Source of the DNA: Lacticaseibacillus mingshuiensis
GTDB lineage: Bacteria; Bacillota; Bacilli; Lactobacillales; Lactobacillaceae
Direction: 5' to 3'
Length of the DNA: 64,000 nucleotides
Assembly: GCF_016861785.1 (NCBI RefSeq)
Contig: NZ_BOLS01000014.1
Coordinates: 1-64,000 of the forward strand
This document shows, piece by piece, positions 1-64,000 of the stretch. The notes beneath the pieces were generated by a model. It had not been told where the DNA came from, did no database searches, and saw nothing but the letters and a program-made list of their open reading frames with translations. How positions within the stretch are numbered: position 1 is the stretch's first letter; each line of letters starts with the position of its first letter. A program made the translations under genes and the position numbers.

Positions 1-80
1 CGCCACAACTTCTATTTGATAACGGCCTGTTCTGGGATTGCCCTCAACGACTGGCTAACTTGTTCTTGCAATTTACGATT

Positions 81-983
81 TTATTTAAATGTCGAAAAAG
101 CCTGATCGATCTGTTGATATTCCGCCGGGCTGAGCGTGATCTTGAGTGCCGCGACATTGGCGGTCACCTGTTGTGGCACCCGTGCGCCGGGAATGACGGT
201 CATGATCGCCGGATTTTGCAAATACCACGCGAGAATCACTTGCGCAACGGTGGCGTCATGCGCCTTGGCCACATCCCGGACGTCCGCCAGCCCCGTCATG
301 ATCGCCGCGTATTGGCTCGCCGTGAAGCGGGGGAAACGCGCGCCATCCGCCGCACTGTACTTGCCGGTCAAAAGTCCAGACGCCAGCGGGAAGTATGGCA
401 CAAAACCGACGCCGGCCTTCTGTAGATACGGCAACAGCGTGCCCTCGGCCTCGCGGTGCACCAAGCTATAATTGTCCTCCACCACATCGACTAACCCATC
501 ACGATTGGCTTCCTTCAGTTACGCCAGGGAAAAATTCGAGACGCCGATCGCCCGAATCTTGCCAGCTTGCTTCAACTTGGCCAGCGCCGCGACCGCCTCA
601 TCCTTGGGCGTCGTCGCATCCGGAAAATGAATGTAAAACAGATCGATGGTGTCGGTCTTGAGGCGGCGCAACGCGTCATCCACCGCCTGGGTCAAGAACG
701 CCGGCGAGTTATTGGGCCGCCAATCGTTTGCCGGATCTTGGGCAGCCTTGGTCGCGATCAGCACATGCGACCGTGCGCGGGTGCGCTGAAGCACCTCGCC
801 GATGATCTCCTCGGAGCGCCCCTTGCCATATATGTACGCCGTGTCAAACAGCGTGACGCCATCCGCCAGCGCCTGCTCGATCACGGCAAACCCATCCTCA
901 TCGTTGAGGTCCTTGAACAAATTGTGTCCGCCGACCTTATTCGTGCCTAGGCCAAACGCAGGAAATTCAACAGTCGTATGCAT
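81..983 (-). pseudogene. aldo/keto reductase, interrupted by an in-frame stop
   Basis: The reading frame encodes a roughly 300-residue NADPH-dependent aldo/keto reductase of the YdbC/YajO-like type. All four catalytic residues are visible: Asp47 and Tyr52 in LFDTAYIYG, Lys79 in IATKAA and His119 in FYIHFPD. A single TAA (complement of 519-521) stops the frame at codon 155, just after GVSNFSLA. The frame then continues without any shift (LKEANRDGLVDVV, then EDNYSLVHREAEG) to a normal C-terminus. One C-to-T change from CAA (Gln) would explain it. An AGAAGG ribosome-binding site precedes the ATG at 983. It is probably a recent pseudogene; a sequencing error or readthrough would look the same. 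Confidence in the family is high. Confidence 0.85.
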
Positions 984-1083
984 CTGCCAACCTTCTTTCT
1001 GTATGGCCTTATTTTAAGCCATGGCTGGCGAAAATTCGAGGCAAACGCCCTTGATCAGCACAACCCTGAGACGCAAGAGTCAC

Positions 1084-1394
1084 AAAAACTGTCTGAGGGC
1101 ACAGCAAACAGGCCGAAGCGTGCTCCGGCCTGCCAAATTTTAGGTTGGATCCCTTTCCCTCTTCATTTTCGAGATTCCTCCCGTCGGTGTTAGGGGAACT
1201 TATTCAGTTAGAAATTGGGTGGTACATTTTTCCGGTACTTCCCAGTACCGGGTCCGTTTAAGCCCTTTGGGTCACCCAACATGTAACAGGTGACCGTCAT
1301 TGCGTCGCTCGGGGTAGGTCGCGGGTTGGATCCCGCCGGACTGACCAACGCTGGGAGAAAACTCGTGGCCAGCTCCTCCACGCCTCTCAGTGTC
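1084..1394 (-). ncRNA. candidate structured RNA of about 310 nt
   Basis: No protein fits this stretch, but it has its own promoter and is rich in hairpins. The predicted 5' end (CTGAGaGGC, 1382-1390) pairs with the 3' end (GCCCTCAG, 1093-1100), which is followed by a T-run (1084-1088). Between them lie short perfect hairpins, for example CCGGTAC/GTACCGG near 1240, GGTCACC/GGTGACC near 1270-1293, GCGGG/CCCGC near 1320, and a G+C-rich stem CAGGCCG/CGGCCTG at 1109-1132. I compared it from memory with tmRNA, RNase P RNA and SRP RNA and saw no match; 6S RNA could not be excluded. It could also be a long leader of the reductase gene downstream, although the terminal T-run argues for a separate transcript. 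Confidence 0.45.
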
Positions 1395-1400
1395 GAAATT

Positions 1401-1429
1401 AGTATAACACAGGCAAACGCTGCCGTCAA
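1401..1429 (-). promoter_or_regulatory. strong promoter of the candidate RNA
   Basis: On the minus strand TTGACG (1424-1429) and TATACT (1401-1406) are separated by 17 nt. This is a near-consensus sigma-A promoter with a predicted start near 1394. No ribosome-binding site and ATG follow within the next 300 nt, which supports a non-coding transcript. Confidence 0.65.
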
Positions 1430-1653
1430 CTATTTTGTGAATCTTTTTTCGCCGGTCCAGTTAAATTATTATTCAGAACAAAAAGATGAGTTTCCTCTAG
1501 TTTTCCTAATATCATTGCATTCGCCTCATTCGACGGCCTGCGTTCTAGATACATATAAGATTTTTGATCTATAAAAATTTCACAAGCAAATTAAGTGACA
1601 AATAACGGAAACCAGTCTAAACTTTTTGGCAAACTTGGAAAGAAGTGACCAAA

Positions 1654-2475
1654 ATGGCGACCCCAAAACAGATCATCACGTTGTATGGCTGGATTCTCGG
1701 CATCGTCAAGGCGGACATGATCGACCCTGTGACGAGCCACGTCACAACTGGCGTCTATGTAAAGATTGGCGCCGACTGGATGCAAGCCGGCGCAGAGGAG
1801 CCCCGGCTTCCAATCGACTCGATTGTTGTCTATGTCGACGTGACCCCAGCCCTACTTCGACGAGATATCTTCAGGATGGATATCGCCGGGATGAACAGTT
1901 TCACCGGCAAAGTCGCGACGGGTTATCTCACGGCATCTGGGTCGCAAACCAAATGGCGATTGATTCATCAATCGACTCTGACTAAAGAAATGGGACGCAT
2001 TGAAGCAAAGTGGCTGGGTCAGCAAAAACATGACAAGGCCCTCGCCCCGCGTGACCTCACCCGGCTCGATCGTCTCTATCTCCGTTACACGAAATCCGAG
2101 CTGACCCTCGACCAACTCTATGACCTTCAAACGAAACTCGTCAAACCATACCGAGGCGGCCTCCCGCATGAGTTGGTCGCAAAGCGGCGGGCCGAGCTCG
2201 CCCTCATCGCAGAAGACGATGCCAAAAACGGGGCGCCGGTGCCGCTATTGCTCAATACCAAGCCTGGCGACTGGGTGTATCAGGCGAAACTCGACGGGTG
2301 GGTCGATCCAAATTTCATTGAGAAACCAAATCTTGATTATGAGGCCAAGCTCACGCTGCTGATCGAGCGGCTTCAGGGCGAGGCCACTTACCGCGCGCGC
2401 AATCATGTGCCATTTTTCGAAAAAGGTGATCTGCCGTCCGATCTGAAACAACACCATTTTCAGCCGCAAAGCTAA
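1654..2475 (+). CDS. hypothetical protein, first gene of a two-gene unit
   Basis: This encodes a 273-residue protein (MATPKQIITLYGWILGIVKAD) that I do not recognise. The ATG at 1654 is preferred over the in-frame GTG at 1645 because GGAAAGAAG sits 8 nt before the ATG. It looks soluble and cytoplasmic: there is no signal peptide and no clear membrane segment, and the middle is charged and helical (TRLDRLYLRYTKSELTLDQLYDLQTK). The next gene starts 21 nt downstream behind its own ribosome-binding site, so the two are probably co-transcribed and may act together. No catalytic motif is visible. Confidence 0.7.
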   Translation: MATPKQIITLYGWILGIVKADMIDPVTSHVTTGVYVKIGADWMQAGAEEPRLPIDSIVVYVDVTPALLRRDIFRMDIAGMNSFTGKVATGYLTASGSQTKWRLIHQSTLTKEMGRIEAKWLGQQKHDKALAPRDLTRLDRLYLRYTKSELTLDQLYDLQTKLVKPYRGGLPHELVAKRRAELALIAEDDAKNGAPVPLLLNTKPGDWVYQAKLDGWVDPNFIEKPNLDYEAKLTLLIERLQGEATYRARNHVPFFEKGDLPSDLKQHHFQPQS

Positions 2476-2496
2476 TTTCGATAGGAGATGCTAATT

Positions 2497-3561
2497 ATGG
2501 CCGAAAAAACGTACCAAGCTGACCTTTCAGCGACCATTACCGGTGGCGTCACAGAGTACGTCCAAAATGCGAGCGGTCAGTTCGTTCCGCGAGATTTCGT
2601 TCACTTCAAGCTTAGTCTGGTGAAAACGTATGTACAAGATGTCGATCTCGATACCGAAGAGGCGCTGATGCCGTTTTCCACAGACTTCATCGCACGCAAC
2701 GTCAACGTGGGCGACCAGCTTAGTCCCCAGCACCCGGTCACGCTAGCTCGAATTCAGATCTATTCTGCAGATGCGGTACAAACCTGGAATAAGCAGAAAG
2801 CATCCGCGCGCGATCAGCTTGTTCTAGCCGCACAAAACTTTGCCCGTGATCAAAAGAATGGCAAGGCAGTAGTGGAAGCCGCCAAACAATTTGCATCCGG
2901 TAAGGGCACGTTCGAGGCAATGCAAGCCAGTGAAGTCCGCGCGGCTGGCCAGTTTGTCAAAAAGCCCACGGGTCCACTTGGCCGATTGCTTTCGCGGCAG
3001 CGCCAAGTATGGACGCGGTATCAGGCACAACCCGCACCAAAGCCAAGGGAACGCACGTTGATCATTGGGCTTTCGCTTAATGATGTCGATTCCTCTGAGA
3101 TCGATGACGATCGGATGCCGTACAACGAATATCGCATCAAAGACCCCGTCTATCGCCACCAGCTGTTTTTGTGGTGGAAGAATCGCGAAGATGGCGTCCC
3201 GACTGGTGATAGGAGCGCGATCGGAATGCCGCATAGTCTGTCGTACAAGAGCGAGATCATGCTCGGAGAAGATGATTTCCGGCAACTAGAAGCCGCTAAA
3301 GAGCCAGTTGGGTCCGACTCAAAACCAGCGACTGGGGAAGCGCTAACCCCTGCTGACACCAAGCCAACAACTGAGGAAAAGGTGCCTGACTTGGGCCCAA
3401 AATCAGAAGCTGGGGACAAGCCCAGTGACCTGGACTCAAAGCCAGAACCCGAGGAAAACCCATCCGCCCCTCACCCACATCAAGCGTCCGATGAATCGCC
3501 AACTGTCCCCGACAAGAAGCCAGAGGACAGCCCCGCGGATTCCGCCACACCGCCGCAATAA
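2497..3561 (+). CDS. hypothetical protein with acidic Pro-rich tail
   Basis: This 354-residue protein is of unknown function. An upstream in-frame ATG (2488) overlaps the AGGAG ribosome-binding site (2483-2487), so ATG 2497 (MAEKTYQADLS), 9 nt after it, is taken as the start. Residues 1-265 look folded. From about residue 270 the tail becomes low-complexity, rich in Pro, Asp, Glu, Ser and Lys, with imperfect repeats of the type DSKPATGE, DTKPTTEE, DSKPEPEE. No signal peptide or cell-wall anchor is present, so an intracellular scaffold or partner of the preceding protein is possible, but this is inference. A strong terminator follows within 20 nt. Confidence 0.7.
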   Translation: MAEKTYQADLSATITGGVTEYVQNASGQFVPRDFVHFKLSLVKTYVQDVDLDTEEALMPFSTDFIARNVNVGDQLSPQHPVTLARIQIYSADAVQTWNKQKASARDQLVLAAQNFARDQKNGKAVVEAAKQFASGKGTFEAMQASEVRAAGQFVKKPTGPLGRLLSRQRQVWTRYQAQPAPKPRERTLIIGLSLNDVDSSEIDDDRMPYNEYRIKDPVYRHQLFLWWKNREDGVPTGDRSAIGMPHSLSYKSEIMLGEDDFRQLEAAKEPVGSDSKPATGEALTPADTKPTTEEKVPDLGPKSEAGDKPSDLDSKPEPEENPSAPHPHQASDESPTVPDKKPEDSPADSATPPQ

Positions 3562-3567
3562 CCCGTA

Positions 3568-3604
3568 CAAAAAAGCCGAGGCCCTCACCCTGCCTCGGTT
3601 TTTA
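3568..3604. terminator. bidirectional intrinsic terminator
   Basis: The stem CCGAGG/CCTCGG (3576-3581 with 3593-3598) is flanked by an A-run on one side and a T-run on the other. It can end both the hypothetical pair from the left and the crcB pair from the right. Confidence 0.85.
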
Positions 3605-3626
3605 CATAACTTCTCTCTCTGCCCGC

Positions 3627-3980
3627 CTACCCGATCCACTTACCCAGCAGCAGGCCGAGCACCAGTGCGCCGCCGCCCAGCGCCACGCTGCCTAGCCAAT
3701 AGGATAGTGCCGCGCCCCACCGCCGATTTTTCAACAGAATAAAGGTCTCGGTCATGTAGGTGGAAAATGTGGTCAGTCCGCCGCAGAAACCGGCCAACAG
3801 GATCACCGACCCGCCCCATGTGGCAAATAACCCGAAAAATGTACCGGCAAGAAAAGCGCCCAGGAGATTGACCAGCAGCGTCGCCAGTGGCAAGTTTGGC
3901 CACCGCTTTTTTCCCCAAATCGTCACCTCATAACGCACCACGGCGCCGCAGCCGGCCGCCGCTGCCACCGCGATCACCAT
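3627..3980 (-). CDS. crcB: fluoride channel CrcB/FluC, subunit 2
   Basis: This 117-residue membrane protein of four helices belongs to the FluC/CrcB fluoride channels, which export cytoplasmic fluoride. Family motifs are present: an Arg near the start of TM1 (AVVRYEV), LLVNLLGAF with the conserved Asn in TM2, and the phenylalanine-box segment GGLTTFSTY in TM3. It overlaps the upstream crcB by 7 nt, so the two are translationally coupled. Two unequal subunits in tandem are the usual arrangement in lactic acid bacteria and suggest a heteromeric dual-topology channel. Expression should follow the upstream fluoride riboswitch. Confidence 0.93.
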   Translation of the reverse strand: MVIAVAAAAGCGAVVRYEVTIWGKKRWPNLPLATLLVNLLGAFLAGTFFGLFATWGGSVILLAGFCGGLTTFSTYMTETFILLKNRRWGAALSYWLGSVALGGGALVLGLLLGKWIG

Positions 3981-4372
3981 ATTTTCACCCCGTCATGCGT
4001 GATGCGCCGCGCAAGCAGGTACCCCAGCGCGCTGGCCAGTAAGCCGCCGACCAGGTTCACGGCCAGCAAGCCCAGCGCCTGTGCCGGCCGATCCGCCAGC
4101 AGATTCGCCACATTCAGCAGCAGCGATGAAAATGTGGTGAAGCCGCCCATCAGGCCCGTGCCAAGCGCCAAGATCAGCGTTTCGGGCAGGTCGAATTGCA
4201 TGGCGATGCCGTACGTCAATAGCACCAGCAAAAAACTGCCGAGCAGATTGACGCTGGTGGTGCCCAATAAGGTGTCGCTATCATGGAGGCGCTGGCTGAC
4301 CGCAAAGCGCAGGCCCCCGCCCAGCGCGCCGCCAAGGAAGACGGCCAGATCATTTTTCAGGTGCGTAGACAT
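3974..4372 (-). CDS. crcB: fluoride channel CrcB/FluC, subunit 1
   Basis: This 132-residue four-helix membrane protein is the first of two CrcB/FluC subunits. Motifs are GGALGGGLRFAVS near the N-terminus, TTSVNLLGSF in TM2 and GGFTTFSSLL in TM3, where the Phe residues line the ion path in characterised channels. Its start lies 23 nt downstream of the end of the riboswitch terminator stem, behind a GGAAGGGGA ribosome-binding site. The pair is transcribed away from the enolase gene, and both units carry the same type of riboswitch, which ties fluoride export to protection of glycolysis. Confidence 0.93.
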   Translation of the reverse strand: MSTHLKNDLAVFLGGALGGGLRFAVSQRLHDSDTLLGTTSVNLLGSFLLVLLTYGIAMQFDLPETLILALGTGLMGGFTTFSSLLLNVANLLADRPAQALGLLAVNLVGGLLASALGYLLARRITHDGVKIW

Positions 4373-4395
4373 TTAGATCCCCTTCCCAAAATAAA

Positions 4396-4462
4396 GACAC
4401 CTACCCCAATCGACTGGGATAGGTGTCATCAACTCAAACGTTTAGGCGAACACCTTCGCCAT
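4396..4462 (-). promoter_or_regulatory. fluoride riboswitch (crcB motif) of the crcB pair
   Basis: The minus-strand leader shows the fluoride aptamer. P1 is GGCGA/TCGCC (4445-4460) enclosing AGGTGT. A short P3 hairpin AAC/GTT follows, then TTGATG and ACACC, whose ACACC can pair with the GGTGT of the P1 loop as the pseudoknot. The same ACACC belongs to a terminator stem (GACACCTA/TAGGTGTC, 4396-4427) ending in a T-rich run. Fluoride binding should hold the pseudoknot and prevent termination, so the switch is predicted to be ON with fluoride. Confidence 0.9.
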
Positions 4463-4475
4463 TTAGATGCGTTTT

Positions 4476-4504
4476 AGTATACACAGTGAGCGCGGCGGTG
4501 GCAA
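4476..4504 (-). promoter_or_regulatory. promoter of the crcB pair
   Basis: On the minus strand TTGCCA (4499-4504) and TATACT (4476-4481) are 17 nt apart. This places the transcript start just upstream of the fluoride aptamer. Confidence 0.7.
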
Positions 4505-4532
4505 GGATGGATCAGCCCTCACCAAGCCCACG

Positions 4533-5033
4533 TTATTGCCAAACCGGCCGTTCCAGCACAGGCCACTCCTGAAAGGTACGCGAGGTCAGATCGGCGGTGC
4601 CAGTCGTCAAGAAGCACGCCGCCCACAACACAAGTGGCGAACTGTTTGCCAACGTCAAAGAATCCGGTGGCATCAAAAGCGCGCCCAGCGAATCTTGTCC
4701 TTGAAACTGAACGGGATCACTTAGCAGACCACCCGCTGCAGCCGTCAGCGAGTAAAAAACGCACAGGTGCTGATTGAGATTCCAGCGTTTGTAGGCCCAG
4801 GGGTAAACAAAACTGACGGCTCCTAACTGGCGGTCGATTCGGCAAGTCAAGCCAGTCTCTTCGCGGACCTCACGCAAAACTGTTTTGTCTAAAGGCTCCG
4901 GTCCATCAAGACTGCCGCCTGGAAGGTCATAACGATTTTGATACGGCCCACCGCTTTTTTTCATGACGAGAAGCTGGCCGTCGATCGCAATCACACCATA
5001 ACAGCCAAAAGCGCGATGTAGTTCAACACTCAT
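4533..5033 (-). CDS. Nudix hydrolase
   Basis: This 166-residue Nudix-family protein hydrolyses nucleoside-diphosphate-linked compounds. The full Nudix box (G-x5-E-x7-REVREETGL) lies at residues 40-62, with LPGGSLDG before it. The ATG at 5033 (MSVELHRAFG) is chosen because GGAGGAAAACAAA precedes it; a longer in-frame version from 5090 lacks a ribosome-binding site. It lies between the crcB pair and enolase but reads on the minus strand, and its end is 29 nt from the crcB promoter. The substrate cannot be told from sequence, and a role in the fluoride response is not implied. Confidence 0.85.
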   Translation of the reverse strand: MSVELHRAFGCYGVIAIDGQLLVMKKSGGPYQNRYDLPGGSLDGPEPLDKTVLREVREETGLTCRIDRQLGAVSFVYPWAYKRWNLNQHLCVFYSLTAAAGGLLSDPVQFQGQDSLGALLMPPDSLTLANSSPLVLWAACFLTTGTADLTSRTFQEWPVLERPVWQ

Positions 5034-5173
5034 TTTGTTTTCCTCCAAGCCTCCAGCCAGTTGAACCCGGAAGGTAACGTCTATTTCCAAATATGCCTTA
5101 CTTTGATTGTACGCTTTAATGGACGTTCGAACTACCTGATCGGCGATAAGCGCCGTCCGCGTCCCTTTTTCCC

Positions 5174-5202
5174 TTGCACGGTTTGATTTGAGGGTGTAAC
5201 CT
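5174..5202 (+). promoter_or_regulatory. promoter of enolase
   Basis: TTGCAC (5174-5179) and TAACCT (5197-5202) are spaced by 17 nt. The predicted start near 5209 lies about 12 nt before the fluoride aptamer. Confidence 0.6.
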
Positions 5203-5220
5203 GTGGATGTACAAACGAAT

Positions 5221-5313
5221 AGGCGATGACGTTCGCCATTAATAATTGACTATCAATTGATGACGTCTACTAGGTCCGCACACGTGCGGGTCTGGTAGGC
5301 GTCTTTTCTTTTT
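5221..5313 (+). promoter_or_regulatory. fluoride riboswitch in the enolase leader
   Basis: The leader contains a second fluoride aptamer. P1 is GGCGA/TCGCC (5222-5226 with 5233-5237). The loop GACGT (5228-5232) can pair with ACGTC (5263-5267) as the pseudoknot, and P3 is AATTGA/TCAATT (5244-5258). The ACGTC strand is also the foot of a long terminator hairpin (5262-5303) followed by TTTTCTTTTT, and the enolase ribosome-binding site comes directly after. The layout matches the crcB leader and predicts antitermination when fluoride is bound. Enolase is inhibited by fluoride, so extra synthesis is a sensible response. Confidence 0.9.
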
Positions 5314-5334
5314 GGTAGCGGAAGGAGCTGCATT

Positions 5335-6621
5335 ATGTCAGTAGTCATTGAAAGTGTTAAAGCCCGGGAGATCTTCGATTCACGTGGCAACCCAACCGTT
5401 GAGGCCGATGTCATCTTGTCTGATGGCACGCTGGGCCGCGCCGAGGTTCCATCAGGCGCTTCCACCGGTGAAAAAGAGGCCGTTGAGCTCCGCGATGGCG
5501 GTGACCGGCTCCAAGGCAAAGGGGTCCTCAAGTCGGTCAACAACGTGAACACCGAGATCAATGCCGCACTCAAAGGCCAAGATCCGTTCAATCAGGGTCA
5601 CATCGACCAATTGATGATCAATCTCGATGGCACTCCGAACAAGGCACGCCTTGGCGCCAACGCGATCTTGGGTGTTTCCATGGCCACCGCCCGCGCGGCT
5701 GCCAACGCGCTGCACACCCCGCTGTATCGTTATCTTGGCGGTACCGATATCGAATTGCCGCAAACGTTCCACAATGTCATCAACGGCGGCGAGCACGCGG
5801 ACAACGGCATCGACTTCCAGGAATTCATGATCACCCCGGTCGAGCGCACCAGCTTCCGTGATGGTTTTGAAAAAATTGCCAACACCTATCACACCTTGAA
5901 GAAGGTCATCGAAAAGGCTGGCTTCACCACAGGCCTGGGCGACGAAGGTGGCTTTGCCCCGGACCTGAACAACTCCGAAGAGGCCTTGAAGATGTTGCAC
6001 GAAGCGATCATCCAAGCCGGCTATGTGCCTGGCAAAGAGATCGCCATCGCCTTTGATGCCGCGGCTTCTTATTTCTACAACCGCGACACCAAGAACTACG
6101 ATTTCGAAGGTAAGACTTACACCCCAGATGAAATGAGCGATGTTTACGCTCATCTGCTCGATGAATTCCCAGAGATCATTTCGATCGAGGATCCATTTGG
6201 CGAAGAGGACTGGGACAATTTTGCCAAGTTCACCAAGCAATATGGCGACCGCGTTCAGATCGTCGCCGATGATCCGGTCTGCACGAACCCGGCCCTGATC
6301 CGCGAGGCGATTCAAAAAGGCATGGCGAACTCTATCCTCATCAAGCTCAACCAAATCGGCACGGTCTCCGAGACGCTTGAGGCGGTGCGCCTGTCCCGCA
6401 AGAACGGCTACACGACCATGATCTCCCATCGCTCCGGCGAGACTGGCGATACCTTCGTCGCTGACTTCACCGTTGCCGTCAATGGTGGCCAGCTCAAGTC
6501 CGGTGCGCCAGCTCGCTCCGAACGTGTTGAAAAGTATAACCAGTTGCTGCGAATCGAAGAGGAACTCGGCGACGATAGCACCCGTCTGGCCCACTTCCCA
6601 GATGACGTGACCCTCGACTAA
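5335..6621 (+). CDS. eno: enolase
   Basis: Enolase (428 residues) converts 2-phosphoglycerate to phosphoenolpyruvate in glycolysis with Mg2+. Diagnostic segments include the N-terminal AREIFDSRGNPTVE, GANAILGVS, the catalytic loop GDEGGFAP, metal ligands in AFDAAAS, SIEDPFGEEDW and ADDPVCTN, and the late SHRSGETGD. Length is normal. The AAGGAG ribosome-binding site lies 7 nt before the ATG. It stands alone rather than after gap-pgk-tpi, and its leader is a fluoride riboswitch, so its transcription is set by fluoride through attenuation. A hairpin repeat begins 4 nt after the stop codon and may act as the terminator. Confidence 0.98.
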   Translation: MSVVIESVKAREIFDSRGNPTVEADVILSDGTLGRAEVPSGASTGEKEAVELRDGGDRLQGKGVLKSVNNVNTEINAALKGQDPFNQGHIDQLMINLDGTPNKARLGANAILGVSMATARAAANALHTPLYRYLGGTDIELPQTFHNVINGGEHADNGIDFQEFMITPVERTSFRDGFEKIANTYHTLKKVIEKAGFTTGLGDEGGFAPDLNNSEEALKMLHEAIIQAGYVPGKEIAIAFDAAASYFYNRDTKNYDFEGKTYTPDEMSDVYAHLLDEFPEIISIEDPFGEEDWDNFAKFTKQYGDRVQIVADDPVCTNPALIREAIQKGMANSILIKLNQIGTVSETLEAVRLSRKNGYTTMISHRSGETGDTFVADFTVAVNGGQLKSGAPARSERVEKYNQLLRIEEELGDDSTRLAHFPDDVTLD

Positions 6622-6624
6622 AAA

Positions 6625-6746
6625 AGGGTGCGCAGCGCGGCGTTCAGGTCTGGGTAGCTAGTTCGGCTTAGGTACTTGGTGGCGAACTTGGCCACCGAGT
6701 GCCTGATCCGACTAGATATCCCAGACCTGCCGCGCGGAGCCCAACT
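6625..6746. repeat. intergenic hairpin repeat, copy 1
   Basis: This is a 122-bp element starting AGGGTGCG and ending GCCCAACT. It folds into one long imperfect hairpin, with outer stem GCGCGGC/GCCGCGC, then GGTCTGGGTAGCTAG against CTAGATATCCCAGACC. Related copies are at 27208, 30667, 30791 and 30915, with a fragment near 12085. It is immediately followed by the first few bases of another unit (AGGGTGCG). Confidence 0.85.
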
Positions 6747-6974
6747 AGGGTGCGCAGGTACGCAACTGAAGCAAATTCAGTGTTCCTGACACACGCGGTG
6801 AAAATTTCACCGTTGACGATTCATCAGCGCAACAGTTTCACCTCAGCCTCGCCGCTGGGGCAGTGCCGCCGAGTATGGGCGACGGTACTGCCGGGGCGGC
6901 GACGCCCTTTGTGATAATAGGCAGGATGCGGGTCGCGCCAAGTACGCGGCCCCTTTCTTTTGGAGGAGATCAAC
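6747..6974 (+). promoter_or_regulatory. leader of the P-type ATPase with two hairpins
   Basis: No gene is seen here. A large G+C hairpin (about 6852-6904, GCCGC to GGCGGC) precedes a possible extended -10 element (TGTGATAAT, 6911-6919). A second hairpin, GGGTCGCG/CGCGGCCC (about 6930-6952), ends in CTTTCTTTT directly before the GGAGGAG ribosome-binding site. The second structure could be an attenuator or simply the terminator of upstream transcription. I looked for the conserved core of the manganese (yybP-ykoY) riboswitch and did not find it. Confidence 0.4.
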
Positions 6975-9230
6975 ATGGCAGATACCGGATTAAGTGAACA
7001 AGAAGCGGCGGCCCGCCTGAAAGCGGATGGCCCAAACGAGGTCGCCGAGGCGCCTTATTCGTTTTGGCGTGCGGTGGCGACGCGGCTGTGGGAGCCATCC
7101 GCCTGGATCTTGGAGGCGGCGCTGGTCGTTGAGCTTCTGTTAGGCAAAACCGTGCAGGCCGGCTTCATCGTCTTGATGCTGCTATTTGCTGCGGTGAATG
7201 GCGCGATTCAGGCCGGGCGCGCGCATCGCGTCCTGGCAAGTCTCTCCCAGCAATTGACCCTTTCCGCGACCGTGATGCGCGATGGCAAGTGGGACGTGCG
7301 CCCGGCCCGCGAGCTTGTGCGTGGGGACCTCATCCGCCTGCGTCTCGGCGCGATCGTCCCGGCGGATGCCCAGCTCGCGGCAGGTGGTCCGATCCAGCTC
7401 GATGAAAGCAGCATCACCGGTGAATCCGAAGCGGTGACCCGGAGCCAACACGACCCTGTTTTCGCGGGCACCGCGGTTCTGACCGGCGATTGCTTGGCCA
7501 CGGTCACGGCGACGGGCGCCCAGAGTCGCAGTGGGAAAACGCAGACGCTGCTTGCGACAGCCAGCGCGCCTGGGCATCTCCAGCGCCTGCTCGGCCAGGT
7601 GATCAAGGATCTGGCGCTCGTCGACAGCGTGCTTGTCGTGATCTTGCTGGTCGCCGCCTTGGTGCGCGGGCAAAATTTGATCAGCCTCCTGCCGTTTTTG
7701 GCGATGCTGTTCATCGCGACCATCCCCATTGCGATGCCGTCGAGTTTTGCCGTCGCGAATTCAGTGGAGGCCAACGTCCTGAGCCACCAGCATATTTTGG
7801 TGAGCGACCTCGTCGGCATTCAGGAAGCCGCGGCGATGGATGTGCTCGTGGTCGACAAAACTGGGACGCTGACGGCCAACAAGACCGCGGTCCAGCAATT
7901 TCTCAACCTCAGCGCGCGGCCGGATGCCCAAGTTCGCCAGGCAGCCGCGCTGGCCTGTGATCCGATCGCGCCGAGCCCGCTTGAACAGGCCGTGCGCGAC
8001 TTTGCCGGACCGCTGCCGCAAACAGTGACCGATTTTTCCGCGTTTGACGCGACGCGCGGGTATTCCCAGGCGATCACCCCACTTGGCGTCGTCCGGCTCG
8101 GCGCCTTCGCCAAGCTTTCGTCGCTTGCGCAAAATACCTTCGAGCCCCCAGTCGCTGCGCTGAAAACAGGCCGCAGCCTCGCCGTGATGATCGACGATAC
8201 CTTGTGCGGCGTCTTCATTTTGGCCGACACGCTGCGCCCGGATAGCCAAGCGGCGGTGCAGGCGCTGCGAACCCGCGGCGTGCAGGTGATCATGCTGTCC
8301 GGCGATCACAAGGCCACCGCCCAGCAGATCGCCGGCGCGGTCGGCCTCGATGGCGCAGTCGCGCGGTTTACCGACCTGTCTGACACCGCCGATGTGACGG
8401 CGTTGGCCGGTATCGCCGAGGTGCGGCCGGAAGACAAGCTGACCATCGTCAAGCGGCTTCAAGCGGCCGGCCACATTGTCGGGATGACCGGCGATGGGGT
8501 CAATGACGCCCCTGCCCTGCGCCAAGCCGAGGTCGGCGTCGCGGTGGCCAATGCGGTGCCGCTCGCCAAGCGTGCCGCAAAAATCGTCCTGCTCACGCCC
8601 GGCCTGACGCCTTTGACCGCGATTCTCGATAGCGGCCACCGGGTGTACCAACGCATGCTGACTTGGACCATCACTAAATTATCGCGGACGGCTGAGCTGA
8701 CGATTCTCCTAACGCTGGGCGTTCTCCTGTTTGGCCGCGTGCCGCTTGCCCTCAACGCCATGGTGCTGGTCGCGATCTTGAACGACCTGGTCACCTTGGT
8801 GCTTGGCACGGATCGCACCACCATCACCCATCGCCCAGAAGTTTGGGGCCAGCGCCGCCTGTTGCGGACGGCCAGCGTGCTCGGCGCCGGCTGGACGGTA
8901 CTAGGGCTGGCCTTGTTGATCGGGTTGCACCTGGCTGGGGTCTCGGCTGGAGGCATGAGCACCCTGCTGTTCAACTATTTGATCGACAGTGCCATGCTGA
9001 CGATCTTGATCACCCGCACCGCCCGGCCATTTTGGCGCAGTGCGCCCAGCCTGGCAGTCGGGGTCGCGATCTCGGTGAACGTGATCCTGACAATTGGCCT
9101 GTCGCTGCTTGGCCTTGGCGTGACTTCCGTGTCGTGGCAGGCGCTCGGGGCCGTGCTGGCGCTGACCGTGGTGGCGGCCGTGCTTTTGGATGGATTGTAT
9201 CTGCGCATCAATCAGCGGCATCGCTCGTAG
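6975..9230 (+). CDS. P-type (P3A-like) cation-transporting ATPase
   Basis: This 751-residue P-type ATPase resembles the proton-pump-like P3A class. It shows the actuator motif SITGESEAV, the phosphorylation site VVDKTGTLT with Asp294, and the hinge GMTGDGVNDAPAL. TM4 reads IPIAMPSS, and further helices follow at the C-terminus. The ATG at 6975 lies 6 nt after GGAGGAG; an earlier TTG at 6960 would overlap that site. In Lactobacillus plantarum a pump of this type (MntA) has been linked to manganese and cadmium uptake. Its place beside a manganese ABC importer makes a metal substrate plausible, but proton export cannot be excluded. Confidence 0.85.
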   Translation: MADTGLSEQEAAARLKADGPNEVAEAPYSFWRAVATRLWEPSAWILEAALVVELLLGKTVQAGFIVLMLLFAAVNGAIQAGRAHRVLASLSQQLTLSATVMRDGKWDVRPARELVRGDLIRLRLGAIVPADAQLAAGGPIQLDESSITGESEAVTRSQHDPVFAGTAVLTGDCLATVTATGAQSRSGKTQTLLATASAPGHLQRLLGQVIKDLALVDSVLVVILLVAALVRGQNLISLLPFLAMLFIATIPIAMPSSFAVANSVEANVLSHQHILVSDLVGIQEAAAMDVLVVDKTGTLTANKTAVQQFLNLSARPDAQVRQAAALACDPIAPSPLEQAVRDFAGPLPQTVTDFSAFDATRGYSQAITPLGVVRLGAFAKLSSLAQNTFEPPVAALKTGRSLAVMIDDTLCGVFILADTLRPDSQAAVQALRTRGVQVIMLSGDHKATAQQIAGAVGLDGAVARFTDLSDTADVTALAGIAEVRPEDKLTIVKRLQAAGHIVGMTGDGVNDAPALRQAEVGVAVANAVPLAKRAAKIVLLTPGLTPLTAILDSGHRVYQRMLTWTITKLSRTAELTILLTLGVLLFGRVPLALNAMVLVAILNDLVTLVLGTDRTTITHRPEVWGQRRLLRTASVLGAGWTVLGLALLIGLHLAGVSAGGMSTLLFNYLIDSAMLTILITRTARPFWRSAPSLAVGVAISVNVILTIGLSLLGLGVTSVSWQALGAVLALTVVAAVLLDGLYLRINQRHRS

Positions 9231-9251
9231 TTCGCCTTGATTGCCCTCACT

Positions 9252-9290
9252 AGGACGTAAACCGAAAACGATCGGCTTGCGTCCTTTTTT
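9252..9290 (+). terminator. terminator after the P-type ATPase
   Basis: The stem AGGACG/CGTCCT (9252-9257 with 9280-9285) has an inner CCG/CGG pairing and is followed by TTTTTT. Confidence 0.9.
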
Positions 9291-9390
9291 GTGCCCCTGA
9301 AACCTCTGACCCGAGTCCTTTTCCCGTGGCCGCATCCCCCTGTTGCCCGTCATCGCCGCTGCATGAGAAGCCCTCTCATCATATTTTTCA

Positions 9391-9422
9391 TTGACGTCAA
9401 TCTTTGTTTAGGATAGCCTAAG
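9391..9422 (+). promoter_or_regulatory. promoter with DtxR/MntR-type operator
   Basis: TTGACG (9391-9396) lies 17 nt before TAGCCT (9414-9419). Across the -10 is the inverted repeat TTAGG-ATAG-CCTAA (9408-9421), the form recognised by DtxR-family metalloregulators such as MntR, SloR and ScaR. Repression of the importer when manganese is plentiful is the expected outcome. The regulator gene itself is not in the window. Confidence 0.7.
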
Positions 9423-9466
9423 TTCGGTAAAACGTACTCGTTACGTTTTGGAAGGGAGGTGATCTC

Positions 9467-10210
9467 ATTTTAGAAGCTCGTCAACTCAGCGTCAGTTATT
9501 CCCGCGGCCAGCCCGTGCTCCAGGCCGTGTCATTCACCCTGCCGGCCGGCTGCCTCGTTGGCATCATTGGTCCCAATGGCGCCGGCAAGTCCACGTTGAT
9601 CAAAGCGATGCTGTCGCTCATCCCCCATCGCGGCCGCACCCTTTTTGACCAGCAAGACTTGCACGCGGTGGCGCGCCATGTCGCGTATGTCCAGCAGAAA
9701 AGTGGCCTGGATCTGACGTTTCCGATCACGGTCCGCGAATGCGTGGCGCTTGGCCGCCAAGCTGACGCAAATGCGTTCGGTCATGTGCGCGGCGCAAAGG
9801 AAGCCGTCGCACAGGCTCTGGCGCAGGTCGGGATGGCCGATTTTGCGGCCCGGCCCTTGAGCCAGCTGTCTGGCGGCCAGCTCCAGCGTGTTTTGATCGC
9901 CAGGTGCCTCGTGCAAAACGCGCAACTGTTGGTACTCGACGAACCGTTTGTCGGCATCGATGTGCAAAGCGAGGCGGCGATCATGGCCGTGTTGCGCGCA
10001 CAAAAACGGGCCGGCAAAACGATCTTGATCGTGCACCACGACCTCAAGACCGTCCCCGATTATTTTGACTGGGTCGTGATGCTGAACCGCGCGCTGATCG
10101 CTGCCGGGCCGGTCGCGACCACCTTCACCCCTGACAATCTTGCGGCGACATACGGCCTGCCGCACCCCCCCGCGAAAGGAGCGCCCGATGCTTCAGCTAT
10201 TTTTCACTGA
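9467..10210 (+). CDS. mtsC: manganese/zinc-type ABC importer, ATP-binding protein
   Basis: This is the ATPase of a metal ABC importer, about 247 residues. It has Walker [10 protein letters not shown], signature LSGGQLQR, Walker [11 protein letters not shown] and the H-loop His in IVHHDLK. The first strand ([13 protein letters not shown]) requires a start near 9467, where the codon is ATT, placed 6 nt after a perfect GGGAGGT. No ATG, GTG or TTG occurs in frame between the upstream stop (9428) and GTG 9515, and starting at 9515 would remove the first strand. ATT initiation is therefore likely. Its 3' end overlaps the permease gene by 23 nt. The symbol follows the L. plantarum mtsCBA usage. Confidence 0.88.
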
Positions 10211-11036
10211 CCTGGCAGAATTTCATTTTCTGCAAAACGCTTTGATCACCGCGGTGGCAGTCGGCATTGTCGCCGGGGTGATCGGCAGTTTCATCATCTT
10301 GCGCGGGCTGTCCTTGATGGGCGACGCGATCTCGCATGCCGTGTTGCCCGGGGTCGCGCTGTCCTTCATGTTGCACATTCCGATGGTGATCGGCGCGGCC
10401 GCGTTCGGCATTTTGGCGGCGACCATCATCACGTTGATCAAGCAATTCAGCGCGATCAAAAGCGACACCGCGATCGGCATCACCTTCAGCACGTTTTTGG
10501 CGCTGGGCGTGATCTTGATCGGCCTGGTCCACACCACCACCAATCTCTTTCACATTTTATTTGGCAATGTTCTGGCCGTCCAAGATGGCGACCGCAACCT
10601 GACGCTGGGCATTGCCGCCGCGGTCCTGGTGCTGGTGGCCCTCTTTTTCAAGCGCCTGCGCCTGACGTCATTTGACCCCCTGATGGCGCAGGCGATGGGC
10701 ATTCGCACGAATTTTTACCATTTTCTATTGATGATCATGCTGACGCTGGTGGCCGTTGTGTCCATGCAAAGCGTCGGCACCATTTTGATCGTCGCCCTCT
10801 TGATCACGCCGGCCGCGACCTGCTACCTATTTGCGGACCGCCTGGTGGTGATGGTCATCGCCTCGGGCCTGCTCGGCGGCCTGATCTCGCTGGTCGGCTT
10901 AGTGTTCGGCTACACCCACAACATTGCAGTTGGTTCTTGTATCGTCATTCTCGGCGCGCTGGTCTTCGTCGTCTGTTTTCCATTTTCCAAAAAACAGCAC
11001 CTGATCACGCTCCCCCTTGGAGGAAAAAATGTTTAA
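10188..11036 (+). CDS. mtsB: manganese/zinc-type ABC importer, permease
   Basis: This 282-residue polytopic membrane protein belongs to the ABC-3 (ZnuB/MntB/PsaC) permease family. It has about eight hydrophobic segments, and the conserved [17 protein letters not shown] near the N-terminus contacts the ATPase. ATG 10188 follows AAAGGAG by 7 nt, and the start lies inside the ATPase gene. The 3' end overlaps the binding-protein gene by 8 nt. These overlaps indicate one translationally coupled operon under the MntR-type box upstream. Confidence 0.92.
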
Positions 11037-11988
11037 ATCAATGACCCGTCTCTTGCCCCTGACCGCCGCTGTGGCCGCCTTGATCGGCCTTGCCGCATGC
11101 GGCCATACCCAACCGAAAACATCTGAGGCCACCAAACCCATGCTGGCCAAGACAGTCTCAGTCGTCGCAACGGATACCATCATCGGCGACATCGCCAAAA
11201 ATATCGCCAAGGATAAGGCGACAATTCACGTCATCGTCCCAGTGGGCCAAGACCCCCATGAATACGACCCGAAACCAGCCGATGTGTCGGCCACGGGCAA
11301 AGCCGACGTGATCTTATACAACGGCATCAACTTGGAAAATGCGCCCGGCGCCTGGTTCACCAAGATGATGGCCAACGAAGGCCCCAAGGCACAAAAGAAG
11401 TCCTTTGCCGTCAGCGATGGCGTCGAGGTCATTCACCTGCAGGGCAAGCAGGAAGCCGCCAAGCTCGACCCGCATGCCTGGCTCAGCGTCGGCAACGGCA
11501 TTATTTACGCGCAGAACATCGCCAAGCACTTAAGCGATGCTGATCCGAAAAACGCGACGTTCTACAACAACAATATGGTGGCCTACACCACCAAGTTGGC
11601 AAAACTACATAAAGAGGCCCAGGCTAAATTTGACAAGATCCCGGCCGCGAAAAAACTGATCGTCACCAGTGAAGGCTGCTTCAAGTATTTTGGCAAGGCC
11701 TACAATATTCCGTCCGCTTATATCTGGGAGATCAACACGGAGGAAGAAGGCACCCCGGCGCAGATCTCGACTTTGGTCCGCAAGCTTAAAAAGACCAAGA
11801 CCCCGGCGCTGTTCGTCGAAAGTAGCGTCAATGGCAAGCCAATGGCCACCGTTGCCAAAGACACCGGCATTCCGATTCACGCCACCCTGTTCACTGACTC
11901 CATTGCCGCCCCAGGTCAACAAGGCGACAACTACTATGACATGATGAAGTGGAACCTGGATAAGATCGCGGAAGGGCTCTCGAAATGA
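11029..11988 (+). CDS. mtsA: manganese-binding lipoprotein (PsaA/SitA-like)
   Basis: This 319-residue cluster A-I metal-binding lipoprotein has a signal peptide ending in the lipobox LAAC (Cys24). The four metal ligands of PsaA-type proteins can be placed: His in GQDPHEYDP, His in KLDPHAWLS, Glu in [10 protein letters not shown] and Asp in LFTDS. The Glu at the third position and the segment [13 protein letters not shown] favour manganese over zinc, since zinc binders usually carry His there and a His-rich loop that is absent here. ATG 11029 follows GGAGG. It delivers the metal to the membrane permease. Confidence 0.93.
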
Positions 11989-12223
11989 GAGCTGGCCGCA
12001 TTTGGAACGATTGGGTGTCGTTTGCGTTGTTCCTGACTCGGGGCCGCTGACCGGGCTGAGGCCCCCACACGACGCACCCTTTTCAGTTGGGCTTCGCGCG
12101 GCAGGTCTGAAACAGCTGCCCATCCGCTACGAACCCATACGTTGTCGCATTCCCCCATGCCTCAACGCGTTGGTTCAGCACGCGGCGAAGTCATTGTGCT
12201 AGCTCCCCTGTTTTGGAACCAGA
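11989..12223 (-). repeat. degenerate copy of the hairpin repeat family
   Basis: No gene is apparent between the lipoprotein and dps. On the minus strand the right end of a repeat unit (CAGACCTGCCGCGCG, then AAGCCCAACT, 12085-12109) is followed by a new unit head (AGGGTGCG). That second unit folds with its own stem (GGGTG and TCGT against ACGA and CACCC, about 12012-12080, around a GGGGCC/GGCCCC core). The left arm of the first unit is missing. Confidence 0.6.
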
Positions 12224-12229
12224 TATAAT
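12224..12229 (+). promoter_or_regulatory. -10 element of dps
   Basis: A consensus TATAAT lies 26 nt before the dps start. No good -35 is present at the normal distance (TTGTGC is 24 nt upstream), so the promoter may depend on an activator or be an imperfect match. Confidence 0.5.
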
Positions 12230-12249
12230 AGAAGAAAAGGAGGATCACT

Positions 12250-12720
12250 ATGTCATATTCTCAAACCAAACTTGTTTTGAACCAGCTTGTCGCCGATCTC
12301 AGCGCGCTGGCAGTCCACGTGCATCAAGTGCACTGGTACATGCGCGGCCCGAATTTTCTGAAGCTGCATCCCCTGATGGACAAATACATGGATGAGCTCA
12401 ACGACCAGCTCGACGTCGTTTCCGAACGGCTGATCACGCTGGACGGCTCGCCATATGCCAGCCTCAAGGAATTCGCCGACCACACGACGATGGCCGATGA
12501 GCCCGGCGAATGGGGCGTGGCCACACCGGAGCGCCTGCGCGGCTTGGCGACGGCGTACAGCCGGCTGGCGGACACCTACCAGCGCGGCATCGACGTGAGC
12601 GGCGACGAACACGACGATGTGAGCCAAGATATCTTTATTGGCTTCAAGGGCGACATCGAAAAAAAGATCTGGATGCTGAAGGCCGAACTGAATGAAGCCC
12701 CTGGCATCGATCCAAGCTAA
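12250..12720 (+). CDS. dps: Dps-family ferritin-like protein
   Basis: This 156-residue protein of the Dps family forms dodecamers that oxidise and store iron and protect DNA from peroxide. The ferroxidase-site residues are visible in the first helix (VHVHQVHWYMRG, His and Trp-Tyr) and in the second (MDELNDQLDVVSERL, Asp and Glu). The AAAGGAGGA ribosome-binding site is 7 nt upstream of the ATG. It is a single-gene unit with its own -10 and a strong terminator. Its position after a manganese importer fits an oxidative-stress theme, but it is separately transcribed. Confidence 0.93.
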   Translation: MSYSQTKLVLNQLVADLSALAVHVHQVHWYMRGPNFLKLHPLMDKYMDELNDQLDVVSERLITLDGSPYASLKEFADHTTMADEPGEWGVATPERLRGLATAYSRLADTYQRGIDVSGDEHDDVSQDIFIGFKGDIEKKIWMLKAELNEAPGIDPS

Positions 12721-12736
12721 CCGAATGCACATAAAG

Positions 12737-12768
12737 AGGCGGCGAGCGTATGGCTCAGCCGCCTTTTT
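12737..12768 (+). terminator. terminator after dps
   Basis: The stem AGGCGGC/GCCGCCT (12737-12743 with 12758-12764) is followed by TTTTT. Confidence 0.9.
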
Positions 12769-12820
12769 GGGTGCCTTTCGTGGGGCCGCTCAACGGATCA
12801 GCGCGACCCCGCCTGATCGA

Positions 12821-13840
12821 TCAAAGCTCCTCTTGTTTTTCCTTGGCGATCTCCTCTTCAAGTGGCGATGGCGGCCCGATCAAGGTGGACCAGGCGGCCA
12901 GGCGTGCGCGCAAACTCGGCGTCGCTTGCGGGCCATTTTCCAGCTCGGCGGCTTCCTTGGCGTCCACCTCGTCGGCAAACACGCGCCGGTATTCCTGCAG
13001 CACCCGGCCGAGCTGCTGGACATAACCCCAGTGATGGACGAGTTGCGCCGCGTTCATTTTCGACAGCACAAACAGGCTCAGCGAGGCGTATTTTCGCACC
13101 GCGATCGGCGTTAGGGCTGGCTTGGCCTCGGCCACCTGCAGGTACATCGCACCGAGTTGGTGAATCGCCTCGAGGTCACTGCGCTTGAAGCCGGTGTGCA
13201 CCGTGCTGCCGAGGTTGATGCGGTACTGATAGACCGGCTCGTCGACAAAATTGATGCGGGAGACCCGCGGCAGGAGCTGACCGATCAAAAACGCGTCCTC
13301 CATCAGATTAAAATCCGCAACTGGCAGCGGCGGCTCAAACAGGTGGGCGGCAAACAACTTATCCCACAAGTAGCCGCGCATTTCCTTGTCCTCCAGCCAC
13401 AGCCGGTACATCTCATCGCCGGTCGCCGAGAATGTCGGGGCGTGAAAGGGGCGGCTAAATTTGGCCGCGGGGTTCCAGTACGCGTAATGATTGACCGCCG
13501 CGATGTCGGCCTCCCCGATCGCATTTTGCATGGTCGACAGCCAATTGGGCAACACCATGTCGTCGCTATCCATGAAGGTGATGTAGGCGCCGCGGGCCTG
13601 GTTCAATCCGACTTGGCGCGCGATCGCCTGACCGCGGTTGGGCACATGACTCACTTGCAGGCGCGCATCGGCCGTCGCGTAGGCATCGAGGATCCCCGGC
13701 GTTTCATCCGTCGAGCCATCGTCGATGAGCAGCGCTTCGAAATTGAGATAATCTTGGGCAAGCAAACTGTCCAGCGCCGCCTCAAGGTATTTTTGGGCGT
13801 TATAAACGGGCATGATCACCGAAAGCAACGGTTGTGTCAT
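12821..13840 (-). CDS. family 2 glycosyltransferase
   Basis: This 339-residue GT-A fold glycosyltransferase begins LLSVIMPVYNAQKYL. It has the nucleotide-binding DDGSTDET, the DxD-type motif DSDDMVLP and the later acceptor-side WDKLF and LMEDAFLIG segments. No membrane helices are seen, so it acts at the cytoplasmic face, likely on a cell-wall polysaccharide, teichoic acid or glycolipid precursor. ATG 13840 follows CGGAGG. It is not in an obvious polysaccharide cluster. A TATGCT near 13864 may be its -10. The sugar donor is unknown. Confidence 0.88.
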   Translation of the reverse strand: MTQPLLSVIMPVYNAQKYLEAALDSLLAQDYLNFEALLIDDGSTDETPGILDAYATADARLQVSHVPNRGQAIARQVGLNQARGAYITFMDSDDMVLPNWLSTMQNAIGEADIAAVNHYAYWNPAAKFSRPFHAPTFSATGDEMYRLWLEDKEMRGYLWDKLFAAHLFEPPLPVADFNLMEDAFLIGQLLPRVSRINFVDEPVYQYRINLGSTVHTGFKRSDLEAIHQLGAMYLQVAEAKPALTPIAVRKYASLSLFVLSKMNAAQLVHHWGYVQQLGRVLQEYRRVFADEVDAKEAAELENGPQATPSLRARLAAWSTLIGPPSPLEEEIAKEKQEEL

Positions 13841-13924
13841 AAGAGCCTCCGCGTTGATTTTAGCATAGCCGAGGGCTTTTCTGGGCCGCGAAGTCTTGGA
13901 AAAAGAGATTCTTACTGAACTAGC

Positions 13925-13961
13925 AAAAGCGCGCACCCCCATTTCAGGGATGCGCGCTTTT
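13925..13961. terminator. bidirectional terminator
   Basis: AAAAGCGCGCA (13925-13935) pairs with TGCGCGCTTTT (13951-13961). It can end transcription in either direction and lies just downstream of the ABC permease gene. Confidence 0.85.
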
Positions 13962-13979
13962 GGCGGACTTACGCTGAAC

Positions 13980-16900
13980 TCAATCGACCGACTTCAAAGC
14001 GGCCAGCATGTCCACATTTTTCAGGGTGCGACTGACGACCCAGCCGAGCGCCGCGGTGATCATGGCGATCAAGAGTGTCGGCCACAGGAAGCTCGTGCCG
14101 ACCAGCGCCGGGTTGAACATCACTTCATCGGGCGGCACCACGGCCAGGATGTAGCGGAACAGCACATCCCCGATGCCAAAGCCGACCAGAATGCCGATGC
14201 CCGTCAGCAAAATTGTCTCGCGATAAATATACATCGTGACCTCATTATCAAAGAAGCCGAGCACCTTGATCGTGGACAACTCACGGATCCGCTCCGACAC
14301 GTTGATGTTGGTCAGGTTGTAGAGAATCACGACCCCGAGCAGGCCAGCGACAATGATCAGGACCAGCATGATCTTGTTGAGAGATTTCACGATCGTGTCG
14401 ATCTGATTGGTCAGCGTCGTATTTTGCACGACACCCGCCGTTGCCGGCAAAGCCATGAACTTGGCTGCCTCTTTTTCAACATTCGCCTGACTGCGATCTT
14501 TGAGGATGACCAGCTCGCCATTGGTCGTGTAGTCCGTCGCGAATGCTTTTTCATAGGCGGTGCGGCTCATGATCATGAAGTGGCCCATGTACATTTCGGT
14601 AATGCCACTGATGGTCACGTGGCGCGTCACATCGCTGGCGTCCTTGAAGCTGATCGTATCGCCGACTTTGGCGCCGACCAGGTTGGCCAGCCGCTCCGAA
14701 ATGATGGCGCCGCTTGCCTTGAGTGGCAAAGTCGTTTGCGTTTTGCGGTTGCGGGTCTCGACATATTGATCAAATTTCGCGGTCGTCTGAGGGACGATCA
14801 GAGTGATGGCCTGACTGTCATTATTTTTCCCGGCGACCTTGCTGAGGGAGTCGTAGTGAATCGCCTTGGTGGATTTGATGGCGGCACTTTCCGTCTGCTT
14901 TGCGAATTCGCGACTGGCGGCCGAAGTCAGGTTGCTATTCTTGGCGACGATCATATCGTAATGGATGATGCCGCCGAATTGCGTCTGGCTCATGCCACCG
15001 ATCGATGCGCGGACGCTGTAGCCGGTCAGCAGCAGCGCCACCGCGCCGGCCACGCCGAAGATGGTCATCAGCATGCGCTTCTTGTAGCGAAAAATATTGC
15101 GCGCCGTCACTTTATGGGTGAAGCTCATATGATTCCACAGCGGCGTGATGCGCTCCAGGAAGATCTTGGACCCGGCGACCGGCGGCTTTGGCAAAAGCAG
15201 TTCCGCCGCATTCGCTGCCAGCTCGCCTTTCGCGCTGAGATAGGCTGGCAACACCGCAGATAGCAGGGCCAGCGCGATCGCCGCCAGTGTCACCCAAGGA
15301 TGAAAGGCCAGCGTGATGCGCGGCAAGGTAAAGCCATCGCTGTAGGCGTTGTATACGATCAGGGGGAGCAGCGTGTGGCCCGCCACCACGCCGATCAGCG
15401 TGCCGAGCATACTTGCGGCAAACCCGTACACGGTGAACTTGCGCGTGACGTCTTTTGGCTCGTAGCCCAGCGCCCGCAATGTTCCGGCGTTGATGCGCTC
15501 CTCGTCGACAAAACGGCCCATCGTGGTGAAGGTCACCAGCGCTGCCACGAAGTACAGGAAGATCGGGAACACGTTGGCCAGCGCATCGATGATGTCGGAA
15601 ACCGTGGTGTAGGTCTTGTACCCGATTCCGCCGGGCATCTCGCGGCGACTGTACGCGGTGTATGTCGGCAAAGCCAGCTGCTTGACCTGCTTCTTGGCGG
15701 CCGCAAGCTTGGTTTCACCTGATTTGATCTCCGCGCGGGCGGCTGGGGCCTGCTTGGCAAAATCGGCAGCGCCTTTCTTGTACGTCTGCTCTTTGCTTGC
15801 CAGCGTCTTTTTGGCGGCCGCCAGCTGGGCTTCGCCGCTTTGTTGTTGGGTGGCCAGCGTGGCCTTGCCCTTGGCCAACTCGGCTGTCTTCGCCTGACAG
15901 TCTTTAAGCCCCGCGTTGTACGTGGCCAAGTTCTTCTCATACAGCTGTTGGCTGGCCGCAAGCGTTTCGGCGCCTTGCGTGATCTGTGTTTGGGCAGTGG
16001 CCGCTTTGGCTTTGCCTTGCGTATACGCGGTGCGCTGGGTCTGGTAACGCGCCTCGCTGGCCTCGTATTGGTTCTGTTTTTGCGCGAGCTCAGACTTCGC
16101 GGCAGCCAGCTGCTTGGTGCCCGCCGCGAGCTGGGCCATGCCAGGGTCATAGGTGCCCGACTGGAAGGTGGCATAGGCCTGCTGGGTGGCGGTCAGTTTG
16201 GCTTGGGTCGCCTTGAGTTGCGCGGTCAATTGTGCCTGCTGAGCCGTGCTGAGGCCCGATTGCGCGAGCTGTTTTTCCAGCTGGGCGACGGCCGCCTGCA
16301 ATTGCGCGAGGCCGGTCTTGTATTGCGTGTTGGCAGCGGTCAGTTGCTGCTTTTTGCTGGTCAGGGTGGCCTGGGTCTTGGCGATCGTCTGCTGGCCGGT
16401 AGTTAATTGCTGCTTTGCAGCTTTGAGCTGGGCCGAGGCGTTGGTGAGCTGCTTTTGGGCCGTCGTGAGTTTTGCCTGGGCCGTCGCAAGTTCCGCGCGC
16501 TTGGCTGCCAGTTCTTGGGCACCGGCCTTGAGTTTTGTGTCGGCTGCGGCCAGCTGCTGCTTCGCAGCACTCAATTTGGCAGCCGCGGTTTTCAGTTGCG
16601 CGGCGCCGTCATCGAGTTTCTTTTGCGCCGCCGTCACCTGCGTGGTCAGCGCTTTTTGCTTGGCCGTCAGCTCCGCCTGGCCTGCATCGAGCTGGCGCCG
16701 GGCGGCTTGCAGCTTGGCCTGGGTATCGGTCAACTTTTTCGCCGCGGCATCGAGCTTAGCCTGATTGCTTGCGATCGTCTTATCCGCCTCAGTTTGAAGC
16801 TGCGCGAGGCGATTTTTCGGCTGGGTCTTCAGCGCCTTATCGATCGCGGTCTTGTGCGTCTGCAGGCGGCCCTTGTACGTGTTGCCATACGGATCGACGG

Positions 16901-17555
16901 CCTTCAGATCGGTGAACCGCATCCGCGCCAGCATGTAGACATCCGAGTCAAAGGCGCTCGGCAGAATCACCGCATAGCCGTTCAGCTCGCCGGTACCAGC
17001 CGTGGTCTCGCCCATGTTGACCGAGGACAGGATCTCGCCGGAGGACACGAAGCCGACGATCTTGAACTTGGTGCGACGCAGGACTTTGGCGCCAGTCGCA
17101 TCGGCTTTTTCCGTGACGCGCAGGGTGTCGCCGAGCTTGTATTGGCCCTGATAATCGGCGTCCAAGGCGACTTCATTGACCGCGGTCGGCATCCGCCCGG
17201 CTTTGACGTCGTACGTCGAAATGGTGCTGGGCTTGCTGAAAAGACGGAGGCTGGTGGTTTTTCCTTGGATGGTCACATCTTTCAGATAGCCGTATTCGAC
17301 CTTCGAGGTGCCCTTCACCTCTTTGAGTTTTGTCTGGTCGCTTTGATCAAGGCCGTAATCGCCAATCACCGTCACATCCGCGACATTCAAACGGTTCGCA
17401 TAGTCGGCGCCGGTCGCCCGCATGTCGGGGCCTGCGACTTTCAGGCCGACGAGCGCAAACGACCCGATCGCCATCAAGCCCGCGATCGACAGAAACCGGC
17501 CTTTGGACTTGCCGATCGCCTGCCAAATATCTTTCCATAAAATATGCTTCGTCAC
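13980..17555 (-). CDS. FtsX-like ABC permease with a giant coiled coil
   Basis: This 1191-residue permease belongs to the FtsX/MacB class. After TM1 (residues about 20-42) an extracytoplasmic MacB-like region (to about 235) is followed by some 400 residues of Ala/Gln/Lys/Leu-rich coiled coil. That segment is built from irregular units such as LKAAKQQL, LAAAKSEL and LTATQQAY. An FtsX core with three helices follows (from DALANVFPIFLYF), then a second soluble domain and three more helices. GTG 17555 is preferred because GGTGAG lies 6 nt before it. The gene starts a few nucleotides after the ATPase gene and pairs with it; the TetR regulator is divergent. Likely exports or senses an envelope-active compound. 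Confidence 0.85.
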   Translation of the reverse strand: MTKHILWKDIWQAIGKSKGRFLSIAGLMAIGSFALVGLKVAGPDMRATGADYANRLNVADVTVIGDYGLDQSDQTKLKEVKGTSKVEYGYLKDVTIQGKTTSLRLFSKPSTISTYDVKAGRMPTAVNEVALDADYQGQYKLGDTLRVTEKADATGAKVLRRTKFKIVGFVSSGEILSSVNMGETTAGTGELNGYAVILPSAFDSDVYMLARMRFTDLKAVDPYGNTYKGRLQTHKTAIDKALKTQPKNRLAQLQTEADKTIASNQAKLDAAAKKLTDTQAKLQAARRQLDAGQAELTAKQKALTTQVTAAQKKLDDGAAQLKTAAAKLSAAKQQLAAADTKLKAGAQELAAKRAELATAQAKLTTAQKQLTNASAQLKAAKQQLTTGQQTIAKTQATLTSKKQQLTAANTQYKTGLAQLQAAVAQLEKQLAQSGLSTAQQAQLTAQLKATQAKLTATQQAYATFQSGTYDPGMAQLAAGTKQLAAAKSELAQKQNQYEASEARYQTQRTAYTQGKAKAATAQTQITQGAETLAASQQLYEKNLATYNAGLKDCQAKTAELAKGKATLATQQQSGEAQLAAAKKTLASKEQTYKKGAADFAKQAPAARAEIKSGETKLAAAKKQVKQLALPTYTAYSRREMPGGIGYKTYTTVSDIIDALANVFPIFLYFVAALVTFTTMGRFVDEERINAGTLRALGYEPKDVTRKFTVYGFAASMLGTLIGVVAGHTLLPLIVYNAYSDGFTLPRITLAFHPWVTLAAIALALLSAVLPAYLSAKGELAANAAELLLPKPPVAGSKIFLERITPLWNHMSFTHKVTARNIFRYKKRMLMTIFGVAGAVALLLTGYSVRASIGGMSQTQFGGIIHYDMIVAKNSNLTSAASREFAKQTESAAIKSTKAIHYDSLSKVAGKNNDSQAITLIVPQTTAKFDQYVETRNRKTQTTLPLKASGAIISERLANLVGAKVGDTISFKDASDVTRHVTISGITEMYMGHFMIMSRTAYEKAFATDYTTNGELVILKDRSQANVEKEAAKFMALPATAGVVQNTTLTNQIDTIVKSLNKIMLVLIIVAGLLGVVILYNLTNINVSERIRELSTIKVLGFFDNEVTMYIYRETILLTGIGILVGFGIGDVLFRYILAVVPPDEVMFNPALVGTSFLWPTLLIAMITAALGWVVSRTLKNVDMLAALKSVD

Positions 17556-17565
17556 GCTCACTCAC

Positions 17566-18276
17566 CTACCATTCAATATTCTCGATCGCCGCCGGATGCG
17601 CGTTTTGCGTGATCTGGGAGACCTTGGCGTCGCGCATGTGTATCACGCGATCCCCGATCGGCGCGATTGCCGCGTTATGCGTCACCACGATCACGGTTGA
17701 GCCGTGCTTGCGGGCCATGTCCTGAATGATCTGGAGGACCTGCTTGCCCGTCTCATAATCCAGCGCGCCGGTCGGTTCATCGCAAAGCAAGATCTTGGGA
17801 TTTTTCGCCACGGCCCGGGCGATCGCGACACGCTGTTGTTCGCCGCCAGACAGTTGCACGGGAAAATTGTCGATGCGCTTCGCCAGCCCGACGTCGATCA
17901 GCGTCTGCGTCGGGTCCTGGGCGCCTTCCACGATCTCGGAGGCCAGCTCCACATTTTCCTTAGCGGTGAGGTTCGGGACCAGGTTGTAGAACTGGAAGAC
18001 AAACCCGATGTCCGTACGCCGATATGCCGTCAGTTCACGTGAGGAAAAATGGGAGATATTCTGGCCATCGATAATGACATCCCCACTACTATTGGTGTCC
18101 ATGCCACCGAGAATATTCAAGATCGTTGACTTGCCAGCGCCGGATGCGCCGAGGATGATCGCCAGCTCCCCTTTTTCGATCTGAAAGCTGACATCGTTGT
18201 TGGCAAGAATCTCGGTCTCGCCCATTTGGTAACGTTTGGTGCTGTGCTTGACGTCGATGTAACTCATTTCGCTCAC
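17566..18276 (-). CDS. ABC transporter ATP-binding protein (MacB/LolD type)
   Basis: This 236-residue ATPase has Walker [11 protein letters not shown]-loop [14 protein letters not shown], signature [14 protein letters not shown], Walker [13 protein letters not shown] and H-loop VVTHN. The LVPNLTA and PTGALD segments are typical of the MacB/LolD/FtsE-like group that partners FtsX-type permeases. AGGAG lies 8 nt before ATG 18276. It is the first gene of the exporter pair, transcribed from a promoter that overlaps an inverted repeat facing the TetR gene. Confidence 0.93.
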
Positions 18277-18296
18277 TCCTGTTTTTTAAATAATGA

Positions 18297-18419
18297 ACAA
18301 CACGTTGATTTGTTGATGGCCCAAGTATATGATTGTCTATGGGCCAGTTGCAATAAACAGATTCACAAAACGTGTTGATTTTCGCCCAAAATGAACGCAA
18401 ATCGACAATGTGTTGTTTT
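18297..18419. promoter_or_regulatory. divergent control region, ABC exporter / TetR
   Basis: For the exporter, TTGCAA (18348-18353) and TATACT (18324-18329, minus strand) are 18 nt apart. The inverted repeat GGCCCA/TGGGCC (18318-18345) brackets the -10 and is a candidate operator. The 9-mer AACGTGTTG occurs inverted near 18300 and direct near 18369, with a relative (AATGTGTTG) near 18407 beside the TetR start. These are candidate binding sites for the regulator. Confidence 0.5.
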
Positions 18420-18437
18420 TAAAAAGGGAGTGATTGC

Positions 18438-19025
18438 GTGCCAGAAATGCGGCCGCAAACAGAAAGAAAGATCAAGCAGGTCTTTACGCACTTGATGCAG
18501 ACAAAAGGATTAAATGACCTGACCGTCAGTGACATTGCACGGGGCGCGAACATCAACCGCGGGACGTTTTACCTGCATTTCGTCGACAAATTCGCCTTGC
18601 TTGCGTATTTCGAGGACCAAACCATTGACCGCCTGACCGCGATTTTGACGGCCCCCTGTGGCGAAGCGGAAAATGCCTCGCCAATCGATTTTATTTCCCG
18701 GGACACGGTCTACCAGGCGCTGGTCTATGTGCAAGGCGACCGCGAGTTTGTGCAGGCGCTGACAAGCGATACTGGCGACCCCAAATTCGTGGCGCGCTTC
18801 AAGGGGATCCTCGCGGGATTGCTCGACGCGCAGGCCGCCAAGTCGCCCGAGTTCACCTTCAACAAGGTCGGGTTCCCGGCCGATTACGCCAGTGAGATTC
18901 TCTTATCGACGGTGGTGTCGATCATCCTCCTGTGGCTGCATAAAGGCGCGACCGAGGACCCCGCGATGATCGCCGACATGATCGACCGCTGCAAGACACT
19001 CGCGCCGGTGGAGCTGTTTCGGTGA
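18438..19025 (+). CDS. TetR-family regulator of the ABC exporter
   Basis: This 195-residue repressor has an N-terminal TetR helix-turn-helix (LTVSDIARGANINRGTFYLHF) and a C-terminal ligand-binding domain. The GTG start at 18438 follows AAAGGGAG. Divergence from the ATPase/permease pair and the repeats between them suggest it represses the exporter until a ligand binds. A shared bidirectional terminator follows. The ligand is unknown. Confidence 0.9.
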   Translation: MPEMRPQTERKIKQVFTHLMQTKGLNDLTVSDIARGANINRGTFYLHFVDKFALLAYFEDQTIDRLTAILTAPCGEAENASPIDFISRDTVYQALVYVQGDREFVQALTSDTGDPKFVARFKGILAGLLDAQAAKSPEFTFNKVGFPADYASEILLSTVVSIILLWLHKGATEDPAMIADMIDRCKTLAPVELFR

Positions 19026-19038
19026 GTGAGCTGCACGC

Positions 19039-19085
19039 AAAAAAATAGCGGTGCCGCCCCCGGTTGGGGTGGCCCGCTATTTTTT
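19039..19085. terminator. bidirectional terminator
   Basis: AAAAAATAGCGG pairs with CCGCTATTTTTT across an inner G+C-rich loop. It lies between the TetR gene and the convergent SDR gene. Confidence 0.85.
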
Positions 19086-19198
19086 GTGGCGAAGTGCTTG
19101 GCGTATGGAACCGTAATTGATTGTAGGAGACCGCTAAATAATGTTGGCGACCGCCATTGTTGTGGCGCCCTTTTTCACATGCGGCGGGCTCGGGGACA

Positions 19199-20233
19199 CT
19201 AGATCGTAAAAGGCCGTCCACTTAGCGTTTCGCCCAATGTCCAGAGCTGCTTCGCTAGGGCCGGATCGATCGACCATGGCCTGGCGCCGAATTTGGACTG
19301 GCTGTCAGCGGCCACCGCCGTGCCGATGTTGCAATCTTCAATAAACACCCCGCCCTTATCCACTAACAACGGACTGGTCGCGGCCCAGAGCACAGAGGCC
19401 GCGCCTTGGCTCGTGCTTTTGAAATAATCATACTCGGCCTGGCCGCGTCGTTTGGCCTGCAGGGCATGCCACGCACTGATCAGCCGTGTCCCCTGCAAGT
19501 CGTTCATCACCACGCCGGCCGCCCGCTGCAGGTGCGCATTTTGATTAATGAAGCGGCCCAGTCCGGTGCCTGGCACGAGTCCGGGATGCACCGCGAACGC
19601 CCGTACATCATCTTGCTTGGCGCGCCGGTCGAGGTCAACGGCAAACAAGATATCCGCCGCCTTGGATTGCGCATACGCCACCCGCGGATCATAGTCGCGC
19701 CGCTCGAAATTAGGATCGGTGAAATCGACGCCATTCCAGCTTTGGGCGCGGGAGGACACCACGACGACCCGCGCACCGGGCGTTTTTTTCAAAGCCGGAT
19801 ACAACGCGGCCGTCAGCTGAAAATGGCCGAGGTAATTGGTCGCCAATTGTGATTCGTTACCGCGGGCGTCGCGGTGCAATGGGGCAAACATAATTCCCGC
19901 GCATTCGATCAGGAGGTCAAGGCGGTCATGCTGGCGCAAAAAATCAGCCGCAAACGCCGCGATCGACTGCGCATCCATCAGATCCAGCACGCCGACTGTG
20001 GTGTGCGGCAACGCTCCCACCGCCGCTTGCGCCTTGGCCAGGGTACGAGCCGGCACCACCACTGTTGCGCCGGCTTTCACCAACGCGCGAGTGATCATCA
20101 GCCCGATGCCACTATAGCCGCCTGTGACGATGGCGACCTTTCCCGTCAGATCAACGCCGCGCATCACTTGGCGGGTCGTTGTTGTTTTCGAAAAGGGACT
20201 GGCGATCGGTACTTGCTGCGTCAACTGCGTCAT
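19199..20233 (-). CDS. short-chain dehydrogenase/reductase
   Basis: This 344-residue SDR has the nucleotide-binding TGGYSGIG at residues 37-44, ECAGIM, the catalytic Ser in VVVSSRAQ and the Tyr-Lys pair in YAQSKAADI. It resembles retinol-dehydrogenase-like SDRs, which are longer than the classical 250 residues. ATG 20233 (MTQLTQ) lies 10 nt after AAAGGAG; in-frame ATGs further upstream overlap or precede that site. It is divergent from a TetR gene with a palindrome between them, so it is probably that regulator's target. Substrate is not predictable. Confidence 0.88.
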   Translation of the reverse strand: MTQLTQQVPIASPFSKTTTTRQVMRGVDLTGKVAIVTGGYSGIGLMITRALVKAGATVVVPARTLAKAQAAVGALPHTTVGVLDLMDAQSIAAFAADFLRQHDRLDLLIECAGIMFAPLHRDARGNESQLATNYLGHFQLTAALYPALKKTPGARVVVVSSRAQSWNGVDFTDPNFERRDYDPRVAYAQSKAADILFAVDLDRRAKQDDVRAFAVHPGLVPGTGLGRFINQNAHLQRAAGVVMNDLQGTRLISAWHALQAKRRGQAEYDYFKSTSQGAASVLWAATSPLLVDKGGVFIEDCNIGTAVAADSQSKFGARPWSIDPALAKQLWTLGETLSGRPFTI

Positions 20234-20253
20234 TTTTTCCATGCTCCTTTGGC

Positions 20254-20334
20254 GTGACACTTGTCACATTCATTGGCTCATGATAGGCTCAGGTGACGCA
20301 AAAGACAAGGTGATCACGGCCAGCTGTGACAAGT
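20254..20334. promoter_or_regulatory. SDR / TetR intergenic operators
   Basis: A perfect inverted repeat GTGAC-ACTT-GTCAC (20254-20267) lies just upstream of the SDR ribosome-binding site. A related half, TGTGACAAGT (20325-20334), lies just upstream of the TetR start. Both are candidate operators of the TetR protein. Confidence 0.5.
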
Positions 20335-20348
20335 CGGGGGGAATTGTA

Positions 20349-20882
20349 ATGGCAACTTATAGTCAGGAACAACAAGAACTCAGCCGAGAAAGCCTGCAGC
20401 TGGCGCTTTTTGACCTCATGCAACACCAGGCTTTCGCCAGCATCACCGTCAGTGCGCTGGCCGCCCGCGCCGGCATCTCGCGCATGGGCTTTTACCGCAA
20501 TTACGACACCAAGGAGCAGGTGCTCAGCGACTATTTTGATCGGCGCGTCGCCCCCTTTTATGACGCGCTCTCGGCCAGCGTGGCCCAAGGACCGGCCTCG
20601 ATCAGTCAGGCCTATTTTGCCTACATCGACCGCCACAGCACACTGTTTGAGGTGCTAATTCAAAGCGGCGCGGAAAATGTGCTGATCGACCGGTTCACCT
20701 ATTACGTTGACCGCTTCTATCGTGACCATGTCAAAACCGTGCCGTTCACGGGCGACTATGCATTTTTTTGGACCAGCTTCGTGGCAGCCGGCCTTTACAA
20801 GATGACGATCGACTGGCTGAAAACCGGCAAGCGCGCCTCAGTGGCCACCTTGGCGGCGATCGCAACCAAGCTGGCGGGGTGA
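20349..20882 (+). CDS. TetR-family regulator
   Basis: This 177-residue regulator has the TetR helix-turn-helix ITVSALAARAGISRMGFYRNY and a C-terminal domain of the TetR_C group found in Lactobacillus regulators (GDYAFFWTSFVAAGLYKMTIDWL). ATG 20349 follows a GGGGG tract. It is the second TetR gene in this part of the window and is unrelated in its C-terminus to the first. It likely represses the divergent SDR gene and itself. Confidence 0.9.
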   Translation: MATYSQEQQELSRESLQLALFDLMQHQAFASITVSALAARAGISRMGFYRNYDTKEQVLSDYFDRRVAPFYDALSASVAQGPASISQAYFAYIDRHSTLFEVLIQSGAENVLIDRFTYYVDRFYRDHVKTVPFTGDYAFFWTSFVAAGLYKMTIDWLKTGKRASVATLAAIATKLAG

Positions 20883-21058
20883 CGTGACAGATAGCGCACT
20901 GGAGATATTTTTCTTAAAACAAATTTTTCCCTCTTCGGCTCTTTGGGGGCAAAAATCACGGGTATATAAAAAGAGCAACTCTTTTAACGAGAGTCGCCCA
21001 AACGTTAGCGTAAAGAGGAGCCTGAGTAACAACTCAAAAAAGCCTAGACCAAAGTGAA

Positions 21059-21181
21059 TCAATGTTTAGCGACCAAGCTTTCATAATTGTCATGAACAGA
21101 CGCGACTCGTCCTGTTGAATCAGCCATAAACCAGAAATGAAACGGTTTTCCCTCATATGAGAACTCAATATTTGACTTCAT
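21059..21181 (-). pseudogene. possible remnant of a small gene
   Basis: The stretch 20883-21281 holds no intact gene. On the minus strand a 40-codon frame (MKSNIEFSYEGK, PFHFWFMADSTGR, then VASVHDNYESLVAKH) has a protein-like composition but no ribosome-binding site, and an in-frame TAG lies 10 codons upstream. It may be the tail of a decayed gene. A small AAAAGAG/CTCTTTT hairpin near 20970-20987 also occurs here. Low certainty. Confidence 0.25.
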
Positions 21182-21281
21182 AGGTGAGGTGCGAAGGCCA
21201 AAGTCCACAACTGGACTATTGATCTATCGGGAAGCATCGATTTGCAACCCGCAGTGAGCTCGCAAACCATAATACGACGAC

Positions 21282-22313
21282 TCATTCAACCGGCAGTGTC
21301 AGTGTGAACGTACTGCCTTCCTCAAGCTGACTGGCGACAGTGATCGCGCCGCCCAGTTCGTGGGCAACCGCCTGCGCGATGTATAACCCTAATCCATGGC
21401 CCCCTGTCTTTGTGCTTCGCGAAGTTTCGGCCCGATAAAGGCGCTTAAAAACATCTTCCAGATCACTCGGTCGAATGCCGATGCCGTGATCGGTCACTGC
21501 GATCTGAAGTTGCTGGTCAGCCAGCGTTGCGGAGATCTCCAACGAACTCCCACAAGGTGAATACTTTAACGCATTATTGATCAAGTTGTAGATGATGCGG
21601 GCTATTTTATCCCGATCCGAAATAATCTTCGCGTCTGGCGGCAAAATCGACACATGGACTGATCGGGTGTCCCTATCGAGTTCAAACTGGAACTCAGATA
21701 GCGTTTCAATCAAAAGTTGGTCAATCAACACCTCTGATCTGACCAACACCGGTGGGTTAGCTTGCGTGTGTAGCGAGATGTAACTGAGCTCTTCAACTAG
21801 ATTGTTTAAACGGTCGGTTTGGCGGTCGATGGTTTGCAGATAGTCTGGCACCTCTTCGCGGGCGATGACGCCATCCAGGATTCCTTCGACAGTCGAACGA
21901 ATCGAGGTGATCGGCGTTTTAATGTCGTGGGACAATTGTGCGATCATCATATCCTTTTCATGCTCACTTTCTTTGAGTGAAGCGAAGGACGCCTCAAGGT
22001 GGGTCGACATCGTGTTGAAGTCGGCAGATAACTCGCGAAATTCAGACGGACCGATAACATCATGCACCGTATTAAAATGATTCTCAGTGATTGCCTGCGC
22101 CTGAGCCTTTAGCCGCTCCAATGACTGAAACGTTGGGCGCAACAGTAATAAGTCAACCACCGCGCCCAGCGAACTGGCAATCAACGTGATCAGTACTAAA
22201 AGAAAGCCGCTACTTTGAACAATAAACATTTTGTTGACGGCCCACACCACGGCAACGATCGTGATCAAGATCGACAAAAGGTGCCCCATCATGATCAGAT
22301 ATTTAAGCTTCAT
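21282..22313 (-). CDS. sensor histidine kinase
   Basis: This 343-residue kinase has two closely spaced N-terminal membrane helices (about residues 8-28 and 35-57) with almost no external loop, as in intramembrane-sensing kinases such as SaeS. It then has a HAMP-like linker, the dimerisation box with phospho-acceptor His129 (AQLSHDIKTPITSI), N-box NLINNALKYSP and G-boxes DHGIGI and GGHGLGLYIA. It follows the response regulator by 3 nt and is surely co-transcribed. The signal likely comes through the membrane or a partner protein. Confidence 0.93.
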   Translation of the reverse strand: MKLKYLIMMGHLLSILITIVAVVWAVNKMFIVQSSGFLLVLITLIASSLGAVVDLLLLRPTFQSLERLKAQAQAITENHFNTVHDVIGPSEFRELSADFNTMSTHLEASFASLKESEHEKDMMIAQLSHDIKTPITSIRSTVEGILDGVIAREEVPDYLQTIDRQTDRLNNLVEELSYISLHTQANPPVLVRSEVLIDQLLIETLSEFQFELDRDTRSVHVSILPPDAKIISDRDKIARIIYNLINNALKYSPCGSSLEISATLADQQLQIAVTDHGIGIRPSDLEDVFKRLYRAETSRSTKTGGHGLGLYIAQAVAHELGGAITVASQLEEGSTFTLTLPVE

Positions 22314-22316
22314 TCC

Positions 22317-23006
22317 CTATACCTCAATTTTGTAGCCTAACCCCCAAACTGTTTTGATGGTGGGCGTCTGTTCGTCACCATAAGAGCAGAGTTGGGCGCG
22401 TAACGCGTGAATATGGACATTCAAGGTGTTTGCATCTACCTCAAGATAAGCCTCGCCCCAAACAATTTGATACAGCTCCGTCTTCGAGAAAACATGTCTC
22501 GGGTTGCCAGCCAATAGCCACAGGAGTTCAAAATCCTTAGCCGTCAGATCAAGTGTTTGGCCTTTCACGGTCGCTTCGTGCGCAGTGTAGTCGACGCGCA
22601 AATTACCCAGTTGGGTCTTATCTTGCTGGCCTCGAGACCCATTGATTCTGCGTAAGATATTTCCAACGCGAAGCACCAATTCCCGAGGACTGAATGGCTT
22701 GCTGATAAAGTCGTCTGCACCAAGGTTCAGTGCAAAGATCTTATCTTGATCTGAGGTCTTGGCCGTAATAAACAAGAAAGGTTGATCCGGATTTAACAGC
22801 TGGACCTCATCAATCAGATCATAGCCATCCATATTGGGCATCATGATGTCCGTGATCACGAGGTCGACGTGTTGATGTTTAAACACGTTCAACGCCTCGG
22901 CCCCGTCTGCTGCAGTGAGCACAACATAGCCCGCGTCCTTCAAATACCGCTGATTAATTTCCATAATGGCAGATTCGTCATCTGCCAGCAAAATTGTCTG
23001 CACCAC
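22317..23006 (-). CDS. OmpR-family response regulator
   Basis: This 229-residue regulator has a receiver domain (acidic pair LADDES, phospho-acceptor Asp53 in VITDIMMPN, Lys in ITAKTS) and a C-terminal winged helix ending TIKTVWGLGYKIEV. The GTG start at 23006 lies 6 nt after AAGGAG. It lies between a cell-wall protein gene and its cognate kinase, all on the minus strand. A 29-bp near-palindrome directly upstream may be its own operator. Confidence 0.94.
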   Translation of the reverse strand: MVQTILLADDESAIMEINQRYLKDAGYVVLTAADGAEALNVFKHQHVDLVITDIMMPNMDGYDLIDEVQLLNPDQPFLFITAKTSDQDKIFALNLGADDFISKPFSPRELVLRVGNILRRINGSRGQQDKTQLGNLRVDYTAHEATVKGQTLDLTAKDFELLWLLAGNPRHVFSKTELYQIVWGEAYLEVDANTLNVHIHALRAQLCSYGDEQTPTIKTVWGLGYKIEV

Positions 23007-23027
23007 GGTTTTCTCCTTAAAAAAAGA

Positions 23028-23056
23028 ATAGTACTACACATAATGTATAATACTAT
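23028..23056. promoter_or_regulatory. 29-bp near-palindrome before the response regulator
   Basis: The outer arms ATAGTA (23028-23033) and TACTAT (23051-23056) and the inner arms ACAT/ATGT are symmetric, and only a few internal positions fail to match. It lies about 22 nt upstream of the start and overlaps the likely -10 region. It does not look like the direct repeats normally bound by OmpR-type regulators. Confidence 0.5.
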
Positions 23057-23106
23057 CCCCCAAATTCAAATTATTTTGCTTATCAATTTCCCGCTGAAGA
23101 CCCGCT

Positions 23107-25134
23107 CTAACCAGCCCGCCGCTTGCTATTGATTCCGACCGTGGTCCCAACCACAGCAAGCAACGCGAGCATTGCTGTTCCAAACAGGGTGAGCCCTTCG
23201 TTGACCGCGTCGCCAGCCTGAGGTAGCAACTTTTCAGAAGGCATCTGGGAGGACATCTGACTCGATTTGTCAGCAGCTTTCTGCATCATGGCTGGCTTCA
23301 TAGCCGTATCAGAACCAGTTTTTGTGGTCATGCCACTCTTGGCTGGGGCCGTCATCGCAGCCATCTTGCCGGTTGAAGCGCCATGACCGCTTGGCTTAGA
23401 CATGGCCGCGCTCTGATCGCCCTTTGATTGACCTGGGGTGGTCATGGCTTTCTCAGGCACATTGATGGTGATCTGAACGCCGGCCTTGGTCGCGACCGGG
23501 CTCGTCGTGATTGCTTTGCCATCGCTACCGATCGCATAGATAGTCACGGTTGCACCGTAAGTCTGCGTGCCATTTTTGCGGAGCTGATCAATCAACGCTT
23601 GACCTGTTTTCCCGGCAAGATTGCCGCCAAGGACCACCGAATAGGCATATTCCCCCTTAGCTAACCCACTTATTGGCAGAATTGGCTTGTTCATGGCCGT
23701 CCCATTGTTCGACCACGCCGCGAGATTTGAACCGCTCAGCAGAAGCCGGGTGAGCATCCCATCCCCACCGAATGCCTCAAATGGAATCACCTGATTAACG
23801 CCCGCGGTGAATGGCCCATCGCCCTTGGCCGCCACTAAATAGGCTGCCGGCACATTGATCTGGTTCTTAATGTTGCTCGTCAAGCCTTCAACATTGAGCT
23901 GAATACCTGCCTTTGTCGCAATGACCTTCGACGTATCCGCCTGACCGTCAGCACCTGCAGCGTATAGCTTGACTGTTGCGCTGTATGTCTGGGTGCCATT
24001 CAGCCGCAACTGATCTAACAAGGCTTGGCCCTGCTTGCCCGCAACATTGCCAGCAAGATCAACTTCATAGAAATACTGACCAGTGGCAAGGCCTGAGATT
24101 GGCAATAGCGCGGTGTTCATCGCGGTTCCGTTATCAGACCATGGTGCGGCCACAGAACTGTTTAACAAAAGACGTGTCAGCATGCCATCCCCGCCAAACG
24201 CCTCATATGGAATCACTTGGTTGACGCCTGCCGTGAACGGGCCTGATTCCTTCGCATTTGCCAAATACTGTGCAGGCACTGTAATTGCGCTGCTAACCTG
24301 GTTTGTCAGGCCGGTGAACGAGATCCGAATTCCCGTCTTTGTCGCCACCACGTTCGTTGTATCAGCCTGGCCATCACTACCCGCGGCATAAACTTTTAGT
24401 GTCGCGCTGACTGTTTGCGTTCCATCTTCGCGTAACTGATCCAGCAGGGCCTGGCCTTGCTTTCCTGTTAAGTTACCCCCAAAATCCACTTCATAGAAAT
24501 ACTGACCACTAGCCAGCCCCATAACCGGTGATAACGCGGCATTCGCACCTGTCCCATTGTCAGACCATGGGGCAGAAGCGGCACTGGTCAACAGCAACCG
24601 TATCAGCATCCCATCACCACCAAACGCTTCGAACGGAATGACCTGGTTGACCCCGGCGGTGAACGGCCCATCACCAGTTGCATTGGCCAGCGTCTGAGCC
24701 GAAACCATCAAAGTCGAAGTCACTTTGGCGGTCAATTCGCTGGCCGAAAGATTTGAACTAACTGCCGGCGTTGACGCAGCGCTGGCGACCTTCTCCAAAT
24801 CTGCAGGTGTGGAAGTTGAGGTCCCTGATGCCTCACCTGTCGCGGCAGAAGTGGTTGAGGCCACTGGTGTCGTCTCATCAGCCTGTGTTGATTGAGGCGC
24901 GGTCTGAGCGTCCGGTGATGACTGAGAAGTCGTCGTCTTATCCATAGTTGCGGATGCTTGAATGGCAATTGGCTCAGTGGCCGCACTCACCGCGGTGATT
25001 GTCCCACCCAAACCACCGGCCAAGGTCGCAAGAACGATCGCACTGTACACCCAGAATTTTCCGACCTTATATGCCTTGTAATGAACCCGCATGTCCCGTA
25101 ATGCAGCCTTTACAGTATGTCGAGAATTACTCAT
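23107..25134 (-). CDS. cell-wall-anchored repeat protein
   Basis: This is a surface protein of about 675 residues. The N-terminus has a KxYKxGKxW-type signal peptide (HYKAYKVGKFWVYS) followed by a hydrophobic core. A Thr/Ser-rich stretch precedes three tandem repeats of about 142 residues, starting near residues 147, 289 and 431. Each contains GPFTAGVNQVIP, EAFGGDGM, an NGT segment and GKxGQALxDQLR. A Met/Lys/Ser-rich linker leads to the sorting signal LPQAG, a membrane helix and a basic tail (NSKRRAG). ATG 25134 is about 8 nt from GGAGG; two adjacent ATGs are alternatives. It may be a target of the downstream two-component system. Ligand unknown. Confidence 0.88.
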   Translation of the reverse strand: MSNSRHTVKAALRDMRVHYKAYKVGKFWVYSAIVLATLAGGLGGTITAVSAATEPIAIQASATMDKTTTSQSSPDAQTAPQSTQADETTPVASTTSAATGEASGTSTSTPADLEKVASAASTPAVSSNLSASELTAKVTSTLMVSAQTLANATGDGPFTAGVNQVIPFEAFGGDGMLIRLLLTSAASAPWSDNGTGANAALSPVMGLASGQYFYEVDFGGNLTGKQGQALLDQLREDGTQTVSATLKVYAAGSDGQADTTNVVATKTGIRISFTGLTNQVSSAITVPAQYLANAKESGPFTAGVNQVIPYEAFGGDGMLTRLLLNSSVAAPWSDNGTAMNTALLPISGLATGQYFYEVDLAGNVAGKQGQALLDQLRLNGTQTYSATVKLYAAGADGQADTSKVIATKAGIQLNVEGLTSNIKNQINVPAAYLVAAKGDGPFTAGVNQVIPFEAFGGDGMLTRLLLSGSNLAAWSNNGTAMNKPILPISGLAKGEYAYSVVLGGNLAGKTGQALIDQLRKNGTQTYGATVTIYAIGSDGKAITTSPVATKAGVQITINVPEKAMTTPGQSKGDQSAAMSKPSGHGASTGKMAAMTAPAKSGMTTKTGSDTAMKPAMMQKAADKSSQMSSQMPSEKLLPQAGDAVNEGLTLFGTAMLALLAVVGTTVGINSKRRAG

Positions 25135-25403
25135 CATCATAGCCTCCAAATAGTGTATAAATTTCAGTCGCCATTACGCGTTCCTGTTTAGGGTCCCAAT
25201 GTATCATCAGAGGCTTAATTGACTTGTAGTAAATTCTTAACAGACTATTAAATCGGAAGTAAGCGCTGTCTCTTCTCGCGGGCCGCCATCAGTCCACGAC
25301 CAGAACTATTTATTTTACTTTTACCACTGGTCCAAATCAAAACGAGTCATGAAGAATCTCAGCTTAGGTCCCAACAATCACCGTCCGACTGTTTTTGGGG
25401 TGT
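25135..25403. other. intergenic region upstream of the surface protein
   Basis: No gene is seen. The A+T-rich part (about 25160-25250) presumably holds the surface-protein promoter. It includes TTAAGAATTT-like stretches on the minus strand that could serve an OmpR-type activator, but I could not define a convincing -35/-10 pair. Confidence 0.3.
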
Positions 25404-25452
25404 AAAAAAACGCCTTTCAAAGGCAACCGAATCAGCTGCGCATGAAGGCGTC
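25404..25452 (-). terminator. terminator after the Fic gene
   Basis: On the minus strand CGCCTTCA (25443-25450) pairs with TGAAAGGCG (25411-25419), with one bulged base, and is followed by a run of seven T. Confidence 0.85.
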
Positions 25453-25468
25453 TTTGACTACTCACCTT

Positions 25469-26119
25469 TCAATTTATCCCGAACACCGCATTCTCATACA
25501 GCCAGTTGGACACCGCATCATTCCCAATCAGATAAAACTTCTGCAGCTGGCTCAAATACCAGTGCATCTTATCATCGGGAATGGCAAGAATACCGGCGCC
25601 GGCGTGATAGAGAATCGCATTGGCGGCGACCAGTGCCGTCCGCTTATTGCCATCGTAAAAGAGCTGTGTCTTGGACAAATACAGCATCGTCCGAAGCGCG
25701 GTCTCAGTCGCACTTCCGGCATTCTCTTCTAGCCCCTGTAGTGTGGCCGTTGCGATCACTGCATCCGGCAATGGCGGGACATAATCATCGCGACTGAGAC
25801 TGACCAGCACATTTTCCGTCCGAAGCGTCCCGGGCCGCATCCCCCCACCACCTTGCACGACTGCATTCAGTTGCGCGATTGCGGCCAGATCCATCTGAGG
25901 GAGCGTCTTCGCCAATTCCAGCGCATGCTTCAAGTTGAGGATGATCTCAATCGCCTCAGGCTTCACGCCGGCGACGGTGACATTGTTGAGAATCGCCTCC
26001 GTGTCCAGCCGAGTGGTTGCAAGCCCCTCGAAATGACCGGCGCTGTAGACGATCCCCGGCAAATTTTTTTCAAACAACATCGCTTCTTGCGAAGGCGTCA
26101 GGTGAAACTTGTTTTGCAT
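25469..26119 (-). CDS. Fic-domain protein with altered active site
   Basis: This 216-residue Fic-fold protein is related to enzymes that transfer AMP or other groups from nucleotides to target proteins. The core loop reads TQLFYDGNKRTA. Phe154, Asp156, Gly157, Asn158 and Arg160 fit HxFx(D/E)GNxR, but the catalytic histidine position is Gln152. An N-terminal HFEG segment resembles the self-inhibitory motif of some Fic proteins. ATG 26119 follows GAGAGGAAA. It is a single gene with its own terminator and no antitoxin partner. It is either inactive as an AMP-transferase or uses another chemistry. Confidence 0.82.
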   Translation of the reverse strand: MQNKFHLTPSQEAMLFEKNLPGIVYSAGHFEGLATTRLDTEAILNNVTVAGVKPEAIEIILNLKHALELAKTLPQMDLAAIAQLNAVVQGGGGMRPGTLRTENVLVSLSRDDYVPPLPDAVIATATLQGLEENAGSATETALRTMLYLSKTQLFYDGNKRTALVAANAILYHAGAGILAIPDDKMHWYLSQLQKFYLIGNDAVSNWLYENAVFGIN

Positions 26120-26232
26120 CTTGCCATTTCCTCTCAGCAATCGGTCTGTCGCGTCGATTTTTTTCAGGATACAAGAAAGCGACCCTCGAAAGGAGGATCG
26201 CATCGTTGTCGTAAAAATTGAGAGACGAAAGA

Positions 26233-26625
26233 TTAACGCTTGGAGAACTGGCTCGCTTTGCGGGCTTTCTTCAAACCGTACTTCTTACGTTCCTTCATAC
26301 GAGGGTCACGTGTGAGCATACCGGCGCGCTTGAGGGGACCGCGGAAATCCGGGCCAACAGTCAAAAGAGCGCGGGAAATGCCGTGACGAACTGCCCCGGC
26401 CTGACCGGAGAAGCCACCACCGTTAACGTTGACAAGGACATCGTAGCTGCCCTTTGTCTCGGTGATATCGAATGGCTGGTTGATATCCAAGATCAAGTTC
26501 TCATATGGAAGATAGTCATGGACGTCTTTGCCGTTCATCGTGATTTTACCGGAACCTGGGACCAAACGGACCCGGGCAACGGAGTTTTTGCGGCGACCTG
26601 TGCCGCTGTAAGATACTTGAGCCAC
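26233..26625 (-). CDS. rpsI: 30S ribosomal protein S9
   Basis: S9 (130 residues) binds 16S rRNA in the small-subunit head, and its C-terminal tail reaches the P-site tRNA. The N-terminal [16 protein letters not shown] and the C-terminal [17 protein letters not shown] with terminal Lys-Arg are characteristic. It follows rplM by 13 nt in the conserved rplM-rpsI operon. Confidence 0.98.
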
Positions 26626-26638
26626 AGTTGTGTCCTCC

Positions 26639-27085
26639 TTAGATTAGGTTCGTAATGTCGAGTACTTCCGGCTTCTGCGCTTCGTGAGGGTGCTGGTCCC
26701 CTGCGTAAACGTGAAGCTTTAGAAATTGCTGATGGCCGAGCGTGTTCTTGGTCGGCAACATTTTCTTAACGGCATATTCGACTAAGCGAGCTGGGTTGTC
26801 CTTCAAAAGGTCGCCAGCCACTTCATGCTTCAAACCACCTGGATGTTGACTGTGGTGATAGTAGATCTTATCCGTTGCCTTACGACCGGTCAGCTTAACT
26901 TTGCCGGCGTTGATGACGATCACGTTGTCGCCCACATCGGTATGAGGGGTGTAGGTCGGCTTGTTTTTGCCGCGCAAGATGGTTGCAACGACAGAAGCCA
27001 AGCGGCCGAGACTGATATCAGTGGCGTCGATCAGGACCCACTTGCGTTCGATTTCACCTGGCTTAGCCATGAATGTTGTACGCAC
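26639..27085 (-). CDS. rplM: 50S ribosomal protein L13
   Basis: L13 (148 residues) is an early assembly protein of the large subunit. The segment [14 protein letters not shown] and the later [17 protein letters not shown] are diagnostic. GTG at 27085 (then CGTACAACA, giving the usual MRTTF start) is preferred, 9 nt after GGAGG; frames reaching further upstream would include the ribosome-binding site. It has its own promoter and leader, separate from truA. Confidence 0.97.
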
Positions 27086-27162
27086 GATTTGTTTCCTCCA
27101 ATATTCTGTGCTGTTTGACACGCATTAAGTTTCCGGGGCTTATTGTGGGGCAAACAATACCG
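27086..27162 (-). promoter_or_regulatory. putative L13 leader
   Basis: The transcript from the promoter below begins with a hairpin TATTGT/ACAATA around TTGCCCC, followed by AGCCCCGGAAAC. This agrees with the short Firmicutes L13 leader that is thought to mediate autoregulation by L13. The family assignment is from memory, so moderate confidence only. Confidence 0.45.
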
Positions 27163-27168
27163 TCTACT

Positions 27169-27197
27169 AGAATACAAAAAAAAGGCGCGCGTGTCAA
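27169..27197 (-). promoter_or_regulatory. promoter of rplM-rpsI
   Basis: On the minus strand TTGACA (27192-27197) and TATTCT (27169-27174) are separated by 17 nt, close to consensus. Confidence 0.8.
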
Positions 27198-27207
27198 TCA
27201 TTATCAA

Positions 27208-27330
27208 AAGGGTGCGGAGGCCCGTGGGATGGTCGAGTAGCTAGTTTGGCTCGGGTGCTTGGCGGCGCACTTCGCCACCGAGTGCACGAGACAACTAGAT
27301 ACCTCGACCATGCGGGCCGGAGCCCAACTG
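27208..27330. repeat. intergenic hairpin repeat, copy 2
   Basis: This has the same head (AGGGTGCGGAG) and tail (GGAGCCCAACTG) as copy 1, but different stem bases. The outer stem is GGCCCG/CGGGCC instead of GCGCGGC/GCCGCGC. The inner stem is GGTCGAGTAGCTAG against CTAGATACCTCGACC, one pair shorter on both arms. Pairing is kept despite the changes. It lies between truA and the rplM promoter. Confidence 0.85.
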
Positions 27331-27347
27331 AGGGTGGACCAGTAGCG

Positions 27348-28112
27348 TCAACGCAACGACTGTTCCCCATCATAGTAAACTTCTTTCAAATATAACCCGG
27401 AGGCCGGCGCGGTGCCACGGGCCTGCTGGCGGTCTTTTACCTCAAACAGACGCAAAAAGTCGTGCACATCGCGGCGCCCGGTCCCAATTTCCAAAAGCGT
27501 CGCGACCAGAATGCGGACCATGTTGTACAAAAATCCATTGCCGTAAAATTCAAAGACCACCTCGTTGGCCGCCACATCCTCGCGCACCGTTGCTTCATAG
27601 ATCGTGCGCACCTTGTCCGTGATCACGCCACCGCTTGCCGCAAAGCTGGAAAAATCATGCGTCCCGACCAGATCATCGAGCGCGACACGCACCCGATTCA
27701 AGTCAAGCTTATAGGGAAAATGCCCTGTGTATAGCCGCTTGAACGGATCCGTGTAGCGTCCGCGCTGAACGCGATACATATAACGCTTGCCAGTCGCCGA
27801 ATACCGCGCGTGAAAAGTGGCCGGCACGATCTCCGCCTTGAGGATCTCAACATCCAGCGGCATCAAGCTGTTCATCGCACGTAGCATCGCCTCGACCGGA
27901 ATATTTCCCGGGTAATCAAATGACACGACTTGTCCAAGCGCATGGACCCCGCTATCGGTGCGGCCAGAGCCATCGATATGGAAATGATCCACCTTTGCCA
28001 TTTTCGCCAGCGCCTTTTGCAACACGCCTTGGACCGTTCGTTGATTGGGTTGGACTTGGTAGCCGGCAAAATGCGTCCCGTCATAGGCCAAGGTCAATTT
28101 ATAATGCGTCAT
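27348..28112 (-). CDS. truA: tRNA pseudouridine(38-40) synthase TruA
   Basis: TruA (254 residues) converts uridines 38-40 in the tRNA anticodon arm to pseudouridine. The start [25 protein letters not shown], the catalytic Asp in [14 protein letters not shown] and the later [11 protein letters not shown] are family hallmarks. It follows ecfT by 14 nt, as in other lactobacilli where truA closes the ecf operon. Length is normal. Confidence 0.97.
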
Positions 28113-28126
28113 TGACGGTTCCCTTT

Positions 28127-28921
28127 CTAGGCGCGGAGCAACAGCAACAACACCGTGAGCACGATCATGCCCGCGGCGGCCGCCCCGTCTCGCCGGTGAT
28201 ACTTCAGAACGCGAAACTTGCTGCGCCCATCGCCGCCTTGGTACCCTCGCGCATCCATCGCGGTGGCGAGGTCCTCGGCGATGCTGAAGCTATCCACAAA
28301 CAGCGGAATGAGAAGCGGCACGACCGCCTTCATTTGCTGGAAAAGATTGCCCGAGCCAAAATCCACGCCACGCGCGCGCTGCGCATTCATGATCTTCGTC
28401 GTCTGATCCATCAGCGTCGGTACGAACCGCAGCGCGATCTGCAAGACCAGCGCCAGCTCGGTCACCGGCACATGCAGCACACGCAGCGGCCGCAGCAGGC
28501 TTTCCACCGCATCCGCCAGTGACAAAGGTTGCGTGGTCAAGGTCAGCAGCGTCGAGATGAAAATAATCAGCACAAAGCGCATAAAGATGAACGCCCCGTT
28601 GGACAGACCAAACTGCGTGATCGCCAGCCAGCCCCATTGCCAATACACTTTGCCACCTGTCGTGAAAAAGACCTGCAGCAGCACGGTGAACAGAATCAGC
28701 CACAACATCGGTCGGACGCCTCGCAGGAAGAAGCCCAGCTTGACTTTAGACAACCAGATCATGAAAAAGGTGGCCAGGGTCATCACTAAATAGCTTTTCC
28801 AGTCATTGGCCAGGAAGATGATCCCGATGTAGTAGAAACTCGCCAGCAATTTTGTCCGCGGATCGAGTTGATGAATCCAAGAGTCCCCCGGTATGTAGCG
28901 CCCTAAGATCAATTTATTCAT
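28127..28921 (-). CDS. ecfT: ECF transporter transmembrane protein EcfT
   Basis: EcfT (264 residues) is the membrane scaffold of the energy-coupling factor module, which pairs with various substrate-binding S components for vitamins and metals. It has about five membrane helices and two Ala-Arg-Gly signatures, in [10 protein letters not shown] and AMDARGYQG, that contact the two ATPases. ATG 28921 follows GGAGG, and the start overlaps the end of ecfA2 by 8 nt. Its N-terminus ([20 protein letters not shown]) is typical of the family. Confidence 0.96.
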
Positions 28922-29780
28922 GGTGGGCGCCTCCGATCTGTGGCAACAGTTGATCCGCCAGCTCATCCGAGGTCAATGGCAACGGGTCGAACCGAAAGCC
29001 CTTGGCCATCAGTTGCTCGGCCATCGCGGTGGCTTTCGGCAGCCCCAGCTGATGCGCACGCAGCCAATCGGGATCCGCGAAGATCTCGCGTGGACTGCCT
29101 TCCTTGATCAGCGCCCCTTGATCCATCACCAGCACGTGGTCGGCAAAATCGGCGACATCATCCATTTGATGCGTCACCAGCACGATCGTCAGGCCCTGGG
29201 TCTCGTGGAGCCGCTCAAACATCGTCATCATGTCGCGCCGGCCCGCCGGATCCAGGCCCGCAGTCGGTTCATCGAGCACCAACACCTGTGGCTGCATCGC
29301 AAGCACGCCAGCGATCGCGACCCGGCGCATTTGCCCACCGGACAGATCAAACGGCGACTGCGTGAGCACCTCCTCGGGCAGGCCCACCAACGTCACCATT
29401 TGTTTGGCCAGGGCGGCCGCCTCATCATCGCTGGCCCCGAAGTTTTTCGGGCCAAACGCGATGTCTTTGGCAACAGTCTGCTCAAACAACTGATTTTCCG
29501 CGAATTGAAAAACCATCCCGACTTTTTGCCGCAACGGCTTCAGATTTTTATTATTGGTCTCGGCCGTGATCACCCGGTCGCCAATGGTCACAGAGCCACT
29601 GGTCGGCTTCAGCAACGCGTTCAGGTGCTGCAAAAGCGTCGACTTGCCGCTGCCGGTGTGGCCAATGATCGCCGTGTAACTGTGATCAGAAATGGTGGTC
29701 GAGACATCGCGCAAGCCTTCCCCGGCAAACGGGGTCCCTGCCTGATAGGTGAAGCTTACATGGTCGAATGTAATGTCCAC
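28914..29780 (-). CDS. ecfA2: ECF transporter ATPase EcfA2
   Basis: This is the second ATPase of the ECF module (288 residues). It has Walker [10 protein letters not shown], signature [14 protein letters not shown], Walker [14 protein letters not shown] and H-loop VTHQMDD. It overlaps ecfA1 upstream by 25 nt and ecfT downstream by 8 nt, so translation is coupled. Together with EcfA1 it forms the heterodimer that drives EcfT and the S component. Confidence 0.96.
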
Positions 29781-30592
29781 AGGTAGTTCACCAGGCCTTC
29801 CTCGTCAAGATAATGTGCGGGCATGTTGACACCGCGGGAAATAAGCGCATGTTTGAGGCGCTCTGCAAATGGCACGTCCAACCCAAGCTCGATCAGCTCA
29901 GGCCCTCGGGCGAAGATCTCCGCCGGGGTGCCGCTTTCCTTGATCGCGCCGTCGTTCAAGATGATCACCCGATCCGCGCTAGCCGCCTCGTCGATGTCAT
30001 GGGTGATCGATAAAACAGTGAGGCTCTGCCGTTCACGCAGCGCCTGAATCAATTGAAGCACTTCCAGGCGGCCAGCCGGGTCAAGCATTGACGTCGCCTC
30101 ATCCAAGATGATGATGTCCGGCCGCTGGGCAATGATCCCGGCAATTGCGACTCGCTGTTTTTGCCCGCCGGAAAGCCGCGCTGGCTCCCGTGAGGAAAAG
30201 GCCGACATGTTGACCTGCTCCAACGCGTCATCGACCCGAACAATCATCTCGTCGCGCGGCATTCCGCGATTTTCCAAGCCAAACGCCACATCATCGGCCA
30301 CCGTTGCGCCAACGAACTGGTTATCCGGATTTTGAAAAACAATACCGACCTTCGCCCGAATATCCCAGATGTTTTCTTCGGTGAGCGGCAGGCCCGCCAC
30401 AGTCACCTGCCCACTGGTGGGTGCCAATAGGCCATTGATATTTTTCGCGAGTGTGCTTTTCCCGCTCCCATTGTGGCCGATAATGGCGACCCACTCCCCT
30501 TGTGCGATGTCCAAAGAGACATCCGCCAGGGCCGGGTGCGTCGCGTCGGGATACGTATAGCTCAAATGATCGATCTGAATAGCCTCTGTCAT
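29756..30592 (-). CDS. ecfA1: ECF transporter ATPase EcfA1
   Basis: This is the first ATPase of the ECF module (278 residues). It has Walker [10 protein letters not shown], signature [14 protein letters not shown], Walker [14 protein letters not shown] and H-loop [11 protein letters not shown] 30592 ([12 protein letters not shown]) lies after GGAGGGG. In most lactobacilli ecfA1 follows rplQ directly. Here about 3.4 kb of hairpin repeats, a sucrose hydrolase gene and gene-poor DNA intervene, so it must have its own promoter, probably just upstream of 30592. Confidence 0.96.
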
Positions 30593-30666
30593 GACGCCCC
30601 TCCGTTCCAATGCATAACACGAACATAATACCATATTTTAGCCCTAAGCGGAGGCGATGAAAAGGG

Positions 30667-30789
30667 AGGGTGCGGAGCGCGGCGTCCTGGTCTGGGTAGC
30701 TAGTTCGGCTTAGGCGCTTGGTGGCGCACTTGGCCGCCGAGTGCCTGAGTCGGCTAGATATCCCAGACCTGCCGCGCGAAGCCCAACTG
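30667..30789. repeat. intergenic hairpin repeat, copy 3
   Basis: This is a full 123-bp unit, very close to copy 1, with outer stem GCGCGGC/GCCGCGC and inner stem GGTCTGGGTAGCTAG/CTAGATATCCCAGACC. It is the first of three tandem units upstream of ecfA1. Confidence 0.9.
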
Positions 30790-30790
30790 G

Positions 30791-30913
30791 AGGGTGCGGA
30801 GCGCGGCGTCCTGGTCTGGGCAGCTAGTTCGGCTTAGGCGCTTGGTGGCGCACTTGGCCGCCGAGTGCCTGAGTCGACTAGATATCCCAGACCTGCCGCG
30901 CGAGGCCCAACTG
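30791..30913. repeat. intergenic hairpin repeat, copy 4
   Basis: This is a second full unit in direct tandem, about 97 percent identical to copy 3. Differences include T-to-C in the inner stem (GGGCAGCTAG) and G-to-A in its partner region (GTCGACTAG). Confidence 0.9.
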
Positions 30914-30914
30914 C

Positions 30915-30969
30915 AGGGTGCGGAGCCGAGCGCTTAGGGGTGGGGCAGCTAACTTGGCTCGGGTGCTTT
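30915..30969. repeat. truncated hairpin repeat, copy 5
   Basis: This has the head AGGGTGCGGAG and the left arm only (TTAGGGGTGGGGCAGCTAA, then CTTGGCTCGGGTGCTT). The sequence diverges before the right arm, so this unit cannot form the long hairpin. Confidence 0.7.
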
Positions 30970-31019
30970 GCTAATTTCCACACCCATCATTTCACTTGAC
31001 CTTTGATGAATTCACAGAA

Positions 31020-31048
31020 TTGACGGAAGCGCTCACAAATGCTAACGT
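31020..31048 (+). promoter_or_regulatory. promoter with cre site of the sucrose hydrolase gene
   Basis: TTGACG (31020-31025) and TAACGT (31043-31048) are 17 nt apart. Within the spacer, CGGAAGCGCTCACA (31024-31037) matches the CcpA cre consensus TGNAANCGNTNNCA at all but the first defined base. Glucose repression is expected. Confidence 0.6.
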
Positions 31049-31091
31049 TTTGGGGTTGTTTGAACCCACTTCACAATTTCCGGAGGTCATC

Positions 31092-32459
31092 ATGACACTC
31101 ACTCTTGCCCAAGCGGATACCTATATCCGCGATCATGCCGCCACCGTCTCCCCGCAATTTCGCCCACAAGCACATTTTTCCGCCCCAATCGGGTGGTTGA
31201 ACGACCCCAACGGCCTGGTCTATTTTGCGGGCCGCTTCCACCTGTTTTACCAGTACAATCCATACAGCGCCGTCTGGGACACAATGCACTGGGGCCACGC
31301 AACAAGCCGGGACCTGATCGATTGGCACGACGAGCCGGTCGCCTTGGCCCCGGATCAGGACTACGACCGCAACGGTGTTTTCTCCGGCTCAGCGATTGTC
31401 AAGGATGACACCCTGGTTGTGATGTACACCGGCAACGTCCAGCAAGCCGACGGAACGGTCCGGCAAAATCAGAACATCGCCACCTCGACGGACGGCACTC
31501 ATTTCACAAAATATGCCGGCAACCCGGTATTGACGGCGGCGGACCTGCCCGCCGGCGCTTCGGTACAAAATTTTCGCGACCCGAAACTCACGCTACACGA
31601 CGGCCATTATTATGTGGTCCTCGCCTCCTCCGACCGCGACGAGGCCGGCCAGATTCTGCTCTACACCTCCGATGACCTCCTGCATTGGCGCTTCGTGTCG
31701 ATCTTACTTCGCGGGATTCCCGAACTTGGCACGATTGCGGAATGCCCAGACCTCCTCTCGATCGACGGCCAGGACGCGCTGGTCTTCAGTGCGATCGGGG
31801 TCGCAGGCGGCGCCAACGTCAACCTTGCGCTCGGCCAGATGGATTGGCAGACGGGCCGCTTTTCGCCGCGCACCATCCAACCGCTCGATCAGGGTCGCGA
31901 CTTCTATGCCCCGCAATCCTTTGACCATCTTGGCACGCGTTACCTGATTCCCTGGCTCCACTCAGCAGACGCAATGGATTTTCTCCCCTCGCACGATCAG
32001 CAGTGGAACGGCCAGATGGGCAGTCCGCGGGTCCTCCACGTAGATAAAAACGGGACGCTGCGCCAAACACCTGTATTGCCAGCTGGCTACGAAACCGCTG
32101 CGGTCGCGATAGATCAGCCGATGCCGGTTGCAATCGCAACGGTCCTGACCGCACATGATGGTCTGAAAGCGGGCCAATCACTAGTGCTTGCAGGAAAACA
32201 TGGCGCCATCCAGCTCGAGCAAACGACGCAGCTACTGACGATCACAGTCCGAGATGCCATCCCGACGCAACAGCTGTCCCTGCCACTCGCACCTTCAACC
32301 GCGTTTCAGATCATCCTCGACCGTTCCTCGCTTGAAGTCTTCACCTCGACTGGGCAAGTTGCCAGTCTCATCTATTTTGCCGAGACACCTTTAACTGAAC
32401 TACGCACCTCAATTGGCCAGGTCCCGCTCACGATCTGGCATGAAACAGCTAACCGCTAA
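31092..32459 (+). CDS. scrB: sucrose-6-phosphate hydrolase (GH32)
   Basis: This 455-residue GH32 enzyme cleaves sucrose 6-phosphate or related beta-fructosides. The nucleophile is Asp38 in WLNDPNG, the transition-state stabiliser Asp163 is in FRDPK and the acid/base Glu217 is in ECPDL. A C-terminal beta-sandwich domain is present (LDRSSLEVFTSTG). It has no signal peptide, so it is intracellular. ATG 31092 follows GGAGG. No sucrose PTS or regulator gene lies beside it; uptake must come from elsewhere in the genome. Confidence 0.93.
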   Translation: MTLTLAQADTYIRDHAATVSPQFRPQAHFSAPIGWLNDPNGLVYFAGRFHLFYQYNPYSAVWDTMHWGHATSRDLIDWHDEPVALAPDQDYDRNGVFSGSAIVKDDTLVVMYTGNVQQADGTVRQNQNIATSTDGTHFTKYAGNPVLTAADLPAGASVQNFRDPKLTLHDGHYYVVLASSDRDEAGQILLYTSDDLLHWRFVSILLRGIPELGTIAECPDLLSIDGQDALVFSAIGVAGGANVNLALGQMDWQTGRFSPRTIQPLDQGRDFYAPQSFDHLGTRYLIPWLHSADAMDFLPSHDQQWNGQMGSPRVLHVDKNGTLRQTPVLPAGYETAAVAIDQPMPVAIATVLTAHDGLKAGQSLVLAGKHGAIQLEQTTQLLTITVRDAIPTQQLSLPLAPSTAFQIILDRSSLEVFTSTGQVASLIYFAETPLTELRTSIGQVPLTIWHETANR

Positions 32460-32468
32460 CTATCATAT

Positions 32469-32499
32469 GGCGCCCAGACAATCGTCTCGGCGCCTTTTT
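32469..32499 (+). terminator. terminator after scrB
   Basis: GGCGCC (32469-32474) pairs with GGCGCC (32489-32494), followed by TTTTT. Confidence 0.88.
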
Positions 32500-33139
32500 C
32501 TTGCCACGCGTGCAGCCCCGTATCTCGCGAGATCAGCATGTCCGCTTCACTCACTTTACCCCTCCATATATTTAAGCGAGTGTGCGGCAAAAAAAGCGAT
32601 CTCAATTTTTAAAATACCCGCTTCACACGATACTTAAACTGGTGGCAGCGCGTCAGTACTGACATGCGCATCACGAACGATACACACGTCTACGCGCATC
32701 CCAAAACATGAAGCACAGGTCATGAGTCGAGAGGACCCCCTCGCTTTGTCGCCAGGACTTTGAATTTTTCCCTAACCAGGTTCAGTGCCGAAAAGTGGTG
32801 GCTTGAAAACAAAATAATCAGTTCAAATGGTCTAGCCCATTTGCACACATTCTAAATCCCTGTCATATCGGCATTCCTGACCAATTTTAAAATCATTTCC
32901 GAGTTCTCGATCACATTCTCCGCTCACGACTCGCTTAACTATATGTAAGGGTCAAGAAGGTGGGCTCTTAACGACCCCCTGGGTGAGCGTGTGGCATTCG
33001 GATAGTGTCACATGCGGTTCAACCCTATCCGAAGGGGCTGACGAGAAACAACCACACCGACAGAATGCACGCCCGATCAGCAGCGTTCAGCACCACCCGC
33101 ACCACGGGAGCCCGGGTTCCCACCAGTCTTTCATCCCAA

Positions 33140-33246
33140 TGTCGTGCAGCCCACCTTCGTTTGCAGGAGCTGAATGCGGCCCATCTTGAGAACAACACCC
33201 GAATCTTCGGAAGAGGGAAGGTCACCGAAATTCTAAGCCTATATGT
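33140..33246. repeat. 107-bp direct repeat, copy A
   Basis: Copy A starts AATGTCGTGCAGCCCACCTT and ends GAAATTCTAAGCCTATATG. It is about 85 percent identical to copy B (33408-33514), 268 bp away in the same orientation. The best conserved blocks are GCGGCCCATCTTGAGAAC and GGGAAGGTCACCGAAATTC. Confidence 0.8.
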
Positions 33247-33407
33247 CACCCAACTTGCACCAGCGTCCGATATGGCGGCGACTCAAAGATCCACCCAAGA
33301 TGAAAGACGAACAACTTGCGCAAGCAGGTCGTTACCGATGCCACGTCCCCGGCGGCAACGCCATGTCACGCTCTTTGACAGCCGAATAAGCTCTACCGGC
33401 ATCCACA

Positions 33408-33514
33408 CAATGTCGTGCAACCCACCTTTGTTTGCAGCACCGGGTATGCGGCCCATCTTGAGAACGACGCCTTCTTCTTCGGAAGCGGGAAGGTCACCGA
33501 AATTCTAAGCCTAC
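33408..33514. repeat. 107-bp direct repeat, copy B
   Basis: This is the second copy of the repeat. Substitutions are scattered and the central part differs most (TCTTCTTCGGAAGCGGG here). No target duplication or transposase gene is associated. Confidence 0.8.
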
Positions 33515-33782
33515 ATGACCTAAGCTTACTGCACCAGCGATCGATATATGGCGGCGGCACGGATGCCACAAAAGGTTTCAAAGAGCAATGCAGTCACCAC
33601 ACACGTTGCGACTGGCGAGGGCCTGCCCTTCGCATCGTGTGTGGCCCCTGGTCCGGTCAACGGCCCGACCGAATCAGGGTACATAAGCCGAGTCGCAAGG
33701 CTTCATCCCATTTGTCCAATCGAGCGCCACCGAGCCCCTGAATCAAAAAAGAGCCACGCACCAAGGCGCAGCTCCGCTATGT

Positions 33783-33918
33783 AAAAAAATCATTTAATGA
33801 TGGAGACACCGGTTGCCCGGTGCTCGCAAGCTAGACTCGGCGGCGCTGCAAGCAGTGCCGGGCGCAAGACCCATGCCAGAAGTGGCAGCCAACATCGTAA
33901 CGCTCCATCGATCAAATG
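33783..33918 (-). ncRNA. candidate structured RNA downstream of rplQ
   Basis: On the minus strand CATTTGATCGATGGAG (33903-33918) pairs with CTCCATCATTAAATG (33791-33805), closing a region of about 128 nt. Inside it are further stems such as CACCGG/CCGGTG. The closing stem is followed directly by seven T. It could be a small RNA processed from or transcribed after the alpha operon, or an unusually large composite terminator. No promoter of its own was identified with confidence. Confidence 0.4.
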
Positions 33919-33963
33919 ATCAAAGTGAATCGACCACGGGGGCCGATTCGTTTTAGAAATTGT

Positions 33964-33977
33964 CCCGCCGAGGCGGG
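33964..33977 (-). terminator. weak terminator after rplQ
   Basis: CCCGCC and GGCGGG form a compact stem 11 nt after the rplQ stop, followed by ACAATTTC. The poor T-run suggests incomplete termination, leaving the structure downstream to finish the job. Confidence 0.5.
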
Positions 33978-33987
33978 AGGTCAAACA

Positions 33988-34368
33988 TTACACCAGCTCG
34001 ATGATGACCATCGGTGCTGCGTCGCCGCGACGAGGTGCAGTCTTCAAGATGCGGGTGTAACCGCCCTTACGATCTGCATAACGTGGTGCGATGTCGGTGA
34101 AGAGTTTCTGCAAAGCGTTCTTAACGACCGGCTTGCCGTCAACTTCTTGGACATCAGCGATCTCCTGGCGAACATAGGCAGCTGCCTGACGACGTGCGTG
34201 CAGGTCGCCGCGCTTGCCGAGGGTGATCATCTTTTCAACCGTGCCGCGAACTTCTTTGGCGCGAGCTTCGGTGGTGATCAGACGTTCGTGAATGATCAGA
34301 TCTGTGGTCAAACTGCGCAGCAAAGCTTTACGCTGAGACTTCGTGCGCTGTAATTTCCGGTAACTCAT
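33988..34368 (-). CDS. rplQ: 50S ribosomal protein L17
   Basis: L17 (126 residues) lies near the peptide exit of the large subunit. Start [23 protein letters not shown] and the segment [20 protein letters not shown] are diagnostic. It follows rpoA by 27 nt and is the last gene of the alpha operon. GGAGG precedes the ATG. Confidence 0.98.
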
Positions 34369-34395
34369 GGAATTGGCCTCCTTTGCGAATTTTGG

Positions 34396-35334
34396 TTAAT
34401 CTTCTTTACGCAATCCTAAGCCAAGATCAGAGAGCTTGTTCTTGACTTCCTCAAGCGACTTGCGGCCCAGGTTGCGCACTTTCATCATATCGGCTTCTGT
34501 CTTGTTGGTTAATTCTTGAACCGTATTGATGCCGGCGCGCTTCAGGCAGTTGTATGAACGGACGGACAAGTCGAGCTCTTCGATGGTCATCTCGAGCATC
34601 TTTTCCTTGTGCGTCTCTTCTTTTTCCACCATGATCTCGGCGTTCTTAGCTTCATCAGTCAGATTAACGAAGATATCGAGATGTTCGGTCAAGATCTTCG
34701 CGGCCAAACTGATCGCCTCACGCGGGGAGATCGAGCCATTGGTCCAAACATCCAGGGTCAGCTTGTCGAAATCGTTGCGGCGACCAACACGGGTGCTTTC
34801 CACCTGGTAGTTGACGCGACTGATCGGCGTGAAGATCGAATCGACCGGCAGGACACCGATCGGCATGTCGTCGACCTTGTTCTGGTCAGCTGCGACATAA
34901 CCGCGACCGGTGCGGACCGTCATCCGGATATGGAAATGACCGCCCTCAGCCACCGTGCAGATATACTGCTCCGGATTCAGCACTTCAACGTCGCTATCGG
35001 TGACAATGTCGGCCGCGGTGACCGTGGCTGGCCCTGTCACGTCGATTTCAACAGTGCGATCTTCGTCGGTATTCATCTTCAAAGCGAGCTTCTTGATGTT
35101 CAAGATGATCTGGGTGACATCTTCCAGTACCCCATCGATCGTGGAGAACTCGTGCAGGACGCCATCGATCTGGATGCTGGCTACCGCAGCCCCTGGCAGT
35201 GAGGATAAAAGGATACGCCGAAGGGAATTCCCAAGGGTGGTCCCATAACCGCGTTCCAGCGGTTCAACGACAAACTTGCCATAGTTGGTGCTTTCGTCAA
35301 CTTTGGTGATGTTTGGCTTTTCAAATTCGATCAT
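34396..35334 (-). CDS. rpoA: RNA polymerase alpha subunit
   Basis: RpoA (312 residues) nucleates RNA polymerase assembly through its N-terminal domain ([22 protein letters not shown]) and binds UP elements and activators through its C-terminal domain ([21 protein letters not shown]). It sits between rpsK and rplQ as usual. The 73-nt gap after rpsK contains a normal ribosome-binding site (GAAAGGGG). Confidence 0.98.
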
Positions 35335-35407
35335 CTAGTCTGTACCCCTTTCAAAACGAGAAGTGAAGTTTTGTCTACCCGACACAAACACGATCGCGGG
35401 GTAACAA

Positions 35408-35797
35408 TTACACACGACGACGCTTTGGAGGACGAGAACCATTATGCGGAACTGGGGTCACGTCGCGGATCGCCGTAACTTCAAGGCCAGTTGCCTGAAG
35501 TGAGCGAATCGCAGCTTCACGACCAGAGCCAGGACCTTTGACCGTCACTTCGACCGTCTTCATGCCATGTTCCATGGATTCCTTGGCTGCTGCTTCGGCC
35601 GCCATCTGCGCTGCAAATGGGGTCGACTTACGGGAGCCTTTGAAGCCCAACGCACCAGCTGAAGACCATGCGATCGCGTTGCCGCGCGGGTCGGTGATCA
35701 TCACGATCGTGTTGTTGAAGGTGGAGTGGATATGAGCCACACCGGTCTCAACGTTTTTACGTACTCGACGCTTACGAGTAGTTTTGCGTGTTGCCAT
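35408..35797 (-). CDS. rpsK: 30S ribosomal protein S11
   Basis: S11 (129 residues) is part of the small-subunit platform near the mRNA exit. Characteristic segments are [36 protein letters not shown] and the C-terminal [12 protein letters not shown]. It follows rpsM by 19 nt. Confidence 0.98.
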
Positions 35798-35816
35798 CGA
35801 ATTTTACCTCCCTTGA

Positions 35817-36182
35817 TTATTTCTTCTTCCCGGCAATGGTAACTTTCTTACCTTTGCGGGTGCGTGCGTTGTTCTTGGTGTTCTGACCGCGAACAGGGAG
35901 CCCGCGACGATGACGAATGCCGCGATACGAGCCGATTTCCTGCAGGCGCTTGATGTTCAGGCTGACTTCACGACGCAGGTCGCCTTCAACTTTAACGTTG
36001 TCGACAGCTGCACGGATCTTGTCTTCCTGGTCAGGCGTCAGGTCTTCTTCCTTGACGTTTTCAGGAACGCCGGCCTCTGCCAGAATCTTCTGCGCAGTGG
36101 TCTTGCCGATCCCGAAGATGTAGGTCAAGGCGATTACGATTTGTTTACCACGTGGTAAGTCAACACCAGCGATACGAGCCAT
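35817..36182 (-). CDS. rpsM: 30S ribosomal protein S13
   Basis: S13 (121 residues) forms inter-subunit bridges in the head of the 30[21 protein letters not shown], the helix-hairpin-helix [10 protein letters not shown] and the basic tail ([15 protein letters not shown]) are typical. It lies between rpmJ and rpsK; GGAGG precedes the ATG. Confidence 0.98.
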
Positions 36183-36212
36183 GTAGATGACACCTCCTAT
36201 TTATTAAGTGAA

Positions 36213-36332
36213 TTAAGACCCTTGGCGTTGCTTATGCTTCGGGTTGGCAGAGCAAATGATCATGACGCGGCCTTTGCGGCGTACGACTTTGCAGTGCTCA
36301 CACATCTTTTTGACAGATGGACGTACTTTCAT
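36213..36332 (-). CDS. rpmJ: 50S ribosomal protein L36
   Basis: L36 is a 39-residue zinc-binding protein. Reading the minus strand from ATG 36332 gives [20 protein letters not shown], then [19 protein letters not shown]. The zinc ligands CxxC, a later Cys and His are all present (C+ form). Gene order infA-rpmJ-rpsM is the standard one. A GAGGC ribosome-binding site lies just upstream. Confidence 0.97.
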
Positions 36333-36382
36333 GATTAAGCCTCCTCAGGAAACGTCCCAGGCGAACCTGGGCATTCTGGCAA

Positions 36383-36601
36383 TTACTTGAAGCGGTAGGT
36401 GATCCGGCCCTTGGTCAGATCATAAGGCGACAGCTCCACGGTCACCCGGTCGCCAGGCAAAATACGGATGTAATGCATCCGAATCTTCCCTGAAACATGG
36501 GCGAGAATCGTCGCGCCGTTTTCAAGTTCGACTTTGAACATCGCATTTGGAAGTGTATCCGATACGGTGCCCTGAATTTCAATGACGTCGTCTTTTGCCA
36601 C
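36383..36601 (-). CDS. infA: translation initiation factor IF-1
   Basis: IF-1 (72 residues) is a single OB-fold (S1-like) protein that binds the ribosomal A site during initiation. [21 protein letters not shown] and [21 protein letters not shown] are diagnostic. The start is GTG at 36601, 7 nt after AGGAGG. The 148-nt gap to adk contains TACAAT on the minus strand and may hold an internal promoter. Confidence 0.98.
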
Positions 36602-36749
36602 TAAATATTCCTCCTAAATGATGGGTTGCAATGTAAAACGCGCTAAAAAGGGCGAGGCCACTGGCACTCACCGCACATACCGCGATATTGTACCATAATT
36701 CCTAGACTTTGAAAACAGTCCGCGAGACGGTGCAAAAGACATCAGTCGT

Positions 36750-37406
36750 CTACTTTGCCACAGTGGCCAGAATTTTGTTGATTTCTGCAAATACCAAGTC
36801 GATGTCTTGGTCCCCGTTGACTGAGAAAAGCAGATCGCGCTGCTTGTAAAAGTCGAGAAGCGGGGTGTTCATTTCGATATTGACCTTGAGGCGGTTCTTG
36901 ACCGTTTCAGGCTTATCGTCTTCACGCTGGAAGAACTCGGTGCCACCGCAGCGGTCGCACACACCCGGCACCTTGGTCGGATTGTACAACTTGTGGTAAG
37001 TGGCGCCGCAAGTCTTGCAGATGAAGCGGCCGGACAGGCGATCGACTAGGACGCTTGGTTCAACGTCGATGTTGATCACCGCGTCAAGCGGCTTGTTCAG
37101 GTCCTTGGTGATCGTCTCGAGCGCTTCCGCCTGAGCGATCGTCCGGGGAAAACCGTCCAGCATGTAGCCCTGGTCGGTATCTTTTTCCTGGAGACGATCC
37201 TTTACGATGCCGTTGGTCACATCGTCAGGAACCAGCTGGCCCTTGTCGATGAACCCTTTTGCTTCAAGGCCAAGCGGGGTCTTTGCAGCCATGGCTGCGC
37301 GGAACATATCGCCGGTCGAGATATGGGCGATCGGGTAGGCGTCTTCAATGCGTTCCGCCTGTGTCCCCTTGCCCGCGCCGGGCAGCCCCATTAAGATCAG
37401 ATTCAA
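36750..37406 (-). CDS. adk: adenylate kinase
   Basis: Adenylate kinase (218 residues) interconverts ATP + AMP and 2 ADP. P-loop [14 protein letters not shown], the DGFPRT segment and the LID domain are visible. The LID carries four Cys ([10 protein letters not shown] and GVCDRCGG), the zinc-binding form of Gram-positive enzymes. It follows secY by 34 nt, as in the conserved spc operon. Confidence 0.98.
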
Positions 37407-37440
37407 TTTTCTTCCTCCTAAAGCGAAGTGGAAAACGCGA

Positions 37441-38757
37441 TCAGTCCTTCGTCAAGTCGCCCTGGATGAAGCCGACATACTCGCGCTTCATCAGCAAGCC
37501 GTTCAACTGACGGACAAGCTCGATCGCAGTCATGACCACGATCAAAAGACTGGTACCGCCAAGCCCAATGGACTGCGGCAAGCCCCAGATGTTCGCAGCA
37601 AGCTGCGGCATCAGAGCAACCAGACCCAAGAACAGTGCCCCCACCGTGGACAGCCGAATCAGAAGTGCAGAGAGATACTTCTCTGTTTCCTTACCAGGCC
37701 ATACGCCGATGATGTAACTGCCTTGCTTGGTCAGGTTCTCGGCCACCTTTTCTGGGTTGACCTGAACGAAGGCATAGAAGAAGGTGAATACAACGATCAA
37801 GACGGTGTAGATGATCGTGCCGACCGTCGTCTGCATGTTGAAGATGTTGGACAAGGTTTGATACCAACCAGCATCTTGGAACTTGCTTTGCAGGCCCATC
37901 AAAATGGTCTGCGGGGTGACGATGAAGGAACTGGCAAAGATCACTGGGATGACCCCAGCCACGTTGATCTTCAGCGGCAGGTAGCTTTCACTGCCAGTCG
38001 CCGCAACGCGCCGCGTGTATTGAATCGGAATCTTGTAGTTCGCTTGCTGGACCCAGGTCACGAAGGTCACAACGATCAAAATGAGGACGATCAAGGCAAG
38101 CAGGAAAAATGCCCCCTTGATGTGGTCGCTCGTTTCACCGCGCAACAGATTGTCATTGATCAGCGAGTAGAACCCGCTTGGGAGGCGGGCAATAATACCC
38201 GCGAAGATGATCATCGACACCCCATTGCCGATGCCTTTGTCTGTGATCTGTTCGCCCATCCAAGTCAGCAGCATGGTGCCGCCGGTCAGGATGATCCCGA
38301 TCTGGACATAAGTCATTGCTGTCGGGGCGCTTGTCAGCAACCCGTTTTGGCTCAGCGCCTGGAAACCGGCAGTGATGCCGATCGCCTGGAAGAAGCCGAG
38401 GAAAATGGTCAGGTAACGGGTCCATTGGTTCAGCTTACGCCGGCCAACTTCGCCTTGCTTGCTCCATTCCACGAACTTCGGCACGATGTCCATTTGCAGC
38501 AATTGAACCACGATCTGCGCCGTGATATATGGTGAAACCCCCATAGAGAAAATCGAGTATTGCGCCAGTCCCCCACCACTTACAGTGTCAAACAGGGGAA
38601 CCAGCCCGCCTTTACTCAGGCCGGCGATCGCACCTGCATTCACACCTGGAACTGAAATCTGAGCACCGAGTCGATAAACCAATAAAACGCCGAGCGTGAA
38701 GAGGATCTTATTGCGGATCTCTTTGACTTTGAGCGCATTGATGAGGGTTTTCAGCAT
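37441..38757 (-). CDS. secY: protein translocase subunit SecY
   Basis: SecY (438 residues, ten membrane helices) is the protein-conducting channel of the Sec system. Recognisable segments are [22 protein letters not shown], the plug region [22 protein letters not shown] and the C-terminal [18 protein letters not shown]. Its start codon overlaps the last base of rplO, consistent with coupled translation. Confidence 0.98.
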
Positions 38758-39197
38758 TAGATCACCTCGAGAGAACCGCCTGCCGCTTCGACTGCCGCCT
38801 TCGCAGCTTCAGAAGCTTTGTTGACTTGGATCGTCAGCTTCTTGTCAAGCGAGCCATTGGCAAGCAACTTGATGCCGTCATACTCTTTCTTGATCAAGCC
38901 GCTTTCGACCAAAAGTGTCGGGGTGACTTCAGTTCCTTCATCAAACCGGTTGAGGTCGGCGACGTTGATAACGGCGTAGACTTTGCGGTTGATATTCTTG
39001 AACCCGCGTTTTGGCATCCGGCGGAACAGTGGCATCTGGCCACCTTCAAAACCGAGACGCGTCTTACCGCCTTGGCGGGCCAGTTGGCCTTTGGTCCCTT
39101 TGCCGGCCGTCTTACCCTGACCGCTAGAAGTACCGCGGCCCAGGCGTTTGCGATCGCGACGAGAGCCTTCGCTTGGCTTTAATTCGTGCAACTTCAT
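38757..39197 (-). CDS. rplO: 50S ribosomal protein L15
   Basis: L15 (146 residues) has the typical basic, glycine-rich N-terminus ([20 protein letters not shown], then [15 protein letters not shown]) and a globular C-terminal domain. It sits between rpmD and secY with GGAGG before the ATG. Confidence 0.98.
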
Positions 39198-39224
39198 ACT
39201 CTAGGCACCTCCTTGTGGAAAGAT

Positions 39225-39410
39225 TTAGTCCTTGATCTCCTCAACGGAAACCAGGTGGGAAATTTGGAAGATCGCACCGCGAATTGCGGCATTGTCAGGC
39301 TTAACGACGGTGCTGTTCACACGGCCAAGGCCCAGCTCTTTAACGATCTTGCGCTGTTTCGGCAGGCGATGAACTGCACTGCGAGTCAGCGTGATTTTTA
39401 ATTGTGCCAT
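39225..39410 (-). CDS. rpmD: 50S ribosomal protein L30
   Basis: L30 (61 residues) starts [19 protein letters not shown], the short bacterial form. It lies between rpsE and rplO, 11 nt after rpsE. GGAGG precedes the ATG. Confidence 0.97.
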
Positions 39411-39421
39411 GGTTCGCCCTC

Positions 39422-39928
39422 CTAATCTTGTTGCAACTGCGATACGGACAAGCCCCGCAGCTCCGCAACTTGTTCGACGGTCTTCAATTGCTTGAGGCCT
39501 TCCATGGTCGCGCGGATCATGTTGATCGGGGTGTTACGGCCCAGCGACTTGCTGGTGACATCAGAGATGCCGGCAAGTTCCATGACGGAACGGACGGCGC
39601 CGCCAGCAGCGACCCCGGAACCTTCAACGGCCGGCTTGAGCAGAACTTCGCCAGCGCCAAAGTGGCCGATCACTTCATGAGGGATTGTGGTGCCAACGAT
39701 CGGCACTTCGATCAAGCTCTTCTTAGCGTCTTCGACCGCTTTGCGAATCGCTTCTGGCACTTCTTGCGCCTTGCCGGTACCGAAACCGACATGGCCGTGC
39801 TTATCGCCAACGATGGCGATCGCTGCAAAACGCAGACGGCGGCCACCTTTGACAACTTTGGTGACGCGGTTGATCGCAACAACGTTGTCTTCGAGGTCCA
39901 GTTGGTTTGGATCGATATATGTTGCCAT
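39422..39928 (-). CDS. rpsE: 30S ribosomal protein S5
   Basis: S5 (168 residues) lines the mRNA entry tunnel and affects accuracy. [20 protein letters not shown] and [19 protein letters not shown] are diagnostic. ATG 39928 (MATYIDPNQ) lies after AAGGAGG; a longer frame to 39970 would contain that site. It follows rplR by 19 nt. Confidence 0.97.
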
Positions 39929-39947
39929 GTATTGGTGTTCCTCCTTA

Positions 39948-40307
39948 TTAGAATTCAAGGCCGTTTTCACGTGCTGCTTCAGCTAAAGCCTGCACGCGAC
40001 CATGATAGAGGTAACCACCACGGTCAAAGACGACAACTTTTTTACCAGCGGCGACAGCACGCTCCGCGACCAGCTTGCCAACTGCGACAGCTTGGTCGGT
40101 CTTGTTGTCATCGGCTGAAACTTCTTTATCAAGAGTGGAGGCACTTGCTAGCGTCACACCCGCTACGTCATCAATTACTTGCGCGTAGATGTTTTTATTT
40201 GAACGGAAAATGTTCAAGCGTGGGCGCTCGCTCGTACCAGAGATCTTACCCCGGACACGCGCGTGACGACGTTGCCGAGTTTTGTTCTTATCTGGCTTGG
40301 AAATCAC
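39948..40307 (-). CDS. rplR: 50S ribosomal protein L18
   Basis: L18 (119 residues) binds 5S r[23 protein letters not shown] and [19 protein letters not shown] are typical. The start is most likely GTG 40307, 8 nt after AAAGGAG; an in-frame GTG at 40316 overlaps that site. The gap to rplF upstream is 135 nt, longer than usual. Confidence 0.96.
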
Positions 40308-40442
40308 AATGTTCACTCCTTTGAATGGGTTGCATTTGACAATGCGCCTGACAGGTCAGGCCAGCCAGGTCACGCGGCCAAATGCGCGGCGCGATCCAAT
40401 AGATGACGCCGCAATAGTTTAAATGTGAGGCGAAGGTGAGAA
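40308..40442 (-). other. unusually long rplF-rplR spacer
   Basis: These 135 nt carry no gene. On the minus strand a small hairpin (CCTGAC/GTCAGG) precedes the rplR ribosome-binding site. I found no convincing promoter. Spacers in the rest of this operon are mostly under 35 nt. Confidence 0.5.
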
Positions 40443-40973
40443 TTACTTCCCAGTCTTCCCTTCCTTACGACGAACAACTTCATCCGTATAACGGATCCCT
40501 TTGCCCTTGTAAGGTTCTGGTGAGCGAACGGCGCGAATCTCGGCCGCAAACTGACCAACTTTTTGTTTTGAAATGCCGTGCAGCAAAATGTTGGTTGTCG
40601 CAGGCACTTCAATTGTGATGCCTTTTGGCGCTTCCATCTCAACGGGATGGGAGTAGCCAACGGCAAGGACCAGCTTATCACCCTGCATTTGTGCACGATA
40701 GCCGACCCCGACCAGGGTCAACGATACGGTGTAACCGTCTGTTACGCCGATGACCATGTTGTTCAGGTTCGCGCGGGTCGTGCCGTGCAGTGCCTTGAAG
40801 CTGTCATCAGGGCGTGTGAAAGTAATTTCACTGCCGTCTTGATGCATTTCGATTTCAGGGGCAAAGGCGCGAGTCAACTCGCCCTTCGGCCCTTTAACGG
40901 TGACGTTATTACCATCCTTGGTGACCGTAACACCGGCCGGGATGGTGATCACTTTATTCCCAATACGACTCAC
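40443..40973 (-). CDS. rplF: 50S ribosomal protein L6
   Basis: L6 (176 residues) sits near the GTPase-associated centre. [27 protein letters not shown] and the C-terminal [21 protein letters not shown] are diagnostic. The start is GTG after AAAGGAGG. It follows rpsH by 31 nt. Confidence 0.98.
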
Positions 40974-41004
40974 TGGTGGGCACCTCCTTTAATGATTTAG
41001 CGTT

Positions 41005-41403
41005 TTACCAGATGTAGGCGAGCACTTCGCCGCCAACGTTCTTTGCCCGTGCTTCCTTATCGGTCAAAACACCGTTGGAAGTGGAGATGATCGCGATGCC
41101 CAGGCCATTGAGGACCTTCGGCACAGCGTCAGCTTTAACATAAGAGCGCAAGCCTGGCTTGGAGATACGCTTCAAACCGGAGATGACACGTTCGTTGTTC
41201 TTCCCATATTTAAGGAAGATCCGGATCATGCCTTGCTTGTCATCTTCAATGACTTCGTAGTCACGGATGAAGCCTTCCCGCTTGAGGATCTCAGAGATAT
41301 CTTTTTTCATCTTTGATGCAGGTACGACGAGTGATTCGTGACGAACCATGTTGGCGTTACGAATCCGGGTCAAATAATCTGCGATTGGATCGGTCAGGAC
41401 CAT
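41005..41403 (-). CDS. rpsH: 30S ribosomal protein S8
   Basis: S8 (132 residues) binds the central domain of 16S rRNA and in other bacteria represses the spc operon. [20 protein letters not shown] and the C-terminal [20 protein letters not shown] are diagnostic. It lies between rpsN and rplF. Confidence 0.98.
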
Positions 41404-41433
41404 TGATTTAACCTCCTTTGACTTGGTAGTGAT

Positions 41434-41619
41434 TTACCAGCTAGCTTTACGCATGCCAGGAATCTGGCCGGCATGTGCTAATTCACGAAGGCAAATCCGG
41501 CAGAGTTTAAACTTACGATAAACGGAATGCGGACGGCCGCAACGCTGGCAGCGAGTGTATTCTTGCACTGCGAACTTTGCAGGCCGGCTGTTCTTAACGA
41601 TCATGGACTTCTTAGCCAA
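41434..41619 (-). CDS. rpsN: 30S ribosomal protein S14, zinc-binding form
   Basis: S14 (61 residues) of the short type Z, with zinc ligands in [12 protein letters not shown] and [11 protein letters not shown]. The C-terminal [11 protein letters not shown] is typical. It follows rplE by 13 nt. Confidence 0.98.
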
Positions 41620-41632
41620 GTAGCGGACCCCC

Positions 41633-42175
41633 TTATTTCGCGAAAGGCATGCCGATTTGCGTGAGCAATTCGAGCGCCTCTTCGTCAGTATTAGCAGTGG
41701 TTACGATAACAACGTCGAGGCCGCGAACGCGGTTGACCTTGTCATAATCAATTTCAGGGAAGATCAGTTGCTCCTTGACGCCCAGGGTGTAGTTCCCACG
41801 GCCGTCGAAGGACTTGGCAGAGATCCCATGGAAGTCACGAACACGTGGCAAAGACACGTTGATCAGCTTGTCGAGGAAGTCATACATCCGCTCGCCGCGC
41901 AAGGTGACCTTGGCGCCGATGGACATGCCTTCACGCAGGCGGAAGTTCGCGATGCTCTTCTTGGCCTTGGTGATCAGTGGCTGCTGGCCTGAGATCTCAC
42001 GGAGCTCTTCAACAGCTTCGTCCAAGTTCTTGGCATTTTGCGTCGCATCACCGACACCCATGTTCAGAACGATCTTTTCGACCTTAGGTGCCTGCATCGA
42101 GCTCTTGTAGTTAAACTTCTTGATCATAGCCGGTGCGATCTCTTTGGTGTAGCGTTCCTGTAAACGGTTAGTCAT
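41633..42175 (-). CDS. rplE: 50S ribosomal protein L5
   Basis: L5 (180 residues) binds 5S rRNA and contacts the P-site tRNA. Segments [40 protein letters not shown] and [20 protein letters not shown] are diagnostic. It lies 23 nt after rplX. Confidence 0.98.
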
Positions 42176-42198
42176 GCTAGTTTAGTCCTCCCTTCCTC

Positions 42199-42567
42199 TT
42201 ATTTTGCATCCTTGTCGCTGTCGTCTTTGGCTTTTTTGTCGTCCTTAGACGGCTTTGCCCCTTCGATCACAGCGCCGGACTTCTTTGCGACCCGGACCTT
42301 CTTGCCATCCTTCACATCAGAGCCGATGCGGCTAGGCTTGTTGGTCTCTGGATCAAGCAGCATCACGTTGGACACGTGAATCGCCGCTTCTTTGTCAACG
42401 ATACCGCCCTGTGGGTTGGTATTGCTTGGCTTTTGGTGTTTCTTGATCATGTTGACGCCTTCGACAATGACCTTGTCTGTGTTGAACAGCACTTTGATCA
42501 CTTTGCCTTCTTTGCCAGCGTCTTTACCGCGCATGACCCGAACGGTATCACCAGTTTTGATTTTCAT
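42199..42567 (-). CDS. rplX: 50S ribosomal protein L24 with acidic/basic tail
   Basis: L24 (122 residues) starts assembly of the large subunit. Its KOW motif is visible in [20 protein letters not shown], and [18 protein letters not shown] is typical. ATG 42567 follows AGGAGG. The protein is about 20 residues longer than usual because of a charged C-terminal tail ([17 protein letters not shown]) made almost only of Lys, Asp and Ser. Confidence 0.97.
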
Positions 42568-42596
42568 GAGTTGCACCTCCTATTTGCTCAGAATGA

Positions 42597-42965
42597 TTAC
42601 AGGACTTCGGGCGCTAAGGAAACGATCTTCATGAAATCGCCGTCACGCAGTTCACGTGCCACTGGTCCAAAGATACGAGTTCCCCGTGGGCTCTTGTCAG
42701 CATTGATGATGACTGCGGCATTTTCGTCGAACTTGATGTACGACCCGTCTGCGCGGCGGGCACCAGACTTCGTGCGAACGATGACCGCTTTGACGACATC
42801 ATGCGCTTTGACAACGCCACCTGGTGTAGCCTGTTTTACAGTTGCAACAACGATGTCACCGATGTTACCGGTCTTGCGGTAAGAACCGCCAAGCACCTTG
42901 ATCACCAGCAACTCGCGAGCGCCGGAATTATCCGCCACTTTAAGACGACTTTCTTGTTGAATCAC
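42597..42965 (-). CDS. rplN: 50S ribosomal protein L14
   Basis: L14 (122 residues) forms inter-subunit bridges. [20 protein letters not shown] and [18 protein letters not shown] are diagnostic. It lies between rpsQ and rplX, 32 nt after rpsQ, with AAAGGAGG before the ATG. Confidence 0.98.
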
Positions 42966-42997
42966 GGGTTGGTCCTCCTTTCATCACGATAATAAAA

Positions 42998-43258
42998 TCA
43001 GATCTGAACTGCCTTTTCGACAACTTCCAATAAACGGAAACGCTTATTGCGAGACAGCGGACGAGTTTCCATGATCCGAACGACGTCGCCGACCTTAGCG
43101 GTATTGTCTTCGTCATGTGCGTAGTACTTCTTAGAATACTTCACACGCTTGCCGTATACCGGGTGCGTCTTGGTCGTGTTGACTTCGACAGTGATCGTCT
43201 TGTCCATTTTGTCCGAGACCACGAGGCCTTGATAAACCTTACGATGATTACGTTCCAA
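42998..43258 (-). CDS. rpsQ: 30S ribosomal protein S17
   Basis: S17 (86 residues), an OB-fold 16S rRNA-binding protein. [19 protein letters not shown] and [18 protein letters not shown] are diagnostic. The start is TTG at 43258, 9 nt after AAAGGAG, a weak start codon within a highly expressed operon. Confidence 0.97.
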
Positions 43259-43278
43259 GGTAAATGTCTCCTTTCCGA

Positions 43279-43473
43279 TTATTTATTGAGTTCTTGCTGC
43301 CGAAGGACCGTCTTGATCCGCGCGATGTTCTTGCGGACCTGCTTCAACCGGGCAGTGTTTTCCAGCGAGCCGGTCGCTTGCTGGAAGCGGAGGTTGAACA
43401 GTTCTTCCTTATATTGCTTCTCTTTGTCGAGCATTTCAGCAGTCGACAATGCAGTGATCTCTTTAGCCTTCAT
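43279..43473 (-). CDS. rpmC: 50S ribosomal protein L29
   Basis: L29 (64 residues) lies near the peptide exit tunnel. [19 protein letters not shown] and [17 protein letters not shown] are diagnostic. ATG 43473 is used; the start overlaps the end of rplP by 11 nt, so translation is probably coupled. Confidence 0.97.
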
Positions 43474-43897
43474 TAGATTGCCCACCTACTTCCTCGCGTT
43501 TAACGATCTTTGTGCGAATTGGGAGCTTGGTAGAGGCCAAACGCAATGCTTCATGTGCAACTTCGGCTGGCACGCCAGCGACTTCGAACATGATCTTTTC
43601 GCGCTTAACAACTGCGACCCAACCGGACGGGGCGCCTTTACCATTACCCATACGAACGCCGACACCTTTGCTGGTGTAGGACTTTTGAGGGAAAATACGG
43701 ATCCAAACTTTCCCGCCACGCTTCATGTAACGAGTCATCGCAACACGGGCGGCTTCGATCTGACGGTTAGAGATCCAATGCGATTCAAGGGCTTCAAGGC
43801 CATATTCCCCAAAGCTGACTTCCTTGCCGCCTTTAGCGGCACCGCGCATCTTCCCACGGAATTCGCGACGGTGTTTTACACGCTTAGGTACTAACAT
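43463..43897 (-). CDS. rplP: 50S ribosomal protein L16
   Basis: L16 (144 residues) organises the aminoacyl-tRNA site. [19 protein letters not shown] and [19 protein letters not shown] are diagnostic. It follows rpsC by 3 nt. Confidence 0.98.
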
Positions 43898-43900
43898 GGA

Positions 43901-44569
43901 TTATTTGCCTCCCTTCGCATTTTTTGGCTGACGATTTGGCTTGTCAGGCAAAACTTCACCGCGGTAGATCCAGGTCTTGACCCCGATCTGGCCATAGGTG
44001 GTGCGAGCTTCCTGCCAGGAGTAATCGATATCCGCACGCAGGGTGTGCAGCGGAACGGTCCCGTCGGCATAGTGCTCACGACGCGCCAGGTCCGCACCGT
44101 TCAAACGGCCGGAAGCCTGGGTCTTGATCCCTTTGGCGCCGGCACGCATGGTACGCTGCATCGCCTGCTTCATCGCACGGCGGAATGCAACACGCTGCTC
44201 GAGCTGTTGGGCGATGCTTTCGCCGACCAGCTTGGCGTCAAGGTCTGGTTTCTTGATCTCGACAATGTTGATGTGAACTTTACGGCCAGTCAGGTCGTTC
44301 AGTTCTTTGCGCAAACTCTCAACTTGCACGCCGCCCTTGCCGATGACCATACCCGGCTTAGCAGTGTGGATGGAGATGTTGACGCGGTTAGCAGCACGCT
44401 CGATCTCGATGGTCGAAACAGAGGCGTCTGCAAGCTTCTTGTTAATGAATTCCCGGATCTTGATATCTTCGTGAAGGAAGGAAGCAAAGTCTTTTTCTGC
44501 GTACCACTTTGCGTCCCAGTCACGGATCACACCGACACGGAAACCGATTGGATTGATTTTCTGACCCAC
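43901..44569 (-). CDS. rpsC: 30S ribosomal protein S3
   Basis: S3 (222 residues) lines the mRNA entry channel. The KH domain is visible in [20 protein letters not shown], and the C-terminal part contains [20 protein letters not shown]. It follows rplV by 13 nt. Confidence 0.98.
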
Positions 44570-44582
44570 GCGTTATCCCTCC

Positions 44583-44936
44583 TTACGCTTCTTTTTCGGA
44601 GACGACCACTGTGATGTGGCTTGTCCGTTTGTTGATCGGAGATGCAGAGCCCTTTGCTCGCGGACGGAACCGCTTGAGGGTCGGCCCCTCGTCAACATAA
44701 GCTTCGCTGACGAAAAGGTTTTGTGCATCTAAGTCGTAGTTGTGTTCTGCGTTCGCGATCGCGGACTTCAGAACTTTTTCGATGATCGGAGAACCCGCAC
44801 GTGGTGTGAACTCCAGAATCGCGATCGCCTCAGCGACGTCGTGACCACGGATCAGGTCAATGACGAGGCGCGCCTTGCGAGCTGCGATTCGAACGGTTTT
44901 AGCCGTTGCTTTAGCAGATTGAATTTCTTCAGCCAT
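44583..44936 (-). CDS. rplV: 50S ribosomal protein L22
   Basis: L22 (117 residues) lines the exit tunnel. [19 protein letters not shown] and the tunnel-loop segment [18 protein letters not shown] are diagnostic. It lies 17 nt after rpsS. Confidence 0.98.
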
Positions 44937-44953
44937 GAATCATTTGCTCCTTT

Positions 44954-45235
44954 CTAGCGTGCTTTGGACTTCTTGTCGTCAGTGGCATGTCCACGGAATG
45001 TCCGAGTCGGGACGAATTCGCCAAGCTTGTGCCCAACCATGTCTTCAGAGACATAAACTGGTACGTGCTTGCGACCATCATAAACGGCGATGGTGTAACC
45101 GATAAAACTCGGGAAAATAGTCGAGCGACGAGACCAAGTCTTGATGACTTGCTTCTTTTCGCTGTCCGCCTGCGCTTCGATCTTCTTCATCAGATGAGCG
45201 TCGGCGAAAGGTCCCTTTTTAAGACTGCGACCCAT
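44954..45235 (-). CDS. rpsS: 30S ribosomal protein S19
   Basis: S19 (93 residues) of the small-subunit head. [19 protein letters not shown] and [17 protein letters not shown] are diagnostic. It follows rplB by 37 nt, behind a GGAGG site. Confidence 0.98.
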
Positions 45236-45272
45236 TGTGTGACCTCCTTTATTCGATGTGATTCAGAAATGA

Positions 45273-46112
45273 TCACTTGTTCTTGCGATGACGTACGATG
45301 AACTTCTCGGACTTGGCCTTGTGGTTCCGGGTCTTCTTGCCCAAGGTCTTCTTGCCCCATGGGGACAGAGGAGATGGACGGCCGATCGGTGCTTTACCTT
45401 CACCACCACCATGAGGGTGATCGTTCGGGTTCATAACAGAACCACGGACTGTCGGGCGGAAGCCGAGCCAGCGTTTACGACCCGCCTTACCAATGCTGAT
45501 CAGTTCGTGCTGTTCGTTGCCGACAGCGCCGATGGTCGCACGGTTAACGGCGAGGATCATCCGTACTTCACCAGAGGACAGACGCACGGTGACATACTTG
45601 CCATCATCGTTTTTACCCAGAAGCTGTGCATAGGTGCCAGCGGAGCGTGCCAACTGACCGCCCTTGCCAGGTTTGAGCTCAACGTTGTGGATCGTCGTGC
45701 CATCAGGGATGTTCTTCAGCGGCAGGGTGTTGCCGACCTTGATATCAGCATCTGCGCCAGAAACGATCTTGTCGCCGACCTTCAATCCCTTAGGTGCCAG
45801 GATGTAACTCTTGACCCCATCGTCATAGTGCAGCAAAGCGATGTTCGCGGTACGGTTTGGATCGTATTCGATCGCCTTGACCGTTGCCGTCACGCCGTCT
45901 TTTTGCCGCTTGAAATCGATCACCCGATAGAATTGCTTGTTGCCGCCGCCACGATGACGGACCGTGATGTGACCATGCGCATTACGGCCAGCAGTGTGAC
46001 TCTGGCTTTCAAGCAAGCTCTTCTCAGGGCGCTTGTTGGTGATCTCAGCGAAGTCGGAACCGGACATGTTACGCCGGCCGTTGCTCGTTGGTTTGTATTT
46101 AATAATCGCCAC
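45273..46112 (-). CDS. rplB: 50S ribosomal protein L2
   Basis: L2 (279 residues) is needed for subunit association and peptidyl transfer. [20 protein letters not shown] and the late [19 protein letters not shown], with its conserved His, are diagnostic. It lies 31 nt after rplW. Confidence 0.98.
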
Positions 46113-46143
46113 GTTTTTTCCCTCCTAGTCGTAAATTTTGATG

Positions 46144-46428
46144 CTAGTTTTCGAAGATCTTGATTTCTTTTGAATCGGCGGTCAAGGTCACGATGGCCTT
46201 GCGCCGCTTGCGGGTCAGACCAACAAAGTTGCCCTGACGCTTCTTTTTGCCGCGAACGTTCGCGATGTTGACCTTGGCCACCTGGACGTCGAAGATCTCT
46301 TCAACGGCGCGGCGAACCTGAGTCTTGTCAGCGTCACGCGCAACTTCGAACGTATACTTACGATCGTCCATCTGGTTGCTCGTCTGTTCGGTCACGATCG
46401 GGCGCAAAATGATGTCGCGTGCTTCCAT
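46144..46428 (-). CDS. rplW: 50S ribosomal protein L23
   Basis: L23 (94 residues) is the docking site for trigger factor and SRP at the tunnel exit. [20 protein letters not shown] and [16 protein letters not shown] are diagnostic. Its start overlaps the end of rplD by one base. Confidence 0.97.
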
Positions 46429-47051
46429 TATGCGAGCACCTCCTCGATCTGCTTGAGCGCGGATTGGGTCAGGATCAGTTTGTTGTAGTTCACAACATCC
46501 AATACGTTGATCCCATCTGCTGGGATGACTTTGACGTTTGCCAGGTTGCGAGCGGCAAGAACGGTGTTGTCATTGCCGGCTTCAAGAACGACCAGCGCCT
46601 TTTCATTGACGTTCAATGCGTTCAAGCTGGCTGCGAAATCTTTGGTCTTCGGTGTGTCGAAGCTGAATGCATCGACAACGACCAGTTCTTTGTCCAACAC
46701 CTTCTGGGAAAGCGCCGACTTGATCGCCAAGCGACGGACCTTCTTGTTGATGCTGTAGGCATAAGAACGTGGGGTCGGGCCAAAGACGATCCCACCGCCA
46801 CGCCACTGTGGGCTACGGATGGAGCCCTGACGTGCACGGCCGGTCCCCTTCTGGCGCCACGGCTTCTTACCGCCGCCGGAAACAGCGGAACGGTTCTTAA
46901 CAGAATGCGTCCCTTGACGAAGGGAAGCGCGCTGCATCACGACTGCGTCAAACAAAACGCTGTCGTTCGGTTCGATCGCCCAGATGGTATCGTTAAGATC
47001 AACGGTGCCGTTTTCTGAGCCATCTTGCTTGAATAAAGTAATGTTAGCCAT
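46428..47051 (-). CDS. rplD: 50S ribosomal protein L4
   Basis: L4 (207 residues) reaches into the exit tunnel. [20 protein letters not shown] and [19 protein letters not shown] are diagnostic. It follows rplC by 21 nt. In some bacteria L4 represses this operon; no such leader could be proven here. Confidence 0.98.
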
Positions 47052-47072
47052 TGGTTATGTCCTCCCTTCGAA

Positions 47073-47705
47073 TTATTTAGCAGCCTTAACGGCACTGCGA
47101 ATCGTCACGAAGGACTTATTCGCACCTGGGACATTGCCCTTGATCAAGATCACATTGTGCTCAAGATCGGTGGAAACAACGCTCAAGTTCTGCATGGTGC
47201 GGGTATGGTTGCCCATCCGCCCTGGCAGCTTCTTGCCTTTGAAGACTTTGTTGATGATCGCCCCGAGCGAACCAGGACGACGGTGGTAACGTGAGCCGTG
47301 AGCCATAGGGCCGCGGGACTGACCATCTTTTTTGATGTTCCCCTGGAAACCGTGACCTTTAGAGATCCCGGTGACATCCACGATATCGCCAGCTGCAAAT
47401 TCATCAGCCTTAACTTCCGCGCCGACCTTATAATCATCAAGCGCTACATCGCGGATCTCCTTAATGAAGCGCTTAGGGGTCGTGTCCGCCTTTTTGGCGT
47501 GACCGACGCTTGGCTTATTGCTAAGCACTTCACGTTTGTCGCCGTAACCGAGCTGAACTGCTTCATAGCCGTCGCTTTCAACGGTCTTGACTTGCAGGAC
47601 GATGTTCGGGGTGACGTCGATAACGGTAACTGGGACCAGTTCGCCGTTGTCTGTGAAGACTTGCGTCATGCCAATTTTCTTACCTAAGATTCCTTTACGT
47701 GCCAT
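47073..47705 (-). CDS. rplC: 50S ribosomal protein L3
   Basis: L3 (210 residues), an early assembly protein near the peptidyl transferase centre. [20 protein letters not shown] and [20 protein letters not shown] are diagnostic. It follows rpsJ by 27 nt. Confidence 0.98.
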
Positions 47706-47732
47706 GGGTACACCTCCTATTTCTGTTGGATT

Positions 47733-48041
47733 TTAGAGTTTGATCTCAATATCTACGCCGCTTGGCAAGTCGAGCTTCATCAAAGCGTCAACTGTCTTCG
47801 GTGTTGGGTTAACGATATCGATGAGTCGCTTGTGCGTACGCATCTCGAACTGTTCCCGAGAATCCTTGTACTTATGCGGCGAACGCAGCACCGTGTAGAT
47901 GGTACGTTCTGTCGGCAACGGGATCGGACCCGAGATCTCAGCGCCTGTGCGCTTCGCGGTGTCGACGATCTTGTCTGCTGACTGATCAAGAATCCGGTGT
48001 TCGTAAGCCTTGAGCCGGATGCGAATCTTCTGTTTTGCCAT
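47733..48041 (-). CDS. rpsJ: 30S ribosomal protein S10
   Basis: S10 (102 residues), first gene of the S10 operon; also the transcription factor Nus[21 protein letters not shown] and [20 protein letters not shown] are diagnostic. ATG 48041 follows AAGGAGG; frames running further upstream include that site. In related genomes rpsJ follows fusA closely, but here 9 kb of accessory genes intervene. Confidence 0.98.
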
Positions 48042-48215
48042 TGTGTGACCTCCTTCGTCTATTATCATTTAGTAGACTAGCTCCGTGAGAATTATCCGAC
48101 GCGCTGCCGTGGCAAAGCGGCCGGGCGTGTCGCAACCTCTCACATCCACGCTACCTGGCCCATTCTTGGGCCAAAAGTGCATAGTAACCCAGCTAGATTA
48201 CACAGCACTCTTGAC
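48042..48215 (-). promoter_or_regulatory. S10 operon leader
   Basis: The leader is about 165 nt from the predicted start to rpsJ. It contains a hairpin GGCCCA/TGGGCC (about 48157-48172) and a G+C-rich middle. No terminator T-run is present. A regulatory role is possible but not shown. Confidence 0.4.
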
Positions 48216-48244
48216 AGTATACAGAAAAGGTCCCGGCGATACAA
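48216..48244 (-). promoter_or_regulatory. promoter of the S10 operon
   Basis: On the minus strand TTGTAT (48239-48244) and TATACT (48216-48221) are 17 nt apart. This probably drives the whole S10-spc-alpha cluster. Confidence 0.75.
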
Positions 48245-48370
48245 GGTTTTTCGTGCGTTCTCACGGTTTTTTTCACGCGGCGAGGTTGTGGGTCGCACCT
48301 GCCCGGCGGATCCGGGCAGGCGCCTAGAGAAAATTGGCGAGTCGTGCGTGAAAATTCCAAGGCCTCTGTC

Positions 48371-48399
48371 TTGACACCGTCTCGCCTACTCGCTAGCAT
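48371..48399 (+). promoter_or_regulatory. promoter of the nicotinamidase-like gene
   Basis: TTGACA (48371-48376) and TAGCAT (48394-48399) are 17 nt apart. The hairpin CCTGCCCG/CGGGCAGG (about 48299-48321) lies between this and the S10 promoter. Confidence 0.75.
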
Positions 48400-48422
48400 C
48401 AATCTAAAAGGAGCTGATTCAG

Positions 48423-48971
48423 TTGTCTGAAGCCTTATTGATCATCGATTACACTAATGATTTCGTCGCCCCAACCGGCGCGCTCACGGCCGGCCCAGCC
48501 GCGCAGGCAATTGCCCCACGCATCGTCGAGCTCGCTGAGACCTTTGCCGCACGCGGCGACTTTGTCTTTTTGCCAACCGATCTGCATGAGCCTGGCGATC
48601 CGTATCATCCAGAGACCGCGCTGTTTCCGCCGCATAACGTGGCCGGCAGTTGGGGCCGCGAGTACTACGGCCCGCTTGCGCCATGGGTGGCCGCCCATGC
48701 GACCGCCGCCAACGTGCGACCGTTTGCAAAAACGCGCTACTCAAGTTTTGCCGGCACGCCACTTGATCTGTGGCTCCGGGAACGCGGCGTCGAGCGGCTC
48801 CATTTGACCGGGGTGTGCACGGATATCTGTGTGCTGCACACGGCGGTGGATGCGTATGACCTGAATTACCCGCTGATCATTCACCAAGACGCCGTGGCGA
48901 CCTTCAAGCCAGGCGGGCAGGAATGGGCACTGGATCACTTGAAAACAGTCTTGAATGCCGCGCTTGAATGA
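48423..48971 (+). CDS. pncA: nicotinamidase-like cysteine hydrolase
   Basis: This 182-residue isochorismatase-fold hydrolase probably deamidates nicotinamide to nicotinate for NAD salvage. The catalytic triad fits: Asp9 in LIIDYTNDF, Lys in FAKTRYSSF and Cys136 in GVCTDICVLHTAVDA. The metal-binding pattern Asp-x-His with a later His (PTDLHEPGDPYHP) favours nicotinamidase over isochorismatase. The start is TTG at 48423, after AAAAGGAG. It is transcribed away from the S10 operon and ends at a shared terminator. Confidence 0.82.
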   Translation: MSEALLIIDYTNDFVAPTGALTAGPAAQAIAPRIVELAETFAARGDFVFLPTDLHEPGDPYHPETALFPPHNVAGSWGREYYGPLAPWVAAHATAANVRPFAKTRYSSFAGTPLDLWLRERGVERLHLTGVCTDICVLHTAVDAYDLNYPLIIHQDAVATFKPGGQEWALDHLKTVLNAALE

Positions 48972-49003
48972 ACACGCTCTGTATATAGGAAGAAATGGCA
49001 TCC

Positions 49004-49103
49004 GCGGCAAAAAAGTCCGTCAGCTGCGCGAGGGGGATCGCGTGCTGACGGGCTTTTGCGTACCGTAAACGGATGGTAGTGACTGCGGTTAGGGAGCCGC
49101 AGT
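49004..49103. terminator. terminator region between convergent genes
   Basis: A strong bidirectional hairpin (GTCCGTCAGC/GCTGACGGGC, 49010-49053) is flanked by A6 and T4. A second perfect hairpin GACTGCGG/CCGCAGTC (49080-49103) sits just after the ROK gene. Confidence 0.85.
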
Positions 49104-49110
49104 CAGAGGG

Positions 49111-50052
49111 TCAGGGTTGTTGTAATTTGCGGCGGATGCCGTAAGCCGCGCCGATCAGCCCCGCATCATTGCGTAGCTTGGCGGTCTTCACGCGACCCAG
49201 CGCGGTGTCTTTGATGCGATCAAGGCTTTCGTGGCGAGCCAGGTACTCGTTGATCGTGGCCTGGAGCTCCTTCATGAAGCGGTCGTTGGCAGAGATGCCG
49301 CCACCAATCAAAATCAATTCTGGATCGAAATCGGCAAACAGGTTCAACAGCATGATGGTGACATCCTGCTTGAACTCATTGACGATCCGTTCGGCGAGCG
49401 TGTCGCCGTTCCAAGCGCGGTCTAGGATCACGCGTGCATCACCGATCAGCTCGGCATCTGCATTGACCTGCTGGCAGGCCAAGTTATAGCGCCGCACCAG
49501 GCCCGCCTGAACCGCCCCGCGCTGATTGATCGACTGCGCCTCAAGCGGCAAAGTTAGATCGATGTCATGCGTGATGTTCCAGCCAAACTCGCCGGCCATG
49601 CCATGTGCACCGCGGTAGACATCCCCATTGATGATGATGCCACCGCCGACGCCTGTGCCCAGGACAATGGTCAGATAATCGTCGACATTTTGGGCATTGC
49701 CCAGCCACTGCTCCGCAATGGCGGCCGCATTGGCATCATTTTCCACCGTGACAGGAAGGCCCGTCGCGGATTCAAGGGTCGCTGCCAGCGGAAAGGCGTT
49801 GAATGCTTGAATCGCGCCACCGGTGACCATGAACCCATCACGGCGGACGATGCCAGGCGCGGAGATGCCGATGCCGGCAATGTCGGCTTGGCCGCGAAAC
49901 TGGGTGACCACTGCCACGAGTTTGTCGATCATCGCCTCGGCGTCATGCTGATCGGTGTCGAAGGCGGCCTTGTCTGTGATGGTCCCTTCGTCATCGACGA
50001 TCGCATATTTGACGGTCGTCCCGCCGATATCAAAGCTTACATATTTACTCAT
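49111..50052 (-). CDS. ROK-family sugar kinase
   Basis: This 313-residue ROK protein has the ATP-binding start SFDIGGTTVKYAIVD, the catalytic Asp region VENDANAAAIAEQWLG, GTGVGGGIIING and RGAHGMAGEFGW. The usual zinc motif CxCGxxGC after this point is absent, which sets it apart from canonical glucokinases of the family. It has no DNA-binding domain, so it is a kinase rather than a repressor. ATG 50052 follows GGATGG. It is the last gene of the sugar island and probably phosphorylates the sugar freed by the GH5 enzyme. Confidence 0.88.
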   Translation of the reverse strand: MSKYVSFDIGGTTVKYAIVDDEGTITDKAAFDTDQHDAEAMIDKLVAVVTQFRGQADIAGIGISAPGIVRRDGFMVTGGAIQAFNAFPLAATLESATGLPVTVENDANAAAIAEQWLGNAQNVDDYLTIVLGTGVGGGIIINGDVYRGAHGMAGEFGWNITHDIDLTLPLEAQSINQRGAVQAGLVRRYNLACQQVNADAELIGDARVILDRAWNGDTLAERIVNEFKQDVTIMLLNLFADFDPELILIGGGISANDRFMKELQATINEYLARHESLDRIKDTALGRVKTAKLRNDAGLIGAAYGIRRKLQQP

Positions 50053-50071
50053 ACTTACCATCCATTTCTGT

Positions 50072-50677
50072 TTAATACTGCGCAAAGACACGCTCCAGCA
50101 TCGCGCACTGCAGGTACCCAGTCAGCGAAAAACCGAAGAAGACCCAGAGAAACAGCAATTTCCACTGAAAGATCGGCACATAGATCGTGATGATCACCGT
50201 GAGCATGAAGATCACGATCGACTCGATCACGTTTTGAAGGCTCAACGTGAACGCATTTTTCAGCGTCTGACCAATGCCGGCTTCATATCTCGCCGACAAG
50301 GGAAAAAGATACCCGCTCATCAGCAAGATCATGGCTAACACCAGCAGCAGTGGCACCATGACCAGGATGCTGGCCTTCACCTGCACCGCGATCCACCAGA
50401 TGGCTAAAAACAATGCGGCGAGGCTGGCCGCCAGTAGCAGCCATAACCCGATCGTTTTTTTCCACTCCTGGCGATACGCCTGCCAAAAAGTCGTCCACAA
50501 GCCGCCGAGTTCATGACTGCGTAATTTGAACAACACGGTGTACATCGCGGTCAGACTTGCGCCAACTGTGACCAGTGGCAAGCTGCCCAGCAGCACCAGC
50601 AAGTTGAGCTCGAGCAGAATCGTGCCGGTGTTGAGAATCTTGTAAAGCCGGCTATCTGTTGAAAATAGTTGTTTCAT
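50072..50677 (-). CDS. DUF624 / YesL-like membrane protein
   Basis: This 201-residue protein has about five membrane helices and the DUF624 pattern (SLPLVTVGASLTAMYTVLF near the N-terminus). Such proteins are regularly encoded beside YtcQ/LplB/YtcP-type oligosaccharide importers, as here, but their role is unknown. It lies 19 nt before the ROK gene in the same direction and 102 nt after the binding-protein gene. Confidence 0.85.
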   Translation of the reverse strand: MKQLFSTDSRLYKILNTGTILLELNLLVLLGSLPLVTVGASLTAMYTVLFKLRSHELGGLWTTFWQAYRQEWKKTIGLWLLLAASLAALFLAIWWIAVQVKASILVMVPLLLVLAMILLMSGYLFPLSARYEAGIGQTLKNAFTLSLQNVIESIVIFMLTVIITIYVPIFQWKLLFLWVFFGFSLTGYLQCAMLERVFAQY

Positions 50678-50779
50678 CGGAGGCGCTCCTTTCTGGTGAC
50701 TTGGCGCAGTATTGAAGGCCGTCTTTCACAACAAAAGGCCATGACCATGTTGCCGTCACAGCCTCTTGTGTCACAAAGA

Positions 50780-52414
50780 TCAGTTTTCGCCTAACTTCTT
50801 CTGGTTCTCTTTGATCTTCTCGTTACGTGTCTTGTTGATCTGGTCGATGTTGTTGTCCTTCTGGAATTGCTTGTACTTGTTCAGGACACTATCAAATTCG
50901 GCCTTATCCTTGGCACGAATCAAGGAGACCATGGTCGTGCTCCAGTTCGTCTGAATCGCGGAGTAAGCACGAGACTCTTGGGTCCCAGGATCCGGGGCAA
51001 TGTTTTCGATGTCAAACTGCGGTGTCAGATACTTTTGACCCCACTTTTGCATCTGCCAAACAGCCTGAACATAGGAATCCTTGTTCAATGCCTTCCACTT
51101 ATCATGGCTCATCAGGAAGAACTCACCAATGCGGTACTGGTTCTGCCAAGCAGAGGCATCTTCAGACTGAACCTTGGCAGCCTTGGCCGTCCACTTGACT
51201 TCGCCATTGGCATCCTGGGTATAAGTGTCACCCTCGATCCCGTAGTTCGTCAACATCTGACCCTTCTTGCTCAACAGATATTCGAGCACTTGGGTGGCCT
51301 TGGATGGGTTCTTGGTCTTGTTGGAAACATAGGTGATCGTGAAACCGGAGATGCCGGCCTGGCTCAAAGTCCGTTCGCGGCCTTCAGTGGAGCTGATCCC
51401 TTCGATCGCTTCATAGGCTTTGTTCTTATCCTTGGACATCCAGGTCTGCAGGTTGGTCCCGTGGTTAACATCGGAGCCAAGCATCATCGTCGCGTACTTA
51501 CCAGCGTTGATCTTTTCGTTGAAGGCGTTGGAGTCATCAGTGAAGGAGTCATCGGAGATGTTGCCATCAGCGTGGACTTCACGGAAGGCTTCGAGCCACT
51601 TCAAGTAGTCTGGATCCAGATCGCGGTCATAGAACTTGCCGTCTTTGGTGATCGGCACACCGAGCATATCCTGGACAACGTTTTCCAGCGAGCTGTTGGC
51701 CCCGGAAAAATCGTTGAAGCCAAATGGAATGAGCTTCGGGAACTTCTCCTTGATGGCTTGCATCCCCTTGACGAAGCCTTCAGGAGTGGTGAAGTCCTGA
51801 TCGCCAATGGCTGCCAGCACGTCTTTGCGAATGACAAACGCATCACGCGGTGCGATATCGCCAGACTTGTAATCGGCGGCCGTGTTGGAGTAACTCGGAT
51901 AGCCATAAGTCTTGCCATCGCTGAGCTTGTACCAGTTCAAGGTATCCTTGGCGGCATCCTTCATGAAGGCCGGGTCATAAGCCTTGGACAGGTCCTGCAG
52001 GGAATACGCCCACTGGTTGGCCGTCCGTGCCACTTTTGAGTTCGGATCAAAGATCGTGATCAGATCCGGCATGCTGCCAGAAGCAAAGTAGGTGTTGAGT
52101 TTGGTGTCATCCCCGGTCACGAACTTGATGTCCACGTTCAGATCCTTTTTGATCTGCTTGGTGACCATATCCTTGCCGAATGACTTGTTCCACCAATCCG
52201 CGTTCACATACCAGGTCAACTTTTGGTTCTTACGCGTGTCTTTTTTCCAGGCAGGCGTGCTTGCAGTTGGCACCTTATATGGCGCTTTCGGCATGTTCGT
52301 GCTGCCTTTCGATGAAGACGAGTTTGAAGAGCCGCCGCCACATGCTGTGAGCGCAACGGCCGCTAGAGCGACTACCCCTAATCCTGCTAGCTTCTTGTGC
52401 CAATTCAACTTCAT
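50780..52414 (-). CDS. sugar-binding lipoprotein of an ABC importer
   Basis: This 544-residue extracellular solute-binding protein (family 1, YtcQ/LipO subgroup) has a signal peptide with lipobox LTAC (Cys25) followed by a Gly/Ser linker. The large size and long C-terminal part are normal for binders of oligosaccharides. ATG 52414 follows GGGAG. It is encoded after the two permeases. No ATPase gene is present, so a shared MsmK-like ATPase elsewhere is expected. Confidence 0.92.
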   Translation of the reverse strand: MKLNWHKKLAGLGVVALAAVALTACGGGSSNSSSSKGSTNMPKAPYKVPTASTPAWKKDTRKNQKLTWYVNADWWNKSFGKDMVTKQIKKDLNVDIKFVTGDDTKLNTYFASGSMPDLITIFDPNSKVARTANQWAYSLQDLSKAYDPAFMKDAAKDTLNWYKLSDGKTYGYPSYSNTAADYKSGDIAPRDAFVIRKDVLAAIGDQDFTTPEGFVKGMQAIKEKFPKLIPFGFNDFSGANSSLENVVQDMLGVPITKDGKFYDRDLDPDYLKWLEAFREVHADGNISDDSFTDDSNAFNEKINAGKYATMMLGSDVNHGTNLQTWMSKDKNKAYEAIEGISSTEGRERTLSQAGISGFTITYVSNKTKNPSKATQVLEYLLSKKGQMLTNYGIEGDTYTQDANGEVKWTAKAAKVQSEDASAWQNQYRIGEFFLMSHDKWKALNKDSYVQAVWQMQKWGQKYLTPQFDIENIAPDPGTQESRAYSAIQTNWSTTMVSLIRAKDKAEFDSVLNKYKQFQKDNNIDQINKTRNEKIKENQKKLGEN

Positions 52415-52484
52415 TAAAAACATCTCCCTTAACTCCAATAATGAGTTCTCTAACGCATCTGCCACTGACATGAGCCAGCGCTTA

Positions 52485-53393
52485 TCACTCTTTGACAGCC
52501 CCTAACATCGTACCGCTGACAAAGTAACGTTGAACGAATGGATACAAGATCAAAATAGGAACGATCGTGATCATGATTGTCGCAAGCTGCACCCCCCTTG
52601 AAGTTGTATTGATCGCGACGGCGGCTTTTAGGCCTGTGGTTGATGCCGCTTGTGATTGAACGATGAGGTTGTACAGACGCATCTGAAGTGGATACAGGCT
52701 TTCATTGGTGACATAAAGCTTTGTCGTCATGAAGTCGTTCCACTGCCACACGCCATGGAACAAGGCAATCGTGGCAAGCGATGGTTTGGACAGTGGCAAG
52801 ATGATCGAGAAGAACACGCGCCAATCAGACGCACCGTCGATCCGAGCTGATTCTTCCAGCGACTCTGGCACCTGGCGGAAGAAGTTCATCAAGATGACCA
52901 CATCGTAATAGGAAAACAGGGCGGGAATGATGTAGACCCAGAAGCTGTCAAGCAGCCCCAAGGACTTGATCAATAAGTAAGTCGGGATCATCCCACCGGA
53001 GAAGAACATCGTCACGATGCCCATGGCCGAGTATAACTTGCGACCTTTGAGGTACCGCTTCGACAGTGGATACGCGACGATCGCACAGAACAAGGTATGT
53101 GCAACGACGCCGACCGCCGTTTTCAAAACAGAGATGAAAAACGACTGCCAAATACCGGAATCTTGGAAAACCGCGCGGTAATTATCAAGCGACAGGGACT
53201 TCGGCCAGAAGATGAAATTCCCGTTGCTCAGCGCATCGGATGTCGCAAATGAGGAGATCAAGATGTTCCACATCGGGACAATGATGATCACAGTGAAGAT
53301 CAAGAGAATCGTCGCGTTGATGATGTTGAAGGTGCGCGAACCATGTTTGACGCGGCTCTGCTTTGGTGCTGCTTTTTTGCTTGTCATTTCCAT
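52485..53393 (-). CDS. ABC sugar permease, YtcP/AraQ type
   Basis: This 302-residue permease has six membrane helices and the EAA loop ESLEESARIDGASDWRVFF, which contacts the ATPase. The start MEMTSKKAAPKQSRV follows AGGAGGG by 6 nt. It pairs with the permease just upstream (12-nt gap). Confidence 0.93.
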   Translation of the reverse strand: MEMTSKKAAPKQSRVKHGSRTFNIINATILLIFTVIIIVPMWNILISSFATSDALSNGNFIFWPKSLSLDNYRAVFQDSGIWQSFFISVLKTAVGVVAHTLFCAIVAYPLSKRYLKGRKLYSAMGIVTMFFSGGMIPTYLLIKSLGLLDSFWVYIIPALFSYYDVVILMNFFRQVPESLEESARIDGASDWRVFFSIILPLSKPSLATIALFHGVWQWNDFMTTKLYVTNESLYPLQMRLYNLIVQSQAASTTGLKAAVAINTTSRGVQLATIMITIVPILILYPFVQRYFVSGTMLGAVKE

Positions 53394-53405
53394 GCTGCAC
53401 CCTCC

Positions 53406-54359
53406 TTACAAGACCGACTGGTTGTCGTTGAGTTTCTTCGTCGCTGTGTTGGTAATGATCAACAAAATGACGGAGATGATCGACACCCCGAGGCCAACAG
53501 CTGTCGCATAGGAGAAATCCCCCTGCGTCAGCCCAACGCGATAAACATAGGAATTGATAACTTCCGCTTTTGGCTGGTTCTGCGAGTTCATCAAGACCAA
53601 GGTCTGATCCAGGTTCGAGTTGAACAGCCCGGAAACAGACAAGATCAGGTTCAACGCGATAATGTTGGTGATCTCGGGAATGGTGATGCTCCAGATCTGA
53701 CGAATCTTGGAGGCACCATCCATTTCGGCCGCCTCGTAATACGTCGGATCAATGCCAGCCATGGTGGCGAGATACAAGATTGTCCCCCAGCCGGCTTCCT
53801 TCCAGACATCCGACCAAGCCGCGATGTTCCAGTATTTCCCCGCATCCAGCAGGTAGTTGCCGTGTGCGTTGATGCCGATGAACTTGAGCACCTCGTTGAT
53901 CAGGCCGTTGGTGGACAGCCAGTTGATCAACATCCCGCCCAAGATGATCCAGGACAGAAAATGCGGCAGATAGGTGAACGTCTGCACGATCTTCTTGAAC
54001 GGCGCCCACGGAATCTCATAGATCATGACGGCCAAGATGATCGGTAAGAAGAATTCGACCGTCAGCTTGATTGCCGAGATGCCGACCGTGTTCCAAACGC
54101 TTTCCCAGAAATACTTGTCGGCCATGATCGCCTTGAAGTTATCCAGGCCGATCCACTGCGCGCCGCCGATTGTATCGGTGACGGAGTATTGCTTGAACGC
54201 TAAAGACAGACCATAGATCGGAATGAAATTGAAGATGATCATGAAGATGACACCCGGCAGGATCATGGACTGCAGCTGCCACTGCTTGCCAAATCCGCGG
54301 AACCACCGCTTCGTCTTCTCACCGAGCCCTGGTTTAACGACTTTCTCCCTTGTTTCCAC
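53406..54359 (-). CDS. ABC sugar permease, LplB type
   Basis: This permease of about 317 residues has six helices and the EAA loop YYEAAEMDGASKIRQIWSIT. It is the LplB partner of the YtcP-like protein. The start is probably GTG 54359 (VETREKVVKPG), about 8 nt after AAAGGGG, since upstream codons include that site. It is the first gene of the importer operon and its promoter region carries a LacI-type palindrome. Confidence 0.9.
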   Translation of the reverse strand: METREKVVKPGLGEKTKRWFRGFGKQWQLQSMILPGVIFMIIFNFIPIYGLSLAFKQYSVTDTIGGAQWIGLDNFKAIMADKYFWESVWNTVGISAIKLTVEFFLPIILAVMIYEIPWAPFKKIVQTFTYLPHFLSWIILGGMLINWLSTNGLINEVLKFIGINAHGNYLLDAGKYWNIAAWSDVWKEAGWGTILYLATMAGIDPTYYEAAEMDGASKIRQIWSITIPEITNIIALNLILSVSGLFNSNLDQTLVLMNSQNQPKAEVINSYVYRVGLTQGDFSYATAVGLGVSIISVILLIITNTATKKLNDNQSVL

Positions 54360-54381
54360 CAGAAACACCCCTTTTAGTAGC

Positions 54382-54397
54382 ATAAAAACGTTTTTAT
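54382..54397. promoter_or_regulatory. LacI-type operator O1
   Basis: The perfect 16-bp palindrome ATAAAAACGTTTTTAT overlaps the likely -10 (TATGCT) of the importer operon. It is identical to the site before lacI and fits the odd-centre CG operators of LacI/GalR repressors; it is also cre-like. Confidence 0.75.
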
Positions 54398-54419
54398 TTT
54401 AAAGCCTAAAAAATTTCGC

Positions 54420-55418
54420 CTAACGTTTTGCAAAGCCGGTTGAGTCGCGAATCACAAGCTCGCCATCCAACACTTGTTCCGTGCCACCGACGCGGCCATT
54501 GATCATTGCCAGCAGTTCGTCGACCGCCAGGATGCCTTGACGCGCGATCGGGTTGCGGACTGTGGTCAAGGCAGGCCGGAAATACTGTGAGATCTCGATG
54601 TCATCAAACCCCATGACTGAGAAATCTTCTGCCACTTTATACCCCAAGCTGACGATCGCCTTCATCGCCCCAATGGCGGACAGGTCATTCCCGGCGAGAA
54701 ATGCGGTCGCGGGTTCATCCGCATAATGCAAGTAGGACTTCACCGCGTTGTAGGACGCCTCCTCTTCAAACAACCCAGACAAAACGGGCATCTCATCGCT
54801 GTTGAGACCTGCCTCTTCGATGGCCTGCTTGAACCCTGCGTAACGCAAATGGCTATCGTGGTTGTTCTCGTAGCCGGCCAGGAAGCCGAGGCGCCGATGA
54901 CCGAGGTTGAGGAGGTACTTTGTCGCTTCATACCCTTCCGCCTGAGAGTTGAAGATAAAGCTGCTCATCTTAGGCCCATGTGCCGGTCGGTCCAGCAACA
55001 CGGTCGGAACCGAATGCATCAGGATCTGCTGGATGTCGTCATCGTTGATCATGTGTTCAAAGATGATCGCCCCATCGACGACATTGCCTAAGATGTTGTT
55101 CATCAACGTTTTGTGGTCGCTTGGCACAATGACCTGCATGCCATAGCCAAGTTTGGCAACGGCCCGCGAGATCGCCTCGACCAATACATAGAAATAAGGA
55201 CCGGACACACTGTCTGTGAAGAAGCCGAGCATCTTCGTCTCCCCGGAGCGCAGCTGCTTGCCCATGAGGTTTGGCACATAATTCAGTTCTGCGGCCGCTT
55301 TGAGCACGCGCTGCTTGGTTTCCGGAGTCACCACGTTCACGCCATTCAAGGCATTGGACACGGTTGAGATCGAGACGTTGGCCAATTCAGCCACGTCTTT
55401 GATGGTTTTTTTCTTCAC
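54420..55418 (-). CDS. LacI/GalR-family regulator of the sugar island
   Basis: This regulator of about 332 residues has the N-terminal LacI helix-turn-helix (TIKDVAELANVSISTVSNAL) with hinge helix, and a periplasmic-binding-protein-like effector domain. GTG 55418 is likely, though GTG 55430 is also possible. It lies between the GH5 gene and the importer, all on the minus strand, and the same 16-bp palindrome precedes both it and the importer. It likely represses the cluster in the absence of the oligosaccharide. Confidence 0.92.
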   Translation of the reverse strand: MKKKTIKDVAELANVSISTVSNALNGVNVVTPETKQRVLKAAAELNYVPNLMGKQLRSGETKMLGFFTDSVSGPYFYVLVEAISRAVAKLGYGMQVIVPSDHKTLMNNILGNVVDGAIIFEHMINDDDIQQILMHSVPTVLLDRPAHGPKMSSFIFNSQAEGYEATKYLLNLGHRRLGFLAGYENNHDSHLRYAGFKQAIEEAGLNSDEMPVLSGLFEEEASYNAVKSYLHYADEPATAFLAGNDLSAIGAMKAIVSLGYKVAEDFSVMGFDDIEISQYFRPALTTVRNPIARQGILAVDELLAMINGRVGGTEQVLDGELVIRDSTGFAKR

Positions 55419-55432
55419 GACAGTCACCACAC

Positions 55433-55448
55433 ATAAAAACGTTTTTAT
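55433..55448. promoter_or_regulatory. LacI-type operator O2
   Basis: This is the palindrome ATAAAAACGTTTTTAT, identical to O1, placed just upstream of the regulator start. Autoregulation is expected. Confidence 0.75.
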
Positions 55449-55506
55449 TTATATTCTTAAGATACCACGGGCCGTTTGCTTTGGCAAGCGCTTTCACGAA
55501 ACTTTT

Positions 55507-57075
55507 TTAAAAAGTCACGGTGAGCAAGCTCGCTTCCCCTGCGTTGACGGCGATCGTCAGCACTTCATCCGCTGAATTTGCGGGCATGGTGGCCGTTGCG
55601 GTAGTGCCGCTGACGGCAAAAGTGACGGTCTCCCCATTGAGCTGGGCGGTGAGCACGGCATCTTTTGCCTCATGTAAGGCGATCGTTAGCTGCCATGGTG
55701 CCTTGTGTGCCGGCGTCAGGTAGGTCACGGATTCGCCAGGGGTCAGTGTCAGGACGAAGCGGTCCCAGTGGCTGTCGAAGCCAAAATTAGAAGGCTGCGG
55801 CTCGGCGATCGCGGCGACGGTCATCGGCGTCGTCGTTCGGTAGCCATCGAAGTTCTTCGGCGCATTCGCCCCCTGGCAATCGGCATCGCGAAAATCAGTC
55901 GCCCGTAGCGTCATGCCAGCCGTCCGCAAGACAGCCGCATCCACGTCCGGATTACGCTCGCAGTTGACCAGCGCCATGTTCAATAGGAGCTGTTCAAATG
56001 TCGCCGCGGCCTCAGCGTAACCGGGATGCACGCCACCTTTGACATAGGCAATGATCGCGTCCCAGCCAGCCGGCGTTTTGACGGTCACGCTGCCGTTGCG
56101 CTTACCCATTTTTTTATATGGCCAGAAGCAATACCCGATGTTGGCATCCGTGCAAAATTGTGTCAGCGCGCTGTACCATTGCGGCTTATTTTCCCCTGTT
56201 TCGCCAAGCCACAGCGGCACGTTCAGACGGTCGCGCAATTCAAGCCACGGCGTGAATTGTGCCTTTTCTGGATAGCCACCGTAACGATGGAAATGGATGA
56301 CCATGTTCTCGTCAAAGACATGGGTGAAAACGCGCGGGTCAGAGGCCCAGTGATGGCCTTCCAGACTGAATAAATGGGCTTGGTCCACCTGGCGAACGGC
56401 CGTGATCGTGGTCTCGTAAAACGCGGCCAACCGCGGCAGCAGGCGATCATAGTCGACCAGCGTGCCAGTTGCGGGGCGAATCGGCTCATTCAGCAGATCA
56501 TACCCGCCAACAACCGGGTCATCCTTGAACCGCCGGGCGATCTCCGCCCATAATGCGACGCCCTTATCGAATTGGTCCTGATCCACAAATAGCCGCGGAA
56601 TCTCGGCCACCGCGTTGTCGATGTTTGCCCCAGTCTGCCCGCCTGGCGCGGCATGCATGTCGAAGATCACATACAGATCCGCCGCCCGGCACCAGCGCAC
56701 CACATCCTCGAGGTACTGAAAGCCAGCTTCTTTGAAGTGGCAACCAGGCCCTTCTTCAAGAAATAGTGCGGCATCAAAGGGCAGCCGAATGCTGTTGTAG
56801 CCTTGATCTTTGATATATTGCACATCCGCCTGGGTGAAAAAGACCTGGCGAAAACGTGGCCAAAACGCGGCGGCTTTTTCCGGCCCAAGCAGCTCTGCGA
56901 CGCGCGCCTCAATACGCCGCGGGCGGTCGAAGTTGTGTGCGCCTTGTGACTCCCACATGTAGCCTTCCGGAAGCAGCCAGTTGCCAATACCCCATCCTTG
57001 CAGAATCACTGGGCCTGCATCATTGACAACATCTTGTCCTTGCCTTCGCAAAAAGCCCTGAACAGTGTTTCCCAT
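55507..57075 (-). CDS. intracellular GH5 glycoside hydrolase
   Basis: This 522-residue GH5 enzyme has Glu197 in DLLNEP as acid/base and Glu292 in WLGETGEN as nucleophile. NSIRLPFDA and IFDMHAAPGGQ are typical of the exo-beta-1,3-glucanase-like part of the family. From about residue 400 a beta-sandwich-like domain follows. No signal peptide is seen, so imported oligosaccharides are the substrate. AAAGGGGA precedes the ATG. Together with importer, LacI and ROK kinase it forms a beta-glucan or beta-glucoside use island; the exact linkage is unknown. Confidence 0.88.
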   Translation of the reverse strand: MGNTVQGFLRRQGQDVVNDAGPVILQGWGIGNWLLPEGYMWESQGAHNFDRPRRIEARVAELLGPEKAAAFWPRFRQVFFTQADVQYIKDQGYNSIRLPFDAALFLEEGPGCHFKEAGFQYLEDVVRWCRAADLYVIFDMHAAPGGQTGANIDNAVAEIPRLFVDQDQFDKGVALWAEIARRFKDDPVVGGYDLLNEPIRPATGTLVDYDRLLPRLAAFYETTITAVRQVDQAHLFSLEGHHWASDPRVFTHVFDENMVIHFHRYGGYPEKAQFTPWLELRDRLNVPLWLGETGENKPQWYSALTQFCTDANIGYCFWPYKKMGKRNGSVTVKTPAGWDAIIAYVKGGVHPGYAEAAATFEQLLLNMALVNCERNPDVDAAVLRTAGMTLRATDFRDADCQGANAPKNFDGYRTTTPMTVAAIAEPQPSNFGFDSHWDRFVLTLTPGESVTYLTPAHKAPWQLTIALHEAKDAVLTAQLNGETVTFAVSGTTATATMPANSADEVLTIAVNAGEASLLTVTF

Positions 57076-57141
57076 CTATTCTTCCCCTTTCTCGCAGGTG
57101 TTCCCTGCTGTCAAGGAAGAGTATAACCGATTACAGCTAAA

Positions 57142-57169
57142 ATAAAAACGATTTTTGCAACCGGTTGCA
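57142..57169. promoter_or_regulatory. composite operator before the GH5 gene
   Basis: A degenerate O1-like site (AAAAACGATTTTT) is followed at once by a perfect palindrome TGCAACCGGTTGCA (57156-57169). The second is a classic LacI-family operator but different from O1 and O2. Confidence 0.65.
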
Positions 57170-57364
57170 CGACATTGATCGTCTGAGACACCATGGAAAA
57201 TAGACGGAAAGCGCGCCGTATCACGCTCTTAGCGCGGTGCGCAGAGCCGTCGTCAACTGCCAAAAAGAAATTGTCTGGCCGGCTGGTAACTCGATGGTGG
57301 GCACATCGGCGGAGCCTCCTCGGATGCGTGAGGAATATCGGCCCGAAACGCCTTTTTATGGCAA
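57170..57364. other. spacer between GH5 and fusA
   Basis: No gene is found here. It presumably holds the GH5 promoter region upstream of the operators. I see no insertion-sequence ends or att-like repeats. Confidence 0.4.
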
Positions 57365-57402
57365 AGAAAAAGCCCCGTCTCAGCTTGCACTGAGACGAGG
57401 CT
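57365..57402 (-). terminator. terminator after fusA
   Basis: On the minus strand GCC-GTCTCA pairs with TGAGAC-GGC (57372-57401), followed by TTTTTCTTT. This separates the str operon from the sugar island. Confidence 0.85.
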
Positions 57403-57418
57403 TGTCCAGCAGCTCGGC

Positions 57419-59509
57419 TTACGCCTGACCGCCGTTCTTCTTGATGATCTCTTCCTGGATGCTCTTCGGCACGGCCTCGTAGTGGTCGAACGTCATGGTA
57501 AACGTCCCACGACCCTGCGTGGCAGAACGAAGCGTCGTCGCGTAACCGAACATTTCAGCCAGCGGCACCTGAGAGTTGACGAGCTGGGCATTGCCACGCG
57601 CTTCCATGCCTTCGACACGGCCGCGACGTGCAGTGATCTGGCCCATGATATCACCGAAGTATTCTTCAGGAGCAACGACTTCAACGTGCATGATCGGTTC
57701 AAGAATCACCGCACCGGCAGCCTTAGACGCATTGCGCAAGGCAAGAGAAGCCGCAACCTTGAAGGCTGCTTCCGATGAATCGACTTCATGGTAAGACCCA
57801 TCATAGAGTTTTGCCTTCACGTCGATCAATGGGTAGCCAGCCAGGACACCATTTTCCATAGCTTCCTTCAGGCCCTGTTCAACAGCTGGGATGTATTCAC
57901 GCGGAACCACACCACCGACAATGGCGTCTTCAAATTCGAAGCCCTTGCCTTCGTCGTTCGGGGTGAATTCGACCCAAACATCACCATACTGACCTTTACC
58001 ACCAGACTGGCGAACGAAGCGCCCTTCTGCGGAAGCCTGCTTGGTGAAGGTCTCACGATACGCAACTTGCGGCTCGCCGATCTTCGCGGCAACCTTAAAT
58101 TCACGCTTCATTCGATCGACCATGATGTCCAAATGGAGCTCGCCCATGCCGGCGATCAGCGTTTCACCAGTTTCTGGGTTGGTCTCAGCCTTAAAGGTTG
58201 GGTCCTCTTCAGAAAGCTTTTGAAGCGCAACATCCAGCTTGTCACGATCTTCCTTTGAATCAGGCTCGATGGAGACCTGGATAACTGGTTCCGGAATCTC
58301 AAGGGATTCAAGAATCAGCGGATGATCAACATCGGTCAGAGAATCACCAGTGGTGGTGTTTTTCAGCCCGATCGCCGCAGCAATATCCCCGGAGAAGACT
58401 TCTGGAATCTCTTCACGGTGATTACTGTGCATCTGCAGCAAACGACCGACACGTTCACGGTTGTTCTTGGAGGCGTTCAGGACATACGAGCCCGCTTCCA
58501 AAGTCCCACTGTAAACACGGATGTAGGTCAAACGACCAACAAACGGGTCCGTGGCGATCTTGAATGCCAGGGCCGCAAAGCTCTGGTCGTCGCCGGCGCG
58601 CAGTTCAACTTTGTCACCAGTGTCAGGATCCGTCGCGTTGTATGGGCGAACATCCAGTGGGGATGGCAGGTAGTCGATGACGGCGTCAAGCAACATCTGC
58701 ACACCCTTGTTCTTGAAGGCGGAGCCCGCAAGCACTGGGTAGAAGTCGAGGTTCAAGGTCGCCTTACGAATCGCAGCCTTGATCTCGTTCTTGGAGATCT
58801 CTTCGCCTTCGAGGTACTTGTCCATGATGCCATCGTCAACATCGGCAACGGCTTCGATCAGCTCGTTATGAGCCTTTTCAGCTGCTTCCTTGTAGTCGTC
58901 TGGAATATCGACAACATCCCACTCGGTCCCGAGTGCATCTTCGTCGTACAGGTCGGCCTTCATTTCGATCAGGTCGATGACGCCTTTGAAGTTATCTTCG
59001 GCACCGATCGGCAGCTGAACGGCATGGGCGTTGGCACCCAGGCGATCGTGAAGGGTCTGGACAGAGTACTGGAAGTCCGCGCCGATCTTATCCATCTTGT
59101 TTGCGAAAACAAGCCGCGGAACGCCGTACGTGGTGGCCTGACGCCAAACATTTTCAGTCTGCGGTTCAACACCGGACTGGGCATCCAAAACGGTGATCGC
59201 ACCATCCAAGACACGCAGGGAACGTTCAACTTCGATCGTGAAGTCCACGTGTCCTGGGGTATCGATGATGTTGATTCGGTGATCCTTCCAGAAGGCCGTG
59301 GTCGCAGCACTGGTAATGGTGATCCCACGTTCTACTTCCTGGGCCATCCAGTCCATCTGCGAAGCCCCATCATGAGTTTCGCCGATCTTATGAATCTTAC
59401 CGGTGTAGTACAAAATACGTTCGGTCGTCGTGGTCTTACCAGCATCGATATGGGCCATGATCCCAATGTTGCGGGTCCGGTCGAGTGAGAATTCTCGCTT
59501 GTTGGCCAT
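57419..59509 (-). CDS. fusA: elongation factor G
   Basis: EF-G (696 residues) drives ribosomal translocation. Its GTPase motifs are [27 protein letters not shown] and NKMDKIGAD, and the five-domain length is normal. It is the third gene of the str operon, 120 nt after rpsG. In many relatives rpsJ follows directly, but here a terminator and the sugar island do. Confidence 0.98.
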
Positions 59510-59629
59510 GTGAAAAGTTAACTCCTCTCTGTTTTCATTTCTGATTGGTTCGGTTTACTGAAATTATGTGGCAGGATAAAACAATTGGCTACTATATGCC
59601 AAGGTGCGGATATAATAGCCAAAAGCATC

Positions 59630-60100
59630 TTACCAACGATAGTGAGCGAACGCACGGTTGGCATCAGCCATCTTATGCGTGTCTTCACGTTTTTTGACCG
59701 CAGCGCCGGTGTTGTTAGCGGCATCCATGATCTCACGCGCAAGGCGTTCGTCCATGGTATGCTCCCCACGCTGACGGGAATATTGCACGATCCAACGAAG
59801 GCCGAGGGTCGTCCGGCGGTCTGGCCGCACTTCGATCGGGACCTGATAGTTAGAACCGCCGATACGGCGAGCTTTAACTTCAAGGACCGGCATCACGTTC
59901 TTCATCGCTTGTTCAAAAACATCAAGCGGCTCGTTGCCGGAATCTTTTTTAATGATATCAAACGCATCATACAGAATGGTCTGTGCCTTACCGCGCTTGC
60001 CGTCGATCATCAAGTGGTTGATCAGGCGGGTCACCAGCTTGGAATTGTACACTGGATCAGGTAAGACGTCGCGCTTTGAAACACTGCCTTTACGTGGCAT
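59630..60100 (-). CDS. rpsG: 30S ribosomal protein S7
   Basis: S7 (156 residues) organises the small-subunit head near the exit site. [20 protein letters not shown] and [14 protein letters not shown]-like segments ([16 protein letters not shown]) are diagnostic. It follows rpsL by 51 nt, with GAGGAGG-like Shine-Dalgarno sequence upstream. Confidence 0.98.
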
Positions 60101-60151
60101 GCTGTTTGCCTCCTCTTAACTTTTGTTTTCGCAATTGCGAAAATGATCGAA

Positions 60152-60571
60152 TTACTTCTTGCTCTTTGGCTTCTTGGCACCATACTTCGAGCGGCCCTGC
60201 ATACGGCCGTCAACACCGGCAGTATCAAGCGTCCCACGGATGATATGGTAACGAACACCAGGCAAATCCTTTACACGGCCGCCACGGATCAGAACAACAC
60301 TATGTTCCTGCAGATTATGGCCGATGCCCGGGATGTAAGCCGTCACTTCGATCAAGTTAGACAGACGTACACGAGCATACTTACGCAAAGCGGAGTTAGG
60401 CTTCTTCGGGGTCATTGTCCCGACACGAGTGGCCACCCCACGCTTTTGCGGAGCTGGATTGTTGGTCAGAGACTTCTTCATGCTGTTGTAACCGAAGTTC
60501 AACGCAGGAGAATCTGACTTGGTAACTTTAGATTTACGACCTTGACGCACCAATTGGTTAATGGTAGGCAT
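60152..60571 (-). CDS. rpsL: 30S ribosomal protein S12
   Basis: S12 (139 residues) controls decoding accuracy. [39 protein letters not shown] with the streptomycin-site Lys, and [17 protein letters not shown] are diagnostic. ATG 60571 follows GGAGG; longer frames include that site. It is preceded by a leader with a terminator hairpin. Confidence 0.98.
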
Positions 60572-60641
60572 TCTAAGGTTCCTCCTTCCTGATTTTGGTA
60601 ATGCTGTAAGTCCACACATCCAGGCGGTTCATTTTTTGTTA

Positions 60642-60703
60642 TAAAAAAACGGCCGCGCAGGCAATGAACTGGCAATTCACCAGTTCACAGACCAACGGCC
60701 CGG
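60642..60703 (-). promoter_or_regulatory. terminator-like attenuator in the rpsL leader
   Basis: On the minus strand the transcript meets a hairpin (GGCC/GGCC base and a 7-bp GAACTGG/CCAGTTC core, 60649-60703) followed by TTTTTTT, about 70 nt before rpsL. As it lies after the strong promoter below, it is either an attenuator for the str operon or the terminator of the GNAT gene read through by a second promoter. I see no second promoter between it and rpsL. Confidence 0.6.
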
Positions 60704-60728
60704 ACAAACTGGAAAACGCACATTTGAT

Positions 60729-60757
60729 AGTGTACTATCCCTGCCCCAACGTGTCAA
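60729..60757 (-). promoter_or_regulatory. promoter of the str operon
   Basis: On the minus strand TTGACA (60752-60757) and TACACT (60729-60734) are separated by 17 nt. Predicted start is near 60722. Confidence 0.8.
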
Positions 60758-60822
60758 GGTCGCGCGGCGAAAATTCGCGGTGGCGGCCCGTTTTTCACCG
60801 GCTGCAGGGCGCTTGGGCGCGG

Positions 60823-61305
60823 CTATAGCTCACGCCGCATCAGCTGCACGGCAAACGGGCGGCCGTTGATCTGGGCGGTGGCATCCCCAAATGCCGTAAA
60901 AGCCATCGCCTGCCAAAAGCCTCGGGCGTTTGGGTTGTTTACGAGCACCGCCAGGGTCAAGACCTGCACGCCACGTTTTTGGGCGTCAGCCACCAATTGC
61001 TGCACGACCTTGGTGCCCCACCCCTGATGATGTTCGGCAATCAGAAGCAGGCCGATGTAATCAGTCTTGGCGTCGGGATACCCGTGCAAAATATCGAGCA
61101 CACCGCGTACCTCTTTGCCTTCGCGAATCAGCGCAAACAGCTTGCGGGTCGCGGAAATACCATCCGGCCGCGTCGCCAGATCGCGGCGCACGCTGCTAGC
61201 AGTCGGCACTTCCTGGGTCAGGTCAAAATAAGCTTGATTGGCTTGATACACAGTCAGGGCTTGCTGCAACTGGTATTCCTGAGTGATTGGTTCAAAAGTG
61301 AGCAT
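60823..61305 (-). CDS. GNAT acetyltransferase
   Basis: This 160-residue GNAT protein has the acetyl-CoA-binding segment LLIAEHHQGWGTKVVQQLVADA (Q/RxxGxG/A form), then strand VQVLTLAVLVNNPNARGFWQAMAF. ATG 61305 follows GGGAGG. It lies between rpoC and the str operon and diverges from a prepilin-peptidase-like gene. The acceptor substrate is unknown. Confidence 0.85.
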   Translation of the reverse strand: MLTFEPITQEYQLQQALTVYQANQAYFDLTQEVPTASSVRRDLATRPDGISATRKLFALIREGKEVRGVLDILHGYPDAKTDYIGLLLIAEHHQGWGTKVVQQLVADAQKRGVQVLTLAVLVNNPNARGFWQAMAFTAFGDATAQINGRPFAVQLMRREL

Positions 61306-61477
61306 CAATAAATTCCTCCCTGATCAGGATACGCGTTGCGCGAGGCGGACGCAACGATGGACCGCAAAACACCGGGGCCGCGATCGTCGGCCACTGTCAG
61401 GCGCCCCATTTCGCATGGCCAGCCGTTTGCGAAATCTTTTGGAAGAACCAAGTGGAAAGTCAAAGTGGAGGTGCGAC

Positions 61478-61975
61478 ATGCTTTTTCTGGCAAAAATCAT
61501 CCTTGCGATCACGCTCGGCATACATGGCCGCGCGCTGTGGCACAAGCAGCATTGGCGCTGGTTGGGGGCAGTTCTGTTTCTCCCGCTGCCGTGGCTCGAC
61601 CTCTGGGGCCTAGCGATATGGACCGGCCTCAGCCATGCCGCGCTGGCCGACGCGCGCCGCGGCAGTGTGGCGGCCTGGTGGCTCGACAGCTGGGCGATGG
61701 GCATGCTGGCCTGGCAATGGCGCGCACTGGTGACGCCGACCTGGTGGCTGATTGCAGGTGGATTTCTGTTTCTCACGATCTGTGGCTGGCTCGGCAGCGC
61801 CGACACCGTGATTTTGGCCGTGGTCGCGACGGGCTGGCCGCCGCTAATTTTTGCCTGGTGGCTATTGATCGCCTGTACATTTGGCCTAGTTCAAAGCCGC
61901 CTTGCGCACGACCGGGAGACTCCCTTCATCCCCGCCATGGCGCTGGCATGGGGGCTACTGGTGATGTGGGTGTAG
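61478..61975 (+). CDS. prepilin-peptidase-like membrane protein (A24 type)
   Basis: This 165-residue membrane protein has about six hydrophobic segments. Two aspartates match the A24 active site: ALADARRGSVAAWW after an early helix, and GSADTVILAV, in place of the usual GxGD motif. The C-terminal ETPFIPAMALAWG fits the end of ComC-type peptidases. ATG 61478 follows GGAGGTG. The N-terminal domain of full-length ComC (about 60-80 residues) is missing and could not be found intact upstream. In related genomes comC lies here, between rpoC and rpsL. Confidence 0.55.
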   Translation: MLFLAKIILAITLGIHGRALWHKQHWRWLGAVLFLPLPWLDLWGLAIWTGLSHAALADARRGSVAAWWLDSWAMGMLAWQWRALVTPTWWLIAGGFLFLTICGWLGSADTVILAVVATGWPPLIFAWWLLIACTFGLVQSRLAHDRETPFIPAMALAWGLLVMWV

Positions 61976-61988
61976 CGCCCCACTGACT

Positions 61989-62030
61989 AAAAAAACAGGC
62001 GCTGCACCCATTTCTGGATGCAGCGCCTGC
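61989..62030 (-). terminator. terminator after rpoC
   Basis: On the minus strand CAGGCGCTGCA pairs with TGCAGCGCCTG (61998-62030) and is followed by TTTTTTTA, within 50 nt of the rpoC stop. The stem could also serve the convergent gene. Confidence 0.9.
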
Positions 62031-62041
62031 ATATCGCCTGC

Positions 62042-64000
62042 TTAATCTTCAGAATCTTGCGTCGGGGCACTGCCATCCGCAGCGTTTGCTGCATCTTCAG
62101 TGGCCATCTTCTTGGTCAGCGCGTTGATCGAATAGACCCCGTTAACTGACTGGCCGACCGTCTTTGGTTCCATATGACGGTAGGTCGCCATCCCGGTCCC
62201 TGCCGGAATGATCTTCCCGATGATGACATTTTCCTTCAGCCCAACAAGCGGATCGTTCTTCCCGCGAATTGACGCATCGGTGAGGACACGTGTCGTTTCC
62301 TGGAAGGAAGCGGCGGACAAGAAACTGTTGGTCTCAAGAGACGCCTTGGTGATCCCGAGCAAGACCGCGCGGCCCGTGGCTGGGATGCCGCCGGAAACCA
62401 GCGTGTTCTTGTTGCGCTCGGTGAACTCGCTGACATCAAGCAATGTGCCTGGCAGAATGTCGGTGTCGCCTGGATCCATGACACGGATCTTCCGCAGCAT
62501 CTGACGCACCATGACCTCAACATGCTTGTCGGCGATCTCAACACCCTGCATACGGTAAACTTTCTGCACTTCAGAGAGCAGATAATTTTCCGTACTCAAG
62601 ACATCGCGCACCTTGATCAACTGTTTTGGATCAATGGAGCCGCCAGTCAGACGGCCGCCGCGAATGACGTGATCGCCTTCTGCGACTGCAACAGATGAGG
62701 CATATGGCACGGAGTAACTGCGCGTGTCGATCTCACCTGTGACCGTGATCTCGCGGGTATGCTCGGCTGGATTTTCATCGATCGCGGTGACTTCACCTTC
62801 GACCTCAGAGATAACCGCGAGCCCCTTTGGATTACGGGCTTCAAAGATTTCCTGGATACGAGGCAGCCCTTGGGTAATATCTTCGCCACCGGCAACACCA
62901 CCAGTATGGAAGTTACGCATGGTCAGCTGGGTACCAGGTTCGCCGATGGATTGCGCGGCAACGGTCCCAACCGCTTCACCAACTTCGACCTGCTCGCCGG
63001 TCGCAAGGTTGCGGCCGTAGCACTTCTGGCAAACACCATGTTTCGTGTTGCAGGTGAAGACGGAGCGAATCTCGACGGTATCAACGCCGGCATCAACGAT
63101 CTTTTGCGCGAGGTCTTCGTCCAAAAGTACGCCTTTGCCCGCAATGATCTCGCCTGTTTCAGGATTTGCAACAGACTTGAGCGTGTAGCGGCCAACAAGA
63201 CGGTCGTACAGTGGCTCGATCATTTCGTTGCCTTCGCGAATCGCGGTGACAGTCAGCCCACGGTCGGTGCCACAGTCCTCTTCGCGGACAATGACATCCT
63301 GTGCAACATCGACCAGACGCCGGGTCAGGTAACCCGAGTCAGCGGTCTTCAAGGCGGTATCGGTCATCCCTTTACGCGCCCCGTGAGTCGACATGAACAT
63401 TTCCATGACAGACAGGCCTTCACGGAAGTTGGACAAAACAGGGACTTCCATCATCCCACCGTTTGGCGCGGCCATCAGACCACGCATCCCGGCAAGCTGC
63501 GTAAAGTTTGAAATGTTCCCACGGGCCCCGGAATCACTCATCATGGAGATTGGGTTGTTCGGGTCGAAGGCGTCGATCAGCGCCTGCTGAATCTCATCCT
63601 TGGCGTCGTTCCAGATCGAGATGACCCGGTCATGACGCTCATCGTCTGTGATCAGCCCACGACGGAACTGTTTGGAGACCGTCGCGACCTTCTTATGCGC
63701 CTCATCAACGATCTTCCCTTTTTCAGGCAAGTTTGGCACGTCAGCGATCCCGACTGTGATGCCGGAGTTCGTTGCCTGGGTGTAGCCCAAGGTCTTCATG
63801 TCATCCAGCAGATCAGACGTCCGCTGCACTTTATAGTCCTTGAAGACTTCCGCAATGATGTCAGACAGGAAGCCCTTCTTAAACGGCGTGACGATCGGGG
63901 CATCCATCAAGAATTGATGAATGTCTTCACCTGGTGCGATAAAGAAACGGCTATCGACGCCATCTGTGATATTTTCCTTCGTCGGTTCGTTCAAATACGG
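62042..64000 (-). CDS. rpoC: RNA polymerase beta' subunit, 3' part
   Basis: This is the C-terminal 652 residues or so of beta', running off the right edge of the window. The trigger-loop neighbourhood is visible ([20 protein letters not shown]), as is the second zinc site (EEDCGTDRG and [17 protein letters not shown]). Also present are the conserved [20 protein letters not shown] and the C-terminal helix region [18 protein letters not shown]. No frameshift is seen. The frame continues upstream in the edge codons (Pro-Tyr-Leu-Asn-Glu). rpoB is expected beyond the window. Confidence 0.98.

Follow-up and report, generated by a model that had tools for sequence, protein, structure and literature searches.

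Tandem hairpin repeats of Lacticaseibacillus mingshuiensis and other Bacilli: a covarying family that resembles small mobile elements

Palindromic repeats of bacterial genomes

Integron attC sites are recognised as a folded single strand, keep their structure as the sequence varies and form arrays with polarity; RYYYAAC/GTTRRRY boxes lie at both ends, with gene cassettes between sites. EFAR, the palindromic miniature elements of enterococci, are assembled from modules to varying length, most of about 170 bp, and integrate at stem-loop targets. They are probably the same as Efa-1 of E. faecalis, which is described as a 163-bp element with 65 copies and a pair of adjacent stem-loops (PMC2267715), and EFAR is counted among the MITEs in PMC3733652. 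REPs, according to the same paper, are palindromes of 20-40 bp that carry a short tag at one of their ends and fall into two super-families (PMC3733652). ERIC, YPAL and bcr1 are intergenic, non-coding repeats of about 100-170 nt with a predicted hairpin and mobile character (PMC2267715, PMC3733652, PMC3446304), and the BOX elements of Streptococcus are modular, variable-number intergenic repeats with a predicted RNA structure, built of distinct A, B and C modules and holding repeats within the element (PMC3049150).

Here we compare these systems with a hairpin family found in the window, a stretch of 64,000 nt of L. mingshuiensis DNA. Being short, non-coding, high in copy number, intergenic and interspersed, the family resembles MITE-like palindromic repeats, and no IS terminal inverted repeat was identified in it. 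It is like ERIC, YPAL and bcr1 in all the traits listed above, but differs from them in its tandem arrays, in stem covariation at nearly every pair, in the favouring of one strand and in its class-wide occurrence. With REP and BIME it shares high-copy palindromes clustered between genes; unlike REP/RAYT, however, its units are about 120 nt long and Y1_Tnp was not detected in four unit-rich genomes. With BOX it has in common modular intergenic repeats that vary in number and have a predicted RNA structure, but where BOX holds repeats internally, here the hairpin as a whole is what is repeated. In contrast to attC, a box is seen at the 3' end only, spacers of 0-6 nt carry no genes, and the units are scattered over many loci. 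Set beside the description of EFAR, the present family is a single hairpin of about 120 nt whose copies follow one another head to tail, separated by 0-6 nt, and it is found Bacilli-wide. A match to a known transposon-derived MITE, named beforehand as an outcome that would refute the initial interpretation, turned up in none of the searches run, with EFAR entering the comparison through its description. Nor did Rfam give a gathering-score match over a unit in the window or in sets of 16 and 17 loci; below the gathering score, mostly miRNA hairpin models appeared at 30600-31000 and none for locus L072. Our literature search, which took in mostly papers outside subscription and these in part, returned no earlier description of the family, and one may exist elsewhere.

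Units, arrays and fold

The units listed in the initial annotation are all present, as is the fragment near 12085, with the correction that the second copy starts at 27209 and not at 27208. A full type A unit of 122 nt (6625-6746, + strand) starts 3 nt 3' of the eno stop codon and runs into the 5' remnant of a next unit, AGGGTGCGCAG (6747-6757, +, read from the sequence); the sister genome has a different unit, 81% identical, in the same place. On the - strand lie a 33-nt fragment from the 3' end of a unit (12085-12117, nhmmer E 0.0004) and, 4 nt past it, the remnant AGGGTGCG (12073-12080, likewise read from the sequence). Between the rplM leader and truA, a full type B unit of 121 nt (27209-27329, +) stands beside the remnant AGGGTG (27331-27336, +, also read directly). 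This type B unit is 99% identical to an own-genome unit on contig C7:130983-131103, and the sister unit at the locus is 75% identical to it, yet the 400-nt 5' flank is identical. The cbiO-scrB array, on the + strand, comprises a full unit (30667-30788) that shares 95% identity with the unit opening the sister's array, a near duplicate of this full unit (30791-30912, about 2.5% different) and a 5' half unit that breaks off close to the tip of the hairpin (30915-30978). Each of the four full window units folds into one long hairpin, as had been proposed, with -68.8 to -85.7 kcal/mol and z of -6.2 to -8.8 over 200 dinucleotide shuffles; these hairpins are thus not due to chance.

Genome-wide, at least 106 copies, 94 of them full length, occupy 45 intergenic arrays, in which units of about 113-126 nt follow one another head to tail with spacers of 0-6 nt. 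On the 3' side, the 5' remnant of a further unit lies no more than 22 nt away in 63 of the 75 arrays examined in the own and sister genomes, two arrays having been left out as internal. Identities between adjacent units are bimodal, only 2 of 73 falling in the 0.80-0.95 bins compared with 15-18% of all pairs, and duplication followed by divergence was rejected as their origin for this reason. For the window genome, alternation of types A and B is significant (neighbours of the same type in 12 of 44 cases, null 21.1, P 0.002), but for the sister it is not (15 of 29 cases, null 14.0); we therefore claim no general rule of alternation.

From the outside in, the fold starts with a terminal stem of 4 bp, passes through a GA-rich internal loop and continues in a stem of 8 bp, which a conserved G-U pair closes; then come a 4-nt 5' bulge that mostly reads NYYA, a long stem and, last, a short loop. 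Covariation is overwhelming: paired cells reach 97.7%, against 80.2% after shuffling and 32-39% after sliding. Alignment A2 was built from the 92 distinct full-length copies after removal of one near duplicate and of five that were short or irregular; in the 86 that remain, 28 of 40 consensus pairs are altered on both sides, so the matched stem changes first seen in the window recur over the genome; the matched one-pair deletion described with them is better read, in the same alignment, as a 5' bulge shorter by one base, with the 8-bp stem intact. Fixed wobble positions are kept in 85/86, 83/86 and 75/86 own-genome copies, and one G-U pair (columns 26-122 of alignment A4) in 63/63 rows with letters of the 29-genome set. 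A covariance model, the check suggested at the outset, found pairing kept in the own and related genomes (alignment A3 contains the best 150 of 158 matches), and covariation persists over 29 genomes and across Bacilli, by statistics that ignore kinship. The Bacilli-wide alignment A6 includes one minus-strand match of window unit 6626-6743, which is part of the pairing counts and was dropped from the strand counts. Among 50 close unit pairs, one-sided changes keep pairing in 59 cases and lose it in 59, so that selection on individual copies is modest; two-sided changes, seen even between units at most 12% apart, kept the pair in 23 cases and broke it in 3. Selection for structure, as the initial annotation had proposed, is strongly supported; its further view that structure stands in place of passive spread does not hold, as units also spread and turn over.

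All 92 own-genome copies fold better on the + strand, and so do 62 of 66 rows class-wide, the other 4 being no better on + with RNA parameters. G-U outnumbers A-C at pairs by 204:49 on one strand and by 179 to 54 across the class. Since pairing is kept on one strand only, through conserved G-U pairs, selection is unlikely to favour cruciform DNA. On the best reading it acts on the folded + strand, probably as RNA: of the suggested 'RNA or cruciform DNA', the first, or single-stranded DNA, fits.

Turnover, insertion sites and distribution

Among 16 pairs of own and sister arrays, 11 differ in detected unit number, 3 have a replaced unit and 2 are unchanged, while 5' flanks are 93-100% and 3' flanks 75-98% identical; the sister stretches were picked around sister hits, which under-samples unit-free sister sites. 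Near-identical units at different loci have common exact ends (AGGGTG..AACT) and unlike spacers. At one site a unit present in genome G027 is missing from the corresponding position in 4/4 relatives, where the surrounding sequence differs too and leaves no clean footprint; such a presence/absence difference is a further trait of MITE-like repeats. All three window loci hold units in both sisters, and new insertions therefore look slow. In other species the same three places have a unit at 5 of 60 loci by model R1, which misses casei-type units; near the rplM-truA site of G022 there is a weak partial match of 13.9 bits.

Units often follow terminator-like T-tracts: no more than 16 nt 5' of the array, TTTT is present for 12/44 own and 10/33 sister arrays, most of them at shared loci. 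The background is 6.1% of upstream windows, and on the 3' side the counts are 1/44 own and 0/33 sister arrays; other arrays begin directly at a stop codon or next to a sequence like an RBS. The last three bases of spacer and 5' flank are shared in 10 of 39 cases (null 3.9, P 0.001, with the two internal arrays again left out), which weakly suggests a target-site duplication. Relative to neighbouring genes, whose prediction used a simple codon model, 14 of the 45 arrays are same/same and 17 opposite/opposite, without clear preference, and a cis-acting mRNA element in fixed orientation was rejected accordingly. Array counts per replichore, among the matches listed and with the origin assumed at the contig start, are 15 v 26 (G027), 18 v 22 and 9 v 15; replichore-biased insertion was likewise rejected, as none of these is significant, with G027 leaning to one side. 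As the profile recognises a palindrome on either strand, some G027 arrays were assigned to the wrong one. This lack of orientation or replichore preference is as expected of an inserted element.

A broad model matched at least 54 of 395 Lactobacillales and at least 35 of 398 Bacilli genomes; in a phylum sample at least 4 of 398 genomes matched, all four of them Bacilli. Genome counts with models R1 and R2 are lower bounds, as the number of candidates was capped and the filters were strict. R1 is insensitive to casei-type units, with no match in G022 against 53 by blastn, and a casei-type query gave 0 matches in G020 and G006. We take G005, G010, G022, G027 and G028 to be casei-group genomes; three genomes assigned to this group have 117, 67 and 53 matches. 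Units of G482 appear to resemble a common Bacillaceae intergenic repeat. Units also occur on plasmids, with no annotated feature at the match in 13 of 13 rows of one search and in any of the 25 rows listed, out of 83, of another.

In search of a mobiliser, 285 ORFs were predicted near own and sister arrays and ten scanned against Pfam; the initial remark that no transposase is nearby holds for the ten flanking window ORFs scanned. Recurrent neighbours include ABC ATPases, MFS transporters, P-type ATPases, an EF-Tu-like GTPase and GFO/IDH oxidoreductases. A recurrent neighbouring gene was rejected as partner, the recurrent families checked at own and sister arrays being ordinary and without a transposase. 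The Y1_Tnp profile hits 13 of 30 genus genomes and was not detected in the unit-rich G001, G006, G011 and G014, a distribution on which RAYT/IS200 was rejected as mobiliser. Neither an IS partner nor a mobilising enzyme was found with Y1_Tnp over the 30 genus genomes or among the recurrent neighbour families.

Explanations for the family

In our view the units, of about 113-126 nt each, are probably small mobile elements of the non-autonomous kind, with selection on their folded + strand. An enzyme encoded elsewhere would recognise this strand as RNA or ssDNA and insert copies at the edges of transcription units, particularly directly 3' of terminator T-tracts. Insertion beside existing units would build arrays, from which near-identical neighbours would then be lost through slippage or recombination. 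In read-through transcripts the copies would form strong hairpins, probably a side effect and not the cause of their persistence.

Covariation could also be purely mutational, with template switching in a DNA quasi-palindrome keeping the arms complementary during passive spread. Template switching finds good substrates in palindromic arms and in tandem repeats, the matched two-sided changes appear even between units at most 12% apart, and exchange of inner segments between units could swap both arms together. Template switching would, however, yield perfect DNA palindromes; instead fixed wobbles are kept (63/63, and 85/86, 83/86 and 75/86), G-U exceeds A-C about 4:1 on one strand, and the bulge and internal loop persist across Bacilli, so that we regard this explanation as unlikely. 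It is improbable, too, that the units are cis-acting RNA hairpins selected locus by locus as terminators, insulators or mRNA-stability elements: the arrays show no bias in their orientation towards the genes beside them, unit number or content differs in 14 of the 16 pairs of own and sister arrays, and other species have units at few of the corresponding places by R1, insensitive as it is to casei-type units. Such a role would fit intergenic arrays that often lie directly 3' of stop codons or terminators, and the strong folding of one strand; known palindromic repeats influence adjacent mRNA (PMC3049150, PMC3446304, PMC3733652).

The arrays might encode free structured RNAs that act in trans, for example as protein-binding decoys, and spread by recombination between loci. 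A class-wide architecture with a specific loop, bulge and wobbles is what a protein-binding RNA would be expected to have, and one genome holds 117 matches; the patchy distribution over Lactobacillales and Bacilli genomes and the fast turnover of units speak against this reading, which seems quite improbable to us. Least credible are recombination sites of attC type acting on cassettes as ssDNA, or REP/RAYT units of an HUH transposase. The folded single strand, the polarity and the tandem arrays resemble such systems, and the 3' end GCCCAACT holds a box like the RYYYAAC motif, but the arrays lack cassette genes, the 5' end has no matching box, Y1_Tnp was not detected in the four unit-rich genomes, and replichore bias is not significant among the matches listed.

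Returning to the mobile element, a bolder and rather doubtful extension is that the family is a Bacilli-wide bacterial counterpart of SINEs, a structured, RNA-like element of about 120 nt that would multiply through its folded single strand, RNA or ssDNA, with a host or mobile enzyme supplied in trans. Entry would then take place at transcript ends, array neighbours would be either fresh duplicates or dissimilar, and the GA internal loop, the G-U pair and the NYYA bulge would form the enzyme's recognition site. The search for a mobiliser is concrete, as what is sought should bind a defined folded strand. Because structure is kept across Bacilli while the sequence changes in matched pairs, the family also offers a large natural data set for telling selection at the RNA level apart from mutation specific to palindromes. 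The presumed casei-group relatives that carry it are species well studied in food and as probiotics, and the results point to a little-described kind of mobile element that is selected for its folded shape.

Repeat units and their arrays

The window holds four full-length hairpin units on the plus strand (6625-6746, 27209-27329, 30667-30788 and 30791-30912), members of a family whose units measure about 113-126 nt. Beside them are a 5' half unit (30915-30978, plus) and, on the minus strand, a 3' fragment (12085-12117). The family listed in the initial annotation, including the half unit and the fragment near 12085, is thereby borne out. In the genome as a whole (2.76 Mb, 56 contigs), blastn with a single unit as query returned 77 matches, and an iterative profile search of the retrieved loci identified 106 copies, of which 94 are full length. 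At least five more came to light with covariance models only (C20:40293, C13:62711, C1:166098, C8:27288 and C10:12893).

The copies form 45 arrays of one to five units, partial units included, which run head to tail with spacers of 0-6 nt. The arrays are intergenic: under a simple coding model none of the 45 lies within a gene, and in six cases the array runs 1-23 nt into the end of a predicted gene. They are not oriented with genes and show no significant orientation relative to replication direction. At rplM, an L13 leader matched in Rfam (27108-27161, minus strand) lies upstream of the gene, and a hairpin unit begins 47 nt past it. A fluoride riboswitch, also from Rfam (5213-5276), precedes an enolase gene (5335-6621) and a P-type ATPase gene (6960-9230). 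A second enolase, 55% identical, is encoded elsewhere in the genome (C6:24337-25584), and the window enolase looks like a fluoride-responsive paralogue.

A conserved fold with one-strand polarity

The proposed single-hairpin fold holds for all full window units, each of which folds far more stably than its shuffled versions (z -6.2 to -8.8). Matched stem changes were confirmed as well: in a MAFFT alignment of 86 own copies, made without the covariance model, RNAalifold gives 40 pairs, 28 of which have changed on both sides. Three wider alignments were fitted to the covariance model and so lean towards it, and their covariation scores ignore relatedness, which slid controls retain. For the best 150 of 158 units from this genome and its sister G021, 97.7% of cells are paired, compared with 80.2% in shuffled and 31.9-39.0% in slid controls, and the score is 0.522 versus 0.198 shuffled. 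A set of 64 units, taken from one plasmid and 29 genomes (27 within the genus, two outside it), has both partners altered in 36 of 40 pairs (0.768 versus 0.199). Across Bacilli, in 67 rows including one minus-strand match, this holds for 38 of 40 (0.835 versus 0.212); for one of five measures in this last alignment, further pair types, 17 of 500 shuffles reach the observed value. Compared by eye across lineages, the units have a common architecture. The short stem at the termini leads into an internal loop, which in most has GA on either side; next come an outer stem (about 7-8 bp) whose closing pairs are C-G and G-U, and a bulge on the 5' side, usually NYYA. Beyond it a long stem, containing a U-A/A-U step, ends in a short loop. 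The GA loop appears to resemble tandem-GA or kink-turn motifs.

The plus strand folds better in all 92 distinct full-length own copies, with a mean gain of 12.9 kcal/mol under RNA parameters, and the preference also holds with DNA parameters; Bacilli-wide it is seen in 62 of 66 rows (RNA) and 65 of 66 (DNA). Outside wobble-dominated pairs, G-U exceeds A-C by 204 to 49, and by 179 to 54 in the Bacilli-wide rows. The G-U pair adjoining the 5' bulge is retained in 145 of 146 own and sister rows and in 63 of 63 rows of the 29-genome alignment; across Bacilli it is G-U in 51 of 61, A-U in six and unpaired in four. Cruciform DNA, offered initially as one possible selected structure, uses both strands and is not expected to give a one-strand fold bias with a G-U excess, nor would passive palindrome correction be expected to yield the plus-strand bias and the kept G-U pair. 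The data speak for a selected single strand and do not separate RNA from single-stranded DNA.

Distribution among genomes and plasmids

A first covariance model, which misses casei-type units, was run on a set of 100 genomes with the window genome among them; it matched at least 24 of the 29 other members of the genus and at least three genomes further away. With a casei-type unit as query, 117 matches were found in G027, 67 in G005 and 53 in G022, all inferred casei-group genomes, and none in G020 and G006; zero counts are not absences, since the first model matches both of these. A broader model, with the window genome counted each time, detected units in at least 54 of 395 Lactobacillales genomes (23 of 80 genera), in at least 35 of 398 Bacilli genomes (15 of 146 genera; 33 outside Lactobacillales), and in at least four of 398 in a phylum-wide sample, all Bacilli, the sample's non-Bacilli share being uncounted. 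G027 arrays include a shortened sub-type (L321, L326), whose profile match starts only at position 17, and a lysine riboswitch adjoins a unit there (L063 1699-1874, minus strand). At distant Bacilli loci, short tandem repeats judged unrelated by eye (L356 1640-1850, L352 1740-1900, L354 1660-1730) start shortly after the hairpin units end on their 3' side.

Among plasmids, the casei-type query matched 13 records from Pediococcus and Lacticaseibacillus at 76-80% identity; it matched no phage record, and window units matched no plasmid record. A unit from genome G171 (L374 993-1110, on a 104.6 kb contig) matched 83 plasmid records, 68 of them at 99% identity or more, including lactobacilli, Pediococcus and Listeria. 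This unit looks like a hitch-hiker on a shared plasmid segment, and the matches suggest recent spread of that segment.

Turnover, insertion sites and affinity

Within the genome set the nearest relative is G021, inferred to be L. yichunensis 33-1. Across 16 orthologous array pairs, identity is 93-100% in the 5' flanks and 75-98% in the 3' flanks; the detected unit number differs in 11, a unit has been replaced (at most 81% identity) in three, and two are unchanged. At rplM-truA the two genomes agree fully (100%) over 400 nt of 5' flank while their units are 75% identical, and the own unit there is 99% identical to one in a different own array. Near-identical units at separate loci have AGGGTG..AACT in common, with unlike spacers and flanks. 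Over 73 adjacent unit pairs, identity reaches 95% or more in 12, stays below 80% in 59 and lies between in two. Another unit's 5' end, whole or remnant, starts no more than 22 nt after the first unit in 63 of 75 own and sister arrays, and of 12 own partial units nine keep the 5' part and two the 3' part, one being cut by a contig end. Because 5' remnants trail first units and partials mostly keep the 5' part, arrays tend to begin sharply on the 5' side and to end raggedly on the 3' side.

TTTT lies within 16 nt of the 5' junction in 12 of 44 arrays of this genome and 10 of 33 of the sister, at largely shared loci, compared with 6.1% of upstream background windows, and at the 3' side in one of 44 and none of 33. 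Other arrays start from a stop codon or, for G027, next to a divergent gene's RBS-like CCTCC; a T-tract accompanies 11 of 31 arrays detected in G027, some of which are wrong-strand or shortened matches. At rplM-truA in G027 and G028, units sit directly 3' of the terminator, which in G022 is present with no intact unit; a weak partial match of 13.9 bits lies further along. A single G027 unit lacks a counterpart at the corresponding site in G005, G010, G028 and G022. The units are probably mobilised in trans via the folded plus strand, with insertion probably preferring transcript edges. On present evidence they do not depend on Y1 transposases, which go undetected in four unit-rich genomes.

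No known Rfam family matches the loci tested. EFAR elements of enterococci are said to integrate at stem-loop targets. By description they seem the closest known relative of the hairpin units. EFAR is classed as a MITE in a passage of PMC3733652, and the Efa-1 family appears in a passage of PMC2267715. Pending a sequence comparison with EFAR, the units are most safely filed as MITE-like mobile palindromes, of a tandem, class-wide and single-strand-conserved variety.
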